From positions 62,001-126,000 of the forward strand of contig JACPQD010000021.1 of assembly GCA_016190665.1 (NCBI GenBank): 64,000 bases of DNA. Reading direction: 5' to 3'. This document shows positions 1-64,000 of the stretch, piece by piece. Below the pieces are notes generated by a model. It was not told the DNA's origin, ran no database searches, and saw only the letters and a list, made by a program, of their open reading frames with translations. The DNA is from Chloroflexota bacterium. Its GTDB lineage: Bacteria > Chloroflexota > Dehalococcoidia > JACPQD01. Position numbers and translations under genes: made by a program. The first letter of the stretch is position 1. The number at the start of each line of letters is the position of its first letter.

Positions 1-768
1 CACGCCCCCTTGCTTCTAGTGAACGGGCCCATTGCCAGGGAGCTCAAAATAAACTCCGGGCGGTGTGCTCTCGGGCCGGGCCCTCAGTCCCACGCCAATA
101 TCACTATAGGCAGAGCATTGAGGCTTGTCCTGATGAATGTGGGCCATGCCTACCCGGGGAAGATGGACATGGATACCATAGGATCAAGCAGAAAGTTCAG
201 CCTGTGCATGGCCGAGAACGAGGAGAAGAGCGGCTGGGCGCCTCTTCATATGGAAAAGGGATTCCCCCGGGAAGCCAGCACCGTCACCGTTTTCGTCACC
301 AGGGACGAGATAGACGTCAACGACTTGGTGAACTGGACCCCCGAAGGCGTCCTGAATACTATCGCGGACTACACAGCAATCCCGGGCGGCGACTACGTAC
401 ACCAGCTTCATCCAGGCGACGAAGACCCGCTCCGTGCTCTCGTGGTGTTATGTCCTGAGCATGCTCAAATAGTGGCCAGAGCCGGATGGGCCAAGAGTGC
501 GGTGAAGGACTATCTTCATCAACACTCGCAAATTTCGGCCAAGAAGATTCTCAACAAAGCCAGGAGGAGGTCAGACAAGGTGCGGCCTCAGTGGCGATGG
601 CTTCTTGAGTTGTCGGAGGATGCCGCGGAGCGCGTTCTCCTCCCCGTACTCAAGAGCCCGGAGCATTACGACATCGTGGTGGTGGGTGGCCCAGCAGGCA
701 AGAGCCTGGTATTCCGTACCCTTGGGGCGGGTTCCACTGCGGCGATTAGGGACCGAAGCGCTATCTAG
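1..768 (+). CDS. UGSC-associated large domain, partial (5' end outside window)
   Basis: The frame is open from the first base and ends in TAG. Only the C-terminal 255 codons are visible. They carry motifs shared by every UGSC-linked large domain in this window: NGPIAREL, ANITIGRALRL, and AENE followed by W-x-PLH. It shares the stretch around DMDTIGS with the fusion gene at 61865-63514, so its missing 5' part may hold a tenth UGSC domain. Function of the large domain is unknown to me. Whether the upstream part is fused or split cannot be seen. Confidence 0.75.
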   Translation, partial: HAPLLLVNGPIARELKINSGRCALGPGPQSHANITIGRALRLVLMNVGHAYPGKMDMDTIGSSRKFSLCMAENEEKSGWAPLHMEKGFPREASTVTVFVTRDEIDVNDLVNWTPEGVLNTIADYTAIPGGDYVHQLHPGDEDPLRALVVLCPEHAQIVARAGWAKSAVKDYLHQHSQISAKKILNKARRRSDKVRPQWRWLLELSEDAAERVLLPVLKSPEHYDIVVVGGPAGKSLVFRTLGAGSTAAIRDRSAI

Positions 769-800
769 CTTCTTGAGCGGCGGTATCAGAGGAGAGATGC

Positions 801-1049
801 ATGGATGTACGAATTAAGATAGTAGTGGATAGCCTTGCCGGCGGCATCAGATCGGATGGCGGAGACCTAACACTGGTCAGCGTGTGCGATGGAATAGCAG
901 AGGTGAATTACGTGATCCATCCCCACGCTTGTGATGAATGCCTTATGTCCGCGGATGAGCTCGCCGTGCTTTTGAAAGCCGCCTTGGAGGCTCAAGATCT
1001 TGGCATCAAGGATGTCGCGATAACTCTTCTGGACGAAAGACGTATCTAG
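801..1049 (+). CDS. small NifU-like domain protein
   Basis: This 82-residue protein starts at an ATG 4 nt after GGAGAG. Its N-terminal third has IRSDGGDLTLV, which resembles the DGGD segment of the NifU C-terminal (iron-sulphur scaffold) domain. It is followed by a C-x-x-C (residues C44 and C47) in the region where NifU-like domains bind a cluster or metal. The length fits a single stand-alone domain. It lies 32 nt after a UGSC-associated gene and is probably co-transcribed with it. A role in cluster, sulphur or selenium handling is inference; the similarity is moderate and judged by eye. Confidence 0.5.
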   Translation: MDVRIKIVVDSLAGGIRSDGGDLTLVSVCDGIAEVNYVIHPHACDECLMSADELAVLLKAALEAQDLGIKDVAITLLDERRI

Positions 1050-1359
1050 GAGGAGGAATCATTGACTCTGCTGCTTTGGGGGCCTGATGTGGTTGGCAGA
1101 GAGGGCAGTGGTCGGTGCCTTCTCTGAACCGCTTCGCAAGCGTTGATGCGGGCCTGGTCATTTCAGGACTGGACACTCGGGGGCTGCAACCGGCAGTCCC
1201 GCAGGCAAACTTAACCGGCATGTTCCGCCTGGGGGGATGGCAGGAAGCGGGCTTGGTGAAACAAAGGGAGGAAACAAAGTTCTGAGAGCATAGGAAGCCC
1301 GCCCTATTGCAAAGTACTACTTTGAGAATACCGCCAGCAGACTTCGAGAGGTGCAATAG
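1050..1359 (+). other. 310-base gap with no supported gene
   Basis: A GGAGGAGG just after the preceding stop is followed only by an open frame of about 20 codons. No long frame on either strand matches a family I recognise. The last bases (GAGAGGTG) supply the ribosome binding site of the dehydrogenase at 1360. I see no clear promoter, terminator or RNA gene. Confidence 0.5.
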
Positions 1360-2436
1360 ATGTCAAAGGTCAATGTCCTCGTCATTTCAAAGCAAGCCAT
1401 GCCTGAGGATTTCCTCCAGGAGATCGAGGCCGTGGACCCGAAGATCAAGGCGCGGGATGCGACCATGCTTCACGTGGAAGAGTGGCGCCGTAAAGGCGTC
1501 TCCTCTGCGTGGGTGTCTCGTCTGGAGCAGGAGGCGCAACGGGACCTCGCGCGCGGCGTACCGCCGCCCAAAGAAGGGGAAACGCTGGACTCAGCTCTCC
1601 AGGAGGCTGAGGTTATCTTCGTGTCTAACCTGTGTCCTCCCGACCTGGCCGTCCGCTCGCCGCGGCTCAAATGGGTCCACCTGGGCGGAACGGGCCTCGA
1701 CAGGTATCTCGGCTTGGATATCTTCGACGGCAGAGTAACCGTAACCAATAGCAAAGGGGTCCCGGCGATCGCCATCGCCGAGCAGATCATAGGCTACATG
1801 TTCATGCTCACCAAGAACGCCTTCCGGCTTTACGAGTGCAAGCGGGACAGGAGATGGGAGCGCTTCCCCAACGTCGAGCTGGCGGACAAGACAGCATGCG
1901 TCGTTGGCATGGGGGCCATCGGCACCCAGGTGGCCAAACTGGCAAAGGGCCTCGGTATGCGGGTAGTAGCGACAAGGCGCTCAGCCACCGAGCGGCAGTA
2001 CAACGTCGGGCCCGTGGATGAGGTATATCCTCGCAGCCAGCTACTCGAGATGTTGGCCCAGAGCGATTTCGTTATCCTGTCTGTTCCCCTCACGGAGGAG
2101 ACTCGGAAGCTCATCGGGGAGCGGGAGCTGAGGGCTATGAAGCCCACGGCCTATATTATGAACACGGGGCGGGGCCCGGTCATCGACGAAGCAGCTCTGA
2201 TTCGAGCGCTCCGCGAGGGCCGGATCGCCGGCGCGGGCTTGGATGTGTTCGAACAGGAACCGCTGCCTCCCGAGGCCGAAATCTGGCAGGCGCCCAACGT
2301 CGTGCTCAGTTCCCATATGGCTGGGCTTTCGGACGGAAGGGGCCGGCGCGTGTCCAGACTCTTCTGTGAGAACCTGAAGCGCTACGTCTTGGGACAGCCG
2401 CTGCTCAACGTCGTAACCAGAGACAAAGGGTATTAA
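1360..2436 (+). CDS. D-2-hydroxyacid dehydrogenase, phosphoglycerate dehydrogenase-like
   Basis: The 358-residue protein belongs to the NAD-dependent D-isomer 2-hydroxyacid dehydrogenases, cytosolic enzymes that interconvert 2-hydroxy and 2-oxo acids. The nucleotide-binding motif GMGAIG is at residues 183-188. The catalytic triad is recognisable as Arg271 (NTGRG), Glu300 (EQEP) and His319 (SSHMAG). Length is normal. The start follows GAGAGGTG. The true substrate cannot be told from sequence. Its C-terminal 70 residues are closely repeated in the chimeric ORF at 14894-15277, so a second copy once existed near there. Confidence 0.88.
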   Translation: MSKVNVLVISKQAMPEDFLQEIEAVDPKIKARDATMLHVEEWRRKGVSSAWVSRLEQEAQRDLARGVPPPKEGETLDSALQEAEVIFVSNLCPPDLAVRSPRLKWVHLGGTGLDRYLGLDIFDGRVTVTNSKGVPAIAIAEQIIGYMFMLTKNAFRLYECKRDRRWERFPNVELADKTACVVGMGAIGTQVAKLAKGLGMRVVATRRSATERQYNVGPVDEVYPRSQLLEMLAQSDFVILSVPLTEETRKLIGERELRAMKPTAYIMNTGRGPVIDEAALIRALREGRIAGAGLDVFEQEPLPPEAEIWQAPNVVLSSHMAGLSDGRGRRVSRLFCENLKRYVLGQPLLNVVTRDKGY

Positions 2437-2528
2437 AGTACTGTCGCCGGGACTTAACGATCCATTGGGGCTGAGCCACGGATCCGCCCAGGCGGACGGA
2501 TGAACACGGATCGGTCGGAAGCACTGAT

Positions 2529-2556
2529 AGCTGAAAGCTGACCGCTGAAAGCTCGC
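2529..2556 (+). repeat. heptanucleotide tandem repeat (AGCTGAN-type, about 4 units)
   Basis: Four consecutive 7-nt units read AGCTGAA, AGCTGAC, CGCTGAA and AGCTCGC. The tract sits in the 136-nt gap just before the ribosome binding site of the first complete UGSC gene. A second period-7 tract with a different unit is at 23377-23404. Confidence 0.6.
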
Positions 2557-2572
2557 CTGGAGGAGAATGCAA

Positions 2573-4261
2573 ATGGGGGAGCCGGTTTACGAGGTCGTAT
2601 GGCCGCTTGGCAGATCGGCCTACGATACTTTGCCTCTCGCTCCCCGTGGCCCTGATCTACGGGGAAAGACAGTCTGCGAGTTATGGGATCGTATCTTCAG
2701 GGGCGAGAAGATTTTCCCCCTGCTCAGGGAGTCACTCTCGAAGCAGTTCCCCGGCATCAAGTTCGTTGACTATACATCCTTCGGCAACACAACCGGGCCG
2801 AAGCAGAGGGAGGTGATCGCGACTCTCCCCGATCTGCTTCGCAGGCACAACTGCGATGCGGTCATATCCGGGGTCGGTGGCTGAGGGAGCTGCACGCCCG
2901 CAGTTATGCGGGCAAGCGCCGCCACGGAACGGACCGGTATCCCCAGCGTGTCGCTCGTCGCCTCAGGCTTTGTGCAACAGGCCCATGCTATAGCGAAGGC
3001 GCTGGGCGCCGAGAACCTCCCGGTTGCTGAATACCCGGGCGTCCCCATGATAGACAGCAATGAGGAGTTGCGAAACAAGGTTGAGCGGGCCCTCGTCAAT
3101 CACGTAATCAAGGGAGTAACCGCCTCAGTCACTGACTCGACCAAGCCTGTCGAGCCGGGGCCGCGAGACGTCATATTCAAGGGGGCTCTGGACGAAGTCC
3201 AGGAGCACTTCCATAAGAACCTGTGGACCGATGGTCTTCCCATAATTCCGCCGACCCTCAACAGGCTAGAGGAGTTTCTCAGATTCACTGACAGGTCGCC
3301 CGACGAGGTGATTGGCGTGCTGCTGCCGGAGAACCGTGAGGCCACTGCCTGGAATGTCGCCGTCAACGGCGTGATGGCCGGCTGCCGTCCAGAATACATG
3401 CCGGTGTTGGTGGCTATAGTGGAGGCGATAGCCGAGCCTGATTTCCGTATAGAGGACGCCGGGAGCACGCCAGGCTGGGAGCCACTCGTCATCGTGAATG
3501 GGTCGATTGTCAAAGAGCTTGACTTCAATTATGGCTCAGGCGTCATGCGTGTCGGGAGGCGGGCCAATACGAGCATCGGCCGGTTCTTGCGACTCTACAT
3601 GCGGAACGTGCCAGGGCTGCGCATACCTCCTGGGGCAACGGACAAGGGCAGTATTGCGCAAACCTTCAATGTAGTACTGGCGGAAGACGAGGATGCGGTG
3701 GCGGAGCTTGGATGGGACCCCTTCAGCGTAGACCGCGGGTTCAAGCCCGGTGAGAACGTTGTTACTGTCCAGAGCGTAGTGAGCACGAGCCCGCCCTGTT
3801 ATAGCGGCGGACATACGCCGGTTGAACACCTCCAGACGATTGTGGAAGTAATCGGACGTACCATGGCGTACAAGACACCTTCAGCCATACACCAGGGCAG
3901 GCTCTATCCGCTCTTCGTAGTCAGTCCGAGCGTTGCCGGTGTCCTCGCCAGAGGCGGCTGGACCAAGAACAGGATACGGGAGTACTTGTTTGAAAACATT
4001 AGAGCGCCGGCGAGCTTGATAGAGCGAGTAGCCTGGGGACAGGGGGAGACTGACTTCCACCTCCCGAAAGAGTACTGCCAGTCGATGGATCCAGACCGGT
4101 TGATCCCGGTGCTGTTCAAGCCTGAATGGATAGGGATTGTCGTTAGCGGTGATCCGGGCAGAAACCAGAGCAAGGGCTACGTGCAGAACCATAAGCAGGG
4201 GCCGCCGGTAAGCAAGAAGATAGCGCAGCCAGTGTTCTTGGGGCAGTCGATTGGTCGGTAG
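2573..4261 (+). CDS. UGSC-family selenoprotein fused to a large unknown domain (TGA at 2882-2884 read as Sec)
   Basis: One frame runs through a TGA at 2882-2884 to TAG at 4261, giving 562 residues with Sec at 104 and Cys at 107 (U-G-S-C). The frame is conserved on both sides of the TGA: CDAVISG before it and TPAVMRAS after it recur in paralogues. Residues 1 to about 200 form the UGSC domain. Residues from about 205 on form a large domain with WTDGLPIIPPT, then AGC-x-PEYMP (Cys271), VNG and SIGRFLRLY. I chose the ATG at 2573, not 2567, because GGAGGAG lies 7 nt before 2573 and only 1 nt before 2567, and MGEPVYEVVWPLG matches the 7829 paralogue. UxxC suggests redox chemistry; substrate unknown. 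An SBP follows 39 nt downstream. Confidence 0.88.
2896..2913 (+). promoter_or_regulatory. putative bacterial SECIS hairpin
   Basis: Starting 11 nt after the in-frame TGA, arms GCCCGC and GCGGGC pair perfectly (6 bp) around the loop AGUUAU. Position and size fit a bacterial SECIS element, which lies inside the coding sequence just after UGA. Confidence 0.6.
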
Positions 4262-4300
4262 CGTGTCGTTCGTATTGTCGCGGTGGCAGGAGGTTATGAG

Positions 4301-6016
4301 ATGCACACCGGGAAGCTTATAGCGAGTTCCCTGGCAGTTCTGGGACTGTTAGTGGCAAGCTGCGCCCCCGCGACCGCGCCAGCAGCGACGCCCAAGCCAG
4401 CGGCTCCGGCTGCAGCTACGGCGACACCGGCAGCGACGCCAGAGAAGCCAACCGCGCCGGCCGCCAAGCCTGCCGCCCTGTCCCCAACCGCAAAGCCAGC
4501 GTCAGAGCAACCAGGGTACGGCGGCATAATGACGGTGGGCGCTGGTGGAGACCCACCCAGTCTCGATCCTCACCAGGAGACAACCAGTTACACCCTGAGC
4601 GTGGTAGGCCCCTCTTATAATAGCCTCGCCCAACACGACCCGAATGCCTGGCCGGAGGCGAAGATCGTATCGGACCTGGCGCAGAAATGGGACGTCTCTG
4701 CCGATGGCGTCACTTACACCTTCCATTTCCCCGAGGGGATACGCTGGCACGATGGTGCACCGTTCACGTCGGCGGATGCAAGGTTCAGCATCCAGAGAAT
4801 GGCGGCGCCGCCCAGGGGCACGCGCAGCCCGCGTTCAGACCTTTTCGAGGTAGTGGACCAGGTGGAAACCCCCGACCCGCGGACGCTGACGTTGCGGCTC
4901 AAGAGCCGCTCCGCCTCTTTCGTGCCCATCCTGGCCATGGGCTGGAACGTCATCCTGCCCCAGCATGTCGTTCAACAGAAGGGAGACATGAAGAAGGATG
5001 TCGTGGGCACCGGACCTTTCAAGTTCAAAGCGTACTCTCCAGGCGTCAGTTATGAGGTGGTGAAGAACGAAGGCTACTTCCGCAGGGGGCGTCCTTACCT
5101 GGACGGGATCAAATGGTACACGATTCGGGACGGCGCCACCCGGTTCTCCGCCCTGAGGACGGGCCGCATCGCTCTGATAGAGCCGACCCCGGGCATTAGC
5201 GCTTCTCAAGCCAACCTGCTGGAGAAGTCCGTCCCGGAGGTCCAGGTCCAGCGAACGCCCTACTATGCCATGCTTGCTGTCCTGCTTAACGTCAGGATGA
5301 AGCCCTGGAATGACGTCAGAGTGCGCCAGGCAATGAATCTCGCTCTGGACCGCCAGTCGTTGATCGACGTTGCCCTGGAAGGTAGAGGAGTAATAGGCGG
5401 TCTCCTCTTCCCTGGGGGCCTGTGGGACCGCCCACGTGAAGAGCTCCTACAGAAGCCCGGCTACCGGAGGCCCACCGAATCGGACATCGCCCGGGCGAAG
5501 GGAATGCTGGGCGAGGCGGGTTTTCCTACGGGCCTCTCATCGCCTCTCCTGGCCAGGATGGATCTTGTTGAAAGCCATCGCTCCGCTGAGCTGGTCAAGA
5601 GGGAGATGGCCAAGCTGGGCATCGACCTGAGTATAGAGTTAAAAGAGAGCGCCGGATTCTACGATGCCCTGGACAGACACTCTTTCAGCGCCGCCGTGAT
5701 GACTATTGGGGTCCATGTGGATGACCCGGACGTGGTCTTCCCGGTAATCTTCGCCACCAACGCGTCGAGGAACTACATGGGCTACAGTGATCCTAAGGTC
5801 GATGAACTGATTGCAAGACAGTCCACTATCCTGGACAAGGCAGAGCGCACCAGAGTGGTGCGGCAGGCGGAGGACATTATTATCGGGGCGGTCCCGGCCA
5901 TCGTCCCTTGCTGGCTCGTTCGGGTCGCCGCCAACTCGCGCAACCTGAGGGACTACAAGATGGCTCCGGGCGGGGGCGTCAACAAGATGATGCAAGACGT
6001 CTGGTTGGCCAAGTAG
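4301..6016 (+). CDS. family-5 (peptide/nickel type) ABC solute-binding lipoprotein
   Basis: The protein has 571 residues. A signal peptide ends in the lipobox LLVAS-C21, followed by an Ala/Pro/Thr linker to about residue 75 and then the SBP family-5 fold starting QPGYGG. Family landmarks are IRWHDGAPFTSADA, VGTGPFKFKAYSPG, NDVRVRQAMNLALDRQ and the end MQDVWLAK. It would be membrane-anchored outside the cell and deliver an oligopeptide-sized or other small organic ligand to a permease. ATG 4301 is preceded by GGAGG at 7 nt. It lies 39 nt after a UGSC gene and is most like the SBP at 56333-58063 (both have DPPSLDPH and ETTSY). Confidence 0.93.
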   Translation: MHTGKLIASSLAVLGLLVASCAPATAPAATPKPAAPAAATATPAATPEKPTAPAAKPAALSPTAKPASEQPGYGGIMTVGAGGDPPSLDPHQETTSYTLSVVGPSYNSLAQHDPNAWPEAKIVSDLAQKWDVSADGVTYTFHFPEGIRWHDGAPFTSADARFSIQRMAAPPRGTRSPRSDLFEVVDQVETPDPRTLTLRLKSRSASFVPILAMGWNVILPQHVVQQKGDMKKDVVGTGPFKFKAYSPGVSYEVVKNEGYFRRGRPYLDGIKWYTIRDGATRFSALRTGRIALIEPTPGISASQANLLEKSVPEVQVQRTPYYAMLAVLLNVRMKPWNDVRVRQAMNLALDRQSLIDVALEGRGVIGGLLFPGGLWDRPREELLQKPGYRRPTESDIARAKGMLGEAGFPTGLSSPLLARMDLVESHRSAELVKREMAKLGIDLSIELKESAGFYDALDRHSFSAAVMTIGVHVDDPDVVFPVIFATNASRNYMGYSDPKVDELIARQSTILDKAERTRVVRQAEDIIIGAVPAIVPCWLVRVAANSRNLRDYKMAPGGGVNKMMQDVWLAK

Positions 6017-6072
6017 TCCGTTGTCCGGAAAGGGCAGTCGGGGGGAGTGGCAGTAGATAAGGAGGTCCAAGA

Positions 6073-7769
6073 ATGCGGGCGAAAGATTTCTCCCTGTTAG
6101 CAGGTTGTCTGACGGTTGCAGGGCTGTTGCTGGCAAGCTGCGCCCCTGCCGCAGCCCCATCGCCAACATCCAAACCAGCGCCAGCCGCACCCAAACGGAA
6201 GCTCAAGCCGCGAAGGCGGTGACGCCTTCGGGGATGCCCTCTCCAACTCCGAAACCAGCCGCGGACCAGCCAGGGTACGGCGGCATAGTCACCAAGTCCA
6301 CCAATCGAGACGCCGCGAGCTTTGACGTGCAGCGAGAGCAGGGGCAGGATGCTTCCGCAACATTGTTTAATGTTTACCAGGGGCTGGTGCGGGTCCACAC
6401 TACTGAGCATAAGAAGATCGTGCCCGAGCTGGCGGAGAAGTGGGAGTTGAGCGCCGACGGCAGAGTCTACACTTTCAAGTTCTATGGCGGGGTCAAATGG
6501 CACGATGGCAAGCCCCTCACCATGGAGGACGTCAAGTACAGCCTGGAGAGGATGCACAACCCAAAGGCGTTTAACACCGTCTCGCCGCGCGGGCAGGGCC
6601 TGCTTGCAGCGATGGAGAGCGCGGAAGTGGTCAACGAGGATACGATCAGGATCACGACGAAGTACCCCAGCGCCTCCTTTTTGGGCAGCCTGGCCTCGGG
6701 CTGGGTAGCCATCGAGCCAAAACACATCCTCGTGGCCAAAGGGGATATGAGAAGGGACCTGATAGGCACGGGCCCCTTCAAACTGAAGAGGTTCAATCCC
6801 GACATCAGCCTGGAGCTTGAGAAGAACCCTAACTACCATGTTAAGGGTCTGCCCTATCTCGACGGCATCCAGTTCTTTACCATTAAGGATGCCGCCACTC
6901 GCTTCAGCGCTTTTCGCACGGGGAAGGTGTTGATGACCTTCGACGGTTCAGCCGGCCTCACGCCGCCAGAGGCGGATATCGTCAGGCGAGAGATGTCAGA
7001 CAGGGCCGTGGTCTACGAACACGATTCGCAAGGCCGCATCAATGTCACTTTCAACATGAACCGCAAGCCCTGGAACGACGTAAGAGTGAGGAAGGCTGTG
7101 GACCTGGCCCTCGACCGCCAGGCCGCGATTAGGATCAATGGCAATAGGGGAGTTATCGGTTCCATCTATGTGGGACCGTGGGGCATGAAGTCTGATGAGC
7201 TGGCGAAACTGCCGGGCTATCGGCAGCCCAAGGACGCTGACCTGGCTGAGGCCAGGAAGCTGCTGGCCGAGGCAGGCTACCCCAACGGCTTCAAGACCAC
7301 GCTCGTCTACCGCACGGGGGGAGCAACCGAGCAGCAAGGTGTCATCAGAAAAGATCAACTGGCGAGAATCGGCATCGATGTCGAACTGATGCCGATGGAG
7401 TATGCCGCCGTACTGGAACGCGCGCAGCGGCGCAACTTTGACCTGCTGGCTATCAACTGGACGGACAACATGGATGATCCCGATGAGGCTCTTTACACCT
7501 ACTACTACACCGGGGGCGGACGCAATTACGGTGATTTCAGCGACAAGGAGATAGATGCGCTCATCGACAAGCAGGCACGCACGGTAGACGCCGAGGCCCG
7601 GAAGGTTATCCTGGCAGAGGTCCAGCGCAGGATCATGGCCCAGGCGCCCATGCCTATCAGCTTCTGGGACGTCTGGCAGACTGGCGTCTGGCGGCAAGTC
7701 AAGGGGTACAATCCCGGCCCCGGCATCCATCCCTGGGGCAAGCTGGAGGGCGTCTGGTTGGCAAAATAG
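6073..7769 (+). pseudogene. family-5 solute-binding lipoprotein with a frameshift in the N-terminal linker
   Basis: ATG 6073, after AAGGAGGTCC, opens a good lipoprotein signal peptide ending LLLAS-C23. That frame stops at TGA 6220-6222 after 49 codons. The SBP body continues in another frame through EAQAAKAVTPSG and QPGYGG to QVKGY and VWLAK at 7769. The frames are reconciled by one missing base (or two extra) near 6190-6200, at a CCCAAAC tract in the Pro/Ala linker. Without repair the body loses its signal peptide. It is a close paralogue of the intact SBP at 9674. A sequencing or assembly error is equally possible. Confidence 0.75.
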
Positions 7770-7828
7770 CGGGCCTCTGTGCAGGTGCTGCATGTGGCTT
7801 TCCTGGACTGGAGAGAAGGAGGATACGG

Positions 7829-9556
7829 ATGGGTGAGCCGGTATATGAGGTGGTGTGGCCGCTTGGCAGATTAGTCTACGAAACATTGCCTCTCGCCCAT
7901 CGCTGTCCGGACCTGGCGGGGAAGACGGTCTGTGAGCTGTGGGACTGGCTCTTTCGCGGCGGTGAGATTTTCCCGGCCATCCGGGAGGTCCTTTCAAGCC
8001 GATACCCTGATATCAAGTTTGTCGAACACACAGTGTTTGGCGACACGCGTGGAGCGAGGGAAAGAGAGGTCGTGGCGGCGCTGCCCGATCTCCTCCACAA
8101 GCACGGATGTGATGCGGTCATCTCCGGCATAGGGGCGTGAGGGGGTTGCACGCCCGCGGTGGTGCGGGCAAGCGCCGTGGCAGAAAAGGCCGGAGTGACC
8201 AGCGTCTCGATTGTAGCTTCCGGATTCATGCGGCAGGGAGGCGCGGTGGCGAAAGCCCTCGGAGTGGAGAACCTGGCCCTGGCCGAGTACCCTGGCCTTC
8301 CGATGATCGATAGCAAAGAAGAGCTGCGCCGGAAGGTGGAAGACGTCCTGGTAGGCAATGTCGTTAGGGGCCTGACCATGCCTGCCCGGGACGCTGTGAA
8401 GCCTGTTGAGCCCGGGCCGAAAGATACTGTGTTCAGGGGAACCCTGGAGGAAGTCCAGGAGTTCTTTTATGACAACCTGTGGACCGATGGCCTTCCCATA
8501 ATGCCGCCGACCCTCGACAGGGTCGCGGAGTTCCTCAGATTCACCGGCAGGTCTCCCGACGAGGTGATTGGCGTGCTGCTGCCGGAGAACCGTGAGGCGA
8601 CGGTCTGGAATGTCGCCGTCAACGGAGTAATGGCTGGCTGCCGCCCTCAGTACATGCCAGTGCTGGTGGCCATAGTAGAGGCAATAGCCGAGCCTGAGTT
8701 CCGCATAGAGGACGCCGGGAGCACGCCGGGCTGGGAGCCGCTCGTCATCGTGAACGGGCCCATAGTCAAGGAGCTGGATTTCAACTACGGCTCAGGCGCG
8801 ATGCGCGTGGGGAGGCAGGCAAACACGAGCATCGGGCGATTCCTGCGACTCTACATGCGGAACGTGCCGGGGCTGCGCATACCTCCCGGCGCGACGGACA
8901 AGGGCACTTTTGCGCAGAGTTTCAATGTGGTGCTCGCAGAAAACGAGGATGCGATCGCCGAGCTTGGCTGGCAGACCTTCGGCGTCGATCGGGGGTTCAA
9001 AGCTGGCGAAAATGTTGTAACAGTGCAGAGCGTCATAAGTATAAGTCCGCCTGCTTACACCGGTGGAGAAAAGCCCATCGACCATCTGGCAACGCTGGCG
9101 GAATTGATCGGACACCGTTCAATGGCGTACAAGACCGGCTCGGCGGCCCATTTCGGCAGGTTCCACCCTCTCTTCGTGCTCAGTCCGAGTGTGGCCGGTG
9201 TCCTGGCCAGGGGAGGCTGGACTAAAGATGACATACGGCGCTACCTTTACGAAACCGTTAGAGAGCCAGCAACCATCCTTGAGACGATACAACGCGGCCT
9301 GACCAGCCACAGGTTCTGCGCCGCTGTGGAGCAAGGCATTCTCTCGAAGGATTTCTGCCTGTCAACCGATCCGAACAGGCTGGTGCCCGTCTTCTTGAGG
9401 CCGGACTGGATAGGCGTCGTTGTAAGCGGCGACCCCGGGAGAAACCAGTGTAAAGGGTATGTGCAAAACCACAAGCAGGGTGTGCCGGTGAGCAAGAGGG
9501 TAGAGCCGCGAAGTCGCGGGAGACTGGCAGGGCAATGCCAGGCGTCCAGTCGTTAA
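7829..9556 (+). CDS. UGSC-family selenoprotein fused to a large unknown domain (TGA at 8138-8140 read as Sec)
   Basis: This 575-residue frame has Sec104 and Cys107 in the variant U-G-G-C. AAGGAGG lies 9 nt upstream of ATG 7829. The UGSC part keeps EPVYEVVWPLGR near the start, CDAVISGIGA before Sec and TPAVVRAS after it. The large domain has WTDGLPIMPPT, AGC271-RPQYMPVL, DFNYGSGAMRVGR and SGDPGRNQ near the end. It is a close paralogue of the genes at 2573, 19017 and 25282. It lies between two SBP genes (59 nt after one, 117 nt before the next). Confidence 0.88.
8152..8169 (+). promoter_or_regulatory. putative bacterial SECIS hairpin
   Basis: Arms GCCCGC and GCGGGC form 6 perfect base pairs around the loop GGUGGU, starting 11 nt after the in-frame TGA. 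The loop keeps the G-G-U that characterises the best-known bacterial SECIS. Confidence 0.6.
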
Positions 9557-9673
9557 GCAAACGTGAGCAGCTTGCCAAGGAGGAGGCAATGAGGGTGGTG
9601 TTCTTGACCTTAAGAGCAACTGTGGGCCGCTTGGTCTTCAAGCGTCGTTAGTCGAATTCGTGAGGAGGACACA

Positions 9674-11335
9674 ATGCATACAAACGGGTCCCTGATGAAC
9701 TGGCTGGCTTTCACGCTGTTGTTGAGCGCTGCTTGCGCTCCGTCCGCACTGGCGCCCAAGCCAGCACCGGCTGAGGTAAGCCGGCCGGCAACATCCGGTG
9801 CAGTCGCGACAACACCCGCAGCGACCCCGAAGCCCGCGGCTGAACAGCCGAAGTACGGTGGTGTGTTGACCAGAGCTATAGAAAGAGACCCTGATAGTCT
9901 TGACCTGCAGCGGGAGTCCGGGTCTCCCTCTTCTACAACGATGTTCAACGTATATCAGGGCCTGGTCCGTTTCCACCCCATCCAGCATGAGAAGATAATG
10001 CCAGAGCTTGCCGAGAGCTGGGACGTGAGCGCCGACGGCAAGACGTACACCTTTAAGTTCTTCAAGGACATCAAGTGGCATGACGGCAAGCCGCTTACCG
10101 TGGAGGACGTCAAATATAGCCTGGACAGGATGCAGAACCCCAAGGCCTTCAACACCATCTCGCCTCGTGGACAAGGCTTGTTGGCCGCCATGGACAAGGC
10201 AGAAGTAGCGGGCGATACCATCAAGATCACCACGAAGTACCCTAGCGCCTCTTTCCTGAACAACATCGCTACCGGCTGGGTCGCTATCGCTCCTAAAGCC
10301 ATTTTGGAAGCTAAAGGCGATATGAGAAGGGACACGGTGGGCACCGGCCCCTTCAAAATGAAGCAGTTCAATCCCAACAGCAGCGTGGAGCTTGAGAAGA
10401 ACCGCAATTACCATATCAAGGGTTTGCCTTACCTGGACGGCATCCAGTTCTACACCATCAAGGATGCCGCCACTCGCTTTGCCGCCTTACGGACTGGGAA
10501 GATAAAGATGACCTTCTGGACGTCCGGGGGTCTCTCGCCGACAGAGGCGGAAATGGTCAGACGGGATATGGCAGACCGAATCACTGTTTACGATCATGAT
10601 GCGCTGACCCGCGCCACCTTAACCTTCAACTTGAAACGTTCACCCTGGAGTGATCTACGAGTCAGGAAGGCGGTGGACCTCGCCATCGACCGCCAGGCGG
10701 CAATCAAGGTCAACGGTGGTAGAGGTCACATAGGTTCAATCTATGGACCGCTGTGGGGCATCAAGGAATCAGATTTGGCAAAGCTGCCTGGCTACCGCCA
10801 GCCCAAGGACGCCGACCTTGCAGAGGCCAAGAGATTAATGGCGCAAGCCGGGTATCCTAACGGCCTCAAGACGACACTGTTGGTCGGTTCGAAACAGGAG
10901 CAGGCAGTTCTGGCCAAGAACGAACTGGCTAAGATTGGAATTGATGCCGAACTACTTATGGTTGATTCTCCGATCCGCTACGATATGATGGAGCGCCGGG
11001 CCTTCGACCTGGACTCCTTCAGGTGGACGGACAACACGGGCGACCCCGATGAAACGCTCTTTACCTTTTACTACACGGGGGGCAGCCGCAACTATGCGAG
11101 CTTTTCGAATAAGGAGGTAGATGAGCTCATCGACAAGCAGGCCCGCACTATGGATCCTGGTGCTCGTAGAGCCATTGTGGATGACATCGAGAAGCGGATC
11201 ATGGAAGAACTCTCGATTCTTATCTTCTTCTGGGATGTGGCTCAAACGGGAGCGTGGAATGAAGTTAAGAACTTCAGGCCCGGGACCGGATTTCATCAGT
11301 GGAGCAAACTCGACCAGGTCTGGCTGGAGAAATAG
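9674..11335 (+). CDS. family-5 ABC solute-binding lipoprotein
   Basis: The protein has 553 residues. The signal peptide ends LLLSAA-C21 and is followed by a Pro/Ala/Thr linker and EQPKYGGVLTRA. The domain is complete: IKWHDGKPLTVEDV, VGTGPFKMKQFNP, LRVRKAVDLAIDRQAAIK, YYTGGSRNYASFS and a C-terminal DQVWLEK. GAGGAGG precedes ATG by 6 nt. It is the intact near-twin of the frameshifted SBP at 6073; both carry the MQNPKAFNT or MHNPKAFNT segment followed by SPRGQGLLAAM. The duplicated pair brackets the UGSC gene at 7829. Confidence 0.93.
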   Translation: MHTNGSLMNWLAFTLLLSAACAPSALAPKPAPAEVSRPATSGAVATTPAATPKPAAEQPKYGGVLTRAIERDPDSLDLQRESGSPSSTTMFNVYQGLVRFHPIQHEKIMPELAESWDVSADGKTYTFKFFKDIKWHDGKPLTVEDVKYSLDRMQNPKAFNTISPRGQGLLAAMDKAEVAGDTIKITTKYPSASFLNNIATGWVAIAPKAILEAKGDMRRDTVGTGPFKMKQFNPNSSVELEKNRNYHIKGLPYLDGIQFYTIKDAATRFAALRTGKIKMTFWTSGGLSPTEAEMVRRDMADRITVYDHDALTRATLTFNLKRSPWSDLRVRKAVDLAIDRQAAIKVNGGRGHIGSIYGPLWGIKESDLAKLPGYRQPKDADLAEAKRLMAQAGYPNGLKTTLLVGSKQEQAVLAKNELAKIGIDAELLMVDSPIRYDMMERRAFDLDSFRWTDNTGDPDETLFTFYYTGGSRNYASFSNKEVDELIDKQARTMDPGARRAIVDDIEKRIMEELSILIFFWDVAQTGAWNEVKNFRPGTGFHQWSKLDQVWLEK

Positions 11336-11362
11336 GCCGGCGCAAAGGGAGGTTCTCGGCTG

Positions 11363-12499
11363 GTGTCAGAACTGATTTCACGCCGTTTCGCTGCTGATGA
11401 TTTCGAGGCGGCCATAGAATTCATCTATCGAAACGGCTGGACCGATGGGTTGCCTGTCATACCGGCAACGGAGGCTAAGATTCGCCGGTTCCTCGAAGTC
11501 GCGGGGCTGGAGCCTGAGTACGTAATCGGCCGGATTCCGGAGCGGGACCGCATCATAACCGCCGAGAAGCTGGCCATTAATGCAATCATGGCCGGCTGCC
11601 TTCCTGAGTACATGCCACTGCTCGTTGCTGCTGTTGAAGCGGTCACTGCGCCAGAATTCAAGTTCAACCACCTGGCGAGCATGGGGAGCCCGTGGCCCGC
11701 TTTGATTGTCAACGGCCCCATCAGCCAGCAGTTGGGCATTAACAGCGGTATGTATGTCCTTGGGCCGGGGTGCCGTCCCAACGCCACCATCGGACGCGCG
11801 ATCAGTCTTCTACTGTGGAATTGCGCCGAGGCCAGGCCGGATGGCGTCCAGCGCGGACAGTGGGGGCATCAAGGCCGCTGGAGCACCTGCATTGCTGAGG
11901 ACGAGAGCACAGAATGGGAGCCTCTGCACGTTCAGCTTGGCTTCGACCGGGCGAGTAACGTTCTGACAGTGGTCTCCCATTACCCTTCGCCGGTCATCGT
12001 GGCCACTTCCCGGGCGGTTCCTGAGCGGATCCTGGACGCCGTCGCGGATTGCATTGCCACGAATGATTTTATCCGCGGAATCTACGTGCTCATGGTGCCC
12101 CGGCAATTCGCCGAGATTTTTATCAGCGCGGGTTGGTCAAAAGCCGATATCCGCGATTACCTTTTTGAGCACAGCAGGCGTTCGATAGCAGACTTGAAGC
12201 GTCGGGGGCGGTGGAATGCCATCTGGGGCGGACGCAAAGAGACGAGAGAGACAGAAGAGGACACGTTGACGATCAAGGAAGGCGACGAGAGCGAATTCGC
12301 TTATGTGCTGAAGTCTTGCGAATATGACGAGATCATGTTCAGCCCCGGGATGCTGGCGCGTCGTCACGACGTGTTTGTGGTGGTTTGCGGCGGCAACGCG
12401 GGCTCCCGTGTGGCCTTTCTAACCCCTTACGGGACAGCGAGTGATGCGGTGACCAGACCAATCACTATGCGTGGCGCTCGGGGGGCGCAAGATGCTTGA
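11363..12499 (+). CDS. stand-alone UGSC-associated large domain protein
   Basis: This 378-residue protein starts with GTG after GGGAGG. It matches only the large domain of the fused UGSC genes: GWTDGLPVIPAT near residue 32, EKLAINAIMAGC-LPEYMP, NGPISQQLGINSG, NATIGRAISLLL, AEDES and WEPLHVQLGF. It has no UGSC domain of its own. The next gene, a short UGSC selenoprotein at 12492, overlaps its 3' end by 8 nt, so the two halves are translationally coupled. Near the C-terminus it has an insert rich in Glu and Arg (around RKETRETEED) absent from the fusions. Function unknown. Confidence 0.82.
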   Translation: MSELISRRFAADDFEAAIEFIYRNGWTDGLPVIPATEAKIRRFLEVAGLEPEYVIGRIPERDRIITAEKLAINAIMAGCLPEYMPLLVAAVEAVTAPEFKFNHLASMGSPWPALIVNGPISQQLGINSGMYVLGPGCRPNATIGRAISLLLWNCAEARPDGVQRGQWGHQGRWSTCIAEDESTEWEPLHVQLGFDRASNVLTVVSHYPSPVIVATSRAVPERILDAVADCIATNDFIRGIYVLMVPRQFAEIFISAGWSKADIRDYLFEHSRRSIADLKRRGRWNAIWGGRKETRETEEDTLTIKEGDESEFAYVLKSCEYDEIMFSPGMLARRHDVFVVVCGGNAGSRVAFLTPYGTASDAVTRPITMRGARGAQDA

Positions 12500-13106
12500 G
12501 TTCTTTGACCCAACTGAGGGGCCGAGCAAAGAGGAAGCGAAGCTAGCCAAGCGACCAGCCACACTCGACGGGTTGACGCTTGGGGTGATTTGGAATGGCC
12601 GGCCGGTGGGCGACGCCATTTTGAAGAGAGTCATTCAGTCTCTTCGGAGCCGCTACCGGATTGAGGACGTGCTCTTCCGGAGAAAGACGTTCGTTGGAAA
12701 CATGTCGCCGCCGGAAATCATGGACGAGCTAGCTACGAAATGCCAGGTGATCATCATCGGAGTGGGCGACTGAGGATCATGCACGTCGGGCGGTGTGCTC
12801 GACGCAGTTACCCTGGAGCGCAAAGGCGTGCCGACGGCGGCGATCGCTGTCGAGAAATTCGCTCAGACGACGGGCCGCGGGATGGCGAAAGTGCAGGGCC
12901 TCCCTGACTATCCGATTGTGACCATCCCCCATGATCGGGGCCCTTTGGAAGACATCCGGCATAATCCGCAGGAAATCCGAAGGGTGGCCGAGATCGCAAC
13001 GAACAAAGTGGTGTTGGTCCTTACGAGCGGTGTCATAGAAGCGGCCTCGGACCACAGGCTTTCGGAGGCAAAAGCACAAGATCAACAGCCCTCGCCCGGC
13101 AGATAG
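12492..13106 (+). CDS. short UGSC-family selenoprotein (TGA at 12771-12773 read as Sec)
   Basis: The continuous frame gives 204 residues with Sec94 and Cys97 in the textbook U-G-S-C order. This is the UGSC domain alone. It has GLTLGVIWNGRPVGDAIL in the N-terminal half, CQVIIIGVGD just before Sec, and TSGGVLDAVTLERKGVPT after it. The ATG at 12492 lies inside the end of the preceding large-domain gene (overlap 8 nt), so this is the split form with order large domain then UGSC. An SBP follows 46 nt downstream. Reading the TGA as stop would leave a downstream piece lacking a ribosome binding site. Confidence 0.88.
12784..12804 (+). promoter_or_regulatory. putative bacterial SECIS hairpin
   Basis: Arms CGUCGGGC and GCUCGACG pair over 8 positions (one G-U) around the loop GGUGU, starting 10 nt after the TGA. 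The sequence differs from the GCCCGC hairpins of the paralogues but the pairing is kept, which argues for selection on structure. Confidence 0.65.
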
Positions 13107-13152
13107 CGACAACAGGAGATGACGACCATTCCTTTCTAGGGGGGGCCTCAGC

Positions 13153-14844
13153 ATGGATAGCCTGAAGTTGTCCGCAGGGGTTAATTTGCTCGCGACCATT
13201 GCTTTGATACTCGCGAGTTGCGCTAATGCGGCGCCTCCACCAGCGGTGCAGGAAGCGGCCGGTCAACCGGCCGGTTTGGCTCCCAAACCAGGGGTTCCCA
13301 CGGCAACGTCTAAGACCGAGGAGCCGCGGCGCGGCGGCGGCATTACCCTGGCTCTCAGCGGGGAACCCGATACCTTTGACCCACATCAATCGGTGACTAT
13401 CAGTCTTCTCGCGCAGATTTCCAGTGTTTATAATGGCGTTTTGCGGTACAACAACACTGCTCCCGGCCATGTGGGAGAGATTATCGGGGATCTGGCGAAG
13501 AGCTGGGAGATCAGCCCCGATGGCACCGTATTCACCTTCAAGCTTGCTCCTGAAGTGACGTGGCACGATGGCAAGCCCTTGACCGCTGATGACATCAAAT
13601 GGAACTTTGAACGCATGGGGAAGCCGCCCCGGGGGATGATCAGCCCCCGGAAGGATGTCTTCGCCTCGGTTAGCTCTGTCGAAGCGCCTGATCCGCTAGC
13701 GGTTATTGTGCGGATGAAGGACCCGTCGATGGACTTTCTGGCGGATCTAGCAGTCGACGAAATGGTTATGCTGCCCAGGCACGCGGTGGAGGCCTACGGC
13801 GGCGATATCAAGGACCCGAGGCGAATGGTGGCCGGGACGGGGGCGTTTGTATGGAAAGGTCATACGGCCGGCGTAGGGGGGCAAATGGCGCGCAACCCCA
13901 CTTATTTCCGAAAGGGCCTGCCGTATTTGGAATGGATCAAGAGCGTCTACATACCCGATGAATCCACGGTCCTGAGCGCGCTCCTGACCAGGCGCATCGA
14001 TTTCGTGAATATCCGCAGCGCCTGGCGTCCGTCGCACATGGAGTTTCTGACCCGGCGAGGCGGTGACACAATCAAGACTTACAACTTTCCAGGCTTGCTG
14101 GCGTACCGGCTCGTCTTCAATCTGGAGAAGCCTCCCTTCAGCGACGTGAAGGTGCGTCGGGCTTTCAGCCTGGCCACAGATCGTCACGGTATCACGAAGG
14201 CGGCGATGGAGGGAGGCGCTGATATCTCCCCCTTCATGCCGCCTTTTGGGAGCATGGTCATTCCGGCGGAGGAGGCGCAGCGCCTGCCTGGCTTCAGGGT
14301 GGAGAAGGACGCTGACCTCGAGGAGGCCAGGACGCTCCTCAAGGAGGCGGGCTACATAGGGGGCAAGATTCGCCTCACGTATCGGACCCCGATCGCCATA
14401 TACTCTGCGGTAGTCTCTGTCCTGCAGCGCAATATGGCGGCGGTCGGGATCGATCTCGAACTGGTGGGGCAGGAACTGGCAGTGTTCGACACATCGCTGG
14501 CCAAGGGCAGCTATGACGTCATCCTTTACGTGTTCAACAGCCCCTCAGATACGCCAACCGCTCTACTGTCAGGATTTTTCAAGACTGGCGCCGGACGGAA
14601 TTTCAACAAATACAGCAATCCGGATTTCGACCGTTTGGCCCTGGCGCAATTGAGCGAAACGGACCAGCGTAAGCGAAGGGATCTCGTCCTCGAAATGCAG
14701 CGGATGCTGCTTCGCGACCTGCCCCAGGCGGTGATTCTATGGTCCAAGTACTACTATGCGACAACGGGGCGCATCCAGAACTTCAATCCGGGCATTGGCA
14801 GCCGGCAAATGATGCGGCTGGACCACGTATGGGTATCTGGCTGA
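13153..14844 (+). CDS. family-5 ABC solute-binding lipoprotein, divergent
   Basis: The protein has 563 residues with lipobox LILAS-C23, a short Pro/Ala linker, and RRGGGITLALSGEPDTFDPHQS opening the fold in place of the usual YGG start. Other landmarks are VTWHDGKPLTADDIKW, a GTGAFVWKGH motif (GTGAF instead of GTGPF), VKVRRAFSLATDRH and a C-terminal LDHVWVSG that replaces VWLAK. It is among the more divergent SBPs here and could bind a different ligand. It directly follows the short UGSC gene (46 nt). Confidence 0.9.
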   Translation: MDSLKLSAGVNLLATIALILASCANAAPPPAVQEAAGQPAGLAPKPGVPTATSKTEEPRRGGGITLALSGEPDTFDPHQSVTISLLAQISSVYNGVLRYNNTAPGHVGEIIGDLAKSWEISPDGTVFTFKLAPEVTWHDGKPLTADDIKWNFERMGKPPRGMISPRKDVFASVSSVEAPDPLAVIVRMKDPSMDFLADLAVDEMVMLPRHAVEAYGGDIKDPRRMVAGTGAFVWKGHTAGVGGQMARNPTYFRKGLPYLEWIKSVYIPDESTVLSALLTRRIDFVNIRSAWRPSHMEFLTRRGGDTIKTYNFPGLLAYRLVFNLEKPPFSDVKVRRAFSLATDRHGITKAAMEGGADISPFMPPFGSMVIPAEEAQRLPGFRVEKDADLEEARTLLKEAGYIGGKIRLTYRTPIAIYSAVVSVLQRNMAAVGIDLELVGQELAVFDTSLAKGSYDVILYVFNSPSDTPTALLSGFFKTGAGRNFNKYSNPDFDRLALAQLSETDQRKRRDLVLEMQRMLLRDLPQAVILWSKYYYATTGRIQNFNPGIGSRQMMRLDHVWVSG

Positions 14845-14893
14845 ATTCGATAAAGGGTTGTTTCATTCCACCGACTTGGAAAGGAGCCGTCTC

Positions 14894-15277
14894 ATGGCAT
14901 CATCCTCAGTTCTCACGGTCGTGAACCCAGTGGCCGAGACTGCGGAAACAATGTTCCGAATACAAAGCCGACTGAGCGAGATAAGAGGCAGTTCGATAGC
15001 TCTCATCGGTAGCACCCGCCCTAACTCTTCGTTGCTCCTGGCGTCTTTGAAGAAAGTGCTCCTCGAGGCCGGTGCGGGCCTGGACGTAACCGAGAAGGAG
15101 CCTCTCCCGCCCGATAGCGAACTCTGGGATATCCCCAATGTACTTCTCAGTTGCCACATAGCAGGATCGGGCGATAGGAGGAGTCAAAACCAGTCAAGAT
15201 TCTTCTGCGAAAACTTGAAGCGCTATCTGAACGGGGAGCCTCTCGTGAATGTAGTTAGCAGAGAAAGAGGCTACTAA
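14894..15277 (+). pseudogene. chimeric remnant: UGSC N-terminus joined to hydroxyacid dehydrogenase C-terminus
   Basis: This 127-codon frame starts with ATG after AAGGAG. Residues 1 to about 57 (VLTVVNPVAETAE to ASLKKVL) look like the start of a short UGSC domain such as that at 63514. From residue about 58 (EAGAGLDV) to the end it matches the last 70 residues of the 2-hydroxyacid dehydrogenase at 1360: EPLPPDSELW, FCENLKRYLNGEPL and NVVSRERGY. The Sec region, the NAD site and the catalytic Arg are all missing. The simplest explanation is a deletion that fused two formerly adjacent genes. The frame is intact, so a short protein could still be made. Confidence 0.75.
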
Positions 15278-15376
15278 GGCTTACACGTGTGCGAGGCTGG
15301 CGTTTCCTCACAGGGCGCGTTCCGGAAGCCTGTCGGAGCCGAAGGGCCCCAGCGTGCGCCGCAGGGAGGTGTCTGA

Positions 15377-17065
15377 ATGCGGATGAAGAGACCAGTTGTT
15401 GTAGCCGCTTGGTTCGCAGTCTTCGGGCTGGTGCTGGCGGGCTGCGCACCGCTGACGACGATGCCTGCTCAATCAGCAACTCCAGTCCCGTCGGAGGTCA
15501 AGACCGCGGTCGCCGAGCCCGCCCGGAGCGAGCCCACGCCCATACTTAAACCAGCTGCCGACCAGCCCAGATACGGCGGGGTGTTGACGATGGCAGTCTC
15601 CGCTGAACCGGCCAGCTTTGACATCCATCAGGAAGCCGCGGGACAGCATACCCTCTATCTGACCCCCGCCTACAATGGGTTGATACAGCATGACCCACTA
15701 GCCTGGCCGGAGCAGACGATAATCCCTGATTTGGCCAGCAGTTGGGATGTGAGCCCGGATGGCCTGCTTTACACGTTCCATTTGAGGACCGGCGTCAAGT
15801 GGCATGACGGTCGGGCGTTCACAAGCGAAGATGCCAAAGCGAGTTTGGACAGGATCAGAATCCCTCCCAAAGGTATGAAAAGTCCAAGAGGGCAATCGTT
15901 CCCCTCAGTTTCTGCTGTACAGGCCGTCGGCCCCGATACGTTAACTATCCGTCTCAGTCATCCGAGCGCTTCGCTCGTAACAAACCTGGCGAACGACTGG
16001 CTGGCCGTGTTGCCAAAGCATATTATTGAAGCGAACGGCGACATGAAGCTCGACATCATGGGCACCGGCCCTTTCAAGTTCAAAGGCTACACCCCGGGCT
16101 CGAGCTACGAGTTCACCAAAAACACTGACTATTTTGTCAAGGGACGCCCTTACCTTGATGGCATCAGGCTCTACGTGGTGATGGATGATGCCACTCGACT
16201 TGCCGCTTTCAGAACCGGCAGGGTCCTCTACCTACCATTCCCTGTCGGCATAACAAGCAGCCAGGCCGAGATAGTGAAAGCGAGCCCCCGTTTCGTGGTC
16301 CAGCGCGAGTCGCGGCCCGCCCTTGTTCGTCTCCTATTCAATCTCAACAAGCCTCCTTTGAACGATCTCAGAGTTAGACGGGCAGTGAGCCTTGGTTTCG
16401 ACCGACAGGCCTTCGTTGCAGCCGTTTTGGAAGGTGACGGAATCCTCGGCGCGTCGATGCCGTCTAGAGGACCCTGGGGGATACCTGAGGAGCAGCTTCT
16501 GAGGATGCCGGGTTACCGCCAGCCCAAGGATGGCGACGTCGCGGAGGCGAAGAGACTCTTGGTGGAAGCGGGCTTTGCCGACGGATTCAAGACTTCGGTC
16601 ATCACCAGGTCGGGAGGTAAGTTCGAGAAATACGGGACCTTCACTCTGGCCGAATTGGCGAAACTCGGCATCAAGGGTGAGCTGGTCATGAGGGTGACCG
16701 CTTCATTTGAGGACGCCCTGATCAAGGGAGCCTTCGACATGATGGCTCACGGCGAAGCGACGGCCCTCGACGACCCGGACCTCAGGTACGGCGATTTCTA
16801 CATCAGTAAAGCCGGACGTAACTACGGGAAGTATAGCAGTCCGGAAGTAGATAGCCGCTACGAGAGGCAATCACGGACCCTGGACACCGGTGAGCGTAAG
16901 AGAATCGTGCGGGAGATGCAAGCGATCCTCTTGCGGGATATCCCTGACATACCCCTCGCCTGGCAAATCCAGACGATCGCCCACGACAGGAGAGTGCGGA
17001 ACTACAGGGTAGCGTCATCTGGGAACTTGAACAACAGGTATCAAGAGGTATGGCTCGCTGATTGA
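15377..17065 (+). CDS. family-5 ABC solute-binding lipoprotein
   Basis: The 562-residue protein has lipobox LVLAG-C23 and a linker to about residue 60, then DQPRYGGVLTMAVSAEPASFDIHQEA. The rest of the domain is standard: VKWHDGRAFTSEDAKA, MGTGPFKFKGYTPG, LRVRRAVSLGFDRQAFV, SPRGQSFPS and a C-terminal YQEVWLAD. The last residue is Asp where most paralogues have Lys or Arg. GGGAGG lies 9 nt before ATG 15377. A short UGSC gene follows after 76 nt. Confidence 0.92.
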   Translation: MRMKRPVVVAAWFAVFGLVLAGCAPLTTMPAQSATPVPSEVKTAVAEPARSEPTPILKPAADQPRYGGVLTMAVSAEPASFDIHQEAAGQHTLYLTPAYNGLIQHDPLAWPEQTIIPDLASSWDVSPDGLLYTFHLRTGVKWHDGRAFTSEDAKASLDRIRIPPKGMKSPRGQSFPSVSAVQAVGPDTLTIRLSHPSASLVTNLANDWLAVLPKHIIEANGDMKLDIMGTGPFKFKGYTPGSSYEFTKNTDYFVKGRPYLDGIRLYVVMDDATRLAAFRTGRVLYLPFPVGITSSQAEIVKASPRFVVQRESRPALVRLLFNLNKPPLNDLRVRRAVSLGFDRQAFVAAVLEGDGILGASMPSRGPWGIPEEQLLRMPGYRQPKDGDVAEAKRLLVEAGFADGFKTSVITRSGGKFEKYGTFTLAELAKLGIKGELVMRVTASFEDALIKGAFDMMAHGEATALDDPDLRYGDFYISKAGRNYGKYSSPEVDSRYERQSRTLDTGERKRIVREMQAILLRDIPDIPLAWQIQTIAHDRRVRNYRVASSGNLNNRYQEVWLAD

Positions 17066-17141
17066 CCGATTCTGGCTTTGCCTATGTCGCGGCCCAGTGC
17101 GTGGAACAGATAAATATGCCAGCGGTAGGAGGAGGACATTA

Positions 17142-17699
17142 ATGTCAGAACAACTCTGGGATTTGCGTAGTCCGCGTGGAGGCAGGGCGACGAAGCAGCG
17201 AGAAAACGCGCCTAGACTGCATGAACTGCGGGGTACGAGAATCGGGATCATGGATGACGGCTTCCCCAATGCGGCCGTTGTGCTCGATCGGATTCGGGAA
17301 CGCCTGTCCGCGCGAGGCGATCTGTCACTGACGGGCTATCGGAGGCATCGTTCGGTAGGGTATTTCGACCCGAAAGAGCTCCTGGAGGACTTTGTCAAAG
17401 ACTGTGATGCGGTGATCGTTGGTGTGGGCGCTTGAGGGGGCTGCACCACATGGTGTATCCATGAGGCGACGTACCTTGAAGGACGCGGCATTCCCACGGC
17501 GACCATATGCACCGAGGCATTTCTGCCTTTGGCAAGCCGCGAGGCCGCCTGCCTCGGCTTCCCGTCTCTCCCAATGGTACCTTTCCCTCACCCTGTCAGC
17601 GGCATTCCGTTTGACGAGCTGGAACGAAGAGCGGATGCCATCCTGGACCAGGTCGTCGCGGCGCTGGCTGACCGCCCAGTCACTGTAGCCCGGTCTTAG
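17142..17699 (+). CDS. short UGSC-family selenoprotein (TGA at 17433-17435 read as Sec)
   Basis: The frame of 185 residues runs from ATG 17142, after AGGAGGAGG, to TAG 17697-17699 with Sec98 and Cys101 (U-G-G-C). The part before Sec has GTRIGIMDDGFPNAAVVLDRI and CDAVIVGVGA. The part after Sec has EATYLEGRGIPTATICTEAF, the usual helix-strand continuation of the family. The post-TGA part has no nearby in-frame ATG or ribosome binding site, so it makes sense only if the TGA is read through. A stand-alone large-domain gene follows after 20 nt, which is the split form with order UGSC then large domain. Confidence 0.87.
17449..17463 (+). promoter_or_regulatory. putative bacterial SECIS hairpin (weaker)
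   Basis: Arms CAUGG and CCAUG form 5 base pairs around the loop UGUAU, beginning 13 nt after the TGA. A competing CACC/GGUG pairing overlaps it, so the exact structure is uncertain. Confidence 0.45.
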
Positions 17700-17719
17700 A
17701 GGAGGTTAGCGTTAATCCG

Positions 17720-18781
17720 ATGGCAAATGACGGAATCTTGCAGACTGACAGGGTGCGGGTCTCTGGATCATTCGTTGACCTCCAGGATAGGTTGCACGAA
17801 CTGGGCTGGACGGACGGCCTTCCGGTCGCGCCGCCGATGGATGAAGCCGTTCTGTCCATGCTGCGGGGCACCAGGCGACAGCCCCAGGAGGTGGTCGCGG
17901 TCATCCCGCCGGACATGGGGCAGGCCTCGGTGGAGACCATAGCTGTCAACGCGGTCATGGCCGGTTGCCGACCGCAGTATCTTCCTGTCGTGATCGCCGC
18001 GGTGGAGGCGATGGCGCAGCCGCAGTTCCCGCTCGCCGCCATGCAAGTCACGACACATGCCATAGCTCCCCTGGTGATTGTGAATGGCCCGATCCGGACC
18101 AAGCTAGGCATGAACTCCCGAACAGGAGCCTTTGGGCCTGGCAATCGAGCCAACGCGACCATAGGAAGAGCTGTTCGCTTAGTCCTGATCAACGTGGGGG
18201 GATCGAAGGCGTGGACGAAGTGCACTCTGGGCCATCCCGGTCAGTATACCTTCTGTATCGCTGAAAATGAGGAGGAAAGCCCGTGGGAACCGCTGCACGT
18301 GGAGCGTGGTTTCCCGGCCGATGCGAGCGTGGTGACCGTTGACGCGGTCGAAGCTCCGCGCGGCCTCAGCGATCCCGGAAGCAGGAACGCACTGGAGGTG
18401 CTTACCACGGTGTCTCTCGCGTTGAGCGACCCTGCTACAAGCCAGATCAAGTATCAGCGAGGGGAACCGATTATCTGCTTCGGGATTGAGCATGCCGCGA
18501 CAATCGCCAGAGACGGTCTCACCAAGGACCAGGTGAAAGAATACGTCTTTGAGCATGCCGGCATCCCTATTCAGCGAATCTCAGAAGGCAATCGTCTGCT
18601 CAGGAAAGCGTTCCCGGATACGTATATGGACGTCGGGGAAGATGGCATCTTGCCTATCGGGACCAGCAAGGACAATCTAGTGATAATCGTCGCCGGCGGC
18701 GAGGGTAAACACTCCTGTTGGCTTCCCACAGGTGTGGACAGTCCGGCAGTGAGCCGGCTCATCGCTGACATACCAGAGTAG
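17720..18781 (+). CDS. stand-alone UGSC-associated large domain protein
   Basis: The 353-residue protein has the large-domain motifs in order: GWTDGLPVAPPMDEAV, ETIAVNAVMAGC-RPQYLPVV, VNGPIRTKLGMNSRTGAFGPG, ANATIGRAVRLVLINVGG, IAENEEESPWEPLHVERGF and a final IIVAGGEGKHSCW. It has no UGSC domain, no signal peptide and no membrane segment, so it should be cytosolic. It lies 20 nt after the short UGSC gene and is almost certainly co-translated with it. Conserved Cys in NAVMAGC is retained. Function unknown. Confidence 0.82.
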   Translation: MANDGILQTDRVRVSGSFVDLQDRLHELGWTDGLPVAPPMDEAVLSMLRGTRRQPQEVVAVIPPDMGQASVETIAVNAVMAGCRPQYLPVVIAAVEAMAQPQFPLAAMQVTTHAIAPLVIVNGPIRTKLGMNSRTGAFGPGNRANATIGRAVRLVLINVGGSKAWTKCTLGHPGQYTFCIAENEEESPWEPLHVERGFPADASVVTVDAVEAPRGLSDPGSRNALEVLTTVSLALSDPATSQIKYQRGEPIICFGIEHAATIARDGLTKDQVKEYVFEHAGIPIQRISEGNRLLRKAFPDTYMDVGEDGILPIGTSKDNLVIIVAGGEGKHSCWLPTGVDSPAVSRLIADIPE

Positions 18782-18870
18782 GGTGAAATCAGAAACCCCG
18801 GCCAGCAAGGTGGTCTGCCAGGCGATTGCGTTTAAGGAATCGCACTAGTACAACGTAACATCGATTCATG

Positions 18871-18967
18871 CGTACGGTGGGTGGAGCCAAGCGTGACCCA
18901 TCAGAAAGAGCGCAGCTCGTGATAGTGGGTTGTCCCGCGATTTCGTCAGGGCTCCACCCACCCTACG
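18871..18967 (+). repeat. 97-nt element bounded by an 18-nt inverted repeat
   Basis: The left arm at 18871-18888 and the right arm at 18950-18967 are inverted copies with one mismatch (core GGTGGGTGGAGCC / GGCTCCACCCACC). The 61-nt interior has no open frame. It occupies the 235-nt gap between the split UGSC pair and the next UGSC fusion. Size and structure suggest a small non-autonomous palindromic element or a long RNA hairpin. Confidence 0.6.
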
Positions 18968-19016
18968 GCTGAAATACCCTTGTCCGAACTTATTAGTGCT
19001 AGTTTAGAGGTAATGT

Positions 19017-20726
19017 ATGGTGGCGGAACCCACGTACGAGGTAGTATGGCCTCTAGGTAAGTCAGTCTACGAGACTATCCCCCTGGCGGCTCGCGCCCCG
19101 AACTTGGACGGCAAGACCGTTTGTGAGCTGTGGGACTGGCGGTTCAGGGGACGAGAGGTTTTCCCCATCATCAGAGAATCCCTCTTGAAACACTACCCGG
19201 GAATCAAGATCATCGATTATGACTCCTTCGGCAACACGCACGGGCCTAACGAGAGGGATGTAGTTAGGGCGATCCCGGACCAGCTCCGCCAGCGCGGCTG
19301 TGATGCCGTTATCTCGGGCATAGGCGCTTGAGGAAGCTGTACGCCTGCGGTCTTGCGGGCAAGCGCCGCGGCGGAAAAGGCCGGCGTGCCTACAGCGTCC
19401 ATTGTGGCTTCTGGTTTTGTCAGGCAGGCACGTGCCGTAGCAAGAGCCCTGGGAGCGGAGAACATCGCTGTCGCCGAATATCCGGGCGTGCCCATGATAG
19501 ATAGTCCGGTGGAGCTACGCCGGAAAGTTCAAGAAGTGGTCGTCAACAGCGTCATCGAGGGTTTGACCAGACCAGCCAAGGACTCGGTAAAGATTGCTGA
19601 ACCAGGTCCCCGGGACATCGTATTCAAAGGGACCCTGGAGGAGGTCCAGGATTTCTTCTACAGGAGCCTGTGGACGGACGGATTACCAATGATGCCGCCC
19701 ACTATCGATAGAGTCGAGAAGTTCCTGAGATTCTCCGACCGCTCCCCTGAGGAGGTCATCGGCGTCCTGTTGCCGGAGAACCGCCAGGCTACGGTGTGGA
19801 ACGTTGCGGTTAACGGAGTCATGGCGGGCTGTCGGCCGGAGTACATGCCGGTGCTGGTGGCGGTGGTGAAAGCAATGGCCGAGCCTGACTTCCGCATCGA
19901 GGACGGCGGCAGCACACCGGGCTGGGAGCCTCTGATCGTATTGAACGGACCCATAATCAAAGAGCTTGACTTCAACTATGGCTCAGGAGTGATGCGAGTG
20001 GGACGGCAGGCTAATACCGCCATCGGACGCTTCCTGAGACTATACATGCGGAACATACCAGGATTGCGGATGCCACCTGGGGACACCGACAAGGGCAGCA
20101 TCGCCCAGAGCTTCAATGTGGTCCTGGCGGAGGACGCGGACGCCGTGTCTGAGCTTGGATGGCAAACCTTTGGCGTTGACCAGGGGTTCAAGGCGGGTGA
20201 CAATGTGGCCACGGTGATGAGTGTCGCCAGCATAAGTCCGCCTATCTACAGCGGCGGCCACACAGCTCGGGATCATATGGAAACAATCGCTGAATTGATA
20301 GGATGCTCTTTGGCCTACTGGACAAACATGGCGGCTCAGGTTGGCAGGTTCCATCCTCTCCTTGTGCTCAGTCCGAGCGTTGCCCGTGTGATAGCGAGGG
20401 ATGGCTGGTCCAAGGACGATGTCAGGAAGTACCTTTACGACAACGTGAGGATGCCCGCCGGGAAGTTGGAACGGCTCCACGCCGGCCTGAACAGGTGCAG
20501 TTTCTGCGAGGAGGTCGAGCGGGGCGTCATACCTGAGGATTTCTGCCTGTCGAAGGACGCGGACAGGATGGTGCCCCTGTTCCTCAGACCTGAATGGATA
20601 AACATCGCGGTGAGCGGAGACCCCGGTAGAAACCAGAGCAGAGCGTATGTGCAGAACCACAGGCAGGGCCCACCGACCAGCAAAAAGATAGATTTGCCAC
20701 CCAACTGGCATCGACTTCTTGGATAG
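19017..20726 (+). CDS. UGSC-family selenoprotein fused to a large unknown domain (TGA at 19329-19331 read as Sec)
   Basis: The frame encodes 569 residues with Sec105 and Cys108 (U-G-S-C). It has EPTYEVVWPLGKSVYE at the start, CDAVISGIGA before Sec, and TPAVLRAS after it. The large domain has LWTDGLPMMPPT, NGVMAGC-RPEYMPVLVA and DFNYGSGVMRVGR, and ends near SGDPGRNQ. The ATG at 19017 follows GAGGT by 5 nt; a GTG one codon later is possible. The gene follows a 235-nt gap, so it may start its own transcript. The glycyl radical enzyme lies 206 nt downstream. Confidence 0.88.
19343..19360 (+). promoter_or_regulatory. putative bacterial SECIS hairpin
   Basis: Arms GCCUGC and GCGGGC form 6 pairs with one U-G wobble around the loop GGUCUU, starting 11 nt after the TGA. 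The loop includes GGUC, as in the Escherichia coli fdhF SECIS apex. Confidence 0.65.
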
Positions 20727-20808
20727 GTTGACATGCAGGGAGAGCGACCAGATCACCATCACACCCTCAGCCGGCTGGGTGGGGATTCTCGGCCGGCTTT
20801 CGCCAATC

Positions 20809-20837
20809 TTGACATGCCGCAATTTCCGCTATATATT
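20809..20837 (+). promoter_or_regulatory. sigma-70-type promoter for the glycyl radical enzyme
   Basis: TTGACA at 20809-20814 and TATATT at 20832-20837 are separated by exactly 17 nt. The expected start of transcription is near 20844, about 90 nt before the enzyme's ATG. The -35 box is a perfect consensus and the -10 box matches 5 of 6. Confidence 0.7.
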
Positions 20838-20932
20838 TAGGTCTCCGAACGAGTTTCCGACAGGCTCCGCGCCAGTTCTGTCTGGTCGTTGACAGAAAAT
20901 CCCTGAAAAGCACTCTCCGAAGGAGCAATGCA

Positions 20933-23362
20933 ATGGTATCTACCTTGACCCGCGAGGAGATCCTCAAGGATATTGACGCTCTTGGACTTAGTCCACGGCT
21001 TCAGAAACTCAGGGCCAGGTACTTTGATGAGGCGCCACAGGTCTGCTCCGATCGCCTCAAGTACGCTATGCAATCATTGAAGGAGACGGAAGGCGAGCCG
21101 TTGGAAATCCGATGCGCCAGGAAGCTGAAAGCCATCCTGGACGGCATGCGCATCGTCATTCACGACGATGAGCTCACTGCTGGCAATCAGAGCCGCTTCT
21201 TCCGCGGCTGCGCCCCCTACATCGACTGGAATGGCGAGTATTTCGATACGGTGGTGGATGGGGAGAAGGTTACCTTTGGCGGCGTGGCCGTGGTCGGCAG
21301 CGTGTCGGATGAGGACTGGCAAGCGTGCAAAGAGGCTGGGACCTACTTCAGGGGACGCAGCCCGTCGGAGGCCGCCGCCAGGACGGCCAGGATGCTCTGG
21401 GGCGACTGGTACGACGACGCCATGGAGGCCCGCGCCGTCTGTCCGCGCTATGAGGACCGGCCTTATTTCCCCGGCGTTCCCATGTGGGAGGAACTCCTGA
21501 GGTATGGGCTTGGCAAGACTATCGCCGATGCTGAAGCCGGTATCGCAAGCTTTCGAGAGGGCAACGAACATGACCCTGAGAAGGTCTATTTCTGGGAGGC
21601 TGCCATCATTGCCTGCCAGGCCCTGATCGATTACGCCCGCCGTCACGCCAAACTGGCAAGGGAGATGGCTTCTGAGGAGCCGGCTGCCCGGAGGCAACAG
21701 GAACTGGAACAGCTCGCTGAAGCCTGTGAATGGGCGCCGGAGAACCCGGCCCGCACCTTCCAGGAGGCCATCCAGGCCCTCCGCCTGGCCCATGTGGCTG
21801 TGCTCCTAGAGAACGGCCGCAAGGACCCCGATCTGGGAAGGATGGACCAGTACCTTTACCCGTACTTCAGGAGGGACATCGACGAAGGAAGACTGGCCCT
21901 CGAGAAGGCGAGGGACCTGCTTGGCGACTTCATCACCTATGTCGCGCGGATAGAGCAGATCCGCGAGATCAGCGGCCGCGAGGCGCAGCAGACGACCATG
22001 ATAAGCCATATCACCCTCGGTGGTACAACGAGGGGAGGGGACGACGCCTCGAACGAGCTCACCTATCTCATCCTTCATACGCTCGGCCTCCTGGGCTATG
22101 CCGAACCACATTCGACGATCCGGCTTCATGAGGGAACGCCCTTCTGGCTCCGGCGCAAGGCGCTGGAGACGAACCAGAAGGTGAATGGCAATCCGATGTA
22201 CGTCAACGACGGGCATATCACCCAGACCATTCACCAGAAGGGGGTATCACTCGAAGAAGCGCGGGATTGGGGGATTTTCGGCTGCTCGCAGCCGGTAGTG
22301 CCCTCGCAGGGCGGGCACTACCACTCGATGCACTTTAACGCCGCCGTCCCTCTCGACCTGGCCTTGCACAACGGCGTCTCTTCGATGATCGGCAAGAAGA
22401 TTGGCCTCGAGACGGGCGATCCACGACATTTCCGCACCTTCGAGGAGATGTTCGAGGCTTTCCGTGCGCAATATGAGTTTCTCATCAAGAGGCTGCTCCG
22501 CTTGCAGCGTACCCTGCATCTGGTGACCTCGAACTGTTTCAGGAGCCCCCTGCTTTCGGCCCTGGACCCGGCCACCGTACGCAACGGCAAGAGCCACCTG
22601 CTGGGCGGCTCCCAGTCCTACCCGCTGTGGCACATGAAGGACCGCGCTCTGGTCGATGCCGCCGATTCCCTGACGGCCATCCAGAGGCTTGTCTTCGACG
22701 AGCGGAGGCTGAGCATGAGCGAACTGCTGGACGCCATCGATTCGGACTTCGCCGGCGAACGGGGCGAAGAGATAAGGCAGATGTGTCTGGCCGCGCCCAA
22801 GTACGGCAATGACATAGACGAGGCCGACCGCATGCTGCGGGACGTAGGCAAGCTCAGCGCCAATGTCATCCTTTCGGAGAAGAACTGCTTCGGGCAGCCT
22901 TACAGCATCAATCGCAATGGCGTCGCCCTCCATTATGCCCTCGGCAAGGCTGTCGGCGCCCTGCCCAACGGGCGCAAGGCCAGGGCGCCCTTCGCCGACG
23001 GCTCGCTGTCGCCCATGAACGGCCGCGATAAGAATGGGCTCACAGCCGTGCTGAACTCGGCCCTCAAGGCCGATTTCACCGAGGCCATGCTGGGCATCCT
23101 GAACCAGAAGTTTCCACTGACACTGGTCAAGAACCCGGAGGCCATGAGCAAGATAGACGCGCTGACCACCACCTTCATCAAGAACGGAGGGCTTCACATC
23201 CAGTACAACTTCGTGGACAGGAATGTGCTCCTCGATGCGAAGAAGCATCCGGAGCGCTACAAGGACCTGGTGGTGCGCGTGGCCGGCTACAGCGCCTACT
23301 TCGTCAACCTGACGCCCGAGGTCCAGGACGAGATCATCAACCGGACGGAGCAATCGTTGTAG
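20933..23362 (+). CDS. glycyl radical enzyme, pyruvate formate-lyase-like, substrate unknown
   Basis: The 809-residue protein has the full glycyl radical enzyme architecture. The radical-bearing glycine is Gly785 in VRVAGYSAYF near the C-terminus, and the active-site thiyl cysteine is Cys451 in WGIFGCSQP. Family members use a post-translational glycyl radical, installed by a radical SAM activase, for anaerobic C-C, C-N, C-O or C-S chemistry. Many lyases and dehydratases have C-x-E at the active site; here the third residue is Gln, so the substrate is likely atypical. No activase gene is in this window. It has its own promoter and follows a UGSC gene. The ATG follows GAAGGAG. Confidence 0.9.
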   Translation: MVSTLTREEILKDIDALGLSPRLQKLRARYFDEAPQVCSDRLKYAMQSLKETEGEPLEIRCARKLKAILDGMRIVIHDDELTAGNQSRFFRGCAPYIDWNGEYFDTVVDGEKVTFGGVAVVGSVSDEDWQACKEAGTYFRGRSPSEAAARTARMLWGDWYDDAMEARAVCPRYEDRPYFPGVPMWEELLRYGLGKTIADAEAGIASFREGNEHDPEKVYFWEAAIIACQALIDYARRHAKLAREMASEEPAARRQQELEQLAEACEWAPENPARTFQEAIQALRLAHVAVLLENGRKDPDLGRMDQYLYPYFRRDIDEGRLALEKARDLLGDFITYVARIEQIREISGREAQQTTMISHITLGGTTRGGDDASNELTYLILHTLGLLGYAEPHSTIRLHEGTPFWLRRKALETNQKVNGNPMYVNDGHITQTIHQKGVSLEEARDWGIFGCSQPVVPSQGGHYHSMHFNAAVPLDLALHNGVSSMIGKKIGLETGDPRHFRTFEEMFEAFRAQYEFLIKRLLRLQRTLHLVTSNCFRSPLLSALDPATVRNGKSHLLGGSQSYPLWHMKDRALVDAADSLTAIQRLVFDERRLSMSELLDAIDSDFAGERGEEIRQMCLAAPKYGNDIDEADRMLRDVGKLSANVILSEKNCFGQPYSINRNGVALHYALGKAVGALPNGRKARAPFADGSLSPMNGRDKNGLTAVLNSALKADFTEAMLGILNQKFPLTLVKNPEAMSKIDALTTTFIKNGGLHIQYNFVDRNVLLDAKKHPERYKDLVVRVAGYSAYFVNLTPEVQDEIINRTEQSL

Positions 23363-23376
23363 CGATACCTGGAGTT

Positions 23377-23404
23377 CTGAGTCTTGAGTTATGAGTCATG
23401 AGTC
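23377..23404 (+). repeat. heptanucleotide tandem repeat (NTGAGTY, 4 units)
   Basis: Four contiguous 7-nt units read CTGAGTC, TTGAGTT, ATGAGTC and ATGAGTC. The tract lies 15 nt after the stop of the glycyl radical enzyme. It shares its period, but not its unit, with the tract at 2529-2556. Confidence 0.65.
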
Positions 23405-23474
23405 AATTGCGGAAATGCGCCGCGAGTGATTACCGTCGCCTGATCGACGGCAGAACGCAGAAGTAGAGCGCGTG

Positions 23475-23515
23475 TCCGAGACCGAGGAGGTTTTTGAAAC
23501 CTCCTCGGTCTCGGA
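23475..23515 (+). repeat. perfect 19-bp palindromic hairpin, REP-like
   Basis: Arms at 23475-23493 and 23497-23515 pair perfectly over 19 bp around a 3-nt loop. The core is GACCGAGGAGGTTT with its inverse. No T-run follows, so it is not a classical intrinsic terminator, although it may stop or stabilise the upstream transcript. Its layout (about 14-19 bp arm, 3-nt TTG loop) resembles the hairpin at 53394-53426. Confidence 0.7.
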
Positions 23516-23581
23516 TATCCCCACGCCGACGCCAGTTCTGTCAGCGGGCCTTTGATTCAGGATACTTGTCTCAGGAGTCAC

Positions 23582-25255
23582 ATGATGATACGGAAGAAGT
23601 GGTTCTTTCCCGTGGCCCTCATCGCGGTAATGGGCCTGGCGGCGGATTGCGCACCAGCGGCAGCGCCCCCAGCGAGTCGCCCACCTGTCAGCGCGCAGGC
23701 AACCCCCGCCAAGCCAGCCGCGTCAGGCCCAACGGCCACGGCTAAGCCGGCGGAGGCCAGCCCAAAATATGGCGGCACCATGGTCGTCGCTATCAAGAAC
23801 CTGACCACGCATTTCGACATGCATCAAGAGACGGCGGGAAGCCTCCAGCTCCCTCTGGACCCGGCCTACAGCCTGTTGCTTCGCCACGAACCATCTCAAG
23901 ATTTCAAAATCCGCGGAGACCTCGCGAAGAGCTGGGAGGCCAGCCCTGACGGCTTAACGTATACCTTCCGCCTCAACGAGGGCGTGAGGTTCCACAACGG
24001 CAGGCCCCTGACAGCAGAGGATATCAGATTCAACTTCGACCGCATCATCTCGCCGCCGAAAGGAATGGTCTCTCCGCGGTCTGAGCTCTACCGCAACGTC
24101 CTCAAAATGGAGGCGCCCGACGCCAGCACCTTTCGCGTCGTCCTCAAGAACCCGCAAGCCTCCCTTCTGGAACTCATGGCCATGCCCTACAACTTCATCT
24201 TCGACCCCGACGTCATCAAGCAGAAGGGCGATATGAAGAGGGACGTGATGGGCACCGGCCCTTTCAGGATGTTGGATTCGGTTTATGGTGTCTCGTTCCG
24301 CGTGAAAAAGAACGAGAACTACTTCGTCAAGGGCCGCCCGTGCCTGGATGGTGCCACCTTCTACACTATAAACGACGAGATGAGCCGGTCAGCCGGGCTC
24401 AGGACCAGGCAATTGACCGCCCTCCCGCTCTTCGGGGCCGTCTCCACGTGGCTCTCTTTGCAGATGCAAAAGACTGAGACCAGCCTCGTGCTGCAGAGAC
24501 GCGTGACGCCTGGCCCCAATAGCCTCATCCCTAACACCAAGGTCGCTCCCTGGAGTGACGTCCGGGTGAGACAAGCACTGAACCTGGTGATGGACCGCGA
24601 GACGGCAAGCAAGTCCCTGCGTGAGTTCCAGCCGGCCTATGGCTACGTCTTGCCTGATTCCATCTGGCAGCTTCCCAAAGACGAGCTTATGGCTATGCCG
24701 GGCTACCGGCAACCGAAGGAACAGGACGTGGCTGAGGCGAAGCGACTCTTGGCCCAGGCTGGCTACGCCGGCGGCATCGAGACTACCATCTTGTGCACCA
24801 CAACCTCCTACATCAAGGAGCACGCCGAATTTGCCCAGGCGCAACTGGCCAAGATCGGCATAAAGGCCACCGTCCAGGCCCTGGACTCGCCCGCCTGGAA
24901 GACGAGAATCTACGACGGCAGCTTCGGCCTGGCCGGCTACGCCGACGCCAGCGCCATCGAAGACCCGGATATCCTGCTGGGAGAGTACTTCCTCAAGGGA
25001 AGCCCGAAGAACTACGGCGCCTGGTCCAACCAGAAGTTCGATGATATGTACGCGCTCCAAAGCAAGACTGTGGACACGGCGAAGCGGAAGGAGATGCTCT
25101 GGGAGATGCAGCGTCTGCTCCACCAGGAGGCTCCCCGCGTGATCAGCGTCTGGTCGACATTCTATGCGGTTTCCTGGCCTGACTTGAAGGACTGGCGCCA
25201 GGGGCGTTCCTTCTTCCTGGGCAACCAATTGCAGGACGTCTGGCTGGCAAGGTAG
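23582..25255 (+). CDS. family-5 ABC solute-binding protein with unusual lipobox
   Basis: The protein has 557 residues. The signal peptide reads into GLAAD-C23: Asp precedes the lipid-modifiable Cys where the lipobox normally has Gly, Ala or Ser. The family-5 domain is complete, with SPKYGGTMVVAIKNLTTHFDMHQE, VRFHNGRPLTAEDIRFNFDR, MGTGPFRML, VRVRQALNLVMDRE, GSPKNYGAWSNQKFD and LQDVWLAR. It is a close paralogue of the SBP at 31638, which shares the HFDM and FHNGRPLTAE segments. A UGSC fusion gene follows after 26 nt. Confidence 0.9.
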   Translation: MMIRKKWFFPVALIAVMGLAADCAPAAAPPASRPPVSAQATPAKPAASGPTATAKPAEASPKYGGTMVVAIKNLTTHFDMHQETAGSLQLPLDPAYSLLLRHEPSQDFKIRGDLAKSWEASPDGLTYTFRLNEGVRFHNGRPLTAEDIRFNFDRIISPPKGMVSPRSELYRNVLKMEAPDASTFRVVLKNPQASLLELMAMPYNFIFDPDVIKQKGDMKRDVMGTGPFRMLDSVYGVSFRVKKNENYFVKGRPCLDGATFYTINDEMSRSAGLRTRQLTALPLFGAVSTWLSLQMQKTETSLVLQRRVTPGPNSLIPNTKVAPWSDVRVRQALNLVMDRETASKSLREFQPAYGYVLPDSIWQLPKDELMAMPGYRQPKEQDVAEAKRLLAQAGYAGGIETTILCTTTSYIKEHAEFAQAQLAKIGIKATVQALDSPAWKTRIYDGSFGLAGYADASAIEDPDILLGEYFLKGSPKNYGAWSNQKFDDMYALQSKTVDTAKRKEMLWEMQRLLHQEAPRVISVWSTFYAVSWPDLKDWRQGRSFFLGNQLQDVWLAR

Positions 25256-25281
25256 TGGGCTATCTGAGACAGGAAGGGTGC

Positions 25282-27033
25282 ATGGCAGAGCCAACATATG
25301 AGGTAGTCTGGCCCCTCGGGAAGTCCAGGTACGAGCTGATACCTGTCGCCAAACACCTGGAGACTCTCAGCGATAAAACGCTTTGCGAGCTATGGGACTG
25401 GCGTTTCAGGGGCGATGAGATTTTCCCGATAATCAGAGAGGCGCTGGCACGACGGTTCCCCGGAGTCGGGTTTGTCGACTACAACGTATTCGGCGACACG
25501 CACGGCATCAAGGAAGCCGAAGTGATCGAAGCTCTTCCTCGACGGCTGCGTGAAAATCGATGCGATGCGGTCGTCTCCGGGGTGGGGGCCTGAGGCGCCT
25601 GCACGCCCGCTGTGGTACGGGCCAGCGCAGCCGCTGAGAAAGCCGGTGTGAGCAGCGTCTCGCTGGTGGCCACAGGCTTCTTGCAACAGGCCCATGCCAT
25701 AGCGAAATCTCTCGGGGCCGCCCACCTCGCCATCGCTGAGTACCCAGGGGTTCCCACGATAGACAGCCAGGAATTCCTGCGAAAGAAAGTGGAAGAGGTG
25801 CTCGTTGAGGGCATCGTCCGGGGATTGACCTCCCACGTCGGCGATTCGGTCAAGCCTGTTGAGCCGGAACCCCGGGACATCGTGTTCCGAGGGACCCTGG
25901 ACGACGTCCAGGAGTTCTTTTGTAAGAACCTCTGGACCGACGGCCTGCCGATCATGCCTCCCACGCTCGACCAAGTCGAGAAGTTCCTGAGATTCACGGA
26001 TTATCCGCCGCATCATGGGGTCGGTGTACTGGCTCCGGAGAATCGCGAAGCCACCATCTGGAACATCGCTGTCAACGGCGTCATGGCCGGGTGCCGTCCA
26101 GAGTACATGCCCATACTGGTTGCAGTCGTCGAGGCCATCTCAGAGCCCGAGTTTCACATCGAAGATGGCGGCAGCACACCGGGGTGGGAACCGCTGGTCA
26201 TACTCAACGGTCCGATCATCAAGGACCTGGACTTCAACTGCGGCTCAGGGGTCATGCGGGTGGGCAGACAGCCTAACACCAGCGTCGGTCGCTTTCTAAG
26301 GCTATATATGAGGAACGTGGCCGGGCAGCGCATATCACCGGAGGCAACCGACAAGGGCAGCATTTCGTACTCTTTCAACGTGGTGCTGGCAGAGAATGAG
26401 GATGTAGTGGCCGAACTCGGTTGGCAACCCTTCAGCGTGGATCGGGGATTCGAGCGGGGTGAAAATGTCGTCACGGTACAGAGCGTGGTCAACATAAGCC
26501 AACCCTGCTACAGCGCGGGGCCCACCCCTTTCGAACATTTGCAGACCATCGCTGAAGTAATCGGGCAATCCATGGCCTATTGGACGCCCATATGCGCGCA
26601 TCGCGGCCAATTCTTCCCCCTGTTAATTATGAGTCCGAGCCTGGCAGAGGTCATCGCTGCCGGTGGGCTGACCAAGAACGATGTGGCGCACTATCTTTAC
26701 CAAAATGTGAAGGCTCCGGCAGGATGGATGGAGAACCTCGCGCGGCAGGCTGCGGGAACGAGCTTCGATTTCTGTCCGGAGGTAGAGGAAGGCGTTATAT
26801 CCCGAGATTTCTGTCAGTCGACAGACCCGGACAGGCTAGTCCCCGTTTTCCTGAGACCTGAGTGGATCGGCATTGTCGTAAGCGGCGACCCAGGCCGGAA
26901 CCAGAGCCGGGGATATGTGCAGAACCAGAAACAGGGGCCACCGATAAGTAAGAAGATAGAGTTGCCAGGCAAATGGAAGAGACTTCTGGCCGACCTGACG
27001 CTTGCCGGGCCGCGACCGGCTTTGGTTCTGTGA
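25282..27033 (+). CDS. UGSC-family selenoprotein fused to a large unknown domain (TGA at 25591-25593 read as Sec)
   Basis: The frame gives 583 residues with Sec104 and Cys107 in U-G-A-C. ATG 25282 follows AGGAAGGG; upstream in-frame starts would overlap the SBP end. It shows EPTYEVVWPLGKSRYE, CDAVVSGVGA before Sec and TPAVVRAS after it. The large domain has LWTDGLPIMPPT, NGVMAGC-RPEYMPIL, DFNCGSGVMRVGR and SGDPGRNQ. It is sandwiched between two SBP genes with gaps of 26 and 41 nt, the tightest SBP-UGSC-SBP unit in the window. Confidence 0.88.
25605..25622 (+). promoter_or_regulatory. putative bacterial SECIS hairpin
   Basis: Arms GCCCG and CGGGC form 5 perfect pairs around the loop CUGUGGUA, starting 11 nt after the TGA. 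The loop includes GGU. Confidence 0.55.
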
Positions 27034-27074
27034 AGCAAAGCCGAAAGGCAGAAGTCTAGCAGAGGGGGAGACCC

Positions 27075-28769
27075 ATGACACCGACACAACAGCGCTTGCG
27101 GTTTCTGCTGAGCGGCCTGCTCATCCTTATGTTGGCGGCAAGTTGCGCCCCGCCGGCTACAACACCCCTGGTCGAAAAGGCGGCGACGGCCAGCCAGAAG
27201 CCTGGGACCCTCCTCGAGAAGTCACCCGCGGGTGACCCCTCGCCCACGGCGATAGCATCCTCTGAGCAATCCAAGTACGGGGGTATCCTCGCTACTGTCT
27301 GCAGGGCCACTGTCCCACACTTCGATGTCCACCAGTTGCAGACGATAGGGGGACAGGCTCCCTTTGCCTCAGCCTATAACCAGTTGGTGGAACTCGATCC
27401 CCTCGATGAGACCAAGCTGGTAGGGGATCTCGCTTCGAAGTGGGAGCTGAGCAGCGACGCCCTCGTGTATACATTCCGTCTCAATGAAGGGGTCAAGTTC
27501 CACAACGGCCGGCCAATGACGTCGGAAGATGTCAAATTCAATATGGACCGCATCATTTTCCCACCGAAGGGAGTCGTATCCGTCAGAGAAGAGATGTATC
27601 GAGCGGTCGAGAAGATAGAGACGCCAGACCAGCTTACAGTGAAGATAACATTGAAACGATCTCAGCCCTCCTTCTTGCGCCTTCTGGCCCTGCCCTTCAA
27701 CTTCACTTTCGCCCCTGAAGTGATCAAACAGAAAGGCGACATGAAGAGAGACGTGATGGGCACGGGGCCGTTCAAATTGCAGAACTACGCAGAGGGCGTG
27801 TCGCTGAGGATGCAGCGGAATCCCGACTATTTTGTGAAGGGCCGACCCTATCTCGACGGGGTCATGACCTATATCATTGTCGACGAAATGGCGAGGATTG
27901 CCGCCTTTCGAACGAAGCAAGTCGTACTACTTCCGCTGAATGCGGAAGTGACCGCCGTTCGGGCTGCCGAGCTTCAGAAGGCGGAGCCGGGAATCACAGT
28001 TCAGAAGAAACCGGAACCCTCCATGACGGCCCTCACTCCCAATGTGCAAGTGAAACCCTGGAACGACATCCGGGTGAGAGAGGCAGTCAACCTGTTAATC
28101 GACCGGGAGGCGGCCTCGAAGGTGGTTCGTGCTGGAGGTTATTACCCCGGGTACGGATTCGTGCAGCCTGGCTCGCCCTGGGCGCTGGGAGAGCAGGAAC
28201 TGATGAGCATGCCGGGCGTCAGAAGACCCAAAGATCAAGATGTGGCAGAGGCGAAAAGCCGCCTCTCCGAAGCGGGGTATCCTGCCGGTTTCAAGACCAC
28301 TCTGATAGCCAGCAGCAGCATTCACGTCAAGGAGGCGGCCGAGTTCACGAGGACTGAACTGGCCAAGATTGGTATCGATGCCGAAGTGCGGATTATGGAG
28401 ACCAGCGTATTCAGGGATAGACTCGTTGGCGGAGGTTTCGACGCCGCCGTCGTCGGCGATACTTTCGCCGACCCTGACCCGGACCTGGTTCTGGGCGAGG
28501 GTTATCTCACGGGCAGCCCGAGGAACTACGGCAAGTGGAGCAACGCCAAATACGACGAGCTGTATACGGCCCAGAGTTCTGCCAGTGATACCGCGAAGCG
28601 CAAGGAGATAGCGGCGGTGATGCAGAAATTGCTGCACAAGGAGTCACCCAGAGTCGTCATTACCTGGTCCGGCCGTTTCGCCCTCTGGTGGCCCCAATTG
28701 AAGGACTGGAGGCCGGGCACCACCGTCTACCACAGCAACAAGTTCCAGGACGTCTGGCTGGCGCGCTAG
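27075..28769 (+). CDS. family-5 ABC solute-binding lipoprotein
   Basis: The 564-residue protein has lipobox LMLAAS-C24, a linker to about residue 70, then SKYGGILATVCRATVPHFDVHQ. Domain landmarks are VKFHNGRPMTSEDVKFNMDR, MGTGPFKLQNYAEG, IRVREAVNLLIDREAASK, YLTGSPRNYGKWSNAKYDE and FQDVWLAR. It belongs to the same FHNGRP subgroup as the SBPs at 23582 and 31638, whose other members in this window keep HWHDG or KWHDG at that position. It follows a UGSC gene by 41 nt after AGAGGGGGAG. Confidence 0.92.
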   Translation: MTPTQQRLRFLLSGLLILMLAASCAPPATTPLVEKAATASQKPGTLLEKSPAGDPSPTAIASSEQSKYGGILATVCRATVPHFDVHQLQTIGGQAPFASAYNQLVELDPLDETKLVGDLASKWELSSDALVYTFRLNEGVKFHNGRPMTSEDVKFNMDRIIFPPKGVVSVREEMYRAVEKIETPDQLTVKITLKRSQPSFLRLLALPFNFTFAPEVIKQKGDMKRDVMGTGPFKLQNYAEGVSLRMQRNPDYFVKGRPYLDGVMTYIIVDEMARIAAFRTKQVVLLPLNAEVTAVRAAELQKAEPGITVQKKPEPSMTALTPNVQVKPWNDIRVREAVNLLIDREAASKVVRAGGYYPGYGFVQPGSPWALGEQELMSMPGVRRPKDQDVAEAKSRLSEAGYPAGFKTTLIASSSIHVKEAAEFTRTELAKIGIDAEVRIMETSVFRDRLVGGGFDAAVVGDTFADPDPDLVLGEGYLTGSPRNYGKWSNAKYDELYTAQSSASDTAKRKEIAAVMQKLLHKESPRVVITWSGRFALWWPQLKDWRPGTTVYHSNKFQDVWLAR

Positions 28770-28919
28770 CCAAGGGAGTGGGAACGAATATGGATGCCGC
28801 AACGAAGTGTGAAAAGGAATCACCAGTTCTCACCATCTGCCTCGCCACTCGTCTGCGCTGCAATGCGGAGGCGATGACGCTTCTCAGGCCGCTCACCACG
28901 GGTAATGGGAGGTGCGAGA

Positions 28920-30638
28920 ATGCAGACTAAGAAGCTGCACATTATGTCGAGCTGCCTCACAGTGTGGGCGCTGTTCTTGGCCAGCTGCGCTCCAGCGGCC
29001 GCGCCCGCGGTGACCCCAACTACTCAGGCAATCCAGTCGGAGGCAACTGCGCGGGCGCCGAGACAGGTTGTCACTCCGGCAGCGAGCCCGGTGGCGCCGG
29101 CAGCGACCCCCAAGCTTGCCGGTGAGCAGCCAAAGTATGGCGGTGTAATGACCATCTCGACGATTGCTGATCCGGCCAGCTTCGATGCTCAGCAGGAAAC
29201 CACCGTCAATACGCACATGGCGGTCGGTCCGGCGTACAACAACCTGGTTGCTTACGACCCCTTCACCGGGAAGGAGATTGCGCCCGACCTGGCGGAGAGC
29301 TGGGACATGAGTCGCGATGGCCTGCGATATACTTTCAAGATTCGCAAGGGGATCAAATGGCATGACGGCCGCCCGTTCACGGCGGAGGACGTGGAGTTCA
29401 GCCTGCGCAAAATAGTGTTCCCGCCCCAGGGTATCAAGAGCGCCAGGGGCTTCTTTCTGGAGGATGTTGTCGACAAGATAGCGGCCACCAACGCTGAGAC
29501 CCTGAACCTCACGATGAAGTACCCCCTGGCCTTTGCCATGTCTGTCCTAGCAGATGATGCGTGCAAGATTCTTCCGAAGCACGTGCTGGAAAAAGACATG
29601 AAAGGACTCGTGCGGAACGTGCTGGGGACAGGGCCGTTCAAGTTCAAAGCCCACAACCCAGGGGTTAGCATCGAGTACGTGAAGAACCCCGACTACTGGG
29701 TCAAAGGCCGACCTTTCCTGGACGGAGTGGCCCTTTACATCATCAAGGACGCCTATACTCGGATAGCTGCTCTTCGAACGGGCAGAGTGCTGAGAACGGG
29801 TACCAACTTCGCCGCGTTGGCGCCGGCCCACGTTGAGGCTATTAGGAAGACCAATCCTGAAATCCGCTTTGCCCCTCAAGCCGCCACAGCCAGCCCGAGC
29901 ATTTACTTCAATGTCAGGAGACCTCCCTTCCAGGATGTAAGGGTACGTAGGGCGGTGAGCCTGGTTATCGATCGGCAGGCGGCTCTGAAGACGCTCGCCG
30001 ATGGCCAGGGGATGCTGGCGCGTGTGTTCCCCTACGAGGGATGGGGGCATACGGACGAGGAGTTGTTGAAATGGCCGGGCTGGAGGCAACCCAAAGATCA
30101 GGACATTGCTGACGCCAGGAAGCTCATGGCGGATGCCGGCTATCCCGACGGGTTGGCCATCACGATACATTCGAGGACCCAACAGGCTGCCACCAATGGA
30201 GCGGTCTTTGTGACTCAGCAGATGGCCCGGATTGGCATCAAGGCCACGGTGGAGATACTGGAGGACGCCGCCTTCTACGCGGTGCGTGATCAGCAAGCCT
30301 GGGCCGCTCTGACTTATACCGCGACGAGCACCATACCTGATCCTGACTGGATGACGAAGTACTTCACTCCGGGAGGCAACTCGAACGCCTCGGGGAATGA
30401 TGATGACAAGAGGCTCGTGGATATGTTCGAAAGGCAGCGCAAGGAGATGGATGTCTCCAAACGAAGAGCTCTGATCAAAGAGATGGAGATCTACGCGGTG
30501 GAGGAGTCGCTCGTCTGGATACCCATGACCGCACCTTACGTCATGTATGGTTACTGGGGGCACGTCAGAGGCATGATACTGGGCGTCATTACCGACGCCG
30601 CTCATCACGACTTCCAAGAGGTATGGCTCGCCAGGTGA
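28920..30638 (+). CDS. family-5 ABC solute-binding lipoprotein
   Basis: The 572-residue protein starts at ATG 28920 after GGGAGG. The signal peptide ends LFLAS-C23; a long Thr/Pro/Ala linker runs to about residue 68, then EQPKYGGVMTISTIADPASFDAQQE. Landmarks include IKWHDGRPFTAEDVEFSLRK, LGTGPFKFKAHNPG, VRVRRAVSLVIDRQAALK and FQEVWLAR. The central part has a GMLARVFPYEGWGHTDEELL segment typical of this subgroup. A 150-nt gap precedes it, and the alpha/beta hydrolase follows after 69 nt. Confidence 0.92.
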   Translation: MQTKKLHIMSSCLTVWALFLASCAPAAAPAVTPTTQAIQSEATARAPRQVVTPAASPVAPAATPKLAGEQPKYGGVMTISTIADPASFDAQQETTVNTHMAVGPAYNNLVAYDPFTGKEIAPDLAESWDMSRDGLRYTFKIRKGIKWHDGRPFTAEDVEFSLRKIVFPPQGIKSARGFFLEDVVDKIAATNAETLNLTMKYPLAFAMSVLADDACKILPKHVLEKDMKGLVRNVLGTGPFKFKAHNPGVSIEYVKNPDYWVKGRPFLDGVALYIIKDAYTRIAALRTGRVLRTGTNFAALAPAHVEAIRKTNPEIRFAPQAATASPSIYFNVRRPPFQDVRVRRAVSLVIDRQAALKTLADGQGMLARVFPYEGWGHTDEELLKWPGWRQPKDQDIADARKLMADAGYPDGLAITIHSRTQQAATNGAVFVTQQMARIGIKATVEILEDAAFYAVRDQQAWAALTYTATSTIPDPDWMTKYFTPGGNSNASGNDDDKRLVDMFERQRKEMDVSKRRALIKEMEIYAVEESLVWIPMTAPYVMYGYWGHVRGMILGVITDAAHHDFQEVWLAR

Positions 30639-30707
30639 CGAAGTGTGACTTGCTCCGCTCTGGTTTGGCCCTTCAGCCGGCGCCAGCCCTGTCAGAAAGG
30701 ACATGCA

Positions 30708-31541
30708 ATGCCAACGGCCTACATCAACGGAATAGAAGTCTACTACGACCTCGACGATTTCACTGATCCCTGGAGACAACCGGGCACGTTTCTTCTCCAA
30801 CACGGCTTCTCAAGGAACAGTCGCTTCTGGTATAAGTGGCTGCCTCTTCTTTCGAGTCAGTTTCGTGTCCTCAGGCCTGACATGCGCGGCTTCGGCCGGT
30901 CCTCGATGCCCCCTGACCAGTTTGAACCGGCAGCCGACGCGTACGTCAACGACCTCATCAGCCTACTGGATCACCTGGACATAGAGAAGGTCGTATACGT
31001 CGGCGAGTCATTCGGCGGGATCCTTGGCCTCCTCTTCGCGCATACTCATCCTGAGCGGCTAGAGGCCCTCGTTCTCACTTCAACGCCTGTTAGCTTGCCT
31101 GGCCGAGCGTTGGAGGCCAAGTTTCCCGTCAAGGAAGGCTCCGCAGACGCCGCCCTTGCAAAAGGCGTGGACAACTGGTCTCGACAGACTATTGGGCAAC
31201 GGATCGACCTTAGATTGGCGCCTCCCCAGCTCGCCGAGTGGTGGATCATGGAGATGGGCAAGACCATCCCGGAAAATGCGATAAAGCATCATCGATACGC
31301 CGCTACTCTCGATTTCTCCCCCCATCTCGGTGAGCTCCGGGTACCAACGCTTGTCCTGTGCGGTGAGAACTCGCCAATTGCGGGAGACCAGGTGGAACTG
31401 ATGCGCTCGCGAGTTCCTGGCGTGAAGGTTGTCAGCTTCCCAGGCGTGGGACATGGCGTCCACGCGCTCATGCCGGAACAGTGCATTCAGGAGATCCTGA
31501 CCTTCCTTAATGAAAGGTCGTTGGTGCCTGTCTCTTCATAA
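30708..31541 (+). CDS. alpha/beta-fold hydrolase
   Basis: The protein has 277 residues and no signal peptide. The nucleophile elbow is GESFGG with Ser101, and the catalytic His is His249 in GVGHGVH. The oxyanion-side motif LQHGFSRNSRFW is near residue 30. In the usual acid position the sequence reads CGENSP, where many relatives have Asp, so the acid residue is unclear. I chose ATG 30708, preceded by GAAAGGA, because family similarity starts at PTAYINGIEVYYD. Carbon-carbon hydrolase, esterase or lactonase are all possible. It sits between two SBPs and may hydrolyse an imported ligand. Confidence 0.85.
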   Translation: MPTAYINGIEVYYDLDDFTDPWRQPGTFLLQHGFSRNSRFWYKWLPLLSSQFRVLRPDMRGFGRSSMPPDQFEPAADAYVNDLISLLDHLDIEKVVYVGESFGGILGLLFAHTHPERLEALVLTSTPVSLPGRALEAKFPVKEGSADAALAKGVDNWSRQTIGQRIDLRLAPPQLAEWWIMEMGKTIPENAIKHHRYAATLDFSPHLGELRVPTLVLCGENSPIAGDQVELMRSRVPGVKVVSFPGVGHGVHALMPEQCIQEILTFLNERSLVPVSS

Positions 31542-31637
31542 CGGTGTCCGCGAGCATGCTACCGAGGCGGATTGATCGACTTTGCCGTCGGCCAGTGGGC
31601 GAAACTTTTCCGTGCCAGGTGACGAAGGAGGACTCAA

Positions 31638-33305
31638 ATGCCAGTGAGTAAAGAAGCGTCCTGTTTGCTGCTACTCGTGCTGCTCATCACAAGCTGCGCG
31701 CCGGCGGCGCCTGTCGCCTCTCCCAAGAGTGCGACTCCCGTCTCTACGGATGGGACTGTGTCCCGCGCTGCGCCGGGCAGTCCGACCCCTGCAGCGAAGG
31801 CAGCGTCGGAGCCGAGGTACGGCGGCACGCTCACCATAGCCATCAAGACAGCCACGCCTCATTTCGACATGCTCCAGGAGACGGGAGGCATGGTGCAGCT
31901 CCCGCTGGCGCCATCCTACAACCTGCTCATCCAGCATGACCCCTTGAAAGACTTCTCGATCTCCGGCGACCTGGCCAGGAGTTGGGACATCAGCCCGGAC
32001 GGCCTTGCCTACACCTTTCGGCTGAACGAGGGCGTGAAGTTCCACAACGGGAGGCCGTTGACCGCCGAGAGCGTCAGGTTCAATATGGACCGGATCGTCA
32101 ACCCGCCGAAGGGGACATTATCCCCGCGCAAGGAGCTGTACCGCAACATCCAGAATATGGAGGCGCCAAATGCCACGACCCTGAAGTTAACCCTGCGGGA
32201 ACCGCAAGCCTCCTTCCTCGCGTTGGCGGCCCTCCCTTACAATTTCATCTCCGACCCGGAGATCATCAAGCAAAAGGGTGACATGAAGCGAGACGTAATG
32301 GGGAGCGGCCCCTTCCGAATGAAAGATTTCGTCTACAGCGTTTCCTTCACCGCTGAAAGGAACGCTGACTACTTCGTCAAAGGCCGGCCCTATCTCGACA
32401 GACTCGTGTTCTATACGATCACGGACGAGATGACCCGGTCTGCCGCCATGAGGACGAAACAGGTCCAGATACTGCCTCTCTATGGCGCGGTATCCACCTC
32501 AGCCTCGCTACAGATGCAGACGTCCGATAAGGGCATCGTCCTGCAGAAGCGCGTCACTCCCGGCCCCAATACGCTGGTGCCGAACCTCAAGGTGGCTCCC
32601 TGGAGCGACCTGCGTGTCCGCCAGGCGCTGAACCTGGCGATGGACCGGGACGCCGCCAGCAAGGCCGTCCGCGACTTCTATCCCAGCTACGATTTCATGC
32701 TCCCTGACACCCCCTGGGGGCTCCCCAAGGAGGAACTAGCGTCTTTGCCGGGCAACCGTCAACCCAAGGACCAGGACATCGCCGAGGCGAAGAGGCTCCT
32801 GGCCCAGGCCGGCTACGCCGATGGCCTGGAAGCCCCCTTGTTGACGCCCTCGCCAGTGTACTCCAGGGAGTTCGCTCAGATCGCCCAGGCCCAGTTGGCG
32901 AAGATCGGCATCAAGACTACCCTCCAGTTGGTAGAGACGGCCGCCTGGAAGAAGAGCGTCTATGACGGGGCCTTCACCCTGGCCGCCATGTCCGACGCCA
33001 GCGCCATCGATGACCCGGACATCCTGCTGGGAGAATACTATCTGACGGGAAGCCCCAAGAACTACGGGGGGTGGAGCAATCAGAAGTTTGACGAGCTATA
33101 CGCGCTGCAAAGTAATACCATGGACCAGGCGAAACGCAGGGAAATGGTCTGGGAAATGCAAAGAATCCTCCTCAAGGAGATGCCTCGAGTCGGCGTCCTG
33201 TGGTCGACATTTTACGCGGCATCCTGGTCTGAGGTGAGGAATTGGAGCCAGGGGCGTTCCTTCTTCCTCGGCAACCAGTTGCAGGACGTGTGGCTGGCGA
33301 AATAG
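31638..33305 (+). CDS. family-5 ABC solute-binding lipoprotein
   Basis: The 555-residue protein has a short signal peptide ending LLITS-C20, a linker to about residue 55, then EPRYGGTLTIAIKTATPHFDMLQE. Domain landmarks are VKFHNGRPLTAESVRFNMDR, MGSGPFRMKDF (GSGPF instead of GTGPF), LRVRQALNLAMDRDAASK, GSPKNYGGWSNQKFDE and LQDVWLAK. It is the closest paralogue of 23582, including the shared GRSFFLGNQLQDVW end, but keeps a normal lipobox. GAAGGAGG precedes ATG. It follows the hydrolase by 96 nt. Confidence 0.93.
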   Translation: MPVSKEASCLLLLVLLITSCAPAAPVASPKSATPVSTDGTVSRAAPGSPTPAAKAASEPRYGGTLTIAIKTATPHFDMLQETGGMVQLPLAPSYNLLIQHDPLKDFSISGDLARSWDISPDGLAYTFRLNEGVKFHNGRPLTAESVRFNMDRIVNPPKGTLSPRKELYRNIQNMEAPNATTLKLTLREPQASFLALAALPYNFISDPEIIKQKGDMKRDVMGSGPFRMKDFVYSVSFTAERNADYFVKGRPYLDRLVFYTITDEMTRSAAMRTKQVQILPLYGAVSTSASLQMQTSDKGIVLQKRVTPGPNTLVPNLKVAPWSDLRVRQALNLAMDRDAASKAVRDFYPSYDFMLPDTPWGLPKEELASLPGNRQPKDQDIAEAKRLLAQAGYADGLEAPLLTPSPVYSREFAQIAQAQLAKIGIKTTLQLVETAAWKKSVYDGAFTLAAMSDASAIDDPDILLGEYYLTGSPKNYGGWSNQKFDELYALQSNTMDQAKRREMVWEMQRILLKEMPRVGVLWSTFYAASWSEVRNWSQGRSFFLGNQLQDVWLAK

Positions 33306-33417
33306 CGGCTCGGAGTCGGCGGAAGTTCCCACAACATGACTCCAAGACATAACCACAGAAGGTATGGGATCGGTTTTCGAACCCAAAAGACAGACCTAAG
33401 TCAACATTGGAGGGCGT

Positions 33418-33948
33418 ATGGCGACTCATTACAGCGGCAAAATCTCTGAAGTGATCTATGCTCACATGGACCCCGGCGAGGACCTGGTGAAGTCCATCTT
33501 TAACATCTGCAAGGAGTGTGATATCCAGACGGGCCTGGTGATGTCGATCACCGGGGCGCTGCAGCACACCCGGATACTCGTTTTCACCCCAACATCGGTG
33601 ACCAAGCACGAGACGGAGGTCATCGATATCCCAGGAGAGGTGGAAATCAGCGGTCACGGCATATTGGGGCGCGTGTACGCCCCGGAAATGGGGAGTACGC
33701 CTTTCAGCAACCCGGGATATGTTCATGGCGAGCCCTACTTGCATATCCACGCGACTTGCACCTCGGCGCACCAGACACTCTGTGGTCATTTGCTTGAGGG
33801 CACTCTGGTTTCGACGCGGCACCCCAAGTCCCATTTCACGATCGTGCTTGGCAAAGTTGAGGGAGTCAAGCTCCAGATGACATGCGACCCGGCGGTGGAA
33901 AGGGCCCATTTCTCCAAGGGGATATTCCACCGATTGCTGCCGGCCTAG
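33418..33948 (+). CDS. PPC/DUF296-domain protein
   Basis: The 176-residue protein is a single PPC (plants-and-prokaryotes-conserved, DUF296) domain. The metal-site signature is visible as YLHIHATC followed by GHLLEGTLV. The N-terminus HMDPGEDLVKSIFNIC matches the usual start of the fold. Bacterial stand-alone PPC proteins form trimers; their biochemical role is poorly defined. No AT-hook is present. It precedes the aldolase by 64 nt and is probably in the same transcript. TTGGAGG lies before the ATG. Confidence 0.85.
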   Translation: MATHYSGKISEVIYAHMDPGEDLVKSIFNICKECDIQTGLVMSITGALQHTRILVFTPTSVTKHETEVIDIPGEVEISGHGILGRVYAPEMGSTPFSNPGYVHGEPYLHIHATCTSAHQTLCGHLLEGTLVSTRHPKSHFTIVLGKVEGVKLQMTCDPAVERAHFSKGIFHRLLPA

Positions 33949-34012
33949 GATTTGTCTGGCCACCTTGCGAATCCGAAAATGAAGCGGTCGAACCATATTA
34001 TAGAGGTGACAG

Positions 34013-34789
34013 ATGTCGAAGGCAAGCCTTAGAGAGATAATGCAGGAACGGCCCGCGCTTGGCGTGATGTCCCGGATTCCGAGTTGTGATATCATGGAGA
34101 TGTTTGCAAGGTCTGGGTGGGACTTTGTCGTCATCGATATGGAGCATGGCCCGCTGACCTACGAGACGGTGCTCCAGGAGGTACGCACGGCGGAGGCTAT
34201 TGGTGTCATCCCCCTGGTCAGAGTCAGCAACAACGAGACGGTTCTCATTCAGAAAGCCCTCGACGCCGGAGCCAGGGGAGTCGTCGTCCCTCATATCACG
34301 AATAAGGCGGACGCCGAGAAGGTGGTGTTCTCAAGCCGGTACGCCCCGGACGGATACAGAGGCGCCTGCAATGCGGTGCGGGCGACCGGCTATACCGCCC
34401 TGCCCTGGAAGGTTTTCCAGGAAGTCTCCAACCGCGAGGTCATAACAGTGCTCCTGATCGAGGACAAAGGATCCGCTGACGAGATCGACTATATCCTCTC
34501 CGTCTCGCACATCGATGTGATCTGGGTCGGCACGGGCGACCTCTCGGTTTCAATGGGCCATGGCGGGAATCCAAAGCATCCTGATGTCAGGGCAGTGAGA
34601 GACCAGGTGATAGAGAAATGTCGAGCGAAGGGCGTCTTTCCAGGCGCAAACTACATAGATGAGGAAGACCTGCTCGATTGCGCCGAGCGGGGTGTGCGCT
34701 TCTTCTCTTGTGGAAATGAAGGCTCAATCCTTTTCCAGGCAAGCAAACGCTGGCGCGAGAGCTTAGGCAGCTTGCTCGGCTTCAAATAG
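34013..34789 (+). CDS. HpcH/HpaI-family aldolase
   Basis: The 258-residue protein matches class II pyruvate-type aldolases (HpcH/HpaI), which cleave 4-hydroxy-2-oxo acids to pyruvate and an aldehyde using a divalent metal. Signature segments are FVVIDMEHGPLTYE near residue 38, ALDAGARGVVVPHI near residue 85, and WVGTGDLSVSMGH near residue 175. Length is normal. AGAGGTGAC precedes the ATG. The gene follows the PPC gene and precedes the only complete SBP-permease set, so it may act on the transported compound. 2-keto-3-deoxy-acid or citramalyl substrates cannot be distinguished. Confidence 0.9.
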   Translation: MSKASLREIMQERPALGVMSRIPSCDIMEMFARSGWDFVVIDMEHGPLTYETVLQEVRTAEAIGVIPLVRVSNNETVLIQKALDAGARGVVVPHITNKADAEKVVFSSRYAPDGYRGACNAVRATGYTALPWKVFQEVSNREVITVLLIEDKGSADEIDYILSVSHIDVIWVGTGDLSVSMGHGGNPKHPDVRAVRDQVIEKCRAKGVFPGANYIDEEDLLDCAERGVRFFSCGNEGSILFQASKRWRESLGSLLGFK

Positions 34790-34859
34790 AGGGGCTCTGT
34801 CCAGATAATCCAGCCAAGATAGGAGAAACTCCGCGCTCTGCGCGATGAGGAGGGGTAAC

Positions 34860-36557
34860 ATGTCCCTTAAGACCATCTTTGCCTTCATCTCTGCCGCGGC
34901 TATTGTTACCATCAGTTGCGCACCGGCTCAGCAAGCGGCGCCAGCGCCCGCGGCAGCGCCTACTCCTCAAACAAGGGCGCAAGCAGCACCGACCACAACG
35001 CCAGTCTCCGTAGCTCCGGTTGCTGAATCTCCACAACGGGGCGGTCGTCTCACCATATACATAACGGATTTGGGCAGGACACTGGATGCAACTCAGGAAG
35101 CGAGCTCGATGACGCAACAAGTCCTCGCCCCGCTGTACAGCCGGCTTGTCACGCTGGATCCCGAGCAACTTCCGTCAAAGCGCGTCGTAATTGGCGATTT
35201 GGCCGATTCCTGGGAAAGCAACAGAGACGCAACCCAGTTGAAATTTCGCCTCCGCCCGGGGCTCAAGTTCCACGACGGCCAGCCGGTGACTTCCGCTGAC
35301 GTCGTAGCAACCTTCCGCCGTATCCTGGATGCGCCGGGAGGCATAATGCCTGCATTCCGGTCCAGTCTCGGCCGCGTGGTTGATGCGGTCACCGCCCCCG
35401 ACGCGAGCAACGTGATCATCACTACTAAGCAGCCCGCTGTCTGGCTGCTTGAAGCCCTTGCGAAGCCGCCAGCGTCCATTGTGCCGGCGCACGTCGTTTC
35501 CCGGGACCAACGTTCTTTGGAGCGCGGTCCCATCGGCACTGGACCGTTCAGGTTCAAATCTCGGGATGAGAACGTTCGCGTTGAGTTGCAGCGCAGTGAC
35601 ACCTACTGGAATCAGCCGTACCCTTACCTGGATAGCCTCGAGCGTGTGTTGATAAAGGAGGCGGCGACTCAGTTCGCCGCGCTGCGTACCGGCCGAGTCC
35701 AGATGACGGGAATGGGATCCAGAGGACTGAGCGCCTCCGAGGTGACGCAGCTTAAGAAGGAGATGCCAAGCGCTAAAGTCTTCGAATACACAAGCGCCTC
35801 TATCGCATTCATTTGGCTGAACAACCGAGAAACCTATCCGTTCAAGGACGTCCGCGTTCGGCAAGCTTTGGCTCGGCTGATAAACCAGCGAGAGATTATC
35901 GACCTCGCCATGGAAGGCGCTGGTTTCCGGTCGGATTTTACTGGCAGCGCAGAATCTGCGTGGGCCATGTCCAAGTCTGAGCTGGAAAGAATGCCAGCCT
36001 TCAGGGCCCCCAAAGCTTTAGATATAGACGAAGCGAAACGGCTCATGAAAGAGGCTGGGTTCGCCAACGGCTTCAAGGCTTCTTGGGTACTGGCGGACAT
36101 CCAATCTTACAAAGACCGGTACAATGTGATAGCGGACCAGGCGCGACGAATCGGCATCGATATTACGGTGGGCCAGACATTGCCTTATTCGTCGGCCTAC
36201 TTGCCAACTATGAGACAGGGCAAGTTCGACATCTCGGAGAGCGCAATCCCTGTGCCGCAGTATGACCCGACGTTTATTTTCGACCCTTGGATAGTAGGGG
36301 GCCTCGACAACAGGACTGGCTTCAAGGATGACCAGATCGAACAGATGTATAAGGAGCAAGGGGTCACGCTCGATCCGGCGAAGAGGAAGGTCATCGTGGA
36401 CCAGATTCAGCGACGTCTATGGGAAATCGTGCCTTCCATCCCAGCAGGCATCCCCGCATACTTTGTCGCGGCGAGGCCCGAAGTCCGCGGCTTGACTCAC
36501 CCTGGCGTCCTGATGGATAACTTTCTGGTGGACAGGGTGTGGCTAAAGCGCAACTAG
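34860..36557 (+). CDS. family-5 ABC solute-binding lipoprotein of the permease-linked transporter
   Basis: The 565-residue protein starts at ATG 34860 after GAGGAGGGG. The lipobox is VTIS-C20; the linker runs to about residue 60, then PQRGGRLTIYITDLGRTLDATQE. Landmarks are LKFHDGQPVTSADVVATFRR, IGTGPFRFKSRDENVR, VRVRQALARLINQREII and a C-terminal VDRVWLKRN. It diverges from the other SBPs, lacking YGG and ending in KRN. Permease genes follow after 40 nt, making this the only SBP here with its own membrane partners. Confidence 0.92.
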   Translation: MSLKTIFAFISAAAIVTISCAPAQQAAPAPAAAPTPQTRAQAAPTTTPVSVAPVAESPQRGGRLTIYITDLGRTLDATQEASSMTQQVLAPLYSRLVTLDPEQLPSKRVVIGDLADSWESNRDATQLKFRLRPGLKFHDGQPVTSADVVATFRRILDAPGGIMPAFRSSLGRVVDAVTAPDASNVIITTKQPAVWLLEALAKPPASIVPAHVVSRDQRSLERGPIGTGPFRFKSRDENVRVELQRSDTYWNQPYPYLDSLERVLIKEAATQFAALRTGRVQMTGMGSRGLSASEVTQLKKEMPSAKVFEYTSASIAFIWLNNRETYPFKDVRVRQALARLINQREIIDLAMEGAGFRSDFTGSAESAWAMSKSELERMPAFRAPKALDIDEAKRLMKEAGFANGFKASWVLADIQSYKDRYNVIADQARRIGIDITVGQTLPYSSAYLPTMRQGKFDISESAIPVPQYDPTFIFDPWIVGGLDNRTGFKDDQIEQMYKEQGVTLDPAKRKVIVDQIQRRLWEIVPSIPAGIPAYFVAARPEVRGLTHPGVLMDNFLVDRVWLKRN

Positions 36558-36597
36558 AGGCAAAGATCCGAATGGTTCCCTGGGATAGAGGTGGGGG

Positions 36598-37557
36598 ATG
36601 CAGAGATATGTGATTCGCCGCCTCGTTTTGTTTGTCCCCACATTATTATTGGTGTCCCTCATCATCTTTACGGTACTGCGGATCGTGCCGGGTGACGTCG
36701 CCGCCGTAATCTTGTCGGGGCCAGAGGGTGAAAGGCATTACACGCAGGAGGAACTTGAGCAGGTCCGCTCTCAGCTCGGCCTGAATGACCCTATTTACGT
36801 TCAGTACGGGCGTTGGATTTGGCAGTTCCTCAGTGTCGACCTGGGCAGTTCCTTGTTCAAGAACGTGTCAGTATCGGAGGAGCTAGCTTCGCGTCTGCCG
36901 GTCACCTTTGAGCTGGCGCTGATCTCGCTTCTTATCTCGCTTGTCGTGGCTGTGCCTTTGGGGATAATCATGGGCATGCGACAGGATACCTGGACCGATT
37001 ACGTTCTGAGGGTAGTCAGCATCGGGGGCCTCACATTCCCGCCCTTTTGGACCGGAAGCCTCATCATCTTGGGCCTGGTACTCGTCTTTCGCTGGATGCC
37101 TCCGGTGACCTGGGTCAATCTTTGGGAAGATCCGTGGGGCAATCTCCAGCTCTTGATCTTTCCAGCCCTAGCGTTGGGCTACTTCCACGCGGCCGTCATA
37201 AGCCGGATGGTCCGCTCAACGATGTTAGAAGTATTGCGCCAGGACTACATACGGACGGCGCGGGCAAAAGGGCTGCGAGAATGGGTCGTCCTGATGCGCC
37301 ACGCGCTGAGGAACGCCCTCCTGCCCGTCGTCACGATCGCTTCACTGCAGTTGGGAAGCCTGCTGAGCGGTTCCGTTGTCATGGAGTGGCTCTACACGCT
37401 GCCTGGAATGGGGAGTGGCCTCATAGATAGCCTGCAGAACCGTGATTACCCTATCGTACAGGCATTCATCGTGCTCATAGCGGTATTCTTGCTGGCGATC
37501 AACTTGGCCGTAGACATTGTCTACTCCTGGTTGGACCCCAGGATCCGGTACGAGTAG
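36598..37557 (+). CDS. ABC transporter permease, DppB-like
   Basis: The 319-residue protein is an integral membrane permease of the dipeptide/nickel class. It has about six membrane segments, starting with RRLVLFVPTLLLVSLIIF, followed by a periplasmic-side region with RSQLGLNDPIYVQYG. The cytoplasmic EAA loop that docks the ATPase reads YIRTARAKGLREW then RHALRNALLPV near residue 220. AGGTGGGGG precedes ATG. It pairs with the DppC-like gene 11 nt downstream. No ATPase genes (DppD/DppF type) are in the window. Confidence 0.93.
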   Translation: MQRYVIRRLVLFVPTLLLVSLIIFTVLRIVPGDVAAVILSGPEGERHYTQEELEQVRSQLGLNDPIYVQYGRWIWQFLSVDLGSSLFKNVSVSEELASRLPVTFELALISLLISLVVAVPLGIIMGMRQDTWTDYVLRVVSIGGLTFPPFWTGSLIILGLVLVFRWMPPVTWVNLWEDPWGNLQLLIFPALALGYFHAAVISRMVRSTMLEVLRQDYIRTARAKGLREWVVLMRHALRNALLPVVTIASLQLGSLLSGSVVMEWLYTLPGMGSGLIDSLQNRDYPIVQAFIVLIAVFLLAINLAVDIVYSWLDPRIRYE

Positions 37558-37568
37558 AATTGTGGGCC

Positions 37569-38471
37569 ATGGAAAGCCTGCCTGAGATTCGCCCGGAGGT
37601 GTGGCGCTCGAACGCAAAGCCTTGGATCCCTGCCTTTGGCGTCGTTGGCAGCTTCATCCGCAAGAAGCCTCTCGGCGCCATTGGCGGGTTATTGGTCCTT
37701 ACCCTTGCTGTGATAGCCCTTCTCGCGCCCGTGGTCTCTCCATACGATCCTATCGCGACTCGATGGGGCAGCCAGTTCCTTCCACCTGACAGGCTGCATT
37801 GGCTCGGTACTGACAACCTCGGTAGAGACCAGCTGTCGCGTCTCCTGTTCGGTGCACGGATCTCTTTCTACGTTGGAATCGGGGCCGCACTCCTGGGCAC
37901 TTCGTCAGGCGCACTACTGGGATTAGCGAGCGCTTATGCTGGAGGTCTGTTTGATTCCTTGGTTCAGAGATTTGTGGACGCCATGTTGGCCTTCCCGGTG
38001 CTCGTCTTGGCCTTGGTGATTGCCGCAACGTTAGGTTCCTCGGTCAACAATGTGCTGCTCGCCATTGCTGTCGTCTTGCTGCCCCAAGGTACACGCGTGA
38101 TCCGATCTTCAGCCCTTTCGATAAAGGAGATGCAGTACGTAGAGGCTGCCCGCGCCATTGGCGTATCACCCTGGGGCGTAGTGCTTCGACATATCCTGCC
38201 TCAGACGGTGGCCCCTTATCTGATCGTTGCGACGGCGGCGATGGGAAACGCCATCATAGTCGAAGCGTCAATCAGCTTTGTGGGGGCCGGCGCTCCACCG
38301 CCCACGCCAACGTGGGGCAACATGCTATCCGGCGCGGCCAGGCAGTACGCCGAGCGAGCGCCCTGGCTGGTCCTTTTTCCCGGACTTGCACTGACACTAG
38401 CAGTCTTCGGATTCAACCTGCTGGGCGACGCGCTCCGCGACGTACTCGATCCCCGGATGCGGGGCAGCTAG
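37569..38471 (+). CDS. ABC transporter permease, DppC-like
   Basis: The 300-residue permease has the DppC N-terminal segment FIRKKPLGAIGGLLVL, then HWLGTDNLGRDQLSRLLFGARIS, a hallmark of this subfamily. The EAA loop is YVEAARAIGVSPWGVV followed by RHILPQTVAPYL. It ends with GDALRDVLDPRMRGS. I prefer ATG 37569 over an upstream TTG at 37560. It is the last gene of the SBP-permease operon; the next gene follows 160 nt later behind a separate promoter. Confidence 0.93.
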   Translation: MESLPEIRPEVWRSNAKPWIPAFGVVGSFIRKKPLGAIGGLLVLTLAVIALLAPVVSPYDPIATRWGSQFLPPDRLHWLGTDNLGRDQLSRLLFGARISFYVGIGAALLGTSSGALLGLASAYAGGLFDSLVQRFVDAMLAFPVLVLALVIAATLGSSVNNVLLAIAVVLLPQGTRVIRSSALSIKEMQYVEAARAIGVSPWGVVLRHILPQTVAPYLIVATAAMGNAIIVEASISFVGAGAPPPTPTWGNMLSGAARQYAERAPWLVLFPGLALTLAVFGFNLLGDALRDVLDPRMRGS

Positions 38472-38569
38472 GACCCCTCGTCTGAACGACCAGACAGCCA
38501 GACCTGCTCGAAGACTATCAGCAGGTTTGCGCGAGTTATAAGTGTTACTGAAGTCGGATAGACCCCCCC

Positions 38570-38598
38570 TTGACGTTTGTTTATGGAAGCAGTAGAAT
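38570..38598 (+). promoter_or_regulatory. sigma-70-type promoter of the BlaI-M56 operon
   Basis: TTGACG at 38570-38575 and TAGAAT at 38593-38598 are spaced by 17 nt. The predicted transcription start is near 38605, at the left edge of the operator-like dyad at 38604-38625. Confidence 0.7.
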
Positions 38599-38603
38599 AT
38601 TCG

Positions 38604-38625
38604 CTACTACGGAATGTAGGAGTAG
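38604..38625 (+). promoter_or_regulatory. putative BlaI operator
   Basis: CTACTAC, a 5-nt spacer and GTAGGAGTAG form an imperfect dyad (CTAC-N5-GTAG core) overlapping the predicted transcription start. BlaI/MecI repressors bind dyads with TAC/GTA half-sites near their own promoters, so autorepression is likely. Confidence 0.55.
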
Positions 38626-38631
38626 TTTGCA

Positions 38632-39063
38632 GTGAAGAGTGCCTGGAGGCTGCGCGGCCGTCGCAACAGGACCAGAGGGCTGGGTCCGCGTGAAGAGGAG
38701 GTGATGGCTATCCTGCGTTCCATGGGAAGCGCTTCTGTGGCGGAGGTCCATGGAGTTGTGAGTCAGCGCGAGCCGCTCGCTTACACGACGGTGATGACAA
38801 TTCTGACGCGATTGGCGAATAAGGGATTCGTTGACAGGGTTCTAGTTGGCAAGGCCTATCGCTATTCCCCTCAGGGCACGGAAGAGGAGATGATCCAGTC
38901 CGTGGTCGGAGGAGCGATTGAGGCGCTCCTGGAACGATTTGGAAGGCAGGCGATAGTTGGCTTCGTGAGTGGTTTGGGCCGGTTGGATGAACAGGCCCTG
39001 GCAGACCTTGAGGACCTTATCCGGAGGCGGCGGGCGGGCTCTGAAGGAGAGGGGAGTGTATAG
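38632..39063 (+). CDS. BlaI/MecI/CopY-family transcriptional repressor
   Basis: The 143-residue protein starts at GTG 38632. It has the winged-helix domain of BlaI repressors: LGPREEEVMAILRSMG, then VHGVVSQREPLAYTTVMTILTRLANKGF, followed by the wing VLVGKAYRYSP. The C-terminal half is the dimerisation region, and the proteolytic-release site of BlaI homologues lies between the two. A promoter and dyad lie directly upstream. The M56 peptidase gene overlaps its end by 8 nt, the usual BlaI-BlaR1 arrangement. Confidence 0.9.
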   Translation: MKSAWRLRGRRNRTRGLGPREEEVMAILRSMGSASVAEVHGVVSQREPLAYTTVMTILTRLANKGFVDRVLVGKAYRYSPQGTEEEMIQSVVGGAIEALLERFGRQAIVGFVSGLGRLDEQALADLEDLIRRRRAGSEGEGSV

Positions 39064-40033
39064 CACCGGTTCGTTTCTGGAGACGGTGAGTATCTACCTG
39101 GTGGAGAACGTGGCCCAGGCCACGCTGGCGCTGGTGGTGGTGCTGACCGTGATCCGTCTTCTCCATGTGAATGACGCTGGCCTGCGGGTGAAGTTCCTCC
39201 TCCTACCGGTTATCCTTCCGCTGGTGGGCCCGCCCACATATTACGCTCTCTTTCCCGGTCGTCAGCAAATGCCTGTTCTCGGCGTCGACCGGGTGTTTAG
39301 CATCGAGGCTACGTTGAAGACTCTGGATTGGCAGGCGCTTTCCCCTGCCCTCACATGGGCGATCCTCGTTGTCATCGTCCTTTCATTCGCCGGCGCTACT
39401 CTGAGCATCATGGGTGTAGTGTATCTATCGCGACGGTATACTACGCTGCTTTCTGGGGGGGCGCCTGTACTCGACCACATATTGGAGGGCGTCGCGCGGC
39501 GCGCAAAAACACCGCCGCCGCGAGTGCTTCTCTGCCCTGACTCCTGTCCCATTTGTGGCGCTGCTGGTCTCCTCCGCCCCTATCTTGTCCTCTCCCGGGG
39601 ATTGCTTGATAGGCTTGACCATGCCTCGCTTGAAGCCGCAGTAGCCCACGAGATGGCCCACCTGCGCCGTAAGGACCACCTGCTCCACATCTTCGTCCTG
39701 GTTATTCGAAGCCTTCTCTTTTTCAATCCTGCCGTTCTCTATCTCTGCAACCGCATTCTTCTGGAATCGGAGAAGGACTGCGATAGACTGGCCCTGAGGT
39801 TCGGAATCTCGCCGAGCGTCTACGCCGAGAGTCTGCTAAAAGTGTGGCGACTCGGCATTGATTACCCCGGGCGGACGGAACGGCTCCTCCGTAGCTTTCT
39901 CTCATCTGGCAGTCGTGTGCGACAACGTGTCGCCGCTCTTTCAGGAGGGGAAGCGACTCTCAACCCGCGCCAGGAAGGCGCATGGTACGTAACCGCTGCG
40001 CTACTGGCGGTCGGTCTGTTCTTTCTCTGTTAG
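39056..40033 (+). CDS. M56-family (BlaR1-like) membrane metallopeptidase without sensor domain
   Basis: The 325-residue protein has the zinc motif HEMAH (His198 to His202) and several membrane segments, for example ATLALVVVLTVIRLL near the N-terminus and ALTWAILVVIVLSF around residue 100. I start it at GTG 39056, which follows AAGGAGAGGGGA and overlaps the BlaI stop. BlaR1 proteins have an extra C-terminal penicillin-binding sensor; this one ends after a final membrane segment, so it lacks that domain. The inducing signal is therefore unknown. It presumably cleaves the BlaI-type partner. Confidence 0.87.
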   Translation: MYSTGSFLETVSIYLVENVAQATLALVVVLTVIRLLHVNDAGLRVKFLLLPVILPLVGPPTYYALFPGRQQMPVLGVDRVFSIEATLKTLDWQALSPALTWAILVVIVLSFAGATLSIMGVVYLSRRYTTLLSGGAPVLDHILEGVARRAKTPPPRVLLCPDSCPICGAAGLLRPYLVLSRGLLDRLDHASLEAAVAHEMAHLRRKDHLLHIFVLVIRSLLFFNPAVLYLCNRILLESEKDCDRLALRFGISPSVYAESLLKVWRLGIDYPGRTERLLRSFLSSGSRVRQRVAALSGGEATLNPRQEGAWYVTAALLAVGLFFLC

Positions 40034-40074
40034 TTCCTTAATACTTTGAAGCGCACCTGAGGGCTTTTCTTGGA

Positions 40075-40141
40075 CATAACTACTACACGGCATCGTAGGC
40101 AGATGCTTGAAGGAAAGGAGGACTTGCCACATGTAGTTATG
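40075..40141 (+). promoter_or_regulatory. 9-bp inverted repeat with a BlaI-like half-site before the cytochrome gene
   Basis: CATAACTAC at 40075-40083 and GTAGTTATG at 40133-40141 are perfect inverted copies 49 nt apart. CTACTAC (40080-40086), followed by GTAGG (40095-40099), resembles the dyad at 38604. It may be a second operator of the BlaI-type repressor, but the spacing differs (8 instead of 5), so this is tentative. Confidence 0.35.
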
Positions 40142-40218
40142 GGCAAAGGGGTCCTTTTTTCGGAAGGAAGGCAGACCAAGAGTGACCAAGAATTTCACGC
40201 AGGGAGGGAGATGTTAAC

Positions 40219-41124
40219 ATGGCAAGACCGAGACTGCTCCTCGCAACAGCTCTGGCGATTGTGGCTGTCGCTGTCTTTGCGGGCCTCGCACTGGCTGGTC
40301 CGGCGTTGCAGGCTTCGCCGGCCAATGTGGCGGCTGGCGGCAAGCTCTACGACAAGTGGTGGACGGCTTCCCCAGGGGCGGCGGCGCCGACAGGCGACCA
40401 TCCGTTGTGGTCCACGCAGACCACCAACACGCGCAAGGGGCTGGACACGTGGCGCTGCAAGGAGTGTCACGGTTGGGACTACCTGGGGAAGGATGGCGCC
40501 TACGGCTCTGGCTCGCACAGGACTGGTTTCGCAGGGGTAATCGAGGCCGGGAAGAGCAAAACCGCCGCCCAACTCGTAGCTATCTTAAAGGGGGCCAGCA
40601 ACCCAAGGCACAATTTTTCGCCGCAGTTAAGTGATGCCTCGCTGGCCAATCTAGCGGCCTTTCTTAAAGAGGGCCTTTATGATACCAAGGGTGTAGTGGA
40701 CTACCCCACCAGGAAACCCCTCAACGCTGACATGAGCCGTGGACGGACGTCGTACGGTTCCACCTGCGCCCCCTGCCACGGCGCCGATGGGACCAAGCTC
40801 AATTTCGGCTCGGAGAAGGACCCGGAGTTCATCGGCACGTTGGCGGCGAGCAATCCGCAGGAGTTCTTGCACAAGGTGCGCGCCGGGCAACCAGGAGCGG
40901 CCATGCCCTCCGCCTTCGAGTCGGGCTGGACGCTTCAGGACTCTGCCAACGTCTTAGCCTTTGCCCAGACGCTACCCATTAAGGCGCCGGCGGCGCCTGT
41001 GGCGGCCGTGCTGCCGAAGACCGGCGGGACGAGCGCGCCACTCCTCGCGCTTGCGCTGGTCGGCTTGGGTCTGGCGGCCGCCGGTTGGGCGGTAAGGCGT
41101 GGTGTTGTCCGGCTGACCCGATAA
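40219..41124 (+). CDS. exported dihaem cytochrome c with LPXTG-type tail
   Basis: The 301-residue protein has an N-terminal signal segment (LLLATALAIVAVAVFAGLALAG) and two haem-binding motifs: Cys80-x-x-Cys83-His84 and Cys186-His187 with Cys183. The second haem domain has the usual CHGADG start. The C-terminus carries LPKTG at residues 265-269, then a hydrophobic stretch and a basic RRGVVRLTR end, a canonical sorting signal. It is thus an extracellular electron carrier, either sortase-anchored or held by the hydrophobic tail. No sortase is in the window. GGGAGGGAG precedes the ATG. The last + strand gene of this side. Confidence 0.88.
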   Translation: MARPRLLLATALAIVAVAVFAGLALAGPALQASPANVAAGGKLYDKWWTASPGAAAPTGDHPLWSTQTTNTRKGLDTWRCKECHGWDYLGKDGAYGSGSHRTGFAGVIEAGKSKTAAQLVAILKGASNPRHNFSPQLSDASLANLAAFLKEGLYDTKGVVDYPTRKPLNADMSRGRTSYGSTCAPCHGADGTKLNFGSEKDPEFIGTLAASNPQEFLHKVRAGQPGAAMPSAFESGWTLQDSANVLAFAQTLPIKAPAAPVAAVLPKTGGTSAPLLALALVGLGLAAAGWAVRRGVVRLTR

Positions 41125-41137
41125 GCACGACCTTGTT

Positions 41138-41200
41138 GAGCCAGGCTCGCTGCCGGTATCATTCTTCTCTTGCGCAGAGTGAGGGCAGCGGGCCTGGCTC
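41138..41200. terminator. long inverted repeat between convergent genes
   Basis: Arms of 17 nt (41138-41154 and 41184-41200) pair with a single G-U wobble around a 29-nt loop; the core is GAGCCAGG. It lies between the convergent cytochrome and SDR genes and could act as a bidirectional transcription stop. No clear U-run flanks it. Confidence 0.5.
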
Positions 41201-41296
41201 ACTCCTTGGAGGCCTGACATCCGAAGAACGGAACGGTCGGTCTCCTTGCTCACTCTTCTGCTACCGAGGCAATCGAGCTGAGCAGGAAATCGTCCG

Positions 41297-42070
41297 CTAG
41301 CCTGCCGCCCCCGCTTCTCCTCCATCAAGCGCGAAAGTCTGCCCGCTGACGTAGCTGGAGGCATCGGAGGCGAGGTAGAGGACTGCTCCCACTATCTCTT
41401 CGGGCTCCCCGATGCGACCCAAAGCAGAGCTCTCCGTTACCCTTTTCAGATAATCGGGATTCCCCCATATGGGTTGAGTGAGGCGAGTGCGGATAACTCC
41501 CGGGGCGATGGCATTCACTCTTATGCTATATCGCCCCCACTCGGCCGCGAGGACCTTTGTCAGCATTATCACCCCGGCCTTGCTGATGGAGTAGAAGCCC
41601 ACGCCTCTTTCTGGCCTCAGGCCGGCGACCGAAGCGACGTTGACAATGGCCCCCTTTTTTTGCGCTATCATTGTCTTGGCTACTGCTTGAGCCATCAGGA
41701 AGTAGCCCTTGAGATTGACATTCATGATGTGGTCCCAGGCCCGCTCCTCCGCATCCAGCAGCCATCCGAAGATGGGGCTGGTGCCAGCATTGTTAACCAG
41801 GATGTCGATCCTCCCGAATTCCTGATTTACCCTCGCTACCAGGTTCTGGATATCTTCTGTCTTGCCCATGTGGGCGGCCACGGCCAGTGAGCGGCGGCCC
41901 AGAGAGGAGATTTCGTTGGCTACCGCCTCCAGATCGGGCAACTTCCTGCTGGCTACCACTATGTCGGCCCCGGCCTCCGCCAGGCCCACGGCGATGGCCT
42001 TGCCTATACCTCGACTTCCTCCCGTAACGATGGCCACCCTGCCGTCAAGGGAAAACTGAGACATGAACAT
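41297..42070 (-). CDS. short-chain dehydrogenase/reductase (SDR)
   Basis: The 257-residue classical SDR has the cofactor motif TGGSRGIG at residues 16-23, NNAG at 93-96 and the catalytic Ser147, Tyr160 and Lys164 (YSISK). The C-terminal SYVSGQTFALDGG is typical. Substrate unknown; 3-oxoacyl or sugar/hydroxyacid reduction are possible. I start at 42070 because GGAGG is 7 nt upstream; an ATG two codons later is also possible. It lies just downstream of the second glycyl radical enzyme on the same strand. Confidence 0.92.
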   Translation of the reverse strand: MFMSQFSLDGRVAIVTGGSRGIGKAIAVGLAEAGADIVVASRKLPDLEAVANEISSLGRRSLAVAAHMGKTEDIQNLVARVNQEFGRIDILVNNAGTSPIFGWLLDAEERAWDHIMNVNLKGYFLMAQAVAKTMIAQKKGAIVNVASVAGLRPERGVGFYSISKAGVIMLTKVLAAEWGRYSIRVNAIAPGVIRTRLTQPIWGNPDYLKRVTESSALGRIGEPEEIVGAVLYLASDASSYVSGQTFALDGGEAGAAG

Positions 42071-42097
42071 CCTTTAGCCTCCTCTCGAATAATGCAA

Positions 42098-42131
42098 GGG
42101 GAGCGCCCTCAGCACTGCTGCGACGCTCCCC
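42098..42131 (-). terminator. stem-loop after the second glycyl radical enzyme
   Basis: On the - strand, GGGGAGCG and CGCTCCCC pair over 8 bp around an 18-nt loop, 27 nt after the stop codon at 42158. A weak T-rich TTGCATT follows. It probably ends or attenuates the transcript before the SDR gene. Confidence 0.5.
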
Positions 42132-42157
42132 AAATCTGTTATGTGGGCTGTCCGGAG

Positions 42158-44611
42158 CTAAACGTAATGAACGCTCCGGCCGATGATATGGTCCTGCACT
42201 TCCTTGGGCAGTTCCGTAAAGTAGGCCACGTACCCCGATACCCTCACCATGAGACCCCGGTAATTCTCCGGATGTTTCTGGGCATCGATAAACACCTCTT
42301 TGCTCTGGCAGTTGAACTGCAAATGATGTCCCCCGCGGCTCATAAACAGGTCAACGAGATCAATCAGCCGGTGCAGTTGCTCTGTGCCATCGACATTCAC
42401 CAGGTACAAGTTGTGCGTGCAACCCGATTGCCTGTCCTGCTCCAGCTTCGTTGCCGACTTCAAGTTCGCCGCTGGCCCGTTAACGTCCATCCCGTCCACC
42501 GGGTCGACGTGCGCCGAGAGCGGTGTTCCGGCTTTCCTCCCGTCCGGAGTCGCCCAGGTCCTGGCGCCCTCCATCACATGGGACATGGGAAAGGCCGTGA
42601 TGCTGACATTCCTGTTGCCCAGCGGCGTTATGTGCTTCGAAGCTTCCCGCGTTACGTGATCGAAGATATCCCTAGCGATATCGTCCACGTAGTCGATATC
42701 ATTGCCATACTTAGGGGCCTTATTGATGAGCATACCGCGGACAGTCTCGTAGCCCTCGAAATTGGCGTCCACGGCTTTCAGAAGCTCGGCCATAGCAAGT
42801 ACTCTGTCCTCATAGACCAGCTTCTTTATGGCTGCCAGACTGTCAGCCAGGGTTGCCAGTCCCCCGGTAACGGCCATGCCTGGCCCGACGTAAATGTCGG
42901 CCCCGCCAGCCTCGGCTCCCCGGCCGCGCTCAATACACGATTCCGTGAAGGCGCTTTGCAGCAACACGGGGAAATGGCGAGCCTGCACCCACTCCGTCCA
43001 GCTCGAAGCTTCATGAGCGTCGCTGACCTGCTGGGTCAACTGCACCTTCACGGCATTCATGAGCTGTTCGAAGGTTTCAAGCCGACGGCAGTCCCCTGTT
43101 TCCACACCGAGCAGCTCCCCGGAGCCTGGCTGGCCCGGCGACCTCTTCCGACCGTTGAACAGGACGGCCTCCAGTGCCAAAGGCAGATTGAGATAGGAGG
43201 CCGCGTTGTGGCCGTACTGCTTGCATCCCGGACCGCAGGGCCCGGAGCAGGCCTTGATCCAACCTACGTTGGCCTCCTCGAGAGAGAAACCGACGCTGAG
43301 CAACTCGTGCTTGATGGCGTCAGTGCTGAAGTACTTGGGTACAGCGAAGCCCCGGGCATTGAGCTCGGCGCCCTTCATCTTCAAGGCGTAGGGCGTCTCT
43401 CTAGGGTGCCAGAGCAGTGCAATGTCGGGGGCGACAGTGCGCAGGCTGCCCGCTGCCTCGAGGCAGAGGAACGAGAGCTCGTTGGTGGCGTCCCGGCCTG
43501 CGGCGTCCACTCCCCCGACGTTAATGGTCTGCACATGCTCATAGCCGGGCGCCGCCCTCGCGTTTTCGTTGCTGAATACCTTGCAGTTCCCGTTCAGCTT
43601 AATGTAGAGACACTCGACCAACTCCTGCGCTTCCTCACGGGTCAGCGCGCCCTTCTCGAGGTCCGCCCTGTAGAAGGGATACATATACTGATCAAAGCGA
43701 CCCAGCCCGTAACCCGGACCCGTACCTTCGATGTTCACGAGTACGTATGTGAACCAGACAGACTCAAGGGCTTCGTAGAAGGAGCGGGCGCCTTCATAGG
43801 GGACCCTTTCCAGCGCCTGAGCCATGCGAAGCAGTTCCTCTTTGCGCCCCGGCTGGGTCTCCTGTTCCGCCATCTCCCGGGCCTTCCGGCTGTATTTGGC
43901 CGCGAAGTCTCTGCTCGCTCGAATAACCAGCAGAATGCCTCGGTAGAAATTCTCCTTGTCCATTCTTTGGGGATCCGTCCCGTCCAGCTCGTCCAGCGAC
44001 TTTCGGACCCTGTCTTCATACCAGCGCAGGCCGTCGCTGAGGATACGCTCAAAGGGAGGAGTGAAATGGCAGCCATGGGTAACCGTCCCAAAAAGGCTGT
44101 CTGCCCATCCTTTGCCGATAACCCTGTTCACCAGATCGGGAGGGCAATGTCTCGACCACAGATCGTAAAGAGTCCGCCCCCGCCAATACTCCATCATCTC
44201 CTTGACTTCTCGGACCTCTTGAGGAGAGATGTCGAAAGGGTCCCACTCCCTCGTCGCCAGGCCGTCCACCTGGTTCTCCAGCCAGGCGCCATTGCTCTCC
44301 GGATAGAAGCCGCCCGCCCGGATCTTACAGTAAGACGCCCCCACAATGAGCTCGTCTTCATCAATGACCACCGGCAAGTCGTGCAGCGCTCTGGCAAAGG
44401 CCTTGCCGTACCGGATTTCAAGCGGTTCGCCTTCGGTCTCACGGAAGACCTCAGTATATGACCGAGCGCGGTGAAGGCAAAGCTTAGGCCGCTGGGAGAG
44501 GATCCTGGCCATCAGCCTGCCAACTCTCCTCGTGCTGCCCAGCTCAATGCGGTCCAGACTGGCACCCGTCTCTCTCACTGCCCGGAGGCCTGGTTCCACT
44601 TGAATAGCCAT
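42158..44611 (-). CDS. glycyl radical enzyme, pyruvate formate-lyase-like, substrate unknown
   Basis: The 817-residue protein has the C-terminal glycyl radical motif with Gly793 in RVSGYVAYF. The active-site cysteine is Cys455 in KACSGP, followed by further cysteines in PCGPGC. The third residue of the C-x-E position is Gly, as opposed to Gln in the enzyme at 20933, so the two enzymes differ in active-site chemistry and neither carries Glu. The N-terminal YTEVFRETEGEPLEIRYGKAF matches PFL-like lyases. No activase is encoded nearby. Its own promoter lies at 44650-44678. Confidence 0.9.
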   Translation of the reverse strand: MAIQVEPGLRAVRETGASLDRIELGSTRRVGRLMARILSQRPKLCLHRARSYTEVFRETEGEPLEIRYGKAFARALHDLPVVIDEDELIVGASYCKIRAGGFYPESNGAWLENQVDGLATREWDPFDISPQEVREVKEMMEYWRGRTLYDLWSRHCPPDLVNRVIGKGWADSLFGTVTHGCHFTPPFERILSDGLRWYEDRVRKSLDELDGTDPQRMDKENFYRGILLVIRASRDFAAKYSRKAREMAEQETQPGRKEELLRMAQALERVPYEGARSFYEALESVWFTYVLVNIEGTGPGYGLGRFDQYMYPFYRADLEKGALTREEAQELVECLYIKLNGNCKVFSNENARAAPGYEHVQTINVGGVDAAGRDATNELSFLCLEAAGSLRTVAPDIALLWHPRETPYALKMKGAELNARGFAVPKYFSTDAIKHELLSVGFSLEEANVGWIKACSGPCGPGCKQYGHNAASYLNLPLALEAVLFNGRKRSPGQPGSGELLGVETGDCRRLETFEQLMNAVKVQLTQQVSDAHEASSWTEWVQARHFPVLLQSAFTESCIERGRGAEAGGADIYVGPGMAVTGGLATLADSLAAIKKLVYEDRVLAMAELLKAVDANFEGYETVRGMLINKAPKYGNDIDYVDDIARDIFDHVTREASKHITPLGNRNVSITAFPMSHVMEGARTWATPDGRKAGTPLSAHVDPVDGMDVNGPAANLKSATKLEQDRQSGCTHNLYLVNVDGTEQLHRLIDLVDLFMSRGGHHLQFNCQSKEVFIDAQKHPENYRGLMVRVSGYVAYFTELPKEVQDHIIGRSVHYV

Positions 44612-44649
44612 GGCTGCCCTCCTCGGTTTGACCTTCCCCTCTGATAGGA

Positions 44650-44678
44650 ATCCTACTCGCCGCGTAGGTGATTGTCAA
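44650..44678 (-). promoter_or_regulatory. sigma-70-type promoter of the second glycyl radical enzyme
   Basis: On the - strand, TTGACA (44678-44673) and TAGGAT (44655-44650) are 17 nt apart. Transcription should start near 44643, some 30 nt before the ATG at 44611. The -35 box overlaps the last codons of the truncated dehydrogenase. Confidence 0.65.
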
Positions 44679-44931
44679 GCGGTTGCCGAAGATTTCTCAC
44701 ATGACACCAGTAACAGCTATTGCACTGTGTTATGGGGTCTACTACAACCCGATCACCCGCAGACCACCCCTCAACCCCTTCACCGACCGCTGCTATCTTG
44801 CCGCAGAACTCATGGCCAAGAATCGATCCGACATCCCGACCAGTGGTGAACCGATTCACATCTGAGCCGCAGATTGCGCAGTAGCTTACCTTTACTACTA
44901 CCTCGTCAGGCCCTGGCTCAGGAGTTGGCAC
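44653..44931 (-). pseudogene. truncated zinc-dependent alcohol dehydrogenase, N-terminal fragment
   Basis: The 92 codons encode the GroES-like catalytic start of a medium-chain zinc alcohol dehydrogenase: YCAICGSDVNRF, GHEFCGKIAAVGEGVEGW, GDRVVVDP and the beginning of the structural zinc site (CNSCYWC). The frame then leaves the family and stops. The first 20 or so residues are also missing: an in-frame stop lies 16 codons upstream and the available start is only a GTG. The Rossmann domain is absent. It is a gene remnant cut at both ends. Confidence 0.8.
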
Positions 44932-45035
44932 CTCCCTGCTTTCACCTAAGCATCTCCCGGCTTCGAATTAGAGGCCGAATGCTCTGCGATGACGCTTCCC
45001 CTACGCAATCCGAAAAACCCAGCCACATAGCTAAC

Positions 45036-45938
45036 CTAACGGGGGGACGGATCGGAACGAAGCTCAAGTACGTAGTCGTCCTGGTCAAGCATATAGACCA
45101 TCATGGATTCCTGGCCCCCGGCGTTTTCTCTCACGGGGCGCGACATGAACCTGACGCCCTTGGCCTTTAACTCCCGATAGCTTTGCTGCACATCATCCAC
45201 GTTAAAGGCCACATGAGAAGAACCCACATCGCACAGCCTGATGTCGGACCGCTTCTTTCCGGATGGACGAACATATTCATGAAGCTCGATGAACTCATGA
45301 GCATCGGCGAACTCATCGGCATCAGGAGTATCCAGAAGTATGCGCCCTCCCTTCAATTGCGCGCCAGGAAACCCGGTTGCTTCCGCGATGCCCGGACTTG
45401 TGATATTCACAGTGAACCCTAGCTTCATGCCGAGCACGTTTCGATAGAAGTCCACGCCTCTATCGAAGCTGGTGACGACGTGCTCATGGTGAGGCCCACT
45501 CTGGTGCACCTCAATTACGAAGCCATCAGGATCGAGCAAGAATACAATCGTCCTCTCGGGATGTTCTGGCAAGGGGTGCACTGGCGGTGAAATGAACCTG
45601 GCGCCCCTGGCGGTCAGTTCCTCATAGACTTGTTGAACTTGATCAACACATATCTCTGCGTGAGAAGCGCCAACATCGCACATCCGTGCCTCAAAGCGCG
45701 TCCTTCCGCTGGGGGATAAGTACTGGATTAGCTTAAGGCGGTGATCGCCGGAGGTATCCCGATAACTCATCATAGCTACCTTCAGGTGCGCTCCCGGAAA
45801 TCCAGTTGCCTCTTCGACACCTCGGCCCGCCGCCTCGTAAGCTCTTTCGAGTTTCATATGCAGAAGGTCCCGGTAGAAGGCGACGGATCTATCCAGGTCG
45901 CTAACGGTGATGCAATGGTGAGCAAAGCTCTTGAGCAT
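45036..45938 (-). CDS. two-domain VOC-superfamily protein (glyoxalase/extradiol dioxygenase fold)
   Basis: The 300-residue protein is a tandem of two VOC modules. Module one opens with HHCITVSDLDRSVAFYRDLL and closes with LLDPDGFVIEVHQ; module two opens with VVTSFDRGVDFYRNVLGM and closes with LDQDDYVLELR. His and Glu of the metal site are present in module one (HHC and EVH). Both VOC genes here share this layout. I chose ATG 45938, since similarity starts at MLKSFAHH. Glyoxalase, ring-cleavage or isomerase activity cannot be told apart. Confidence 0.85.
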   Translation of the reverse strand: MLKSFAHHCITVSDLDRSVAFYRDLLHMKLERAYEAAGRGVEEATGFPGAHLKVAMMSYRDTSGDHRLKLIQYLSPSGRTRFEARMCDVGASHAEICVDQVQQVYEELTARGARFISPPVHPLPEHPERTIVFLLDPDGFVIEVHQSGPHHEHVVTSFDRGVDFYRNVLGMKLGFTVNITSPGIAEATGFPGAQLKGGRILLDTPDADEFADAHEFIELHEYVRPSGKKRSDIRLCDVGSSHVAFNVDDVQQSYRELKAKGVRFMSRPVRENAGGQESMMVYMLDQDDYVLELRSDPSPR

Positions 45939-46044
45939 AACGTCCTCACTTTCCGGCAATCGTGTAAGGGGGTGTTCTGCCTCCCGACGCCCGTGGACGA
46001 GGCGGACGAGGTGGACGGGAGTGGACAGGGACTTTCCTCCGGCG

Positions 46045-46121
46045 CCCTGCCCCCCGGCCCCCGTCCATAATTCAAGGCCAGCGATCGCCTCAGCTTTCCC
46101 CGGCCCCTGCCCCCCGGCCCC
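46045..46121. repeat. 17-nt C-rich direct repeat
   Basis: The 17-nt sequence CCCTGCCCCCCGGCCCC occurs at 46045-46061 and again at 46105-46121. It lies in the 344-nt gap between a VOC gene and an SBP gene, next to a decayed SBP end. The rest of the gap shows no intact gene. Confidence 0.6.
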
Positions 46122-46261
46122 TAGTTCGGCGGCAGCTTAGGGTCAAGCCAGGTGTACTCGTGGCGACCGACGGCGGCCAGGCGGCTATTGTTGGGCCACG
46201 GGGTGGTACCCCTCTGCCTCAAATCTTGTCCTCCGGTCACCCACAGGGTACGTTGGGGCAT
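46121..46261 (-). pseudogene. decayed C-terminal end of a family-5 solute-binding protein
   Basis: A 46-codon frame on the - strand ends HEYTWLDP-KLPPN-stop, and includes PWPNNSRLAA. The phrase W-P-N-N-S-R and the terminal TWLDP are characteristic of the last 40 residues of family-5 SBPs. Nothing upstream restores the rest of the domain. The ATG at 46261 may be accidental. It lies directly downstream of an intact SBP gene (stop at 46283), so it is probably the leftover of a deleted neighbour. Confidence 0.5.
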
Positions 46262-46282
46262 CAAAAGAGGCGCGCCCCCAGA

Positions 46283-47962
46283 CTACTTCGCCAGCCAGAT
46301 ATCCCGAACAAACCGGCTGTTGTTGGTTGGCCCGGGCACTTTGGGCCGGGCGTTCTTGACCTCGGGCCAGACGAAGAGGTAATTCTCATCCCAGTGGCTG
46401 ACAACGTACCACGCCTGATCGATGAGCCGCAACTCCATCTGCCGGACCAGCTTATTACGCGCTGCGGGGTCCAATGTCTGGGATTGCTGAGCGAAAAGCC
46501 TCTCAAGCTCGGGGTCGGCAAATCCATACTCATTAGGCGAGACGAAGAAACGGACGGCCCCATCGGGGTCGGCGTTCTCCAGGACCGGGCCTTCGGCGAC
46601 GGAGTGGTATTCCTTTCGGAATCTCCTTTGTACATAGACTGTCAGGTCCTGGCCATCCACAGTGGCGCTGATTCCAATGCCTTTCAACTGGTCGACGGCG
46701 AACTCCGCCGATCTGACTTCATCGGGGTAGCTGGCCCGCGTCATGATCTTGGTGGTGAAGCCTCCGGCATAGCCGGCGTCTGCCAGGAGCTTCTTGGCCT
46801 CGGCGCGGTCAGCGTCCTTCGGCTGGCGGAAGCCCGGTAGCTTCAGCACCTCCTCCTTGGGCAGGGCCCAGGCGCCGGTGAGCATGGAGGCTCTCGTTTC
46901 GCCAACACCCTGTCCCACAACCTTTATCGCCGTGTGCCGGTCCCAGGCGAGGAAGACCGCCCGCCTCACCCTGACGTCATCCCACGGGGAGACGCTCGCG
47001 TTCATGCCAAAGAACTGGGCCTTCAGGCGGTCCACCGGGTGGATGACAGCATTCGGCGCCTGCTGTCGCATCAAGTCGGCGTCCGACTTGCCCAGGGGCA
47101 GGGCGAGCGAGGTCATCTTCGCGTTGCCGACGCGGAAGGCGGCGAGCTGAGTGGACCTGTCTCTGATCATATAAAAGGCAACTGCATCCAGGTACGGCTG
47201 CCCCTTAACGAAATAGTTTTCGTTCTTGACGTACTCCAGGGAGGCATCTCGGTTGTAGGCCTTCAACTTGAAGGCGCCTGTCCCCACCAGGTCCGTCTTC
47301 ATGTCCCCCTTGGCCTCAACGACGTGCTTGGGGAAAATGGACAGGTAGCTGCTGGCAAGCTGGATAGGGAGCGAGGCGGAGGGGTACTTCAGGAATAACT
47401 TGAGGGTACCAGGATCGGGCGCCTCCGCCTTCTCTACCGCCATGAGTTGGGCGGCGTGAGGGGATGCTTTCTCGCTGAGGCGATCAATGCTGAACTTGGC
47501 ATCGGCGGAGGTAAATGGCTTGCCATCGTGCCACTTCACATCTTTGCGCAGGTAAAAGGTGTAGAGCTTGCCGTCCCCGCTCGCCTCCCACCTCTCGGCG
47601 AGGTCGGGAGCCACTTTTTCAGGATCGCTGGCGTCCCACTGTAGCAGGCTACTGTAGCCCGGACCCACCAGAGCATGGATCGGCCCCCTCAGACGCTGAA
47701 GGTCCAGGTGGCCGGGGTCGGCGGATTGGGCAAGGGTCAAGATGCCCCCATACTTTGGTTGCTCCGCTGCCGGTTTGGGCGTAGCGGCGGGCGCCGCGGG
47801 TTTCGGCGTCGGCGGAGCCGAGGTCGGCGCTGCGGCGGGCGCTTTAGTCGGGACCGCCGCTGGCTTCGCCGTGGGCGCAGGCGCCGCGGGGGCGCAACTC
47901 GCCATCAAGAAGCTGACGCCCATCAAGCAACTGACAATGGTGAGCAAATTACTCTCTCGCAT
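46283..47962 (-). CDS. family-5 ABC solute-binding lipoprotein
   Basis: The 559-residue protein starts at ATG 47962 after GGGAGGAG. Lipobox SFLMAS-C23; the linker to about residue 75 is almost pure Ala/Pro/Lys/Thr, then EQPKYGGILTLAQSADPGHLDLQR. Landmarks are VKWHDGKPFTSADAKFSIDR, VGTGAFKLKAYNRD, VRVRRAVFLAWDRHTAIK and a C-terminal RDIWLAK. GTGAF replaces GTGPF. It is a near twin of the SBP at 48150, which shares GHLDLQR, KASPHAA or KASAHAA, and the RFVRDIWLAK or RFIRDIWLAK end. Confidence 0.93.
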   Translation of the reverse strand: MRESNLLTIVSCLMGVSFLMASCAPAAPAPTAKPAAVPTKAPAAAPTSAPPTPKPAAPAATPKPAAEQPKYGGILTLAQSADPGHLDLQRLRGPIHALVGPGYSSLLQWDASDPEKVAPDLAERWEASGDGKLYTFYLRKDVKWHDGKPFTSADAKFSIDRLSEKASPHAAQLMAVEKAEAPDPGTLKLFLKYPSASLPIQLASSYLSIFPKHVVEAKGDMKTDLVGTGAFKLKAYNRDASLEYVKNENYFVKGQPYLDAVAFYMIRDRSTQLAAFRVGNAKMTSLALPLGKSDADLMRQQAPNAVIHPVDRLKAQFFGMNASVSPWDDVRVRRAVFLAWDRHTAIKVVGQGVGETRASMLTGAWALPKEEVLKLPGFRQPKDADRAEAKKLLADAGYAGGFTTKIMTRASYPDEVRSAEFAVDQLKGIGISATVDGQDLTVYVQRRFRKEYHSVAEGPVLENADPDGAVRFFVSPNEYGFADPELERLFAQQSQTLDPAARNKLVRQMELRLIDQAWYVVSHWDENYLFVWPEVKNARPKVPGPTNNSRFVRDIWLAK

Positions 47963-48149
47963 GTTGCTCCTCCCTTCGCCTTCCGCCGCAAAACACGCGG
48001 GGGAAACCGCTGATCCTTGAGATGCGTCGACCTCCATTGCTGCAGCGCTTCAAAGGTATTCGGGGAAATGGCCCCGCCACAACGGGGGTCTGATGTGCCC
48101 GTCGGTCTCCCGGAGAATACGACTGCCAACTCAGAAGGCTGGTGTCGCA

Positions 48150-49802
48150 CTACTTGGCGAGCCAGATGTCCCGGATGAACCGGCTGTTGTTGGTTGGCCC
48201 GGGCTCCTTGGGGTTGCCGTTCTTCACCTCCGACCAGGCGAAGAGGTAGTTCTCACTCCAGTGGCTCATGACGTACCACGCCTGGTCGATGAGTCGCAAC
48301 TCCATCTGGCGGACTATCTTCTTGCGCTCCCCAGGGTCCAGCGTCTGAGATTGCTGGGCGAAGAGTCTGTCAATCTCCGGGTCGGAGAACCCTCGCTCGG
48401 TCGGGGTGGCGAAGTGACGGGAAGCCCCATTCGGGTCGGTATTGTCCAGGACAGCGCCTTCCGCCAGGCTCTGGAAGTTCCCCTGGAACCGTCGTTCTAG
48501 AAAAACGCCTCCGGACTGGCCGTCCACAGTTGCGGCGATCCCGAGGACTTTTAGCTGGTCAGTGGCGAACTCGGCCAGTTTGAAATCCTCCGGATAGTCC
48601 GCCCGGACCAGAATCCTGATGGCAAAGCCCCCCGCCTGGCCGGCCTCGGCCAGGAGCTTCTTAGCTTCAGCGCGGTCGGCATCCTTGGGCTGGCGGAAGC
48701 CGGGTAGCTTCAGCGCCTCTTCCTTAGGGAGGGCGTAGGCGCCGGCGAGCATCGTGGCCCCAATTTCCCCAACTCCCTGGCCCACAACCTTTATCGCGGC
48801 CTGCCGGTCCCAGGCCAGGAAGACCGCTCGCCTCACCCTGACGTCGTTCCAGGGGGAGACGGTCATATTGTTGGAGAAGATCAATCCCCTCAGCCGGTTG
48901 ACAGGATGGATCACGGCATTGGGCGACTGCTGCCGCATCGCGTCGGCCTCTGCCTTATTCAGGGGCAAGCCGAGTGAGGTAATCTTCGCGTTGCCGGTGC
49001 GGAAGGCGGCGAGCTGGGTGGTCCTGTCTCTGATGAAATGGAAGGTGACTCCATCCAGGTAGGGCAACCCCTTGGCGAAGTAATTCTCGTTCTTCACCAG
49101 CTCCAGGGAGATGTCGGGGTTGTAGGCCTTCAGCTTGAAGGCGCCAGTCCCCACCAGGTCCCTCTTCATGTCACCCTTGGCCTCGATGACGTGCTTGGGG
49201 AAAATGGACAGGTAGCTGTTGGCAAGCTGGACAGGAAGTGAGGCGGACGGGTACTTCAGGGATAACTTAAGGGTATTGGGATCGGGCGCCTCGGCTTTCT
49301 CCACCGCCAGGAGCATGGCAGCATGGGCGGAGGCTTTCTCGGTAAGCCGGTCGATGCTGAACTTGGCATCAGCGACAGTGAACGCCTTGCCATCGTGCCA
49401 CTTCACATCCTTACGTAGTTGGAAGGTGTAGACCTTGCCGTCCGGGCTGGCCTCCCACTTCTCCGCCAGGTCGGGGGCTACCTTTTCGGGACCATTGGTG
49501 TCCCATTGGAGGATGCCGCTGTAAGCCGGACCCACCAGAGCGTGAAGCGGGCCCTTCGTACGCTGAAGGTCCAGGTGTCCAGTGTCGGCGGAGTGAGCGA
49601 TGGTCAGGTTGCCGCCGTACCTTGGCTGCTCGGCGGCAGGCTTAGGCGTGGTGGCGGGCACCGCAGGTTTGGCGGCGGGTGCTTCGGCCGCTGGCGCCCT
49701 GGTCGGAGCCGGTGCCGCCGGCTTCGGGGTTGGCGCTGCTGCTGGCGCGCAGCTCGCTATCAGTAGCGCCAAAATCGTGCAGCGAACCCATTTCGTCTTC
49801 AT
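48150..49802 (-). CDS. family-5 ABC solute-binding lipoprotein
   Basis: The 550-residue protein starts at ATG 49802 after GGAGG. The signal peptide is short, ending LLIAS-C18. The fold begins EQPRYGGNLTIAHSADTGHLDLQR. Landmarks are VKWHDGKAFTVADAKFSIDR, VGTGAFKLKAYNPD, VRVRRAVFLAWDRQAAIK and RDIWLAK. It is a recent tandem duplicate of the gene at 46283-47962, with both copies intact and on the same strand 187 nt apart. Confidence 0.93.
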   Translation of the reverse strand: MKTKWVRCTILALLIASCAPAAAPTPKPAAPAPTRAPAAEAPAAKPAVPATTPKPAAEQPRYGGNLTIAHSADTGHLDLQRTKGPLHALVGPAYSGILQWDTNGPEKVAPDLAEKWEASPDGKVYTFQLRKDVKWHDGKAFTVADAKFSIDRLTEKASAHAAMLLAVEKAEAPDPNTLKLSLKYPSASLPVQLANSYLSIFPKHVIEAKGDMKRDLVGTGAFKLKAYNPDISLELVKNENYFAKGLPYLDGVTFHFIRDRTTQLAAFRTGNAKITSLGLPLNKAEADAMRQQSPNAVIHPVNRLRGLIFSNNMTVSPWNDVRVRRAVFLAWDRQAAIKVVGQGVGEIGATMLAGAYALPKEEALKLPGFRQPKDADRAEAKKLLAEAGQAGGFAIRILVRADYPEDFKLAEFATDQLKVLGIAATVDGQSGGVFLERRFQGNFQSLAEGAVLDNTDPNGASRHFATPTERGFSDPEIDRLFAQQSQTLDPGERKKIVRQMELRLIDQAWYVMSHWSENYLFAWSEVKNGNPKEPGPTNNSRFIRDIWLAK

Positions 49803-49883
49803 CCTGGAGCCTCCGATCGTGTAGTAGTCCGAATGAGCGCGAGCCTGCCGTCGAGATCTACGTGCGAGTCTTGCCTGGTGCGC

Positions 49884-51584
49884 CTACTTGCTCAGCCATA
49901 CCTGGTCTACGCCAAGGCCGGCGTAGTCCGTGATGCCCGCTTCGAAGCCCCGCACCTGTGGCCACCACACCAGGAACTGGTGAAATTCCACCGCGGGGGC
50001 CACGGTTACATCCTCGGCCAGCAGATACCGTTCTACTTGGGCGACTAATCTCTTTCGCTCCGCGGGGTCAACGGCGGAAGCCTGGCGCGCCCATTCCGCC
50101 CGGAGCCGCTGGTCGTCGTCATTCCCCGCATAATTGAGTGAGCCGCCAGGGGCAAAGAAACGGCCATACGATAGGACATCAGGCACAACCCGCGCTGGAG
50201 CATATACCGCAGCAACGTGGTTGGCGTTCCTGACATAATCCCAAAAGGCGCCTATCTCATAGGACTTCATCGTCGCCTTGACGCCGATCTTGCCGAGCTG
50301 GTCAACGACGAACTCAGCTACTTTCTGGTCACGACTGATGGCACGTACGTCAATAGTCAGGCTGAAGCCCGACGGGAAGCCAACCTCCCCAAGCAGCTTT
50401 CTGGCCTCTGCTACGTCCGGCTCTTTTGGTTGACGCCAACCGGGGAGTTGACGCAGTTCTGCATCAGGCAGGCCCCAACCGGGGATCGGAATTGCGCGGC
50501 CGGCTGCGCCCGCTCCCTCGGCCGCCAGCTTGACTGCCAGGTCGCGGTCAATAGCCAGGGTCATCGCTCGACGGGCGCGGACATCGGAAAAAGGAGGTAA
50601 ACGCCTGTTGAAGAAAAGCCATACCTGGGTAACGGAAGGCGACACAGCGGACTGGAAATCCACCGCCTCTTTTTTTATGATGCTTAGTTCGTTTGGAGTC
50701 AGCGCCCCTTGGCCCCGCGCACTGTGAAGAACGCGGCCAGTCCGCAGAGCCGCCAAACGGGTGCCACTATCCTTGACGATGTAATAAGCGACTCCGTCGA
50801 GGAAGGGGCGCCCCTTGATAAAATAGTCTGTGTTTTTGACGAACTCAATGCTTATGCCCGGCGTGTACCTCTTCAGCTTGAAGGCGCCGGTGCCCAAGGC
50901 GTTGTTCTTCATGTCTCCCTTCTCGCGTACAACATGAGGGGGCACGAAGGCTGCATAATAATTGGCGAGTCCGGAGAGAAAGGGTACAAATGAGCTACTG
51001 AGAGTAACAACGACTTGCCGGTCATTTCTCACTTCGACCTTGTCGACGTTACGAAGGAAGTCGCCTACATTGCTCCGAACGCCCCTGGGGGGCTTCGCCA
51101 AACGTTCAATGTTCCACGCGACGTCATCAGCGCTCAGGGGCCGGCCGTCGTGCCACTTGATGCCCTGTCGTACAGTGAAGGTGTAGACCTTGCCATCAGC
51201 ATCGACGTCCCATTTCTCGGCGAGGACAGGGGTGATATCTCCACGCGGATTGAACTCCAGCAGTGGGTTGTAGGCCGGGGCCGCCGCCTGGGCCGTGGCG
51301 ATGGTGCTCTCTTGCTGGATATCCAAGCTGGGGAGCTCACTCGCAAGGCTACCTGTCAGGATCCCTCCGTATCTGGGCTCTTGCGCAACCGACTTTGGAG
51401 AAGGAGCCGGTGCGGCAGCAGCACGAGTAGGCTCAACTCCGGAAGGAGCAGCAGTCGCTTTGGCAGCAGGCGCGGCCACTGTTGCCGCACCAGTTGGCGC
51501 TTGTGCCGGCGGAGCGCAGCCAGCGAGGACCAGACCGAGCGCGATCAAAGGACTTGATTTCGCTAACAGGTGGTTAGCTGTCAT
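49884..51584 (-). CDS. family-5 ABC solute-binding lipoprotein
   Basis: The 566-residue protein starts at ATG 51584, chosen because AAAAAGGAGG lies 7 nt upstream and MTANHLLAKS begins a good signal peptide; an upstream in-frame ATG at 51638 has no such signal. Lipobox LVLAG-C23. The fold starts QEPRYGGILTGSLASELPSLDIQQE. Landmarks are IKWHDGRPLSADDVAWNIER, LGTGAFKLKRYTPG, VRARRAMTLAIDRDLAVK and VDQVWLSK. Unlike its neighbours it has VRARR (not VRVRR) and a Ser at the penultimate position. Confidence 0.92.
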   Translation of the reverse strand: MTANHLLAKSSPLIALGLVLAGCAPPAQAPTGAATVAAPAAKATAAPSGVEPTRAAAAPAPSPKSVAQEPRYGGILTGSLASELPSLDIQQESTIATAQAAAPAYNPLLEFNPRGDITPVLAEKWDVDADGKVYTFTVRQGIKWHDGRPLSADDVAWNIERLAKPPRGVRSNVGDFLRNVDKVEVRNDRQVVVTLSSSFVPFLSGLANYYAAFVPPHVVREKGDMKNNALGTGAFKLKRYTPGISIEFVKNTDYFIKGRPFLDGVAYYIVKDSGTRLAALRTGRVLHSARGQGALTPNELSIIKKEAVDFQSAVSPSVTQVWLFFNRRLPPFSDVRARRAMTLAIDRDLAVKLAAEGAGAAGRAIPIPGWGLPDAELRQLPGWRQPKEPDVAEARKLLGEVGFPSGFSLTIDVRAISRDQKVAEFVVDQLGKIGVKATMKSYEIGAFWDYVRNANHVAAVYAPARVVPDVLSYGRFFAPGGSLNYAGNDDDQRLRAEWARQASAVDPAERKRLVAQVERYLLAEDVTVAPAVEFHQFLVWWPQVRGFEAGITDYAGLGVDQVWLSK

Positions 51585-51667
51585 TCGGACCTCCTTTTTC
51601 CCTCGAAGTGCAAGCTGCCAGTTTGGGAGATGCTTCAATCCCCTAATTTGTTCAGTGTCACAGCCGC

Positions 51668-53353
51668 CTATTTGGCCAGCCAGACATCCTGGTATTTGCT
51701 ATTATTGTGCTGCCCGACGCCTGCTCGGTAGTTTCTGACTTCAGGCCAAAAGGCGATATAATGGCTGAACCACTGATTAATGACATAGGGCGCTAGCTCC
51801 GACACGCGATTCTGCAACTCCAGGACAAGCTTCTTCCGCTCTGCGGAGTCCATTGTTCGCCCCTGTCTGTCGAAGAGATCGAAGAGCTTCTCATCGGTAA
51901 TGAACCAACGATTGCCCTTCACGGAGAGACTCGCTGCTGAATCGGGATCGGTAATGTCTATCCCGTCATTTGCGACGATCGTCTCGTAGGCGCCCCTATC
52001 CAGGCGGTCAAGCCAGGCGGCCGATTCCTGGATATCCAGCGTGGCACGGATGCCTATCCGGGAAAGCTGGTCGGCCATGAACTCGGCCAATTTCAGATCG
52101 GCGCCATAGCCGGGCCTGACCGTGATCCTGGTCTCGAAGCCGGAAGCGAAGCCAGCTTCGGCCAGGAGCCGCTTCGCTTCGGCGATGTCGGCGTCCTTCG
52201 GTTGCCTGAAACCGGGCTGTCTCAGCAACTCCTCTTGCGGGATGGCCCACTGGCCGGCTATGTTGGTGACGCCCAGGGTCCCTTCCCCCTCGCCTATGGC
52301 CTTGAGAGCGGCCTGCCGGTCAGCGGCCAGGAAAACGGCGCGGCGCAGCCGCACATCGTTCCAGGGCTTATCGGTGGTTTTCATAGAGAAAAGGCCGAAC
52401 CGCAGCGACTTGAACGGCTGGACAACCGCCTGAGGGACATTTTTTTGAATAATCGACGATTCGGTGGGGGTTACAAAAATGTAGGGCACGGGCATTTTGA
52501 TGCGGCTTGTCCGAAAGGCGGCTATAAGGGTGCCGCGGTCTTTGATTATGTAGACGACGATTCCGTCCAGATAGGGCCGCCCCGGGATGAAATACCCTTG
52601 GTTCTTCACCAGTTCCAAGCTGATACCAAAGGAATAGCTTTTGAGCTTGAAAGGCCCGGTACCCACCACATCACTCCTCAGGTCGCCCTTCGCATCGTAG
52701 ACATGTTTTGGCGCCATTGCCATGTTGCCCACCGCGAGCCAGGCCGGGAGCGAGGCGCTGAAGGGGCGTTTGGTAGCGACCTTCACCGCGTTTTCGCCCG
52801 CCGCCTCGGCTCCAGCGACGGCGTTGAGGAGGTCTTTCTTCCTGGCGTTGACCCTGCGTTGATTGTCCACGCTGTACGCGGCGTCGGCCGCGCTGAAGGG
52901 TTTGCCGTCGTGCCACTTCACATCCTTGCGCAGATGAAAGGTGTAGGCCATGCCATCCCCACTAAGTTCCCACCGCTCCGCCAGGTCAGGAATTACCTTC
53001 TCGTTATCCAGGGGGTCGTACTGAAGCAGGCCACTGTAGGACGGGAGGACGTTGAAGAGGGTGCCGCTGGCTTCCCTGATCGGGTCGAGGCTCGGCGGGT
53101 CGGCGGAAGCTCCCAGCGTGAGGATGCCGCCATACCTTGGCTGGTCCGCTGCCGGCTTGGGGGTCGGCGCCGGCCCCCCGGCCTTGGCTTCGGGCGAACG
53201 CGCTGGCTTAGCGGCGGGCGCTGTGGGCGCGGCGGAGGTGCTGGTTGCGGCGGGCGGCGCCTTGGGCGCGGCTGCTGGCTGTTGCGGGGGAGCGCAACTC
53301 ACAACGAGCAGTCCGAGAATCGTCAGCAGGATCACCATAGCGTTCTTTGGCAT
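51668..53353 (-). CDS. family-5 ABC solute-binding lipoprotein
   Basis: The 561-residue protein starts at ATG 53353 after CAGGAGG; upstream in-frame ATGs run back through the preceding UGSC stop and are not used. Lipobox LLVVS-C20. Fold start DQPRYGGILTLGASADPPSLDPIRE. Landmarks are VKWHDGKPFSAADAAYSVDN, VGTGPFKLKSYSFG, VRLRRAVFLAADRQAALK and HNNSKYQDVWLAK. It is a close paralogue of the SBP at 58303-59961; each follows a UGSC fusion of the same subtype, so the pair arose by cassette duplication. Confidence 0.93.
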   Translation of the reverse strand: MPKNAMVILLTILGLLVVSCAPPQQPAAAPKAPPAATSTSAAPTAPAAKPARSPEAKAGGPAPTPKPAADQPRYGGILTLGASADPPSLDPIREASGTLFNVLPSYSGLLQYDPLDNEKVIPDLAERWELSGDGMAYTFHLRKDVKWHDGKPFSAADAAYSVDNQRRVNARKKDLLNAVAGAEAAGENAVKVATKRPFSASLPAWLAVGNMAMAPKHVYDAKGDLRSDVVGTGPFKLKSYSFGISLELVKNQGYFIPGRPYLDGIVVYIIKDRGTLIAAFRTSRIKMPVPYIFVTPTESSIIQKNVPQAVVQPFKSLRFGLFSMKTTDKPWNDVRLRRAVFLAADRQAALKAIGEGEGTLGVTNIAGQWAIPQEELLRQPGFRQPKDADIAEAKRLLAEAGFASGFETRITVRPGYGADLKLAEFMADQLSRIGIRATLDIQESAAWLDRLDRGAYETIVANDGIDITDPDSAASLSVKGNRWFITDEKLFDLFDRQGRTMDSAERKKLVLELQNRVSELAPYVINQWFSHYIAFWPEVRNYRAGVGQHNNSKYQDVWLAK

Positions 53354-53393
53354 GTCAGTCCTCCTGGGGGGCGCTGTTATGAGGCTGTCCGAA

Positions 53394-53426
53394 AGACCAC
53401 CGCGGTCTTGGAGACCACGGCGGTCT
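53394..53426. repeat. imperfect palindromic hairpin, REP-like
   Basis: Two 15-nt halves, AGACCACCGCGGTCT and AGACCACGGCGGTCT, flank TGG and pair with two mismatches. Each half is itself a near-palindrome. It lies between the UGSC stop at 53443 and the SBP start at 53353. The arm-TKG-arm layout resembles the hairpin at 23475-23515. Confidence 0.6.
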
Positions 53427-53442
53427 ACATTGACACCCTCCA

Positions 53443-55155
53443 CTACCTGGCCAGACTTTCTTTGGTCAGCTTGTCCCAGGCCGCGGGGAACTTTATTTCC
53501 CTGGTGACCGGCCTGAAATAGTTGCACCAAAGGCTCATCATCTTGTCTCGGTATGCGTCCCCGCACACGACGACGTCGAACAGGTCGGCGCTCGTGAACA
53601 TTGGAATCGTCTCCTGAGGCCCCACGTCAAACCACTTTGGCAGTGTGCCGCCCTTTACCAGGTCACGGACAGTGATGTCCTTTCCGGTGTGCGCCTGCAG
53701 GTGCCAGTTTTCCTCGCCAAGGTTAGTCCTTACATTCTGCCACAAATACTCCGCGACGTCCCGTTTCGAGTAGCCATCCCTGGCCAGAACTTTGGCGGTA
53801 GGAGGTGTTACAAGCAAGGCAACCTGATTGCGCGATCCGAACAGCAGTGACAGCTCGGTGATGGTTTGCCGCTCCTGATGTTTGCATGCCACCTTAAGGA
53901 TGGCCTCCGCCGATGGGCCCGAAGGGTGCGCGGGAGTGCCTTGGCCTCCCCAGTAGACAGTCGCTCGTGCGGTAACGGTGCTCGCGTCTTTGCTGAAACC
54001 ATGCTCCACGTGGTAAGGAGGCCAGCCGATAGCCTCGCAAGCATCCTCGTCCTCGGCCAGCACGAAGGGCAGGTAATAGCCCCACGTGCCCATCCAGGTG
54101 TCTCCCGACCTGAAGCCGGCGACGTTGTTCAGTATCAGGCCGAGAGCGCGACCAAGCGCAGGGTTGGGACCGCGCGAACGAAGCCCGATACCGTACTCGA
54201 TTCCCAACTGCTTCACAATTGGTCCGTTTACCAGCAACCAGGGTGTTTTGCAACCCGTGCTACCGAGATTGATCAGTTGAAAATCGGGGTCTGCCACCGC
54301 CTCCACGGCTGCGATCAGCAGTGGCATGTGCTCGGGCAGGCAGCCCGCCATGATTGCGTTCGCGGCAATGTTGCGCGGGGTCGCGCGCAGGTTTGCCTGC
54401 GGGAGTACGGCTACCTCTTCATCGGCCGAGCGGTCCGTGTATCTTAGAAATTGCTCAACCTTGTCTGCGGCAGGAGGGATAATCGCCAGGCCATCCGTCC
54501 ATCCCTTGTCGCGGAAGAACTTGTTAACTTCCTCCAAGTCGCCGCTGAACACGATCTCCCCTGATTTCCCCTCGGCGCCCGCCGCCCCTCGCTTCTCCGG
54601 CGGCTTAGTCAACCCCGCGACGATCCGTTCAAAGGCCACTTTTTCCAGAGTCTCTCTTATCTGTTCATCTGTATGAAGCTGAATCGCGCCGGGATATTCG
54701 GCAATTCCCAGGTCAGGCATCCCCGCCCAGGAAGCTGTTAGAGAAGCAGTGCGCACAAAAGTCGTGCCCACCAGGGGCACAGCGGGGATACCGGCTTTGG
54801 CGGCTGCCACGGCTGGCCGCGTACTCGCGGGCGTGCAGGTCCCTCAGAACCCGTTGCCGGTTATCACGGCGTCGCAGCCCTTCTGGAGGGCCAGCTCCAC
54901 CATCGCTCTTACACGCTCGAGCAACTGATCGGTGTTGCCGTGAACGTCTTGGATCGGGAACTCGGTGTACGGAATCACCTTCACACCCGGATATCGCTTC
55001 TGCAGCAACTCCCTGATTATGGGAAAGGTAACGAAACCCCTGAATCCCCCATTCCATACCTCGCAAACTGTCTTCCCGCTTAAGTCTGAAAGCCGAGGAG
55101 CACTGCCTGCTACCTCGACGGTTGGCTCACCACGTGGGCTGACGACGCGATACAT
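53443..55155 (-). CDS. UGSC-family selenoprotein fused to a large unknown domain (TGA at 54846-54844 read as Sec)
   Basis: The frame gives 570 residues with Sec104 and Cys107 in the variant U-G-T-C. ATG 55155 follows TAGGAGG. The UGSC part has KTVCEVWNGGFRGF, CDAVITGNGF before Sec and TPASTRPAVAAAKAGIPAV after it. The large domain has GWTDGLAIIPPAADKVEQFL, NAIMAGC-LPEHMPLL, STGCKTPWLLVNGPI and a final CNYFRPVTREIKF. This subtype (GNGF before Sec) is shared only with the gene at 59986-61737. The SBP at 51668 follows after 89 nt. Confidence 0.88.
54817..54830 (-). promoter_or_regulatory. putative bacterial SECIS hairpin
   Basis: On the - strand, CCGCG and CGCGG form 5 perfect pairs around the loop AGUA, beginning 13 nt after the TGA. 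It is smaller than the hairpins of the + strand genes. Confidence 0.5.
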
Positions 55156-55243
55156 CCTGTCTCGACCTCCTACTTCTTGGTCTGCTCCCAGTCGACCTTC
55201 TGGATTTGTCCTGCGGCGAAGAGCACACAACGTCGAGTACCCA

Positions 55244-55330
55244 CTTGGCTAGCAAGACATCCTGATACTCGCTATTGTTGCGCCGCCGAACGCCTGCTTT
55301 GTAGTTTCTGACCTCGGGCCGGCGAGGCAT
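55244..55330 (-). pseudogene. decayed C-terminal end of a family-5 solute-binding protein
   Basis: The - strand frame reads RPEVRNYKAGV, then NNSEYQDVLLAK, clearly the last 26 or so residues of an SBP like those at 51668 and 58303 (WPEVRNYRAGV, NNSKYQDVWLAK). The conserved Trp has become Leu, and the stop after LAK has become a Trp codon, so the frame reads on. The rest of the gene is absent. It sits just before a UGSC gene, the position an SBP usually holds. Confidence 0.75.
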
Positions 55331-55377
55331 ATGGTTGCACCGCCCATGGCCCCCCGCAAGACCGGACGCGGTTCCTG

Positions 55378-56250
55378 TTACGACGTCGGCCCGGAGCGCA
55401 ACTCGACCAAATACTCGTGGGGATCAATCAAATAGACCATGGTCGCCCCCGGCGCCTCGGCAGGCAGGTGCACCGGCCGCGATATGAAATTGACACCCTT
55501 GGCCTGCAGATCCTGATAGCTCTTCTGAACATCGTCCACATCAAAAGCTACGTGAGTGCGGCCAACATCGCAGAGCTTCATCCCAGACGATCTCTTCCCA
55601 GCAGGAGTCACGTAGTGATGAAGCTCGACGTACTCCTCGGTATCTATGACCATATGCCCTGAATGCAGATATACCCCGGAGAATCCAGTTCCCTGCTCTA
55701 TCCCTTTACCTCTGATCTCAAGGATACAATCGAGCTTCATTTCCAAGACGTCTCGATAGAAGGCCACGGCGGTGTCCAAATCGCTGACGGCATGGGCATG
55801 ATGAGGGTTGCGTCGGTGCAGTTCGCTTACGATCCCATCTGGGTCGAGCAAATACGTAAAGCTTCTCTCGGGACGTTCCGGAAAGGGGACCACCGGCGGC
55901 GAAATGAATCTTGCGCCCTGAGCGAGCAGCGCCTCGTATTCTTGCTTGACCTGTTCCACACAGTAGTCCGCGTGAGAAGCGCCCAGGTCGTTCAGTCGGG
56001 CCTCGAAGCGCTGCTTCCCCTCGGGAGCTAGCCACTGGACGAGCTTCAGACGGTGATACCCGGACGTATCCGTATAGCCCAGCATGGCAACCTTCTGGCG
56101 CGCCCCAGGAAGCCCGGTCGCCTGTGCGAGAGCGTCGCCTGCCGCCTCATAGGTCTCCTCGACCTTCATGTGCAGCAGGTCGCGGTAGAAGGCGACGGAT
56201 CTCTCCAGGTCGCTGACGTTGACGCCGTGGTAGGCAAAGCCCTTGAGCAT
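55378..56250 (-). CDS. two-domain VOC-superfamily protein
   Basis: The 290-residue protein is a paralogue of the VOC protein at 45036. Module one starts YHGVNVSDLERSVAFYRDLL and ends LLDPDGIVSELHRR; module two starts AVSDLDTAVAFYRDVLEM and ends LIDPHEYLVELR. I start at ATG 56250, after AAAGGAGAGGG, because similarity to the paralogue begins at MLKGFAYHG. Module one has SEL where the paralogue has IEV, keeping the Glu ligand. A TACAAT box lies upstream, but no good -35 box was found. Confidence 0.85.
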   Translation of the reverse strand: MLKGFAYHGVNVSDLERSVAFYRDLLHMKVEETYEAAGDALAQATGLPGARQKVAMLGYTDTSGYHRLKLVQWLAPEGKQRFEARLNDLGASHADYCVEQVKQEYEALLAQGARFISPPVVPFPERPERSFTYLLDPDGIVSELHRRNPHHAHAVSDLDTAVAFYRDVLEMKLDCILEIRGKGIEQGTGFSGVYLHSGHMVIDTEEYVELHHYVTPAGKRSSGMKLCDVGRTHVAFDVDDVQKSYQDLQAKGVNFISRPVHLPAEAPGATMVYLIDPHEYLVELRSGPTS

Positions 56251-56332
56251 CGTGTGTCCCTCTCCTTTTTGTGATTCCTGCGTCTTCAATATCGGCCCTA
56301 TTGTATCATCTTGCAGAGCCGCCTTAACCCCT

Positions 56333-58063
56333 CTACTTGGCGATCCAGATTTCCTGGTACCCGAAGGCGTGGAAGAAGCTCACCGGCGGGTTGAAGCCCC
56401 TGACCTCCTTCCACCAGGCATAGGCGACGTTGCTCCAGTAAGTTATGGCAATGGGGACGTCCCTGAGCAGGATTCTTTGCATCTCCCAGACGATCTTACG
56501 CCGCTCAGTGGTGTCCAGGGTGCGCACCTGTTTGACGTACAGCTCATCGAACTGGGGATTGCTGTACCCACCGAAATTCTGGGCGGAATCCGTTACGTAG
56601 TAATCGCCCAGGACCATGTCCGGGTCTGTACTCCCTGAGCCAGAAGCGCTTGCCATGACGCCAAAGGCCTTCCTGAAGCGGAGATCATTGTAGACGGTGG
56701 TCTCGTTGACGTTGAGGTCGGCGGTGATGCCGACGGCGGCCACGGCGTCTTTGAAGAGCAAAGCGAAGGCCTGGTGCACCGGGGTTGCCCAGACCAGGGC
56801 CTCGGTCCTGAACCCGTTGGGGAACCCCGCCTCCGCCATGAGCTTCTTTGCCGCCTCGATGTCTGGTTTGGCATAGCCGGGCACCTTGTTCATCTCCTCC
56901 TCAGGAAGGGCCCACTCACTCGGCGGCTGGCCTGACATGCCTATCAAGCCCGCTCCCTCCAGCCCAACCGCCAGCATCTTCTTCCGGTCGAAGCTCAGAC
57001 TCACCGCCTGGCGCACCCGAACGTCGCTCCAGGGCGCTCTGGCGACATTGAAAGCCGCGCCGTACCAGGCGGGATGGAACGCCCACTTGAGGTTGATCTT
57101 GTCCGACAGTTGCTCCTCGACCATTTTCGCCTGAGGTACGGCCATGTAGGGGAACGGCGATAACCAGAGGATGTTTCTGGTCCTCAGGGCGGCGAAGCGG
57201 GCAAACCGGTCCGCAATGATATAACCCTTGACGGCATCGAGATACGGCCGGTCTTTGAGGAAGTAGTCTTTGTTCTTGACCAGTTCAAAGCTGATGCCGC
57301 TGGTGTAATCCTTGAACTTGAAGGGCCCGGTGCCCATTATGGTCTTCGTCATGTCGCCCTTTTTCTCCAGGACGAGGCGCTTCTCCATGACCGCGCCCGT
57401 GTAGAAAGCGGCAATGGTGGGCAGGAAGGAAGCCTGGGGATAGCCCAGGGTGATCTTCACAGTGGAATCGTCCGGGGCGCCGATACTGGCGACATTCGAA
57501 AGCTGCTGACGTCTGGGGCTCTTCGCCAGCCCCAACTGAGGATCGCGGATCCGTTCGAAAGAGAACTTCACGTCCTCCGCGGTCATGGGAGCGCCGTCGT
57601 GAAACTTGACCCCTTTTGCCAGGTTGAAAGTGTAGACTTTGCCATCGGGGCTGAGTTGCCAGCCCGTGGCCAGATCGGAGACTACCTTCATCGCCGGCCA
57701 CGCCTGCGAGTCGTATTTCACCAGACCATTGTAGGCCGATGTCGTAATGGAGTAGTTATAGCTGGTGGTTTCCCGATGGGGATCGAGGCTCGGCGGGTCT
57801 CCGCCGGTGCCAACAGTCAAGATGCCGCCGTAGCGGGGCTGCTCGCTAGCCGACTTGGGGGTCAGCCCGGGGGGCGCGGCCTTTGCCGCGGGTTGCGCGC
57901 CTGTCGCTGTTGCCACAGGCGGCGCCGGGGCTTTCGTTGCGGCAGGCGCTGGAGATACGGCCTTTGCCGCGGGCGGCGGGGCCGCAGCGGGGCCGCAGCT
58001 TGCCATTACCAGTCCCAGGGTGGCAAGACAAGCGATCAGGTTGGACGCTCCGTGTCGCTTCAT
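56333..58063 (-). CDS. family-5 ABC solute-binding lipoprotein
   Basis: The 576-residue protein has lipobox LVMAS-C23 followed by Gly-Pro (most paralogues have Ala-Pro). The linker runs to about residue 72; the fold opens EQPRYGGILTVGTGGDPPSLDPHRET. Landmarks are VKFHDGAPMTAEDVKFSFER, MGTGPFKFKDYTSG, VRVRQAVSLSFDRKKML and YQEIWIAK. It resembles the SBP at 4301, at the far end of the array, more than its neighbours do. AAAGGA precedes the ATG by 9 nt. A VOC gene follows after 82 nt. Confidence 0.92.
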   Translation of the reverse strand: MKRHGASNLIACLATLGLVMASCGPAAAPPPAAKAVSPAPAATKAPAPPVATATGAQPAAKAAPPGLTPKSASEQPRYGGILTVGTGGDPPSLDPHRETTSYNYSITTSAYNGLVKYDSQAWPAMKVVSDLATGWQLSPDGKVYTFNLAKGVKFHDGAPMTAEDVKFSFERIRDPQLGLAKSPRRQQLSNVASIGAPDDSTVKITLGYPQASFLPTIAAFYTGAVMEKRLVLEKKGDMTKTIMGTGPFKFKDYTSGISFELVKNKDYFLKDRPYLDAVKGYIIADRFARFAALRTRNILWLSPFPYMAVPQAKMVEEQLSDKINLKWAFHPAWYGAAFNVARAPWSDVRVRQAVSLSFDRKKMLAVGLEGAGLIGMSGQPPSEWALPEEEMNKVPGYAKPDIEAAKKLMAEAGFPNGFRTEALVWATPVHQAFALLFKDAVAAVGITADLNVNETTVYNDLRFRKAFGVMASASGSGSTDPDMVLGDYYVTDSAQNFGGYSNPQFDELYVKQVRTLDTTERRKIVWEMQRILLRDVPIAITYWSNVAYAWWKEVRGFNPPVSFFHAFGYQEIWIAK

Positions 58064-58302
58064 GGTATTACGTCCTTTCTCTAAGTTGGGCTATTAGTCT
58101 GCTACTCAGACATCTCTTTTTGATCGCCGGCATTTGAGCGAGGCCAACTGCACCGTAACAGTGCAGCCAACTGCTATCTGAATAGACTATCATGCAGCAG
58201 CGAGCTCTATCGTGGCATCAGTGTACACGATGCCTGATGGCGTGTCAAAGCATGACCTCAGTCTGGCTTGCCACTTTGTCTGCTTTCCGGCTCGACTCGC
58301 TC

Positions 58303-59961
58303 CTACTTGGCCAGCCAGACGTCCTGGTACTTGCTGTTGTTGTGCTGCCCGGTGCCCGCCTTGTAGTTCTTCACTTCAGGCCAGAAGGCGATGTAGTGGC
58401 GGAACCAAAGAGCGATAACGTAAGGTGCGACCTCCATTACCCGATATTGCATCTCCAGGACAACCTTCTTTCGTTCAGCGGGGTCAGTCGTTCCCACCTG
58501 CTTCTGGAAGAGCTCGTGGAGCTTGTCGTCAGAAACGAAATAGCGATTGCCCTTGACGAAGTAGCTCGATGACGAATCGGGATCGGTAATATCTATACCG
58601 TCATTTGAGGTGGTTGTCTCGTAGGCGCCCCTGTCAATCCGGTCGAGGTAGGTGGCTGATTCCTGGACATCCACCACCGCACGGATGCCTACCTTGGAAA
58701 GCTGGTCGGTCATGAACTCGGCTACCTTCAGATCGGCGCCGTAGCCCGTTCTAACCAGTATCTTGGTGTCCAGGCCCCCGGCGTAGCCGGCTTCGGCCAG
58801 GAGCTTCTTCGCCTCGGCGATGTCGGCGTCCTTCGGTTGCCTGAACCCCGGCTGTTTCAGCAACTCCTCCTGCGGGATCGCCCACTCGCCACCTATATTG
58901 GCGACACCGAGGGTCCCTTCCCCCTCGCCTACCGCCCTAAGAGCGGCTTGCCGGTCGGTGGCAAGGTACATGGCGCGACGCACCCGGACATCATCCAGGG
59001 GCTTATCGGTCATCTTCATACGGAAGATACCGAACCTCAGCGACTTATACGGTTGGACGATGGCCTGAGGCACACTGCCCCCGATCATCTTCGCTTCGCT
59101 GGGGGCCACAAAGATGTAAGGCACGGGCAGTTTGATCCGGCCTGTCCGGAAGGCAGCCATAAGTGTGCCCCGGTCTCTCACGATATAGGCGGTGATTCCG
59201 TCCAGGTAGGGCCGCCCGGGGACGAAGTAATTCGGGTTCTTCACCAGTTCCATGGCGATGCCCAAAGAATAGTTCTTGAGCTTGAACGGCCCGGTCCCGT
59301 CTCCCTCATTCCTGAGGTCGCGCTTGGCGTCATAAACGTGCTTCGGCGCCATGGCCATGCTGCCCACGGCGAGCCAGGCAGGAATAGAAGCGCTTGGGTA
59401 CTTGAGGGTCACTCTTACGGCGTTCTCGCCTGCAACTTCGGCGCCGGAGATCGCACTGAGGAGGTCCTTCTTCCTGGCGCTGGTCTTGCGTTGATTGTCA
59501 ACGCTGAAAGCAGCATCCTCTGCGGTGAAGGGCTTGCCGTCGTGCCACCTAGCGTCCTTGCGCAAGTAGAATGTGTAGGACATCTTGTCGGCGCCGAGCT
59601 CCCACCGCTCCGCAAGGTCCGGGATTATCTTCTCGTTAGCCAGCGGGTCGTACTGAAGGAGGCCGCTGTAAACCGGGTAGATGTTGAAAAGGGTGCCGCT
59701 GGCCTCCTTGATCGGGTCGAGGCTCGGCGGGTCCGCAGAGGCGCCCAGCGACAGGGTGCCGCCGTATCTGGGCTGTTCGGCGGCAGGCTTTGACGTAGGA
59801 ATCGGGCCCGCTGGTTTGACCGTTGGCGCTGCCGCCGCCGGCTTAGTTGCTGCAGGCGCTGGCGCCCTGGTCGCGGGGGCTGCCACCGGCGCGCAGCTTG
59901 CGATGAGCAACGCGAGAGTTGCCAGAGATATCGCCGTCATCAAGAGCCTGCTTGGCCACAT
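58303..59961 (-). CDS. family-5 ABC solute-binding lipoprotein
   Basis: The 552-residue protein starts at ATG 59961 after AGAGGAGG. Lipobox LLIAS-C23. The fold opens EQPRYGGTLSLGASADPPSLDPIKE. Landmarks are ARWHDGKPFTAEDAAFSVDN, GDGTGPFKLKNYSLG, VRVRRAMYLATDRQAALR and HNNSKYQDVWLAK. It is the twin of the SBP at 51668-53353 and lies 24 nt after a UGSC fusion of the matching subtype. A 239-nt gap without any gene separates it from the SBP start at 58063. Confidence 0.93.
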   Translation of the reverse strand: MWPSRLLMTAISLATLALLIASCAPVAAPATRAPAPAATKPAAAAPTVKPAGPIPTSKPAAEQPRYGGTLSLGASADPPSLDPIKEASGTLFNIYPVYSGLLQYDPLANEKIIPDLAERWELGADKMSYTFYLRKDARWHDGKPFTAEDAAFSVDNQRKTSARKKDLLSAISGAEVAGENAVRVTLKYPSASIPAWLAVGSMAMAPKHVYDAKRDLRNEGDGTGPFKLKNYSLGIAMELVKNPNYFVPGRPYLDGITAYIVRDRGTLMAAFRTGRIKLPVPYIFVAPSEAKMIGGSVPQAIVQPYKSLRFGIFRMKMTDKPLDDVRVRRAMYLATDRQAALRAVGEGEGTLGVANIGGEWAIPQEELLKQPGFRQPKDADIAEAKKLLAEAGYAGGLDTKILVRTGYGADLKVAEFMTDQLSKVGIRAVVDVQESATYLDRIDRGAYETTTSNDGIDITDPDSSSSYFVKGNRYFVSDDKLHELFQKQVGTTDPAERKKVVLEMQYRVMEVAPYVIALWFRHYIAFWPEVKNYKAGTGQHNNSKYQDVWLAK

Positions 59962-59985
59962 ATCGGACCTCCTCTTGGTAATGCT

Positions 59986-61737
59986 TTACATGGCAGCTTC
60001 ATTTCCCTTTTTCCCCAGCAGCCAGCCACCAGGCAGCCTTATTTCCTTCGTGACGGGCTTGTTATAGTTGCACCAGAGACTCATTGTCTTATGTATGTGC
60101 GCGTCCCCGCTTACGATAACGTCTATCACGTCGGGGTTTGGAAGGATTGGGACCGTCGCCTCCGGGCCCACGTCGAACCACTTTGGCAGCACCCCCTCTG
60201 CCACTATGTCGTGAACGGTGCGAAACCCTGAAGATACGTCTCTATCGAAACCGGCGAATCCTTGCATCAAAGTATTTGCCCTGCCCACGGCAATCCTCGT
60301 GTTCTGCCACAAGTACTCGGCGACATCGCGTTTGGAGTAGCCGTTACTCGCCAGAACCTTGGCAGTGTAGGGTGTTACCAGAACGGCTACCATTACGCCT
60401 TCTCCAAAGGGCAGGGACACCTCAGTGGGGACCATTCGTTCCTGATGGTTGCACATGACCTGGAGGATGGACTTCGCGCTAGCTCCCGCGGGACGCGCCT
60501 GGTCGCCCCAATAAGTGGTGGTCCTGGCAGTCACCGTACTCGTACCCCGTGCAAAGCCGTGCGCCACATGGCACGGCTCCCAGCCGATCCCATCGCAGGC
60601 ATCCTCATCCTCCGCAAGAACGAAGGGCAAGTAATAACCCCAGGTCCCCATCCACGTTTCCCCCGGTCTGAAACCAGCTATGTTGTTCACTATCAAGCCG
60701 AGGGCGCGGCCGATGGCCGGATTGGGCCCGCGTGAACGAGCCGCGACGCCGTACTCGATGCCCAACTGCTTCACAATGGGTCCGTTCACCAGCAGCCAAG
60801 GCGTCTTGCAGCCCGTGCTGCCGATGCTCATCAATTGGAAATCCGGCTCGCCCAGAGCCTCCACCGCTGCGATCAGCAACGGCATGAACTCCGGCAGGCA
60901 GCCTGCCATGACCGCATTGGCAGCGATGTTCCGGGGAGTAGCTCGCAGGTTTGCCTGGGGGAGGATGGCTATTTCTTCGTCAGCGGAGCGGTCAGTGTAT
61001 CTCAGAAACTCCTCGACCTTGTCCGTTGTGGGAGGGATTATCGGCAGTCTATCGGTCCAGCCCTTCGCAGAGAAGAACACGTTCACTTCCTCGAACGTGC
61101 TGAACACCATCTTCTTCTGGCTCTTGGGCTTGGTGGCCGTGCTTCGGGTCCGTCCCGCCCCAGTCAGGCCCTCGACGATGCGGTCAAATACCACGTTTTC
61201 CAGATTCTCTCTTATCTCGGCGTCCGCTGCAAGTTGGGCCGCTCCTGTCTCCGTGTGAAGCTGAATCGCGCCGGGATATTCGGCAACTCCCAGGTCAGAT
61301 AAACCTGCCCAGGAAGCTATCAGAGAAGCGGTACGCGCGAAAGTCGTGCCAACAACTGCAACGGAAGGAATACCAGCTTTGGCTGCTGCTATGGCCGGCC
61401 GCGTACACGCGGGTGTGCAGGTACCTCAAAAGCCGTTGCCGCTTATCACTGCGTCGCAGCCCTTTTGGATTGCCAGGTCTACCATAGCCTTCACGCGTTC
61501 CAGGAGCTGGCCGGTGGTACCATGGAAGTCCTGCAAGGGGAATTCGGTATAGGGAATCACCTTTACGCCTGGATATCGCTTCTCCAGCAACTTGCGAATA
61601 ACGGGGAAGGTGACGTTACCTCTGAAAGCCCCATTCCACACCTCACAGACTGTCTTGCCATTCAAGTCGGAAAGACGAGGTGCAATGGCTACTTCCTCGA
61701 CGGTTGATTCGCCGAGAGGGCTGACAACCTTATACAT
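59986..61737 (-). CDS. UGSC-family selenoprotein fused to a large unknown domain (TGA at 61428-61426 read as Sec)
   Basis: The frame gives 583 residues with Sec104 and Cys107 (U-G-T-C). ATG 61737 follows CAAGGAG. It is the twin of the gene at 53443-55155: KTVCEVWNGAFRGN, CDAVISGNGF before Sec, TPACTRPAIAAAKAGIPSV after it, then GWTDRLPIIPPTTDKVEEFL (Arg in place of the usual Gly in DGLP), NAVMAGC-LPEFMPLL and STGCKTPWLLVNGPI. No ATG occurs for about 75 codons after the TGA, so the UGSC half cannot be explained as two normal genes. Its SBP follows after 24 nt. Confidence 0.88.
61399..61412 (-). promoter_or_regulatory. putative bacterial SECIS hairpin
   Basis: On the - strand, CCGCG and CGCGG pair over 5 bp around the loop UGUA, starting 13 nt after the TGA. 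The position matches that in the twin gene at 53443-55155. Confidence 0.5.
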
Positions 61738-61822
61738 TCTGTCTAGCTCCTTGACCGACGTGGTCAGCAGTCCTACGAGTCGGAAATGTCAGACCCTCGC
61801 CTGCTGAGAACCCGGCCTCCCT

Positions 61823-61862
61823 TTACTGGGCAAGCCACATGTCCGGATACATGAACGCGCCA
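61823..61862 (-). pseudogene. last codons of a lost solute-binding protein
   Basis: Just after the stop of the UGSC gene at 61865, the - strand reads GAFMYPDMWLAQ followed by TAA. This resembles the YQDVWLAK-stop end of the array's SBPs and occupies the slot where an SBP would follow a UGSC gene. Only about 12 codons remain, so the assignment is tentative. Confidence 0.4.
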
Positions 61863-61864
61863 GT

Positions 61865-63514
61865 CTACTTCTTGACCTCAACCGTGACCGGGGCGCCGAC
61901 CCCCGTCAGGTAGGCGGACTTGCCCACGGGCCCACCGACCACGGCGATGTGGAACCAGTCGGGCCCGGCGGCGATGGGCAGCAGCATGTCCTCCGGGGCA
62001 TCCCGAAGCCACCGCCACGCAGGGACGTTGCTCTCTGGTTCAAAACAGCCGCCGTATTTGAGGTAGCGCCACTCGATGCGGGCATTATGGTAAAGGTATT
62101 CCTTGGCATCCTGCTTCGTCCAGCCCTGGTCGGCGATAATCTTGGCATGCTCCGGGCAGATGAGCAAGAAGGGTTGCCAGATGCGGCCCCCTTGCAGCCA
62201 GGCGCCGACGTGGGCGCCGGCGCTATTCCCCGTGCCGGCAAAGGACTGAAGGACGTGCTCTGGCGTGTAGCTTCGGAGATCGGCCATGTTTATGAAGGAT
62301 TCAACGCCGAAAACGGTGACTGTGCTGGTATCCTTGCCGAACCCCCTCTCCACGTGAAGCGGCTCCCAGGGATTTTTGTCCTCGTTCTCGGCGACGCACA
62401 TGCTGTACTTGTTGGGCGACCCAATGGTATCCATATCGAGTTCGCCTACGTAAGTGTGACCGATGTTCATCATGATGAGCCTGATGGCTCGACCAATGAC
62501 GGTATTGGCGCGCGACTGGCGCCCCGGGCCCAGTGCACCGATGCCGGAGTTAATGTTGAGCTCCCTGGCGATGGGGCCATTCACGATGAGAATGGGGGCA
62601 TGGGGACCGGTGGAGACAGCAACGCTCCTCATGTTGAAGGCTGGATCGGCCATCCCTTCTACAGCGGCGATGAGGACTGGCATGTGTTCCGGCAAGCATC
62701 CGGCCATGACGGCATTGATGGCGACCTTTTCCACCGTGGCCTCTCCGTTCCCAGGTTCCAGAACAGTCACCAGGTCGCTTCGAGGACGGCTGGCGCCCGT
62801 CAGCATCCTGTCAACCTTCTCTGGCGTGGGCGGTATTAAGGGGAAGCCGTCTCCCCATCCGTTCCTGAGGAAAAACTCGTTCATCTCCTCGAAGGCGTCG
62901 TAGCTGCTGGGGGCCTGAAAGCTGAAGGTCTTGAGACCGGGCTTCTCCTCCGACACTGCAACCTCGACCTCTTTGGTCAGGCCTTCGATTACGCTATTTA
63001 AGCTATCAGCCACGACCTCCTGGGTATCTTCTGGCGAGAGGTTGGTCAGGGGTGTGGAAATCATGGCCAAGGCTATGTGCTTCATGCCGAAGGCCTTCGC
63101 GGTAGCCCGAGCATCAGACTGGAAGGCGCTGGCGTTAAGCATTACCGTGGGAATCCCTCTCTTCTCGAACTCCACCATGTCGCGGGCAAGCCACGACGTG
63201 CATGCCCCTCAGTCAGCGGTGGCGCTAACGATACCCTCGCAGCCACTTTGGGCCATCTTGTCAATAATATCGTTGCCGTGGGGATAGATATAGGAGAACT
63301 TCTCGAACTTCAGGCCCTGGAACCTGGTCTGCAGCATCCGGGCAACTTCCTCCAGGCCGACGTCGGCCCCTGGCTTGGTGTTCGAATAAAGGCCAATCTT
63401 CCGGCCGCTCAAATCGCGCAGGCGAGGCGCTGGGCGGACAGTCTTGGCCGCTATGGCCGCCACAGGGTCCAGCACCTCCAGAACCCGGACTCCAGTATCC
63501 TGTCGAATTGTCAT
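61865..63514 (-). CDS. UGSC-family selenoprotein fused to a large unknown domain (TGA at 63211-63209 read as Sec)
   Basis: The frame gives 549 residues with Sec102 and Cys105 (U-G-A-C). ATG 63514 follows GGGAGG. It is the most divergent fusion: RVLEVLDPVAAIAAKTV at the start, GRKIGLYSNTKPGADVGLEE, CEGIVSATAD before Sec and TSWLARDMVEFEKRGIPTV after it. The large domain has GWGDGFPLIPPTPEKVDRML, NAVMAGC-LPEHMPVLIAA, VNGPIARELNINSG and AENEDKNPWEPLHVERGF. It resembles the edge-truncated gene at 1-768. A CoA-transferase gene lies 84 nt upstream on the same strand. Confidence 0.87.
63179..63197 (-). promoter_or_regulatory. putative bacterial SECIS hairpin
   Basis: On the - strand, GUCGUGG and CCGCGAC pair over 7 positions (one U-G) around the loop CUUGC, beginning 11 nt after the TGA. 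The sequence is unlike the other hairpins, but the pairing is kept. Confidence 0.55.
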
Positions 63515-63598
63515 ATCCAGCCTCCCAGCTTCATGTGTTTAGCAATGCACTTAGCGCTCAGTGAAGCGACGATGTTCCTTCGGCCAGATGCCAGCGAA

Positions 63599-64000
63599 CT
63601 ATTCCAGAATCCCCTCTACAATATATTCGTCCATTTCCTCCTCAGACATGCCGAGGAGCTCGCGGTAAACGTAATCGTTATCCTGGCCCAATACCGGCCC
63701 CGGCCAGTACACCTTTTCCGGGGTCTTCGAGAGCTTGAAGTACCCCCGGTCAGCCGTCACCCTGCCTGCCTCTCGGTGCTCCAGGACGACATAGGACTCG
63801 CGGACCTTCAGATGTTCGTCTCGCTCCAGGAGGTCCTGTCCGTTCTGTACAACCGCCGCAGCCACTCCCGCCTGCTGCAAGGAATTCATCACTTCCTCCG
63901 CCGTCCTCTCTTTCGTCCATTCCTCGACGAGGCTATCCAGGTCGTCCTCATGCTGCTTTCTACTCAGCAGGCTGGCGAACCTGGGGTCTCGGGTCCAGTC
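63599..64000 (-). CDS. class III (CaiB/BaiF) CoA-transferase, C-terminal part
   Basis: The frame is open to the right edge of the window and 133 codons are visible. They match the C-terminal end of family III CoA-transferases: DWTRDPRFASLLSR, WTKERTAEEVMNSLQQAGV, then FKLSKTPEKVYWPGPVLGQDN and ELLGMSEEEMDEYI. These enzymes move CoA between carboxylic acids through an aspartyl intermediate; that Asp lies in the unseen N-terminal part. It is upstream of, and on the same strand as, the UGSC gene at 61865-63514. Confidence 0.88.
   Translation of the reverse strand, partial: DWTRDPRFASLLSRKQHEDDLDSLVEEWTKERTAEEVMNSLQQAGVAAAVVQNGQDLLERDEHLKVRESYVVLEHREAGRVTADRGYFKLSKTPEKVYWPGPVLGQDNDYVYRELLGMSEEEMDEYIVEGILE

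What the first reader, a model, noticed from the sequence alone, without database searches (positions are those of the whole stretch)
2573..63514. Nine genes with an in-frame TGA inside a U-G-x-C motif: a dense cluster of UGSC-type selenoproteins
At 2882, 8138, 12771, 17433, 19329 and 25591 (+) and at 54846, 61428 and 63211 (-) a TGA interrupts a frame that is conserved on both sides. It is preceded by CDAVI-type strands and followed by G, then S/G/A/T, then Cys, then T. All nine have TGA at the same place and none has a Cys codon there. This matches the family I know as UGSC (seleno)proteins. Nine in 61 kb is an exceptional density of selenocysteine use, and conventional gene callers would split or truncate each one.
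Basis: partly seen in the sequence, partly recalled or inferred. Interest (0 to 1): 0.95.

Follow-up and report, generated by a model that had tools for sequence, protein, structure and literature searches.

The report
Genome with 159 predicted selenocysteine enzymes
Nine genes in this stretch, and at least 159 across the one draft genome, carry an in-frame UGA codon that is likely read as the rare amino acid selenocysteine, about two and a half times the largest bacterial set named in a 2026 review, and the proteins are predicted to be enzymes that would break bonds in molecules the cell imports.

Summary
Each TGA sits in a frame conserved on both sides, in a U-G-x-C motif, and all nine proteins pass the Pfam UGSC model. 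The selenocysteine reading is strongly supported: 55 of 55 uninterrupted homologues examined have Cys at the TGA; a hairpin follows the TGA far more often than synonymous shuffles give; the genome encodes SelA, SelB and a SelD with its own in-frame TGA; TGA still ends ordinary genes. One gap remains: no tRNA-Sec was found in this 107-contig draft.

The finding is larger than reported. At least 159 UGSC genes with TGA were counted in the draft (a Chloroflexota bacterium, probably Dehalococcoidia), against 63 selenoprotein genes for the largest bacterial set named in a 2026 review. Every UGSC protein in the window has a second ~350-residue conserved domain, fused (7) or encoded next to it (2), and many sit beside family-5 solute-binding proteins, themselves greatly expanded. 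The Sec module aligns, Sec on Sec, with the C-terminal half of GrdB/PrdB selenoproteins. I infer thiol-coupled reductive cleavage of imported substrates; that step is untested and the substrates are unknown. The family is known; scale and layout are the news.

The parts
2567..4261 (+). UGSC-partner fusion, TGA (predicted Sec) at 2882-2884
7829..9556 (+). UGSC-partner fusion, TGA at 8138-8140
12471..13106 (+). short UGSC gene, TGA at 12771-12773; partner is the gene just upstream
11363..12499 (+). free-standing partner subunit (C-terminal domain of the fusions), no Pfam family
   Evidence: 283.9 bits to the partner-domain HMM; no Pfam hit over cut-off
17097..17699 (+). short UGSC gene, TGA at 17433-17435; partner is the gene just downstream
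17720..18781 (+). free-standing partner subunit, no Pfam family
   Evidence: 364.0 bits to the partner-domain HMM; AF2 model pLDDT 86.3
19017..20726 (+). UGSC-partner fusion, TGA at 19329-19331
25255..27033 (+). UGSC-partner fusion, TGA at 25591-25593 (start codon uncertain, 25255 or 25282)
53443..55230 (-). UGSC-partner fusion, TGA at 54844-54846 (start codon uncertain)
59986..61737 (-). UGSC-partner fusion, TGA at 61426-61428
61865..63514 (-). UGSC-partner fusion, TGA at 63209-63211; protein modelled by AF2
10..768 (+). partner-domain tail of a tenth fusion whose TGA lies left of the window (contig C9:61377)
   Evidence: 245.3 bits to the partner-domain HMM; HMM hit C9:61110-61613 with one TGA
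2896..2913 (+). SECIS-like hairpin after TGA 2882, 7 of 7 pairs
8152..8169 (+). SECIS-like hairpin after TGA 8138, 7 of 7 pairs
12785..12803 (+). SECIS-like hairpin after TGA 12771, 7 of 7 pairs
17447..17465 (+). SECIS-like hairpin after TGA 17433, 6 of 7 pairs
19343..19360 (+). SECIS-like hairpin after TGA 19329, 7 of 7 pairs
25605..25622 (+). SECIS-like hairpin after TGA 25591, 5 of 7 pairs
54815..54832 (-). SECIS-like hairpin after TGA 54846, 6 of 7 pairs
61397..61414 (-). SECIS-like hairpin after TGA 61428, 5 of 7 pairs
63179..63197 (-). SECIS-like hairpin after TGA 63211, 7 of 7 pairs
4283..7769 (+). two family-5 solute-binding protein genes (4283-6016, 6105-7769)
   Evidence: PF00496
9674..11335 (+). 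family-5 solute-binding protein gene
   Evidence: PF00496
13153..17065 (+). two family-5 solute-binding protein genes (13153-14844, 15377-17065)
   Evidence: PF00496
23552..25255 (+). family-5 solute-binding protein gene
   Evidence: PF00496
27075..36557 (+). region with four family-5 solute-binding protein genes (27075-28769, 28905-30638, 31638-33305, 34845-36557), a hydrolase, a PCC-domain protein and an HpcH/HpaI aldolase
36598..38471 (+). Opp/Nik-type ABC permease pair
   Evidence: PF00528
46283..53566 (-). four family-5 solute-binding protein genes (46283-48037, 48150-49802, 49884-51638, 51668-53566)
   Evidence: PF00496
56333..59961 (-). two family-5 solute-binding protein genes (56333-58063, 58303-59961)
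   Evidence: PF00496

Best explanation
The nine genes encode UGSC-family (PF24696) proteins whose in-frame TGA is predicted to be read as selenocysteine, they belong to at least 159 such genes in one draft genome that is likely a Chloroflexota bacterium, and each protein likely works with its ~350-residue partner domain as a selenol enzyme that would reductively cleave substrates predicted to be brought in by the neighbouring solute-binding proteins. Shown by calls: the frames, the family, the Cys-for-TGA homologues, the hairpin excess, SelA/SelB/SelD, the copy number, the partner domain (fused or adjacent), the adjacency to solute-binding proteins, and the profile match of the Sec module to the C-terminal half of GrdB/PrdB with Sec on Sec. 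Inferred: the selenolate at the start of the helix after strand 94-100 attacks a carbon of the substrate held by the partner domain; the Cys of U-x-x-C releases the product and leaves a selenenyl-sulfide; a thioredoxin-type system reduces it. My confidence is about 0.96 for selenocysteine, about 0.9 that the count is mainly one organism's paralogues, and about 0.45 for the GrdB/PrdB-like chemistry; the figure in this field is for the whole.
For: Frames and family. Cys at the TGA in 55 of 55 uninterrupted homologues among the 120 best of 6504 hits, the other 65 having no residue aligned upstream of it. Hairpin: 148 of 159 genes have a stem of score 5 or more versus mean 73, maximum 88 in 200 synonymous shuffles, and 32 to 41 of 159 at four control positions of the same genes; at least 6 of 7 pairs in 116 of 159 versus mean 30.6, maximum 43 in 100 shuffles. 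Machinery: SelB 353 bits, SelA 568.1 bits, SelD 385.9 bits with TGA in AAGUAAKL. Purifying selection on both sides of the TGA. Count: of 165 HMM hits in the DNA fetched, 159 have TGA in UGxC, 4 have no TGA, 2 are weak fragments; none of the 163 has Cys at that place. Paralogues of one organism: median nearest-neighbour identity 0.70, none at 0.95 or above. Partner: 7 of 9 window genes fused, 2 with an adjacent free subunit; 31 of 33 short UGSC genes with enough sampled flank have a free partner within 1.5 kb. Solute-binding protein within 1.5 kb of 50 of 73. GrdB/PrdB: hhalign 95.1% probability, Sec on Sec, 71 columns, 23% identity; 85.3% with the motif masked; 20 column-shuffled controls at most 2.6%, reversed control 3.2%. 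Thioredoxin link: trxB-trxA beside partner-UGSC in Arthrobacter, trxB next to selA in the Paracoccus UGSC island.
Against: No tRNA-Sec in the assembly. The draft has 6.13% estimated contamination. None of the four UGSC proteins scanned at E 10 hits Pfam GRDB, and the GrdB/PrdB alignment covers about 70 residues only; 2 of the 9 GrdB/PrdB-type sequences used lack the +3 Cys. A pyruvoyl partner of the PrdA/GrdE type was not looked for; the actual partner domain matches no Pfam family and only weakly any solved fold. Thioredoxin genes were seen at two of eight plasmid loci inspected and not in the window. 23 of 73 UGSC genes have no solute-binding protein within 1.5 kb. The sampled DNA was chosen around UGSC hits, so densities are not genome averages.
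Confidence: 0.6

Rival explanations
1. The proteins are selenocysteine-containing, but act as redox or detoxifying proteins (peroxidase- or disulfide-reductase-like) rather than as substrate-cleaving catabolic enzymes.
For: UxxC is a common redox motif and the GOS paper groups UGSC with Trx-like redox selenoproteins (PMC2398784, passages); thioredoxin genes lie beside two distant homologues.
Against: 159 diverged copies (median nearest-neighbour identity 0.70), solute-binding proteins next to most that could be checked (50 of 73), and a conserved second domain with invariant polar residues look like substrate diversification; the Sec module aligns with GrdB/PrdB.
Confidence: 0.25
2. The TGA is read as another amino acid, most likely Cys, by a suppressor tRNA or by reassignment.
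For: Homologues have Cys at this place; tRNA-Sec was not found.
Against: TGA ends 15 of 47 ORFs of 200 aa or more on C84 and 108 of 357 in all DNA fetched; the hairpin excess sits at the TGA; SelA, SelB and SelD are present; tRNA-Sec is present in 33 of 60 genomes of the class searched. No suppressor tRNA was seen in the stretches scanned, which cover only part of the genome.
Confidence: 0.03
3. The count is inflated by a mixture of several organisms or strains in the draft genome.
For: 6.13% contamination; the review makes the same caution for the 63-gene MAG (PMC13188914, passage).
Against: No two UGSC domains are 95% identical and two reach 0.90; 42 of 159 lie on two contigs of 359 and 351 kb; G+C of the sampled contigs is 0.57-0.66.
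Confidence: 0.08
4. The UGSC-partner pair is a ligand-sensing or scaffold module for the solute-binding-protein transport systems, not an enzyme.
For: Adjacency to solute-binding proteins; four paralogues have lost U and C.
Against: U and C are kept in 159 of 163; free-living Cys forms occur beside catabolic genes and without family-5 binding proteins in the plasmid loci seen.
Confidence: 0.06

Closest known systems
UGSC family (seleno)protein, Pfam PF24696 / NCBIfam NF041046
   Same: Same domain and U-G-x-C motif; fusion of UGSC to a conserved 'Unknown_1' domain was reported in GOS data (PMC2398784, passages); I did not see its sequence, so identity with the partner domain is not tested.
   Different: At least 159 copies in one genome; all nine window proteins score below the NF041046 equivalog cut-off; free partner genes and solute-binding-protein neighbours are described here.
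GrdB / PrdB, substrate subunits of glycine/betaine/sarcosine and D-proline reductases (PF07355)
   Same: A strand, U-x-x-[C/S/G], helix and E-x-x-G-[IL]-P-type module that aligns Sec on Sec with UGSC.
   Different: No PF07355 hit; a different partner domain; pyruvoyl partner and acetyl-phosphate formation were not looked for.
Selenoprotein-rich bacteria: Olavius algarvensis Delta 1 symbiont (57 genes), a Methylomirabilota MAG (63 genes)
   Same: Large bacterial selenoproteomes (numbers from PMC13188914, passage).
   Different: At least 159 genes of a single family here.
Family-5 solute-binding proteins (PF00496) of Opp/Dpp/Nik-type ABC importers
   Same: 16 in the window, clear Pfam members.
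   Different: 133 scored hits, all over the cut-off, of 368 candidates in the genome; in the window one permease pair (36598-38471) was recognised among the genes scanned.

Membership tests
UGSC family (Pfam PF24696) | score over Pfam gathering cut-off (25 bits) | tested here: met
   9 of 9 window proteins, 86.1-156.2 bits
UGSC family equivalog (NCBIfam NF041046) | score over curated cut-off (125 bits) | tested here: not met
   0 of 9; 44.3-119.7 bits. Filed under PF24696, not under this narrower model
Selenoprotein genes | in-frame TGA with conserved coding on both sides | tested here: met
Selenoprotein genes | Cys homologues aligned with the TGA | tested here: met
   55 of 55 uninterrupted homologues examined
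Selenoprotein genes | bacterial SECIS-type hairpin just downstream of the TGA | tested here: met
   excess over synonymous shuffles; SelB binding not tested
Selenoprotein genes | SelA, SelB, SelD in the genome | tested here: met
Selenoprotein genes | tRNA-Sec in the genome | tested here: inconclusive
   none found in an incomplete 107-contig draft; 63 bits or more in 33 of 60 genomes searched in the class
GrdB/PrdB (PF07355) | Pfam GRDB match | tested here: not met
   no hit at E 10 for four UGSC proteins of the window; GRDB matches read through here end at the Sec TGA
GrdB/PrdB (PF07355) | homologous Sec-bearing module | tested here: met
   hhalign 95.1%, masked 85.3%, controls at most 3.2%
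GrdB/PrdB (PF07355) | pyruvoyl-forming partner (GrdE/PrdA) | not tested
   not searched for
GrdB/PrdB (PF07355) | reductive C-N cleavage | not testable with these tools
   needs an assay
Thioredoxin-fold proteins | Trx fold | tested here: inconclusive

The most novel reading that the evidence does not exclude
One uncultured Chloroflexota lineage has made selenocysteine the workhorse of its catabolism: some 160 diverged UGSC-partner enzymes, many with a solute-binding protein beside them, form a combinatorial repertoire of selenol-dependent reductive cleavage enzymes, a new enzyme class related to GrdB/PrdB, and give the largest selenoproteome of any known organism.
Probability: 0.4. Interest if true: 0.93.

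Novelty: new variant of a known kind. Interest (0 to 1): 0.87.

Why it matters
Selenocysteine is usually described as a rare, costly residue; a 2026 review names 63 genes as the upper bound for a bacterium (passage). A genome with at least 159 genes of one Sec family would more than double that, and none of the 163 copies examined has Cys in its place although Cys forms exist in other organisms. It makes two open questions testable: what UGSC proteins do (functions of such selenoproteins are called largely uncharacterised in the review passage), and what selects for Sec over Cys. The partner subunit and the adjacent solute-binding proteins give a handle on substrates. Ordinary gene calling splits or truncates such genes (65 of the 120 homologues fetched start after the TGA).
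Full report
1. The motif is U-G-[S/G/A/T]-C-T. All nine proteins pass Pfam UGSC, PF24696; none passes the narrower NCBIfam equivalog NF041046. Seven are long (549-595 aa) and two short (211 and 200 aa).

2. It is a genome-wide feature. The window is bases 62001-126000 of contig C9 of a 5.0 Mb, 107-contig draft (96.55% complete, 6.13% contamination). A search with PF24696 scored 150 of 208 candidates and all 150 passed the cut-off: 143 with one TGA, 3 with two, 4 with none. One of the nine window genes (25591) is missing from that list, so the list is a lower bound. The pattern TGAGGNNSNTGYACN matches 170 times genome-wide against 14 for its reversed control. I fetched stretches around these hits; only the first 100 pattern places were listed, and not every pattern-only place was fetched. 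With an HMM built here, 165 hits were found: 159 have TGA in UGxC, 4 have no TGA, and 2 are weak fragments of 36 and 38 bits that I set aside. The lowest-scoring of the 159 has 52.6 bits. Not one of the 163 has Cys at the TGA position; the four without TGA have lost both U and C of the motif. So the count is at least 159.

3. Not a strain mixture, as far as sequence can tell. Nearest-neighbour identity among the 159 domains has median 0.70; two reach 0.90 and none 0.95. 42 lie on two contigs of 359 and 351 kb.

4. Why selenocysteine. (a) Among the 120 best of 6504 database homologues of the 63211 protein, 55 are uninterrupted and all 55 have Cys at the TGA position, including proteins named as from Phytohabitans suffuscus, Roseixanthobacter liquoris and Paraburkholderia caffeinilytica; the other 65 have nothing aligned before it. 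(b) SelA, SelB and SelD are encoded, and SelD itself has an in-frame TGA in AAGUAAKL. (c) A hairpin with stem between +14 and +32 follows the TGA; 148 of 159 genes have a stem of score 5 or more against a synonymous-shuffle mean of 73 (maximum 88 of 200 shuffles) and 32-41 of 159 at four control positions; 116 of 159 form at least 6 of 7 stem pairs in the best register against a mean of 30.6 (maximum 43 of 100 shuffles); mean folding energy is 11.8 s.d. below 30 shuffles. (d) In 43 paralogue pairs third codon positions vary two to four times more than first and second, similarly before and after the TGA. (e) TGA remains a normal stop.

5. The gap. No tRNA-Sec was found in the draft. In 33 of 60 genomes searched (own included) a tRNA-Sec match of 63 bits or more is present, ARAGORN agreeing for the 5 of 5 checked. 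They include the UGSC-rich G027 (46 UGSC matches) and G044 (15); G009 and G045 (81 and 62% complete, 7 and 17 UGSC matches) lack one too. I take the absence to be an assembly gap; that is inference.

6. The organism. The closest named SelA relatives are Dehalococcoidia and Chloroflexi MAGs, 63% identity at best; the search of relatives found none closer than same class. 23 of the 60 genomes, own included, have a UGSC match; after this one the highest counts are 46, 17, 15 and 12 (counts there are capped at 48 a genome).

7. Anatomy. The C-terminal ~350 residues of the seven long proteins form a second conserved domain for which no Pfam family was found in the members scanned. The two short genes have free-standing copies of it next to them: 11363-12499 and 17720-18781. 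Across the sampled DNA, 31 of 33 short UGSC genes with at least 1.4 kb sampled on both sides have a free partner within 1.5 kb; without regard to flanks it is 48 of 57. Distant homologues on plasmids show the same pair as two genes, in either order, in the archaeon Natrinema, Arthrobacter and Paracoccus, or as one reading frame in Acidovorax and Variovorax; in Neorhizobium the annotated gene boundary falls inside the partner domain. The AF2 model of the 63211 protein is confident (pLDDT 93.2, pTM 0.93): the Sec, modelled as Cys, is residue 102, between strand 94-100 and helix 103-118. Invariant in 95 aligned proteins are the Sec position, G103 and C105 and, in the partner domain, W220, N267, N337, N350, E376, W383 and K467 among others.

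8. Neighbours. The window holds 16 family-5 solute-binding protein genes. In the sampled DNA 50 of 73 UGSC genes with flanks have one within 1.5 kb (29 of 39 fused, 20 of 33 short), while contig C84 (73 kb) has neither. The genome has at least 133: all 133 scored of 368 candidates pass. Two glycyl-radical enzymes, a 2-hydroxyacid dehydrogenase, an aldolase and glyoxalase-like proteins add to a catabolic picture.

9. Mechanism. I read nine of the twelve fetched PF07355 (GRDB) loci through: each match is followed by a TGA, in U-x-x-C in seven and U-G-T in two. Aligning the 159 UGSC domains with these nine gives 95.1% probability with Sec on Sec (E 3.2e-8 for a single comparison), 85.3% with the motif masked, against at most 2.6% for 20 column-shuffled controls and 3.2% for a reversed one. 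For PrdB, a Clostridium sticklandii paper proposes that the selenolate attacks the alpha carbon of proline held by the pyruvoyl subunit, making a selenoether that a Cys then cleaves to a mixed selenide-sulphide (PMC3091704, passage). I transfer this logic: the partner domain holds the substrate, Sec attacks, Cys+3 resolves, a thioredoxin system restores the selenol. trxB-trxA beside partner-UGSC in Arthrobacter and trxB-selA in the Paracoccus island that carries UGSC, partner and selB fit; these are two of eight plasmid loci inspected. The substrate is unknown, and the bond cleaved (C-N, C-S, C-O or other) is open.

10. What is new. The family, its Sec motif and a fusion to an unknown conserved domain are in print (PMC2398784, passages). 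New here, as far as my searches show: the number of copies, at least 159 against 63 named as the upper bound (PMC13188914, passage); the regular pairing with a partner, fused or in trans; the coupling to a matching expansion of solute-binding proteins; and the profile-level link of UGSC to GrdB/PrdB. I file it as a new variant of a known kind.

Noticed in passing
own genome G000, whole: Very large expansion of family-5 solute-binding proteins: 133 scored hits, all over the cut-off, among 368 candidates.
   Followed up: partly
window 20933-23362 (+) and 42158-44611 (-): Two glycyl-radical enzymes related to choline TMA-lyase, diol dehydratase and sulfopropanediol dehydratase but below every NCBIfam cut-off shown (PDB search done for the second only).
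   Followed up: partly
L196 8001-9658 with L225 13553-15924 (Paracoccus ferrooxidans plasmid pFER4): Island with trxB, selA, DsrE and TusA-type proteins, a cysteine desulfurase, a UGSC gene with in-frame TGA, its partner, and selB: looks like a Sec cassette serving UGSC.
   Followed up: partly
L194 8640-10163 (Acidovorax sp. T1 plasmid p2-T1): Fused UGSC-partner gene with in-frame TGA on a plasmid typed as conjugative IncP; annotated only as a 96-residue hypothetical protein.
   Followed up: no
L055, L056, L057, L058 (own genome C20, C62, C101, C58): Four UGSC paralogues without TGA whose motif reads SGV[WY] (three) or VGGSN (one): both Sec and Cys are lost, so perhaps a different chemistry or a regulatory role.
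   Followed up: no
L199 7809-9533 (Sporomusa termitida), L200 7653-9338 (Vibrio europaeus): Distant fused relatives with M-G-T-S at the motif, near aconitase X and DUF126 genes.
   Followed up: no
L202, L203, L205-L211: Matches to the Pfam GRDB model end at the Sec TGA; the model seems built from truncated proteins and misses the part after the Sec.
   Followed up: partly
L209 (own genome C9:215280-215657): A further predicted selenoprotein, PrdB-like with U-P-V-C, besides the TGA-containing SelD; a second own hit at C71:101721-102119 was not read through.
   Followed up: partly
own genome C72:52287-52811, C101:30937-31443, C19:47279-47767: Three UGSC hits reported with two TGA codons inside the match; not resolved whether a second Sec or an end effect.
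   Followed up: no
own genome, sampled DNA: TAG is the commonest stop (192 of 357 ORFs of 200 aa or more) versus 52 of 144 in pooled Chloroflexota selA loci.
   Followed up: partly
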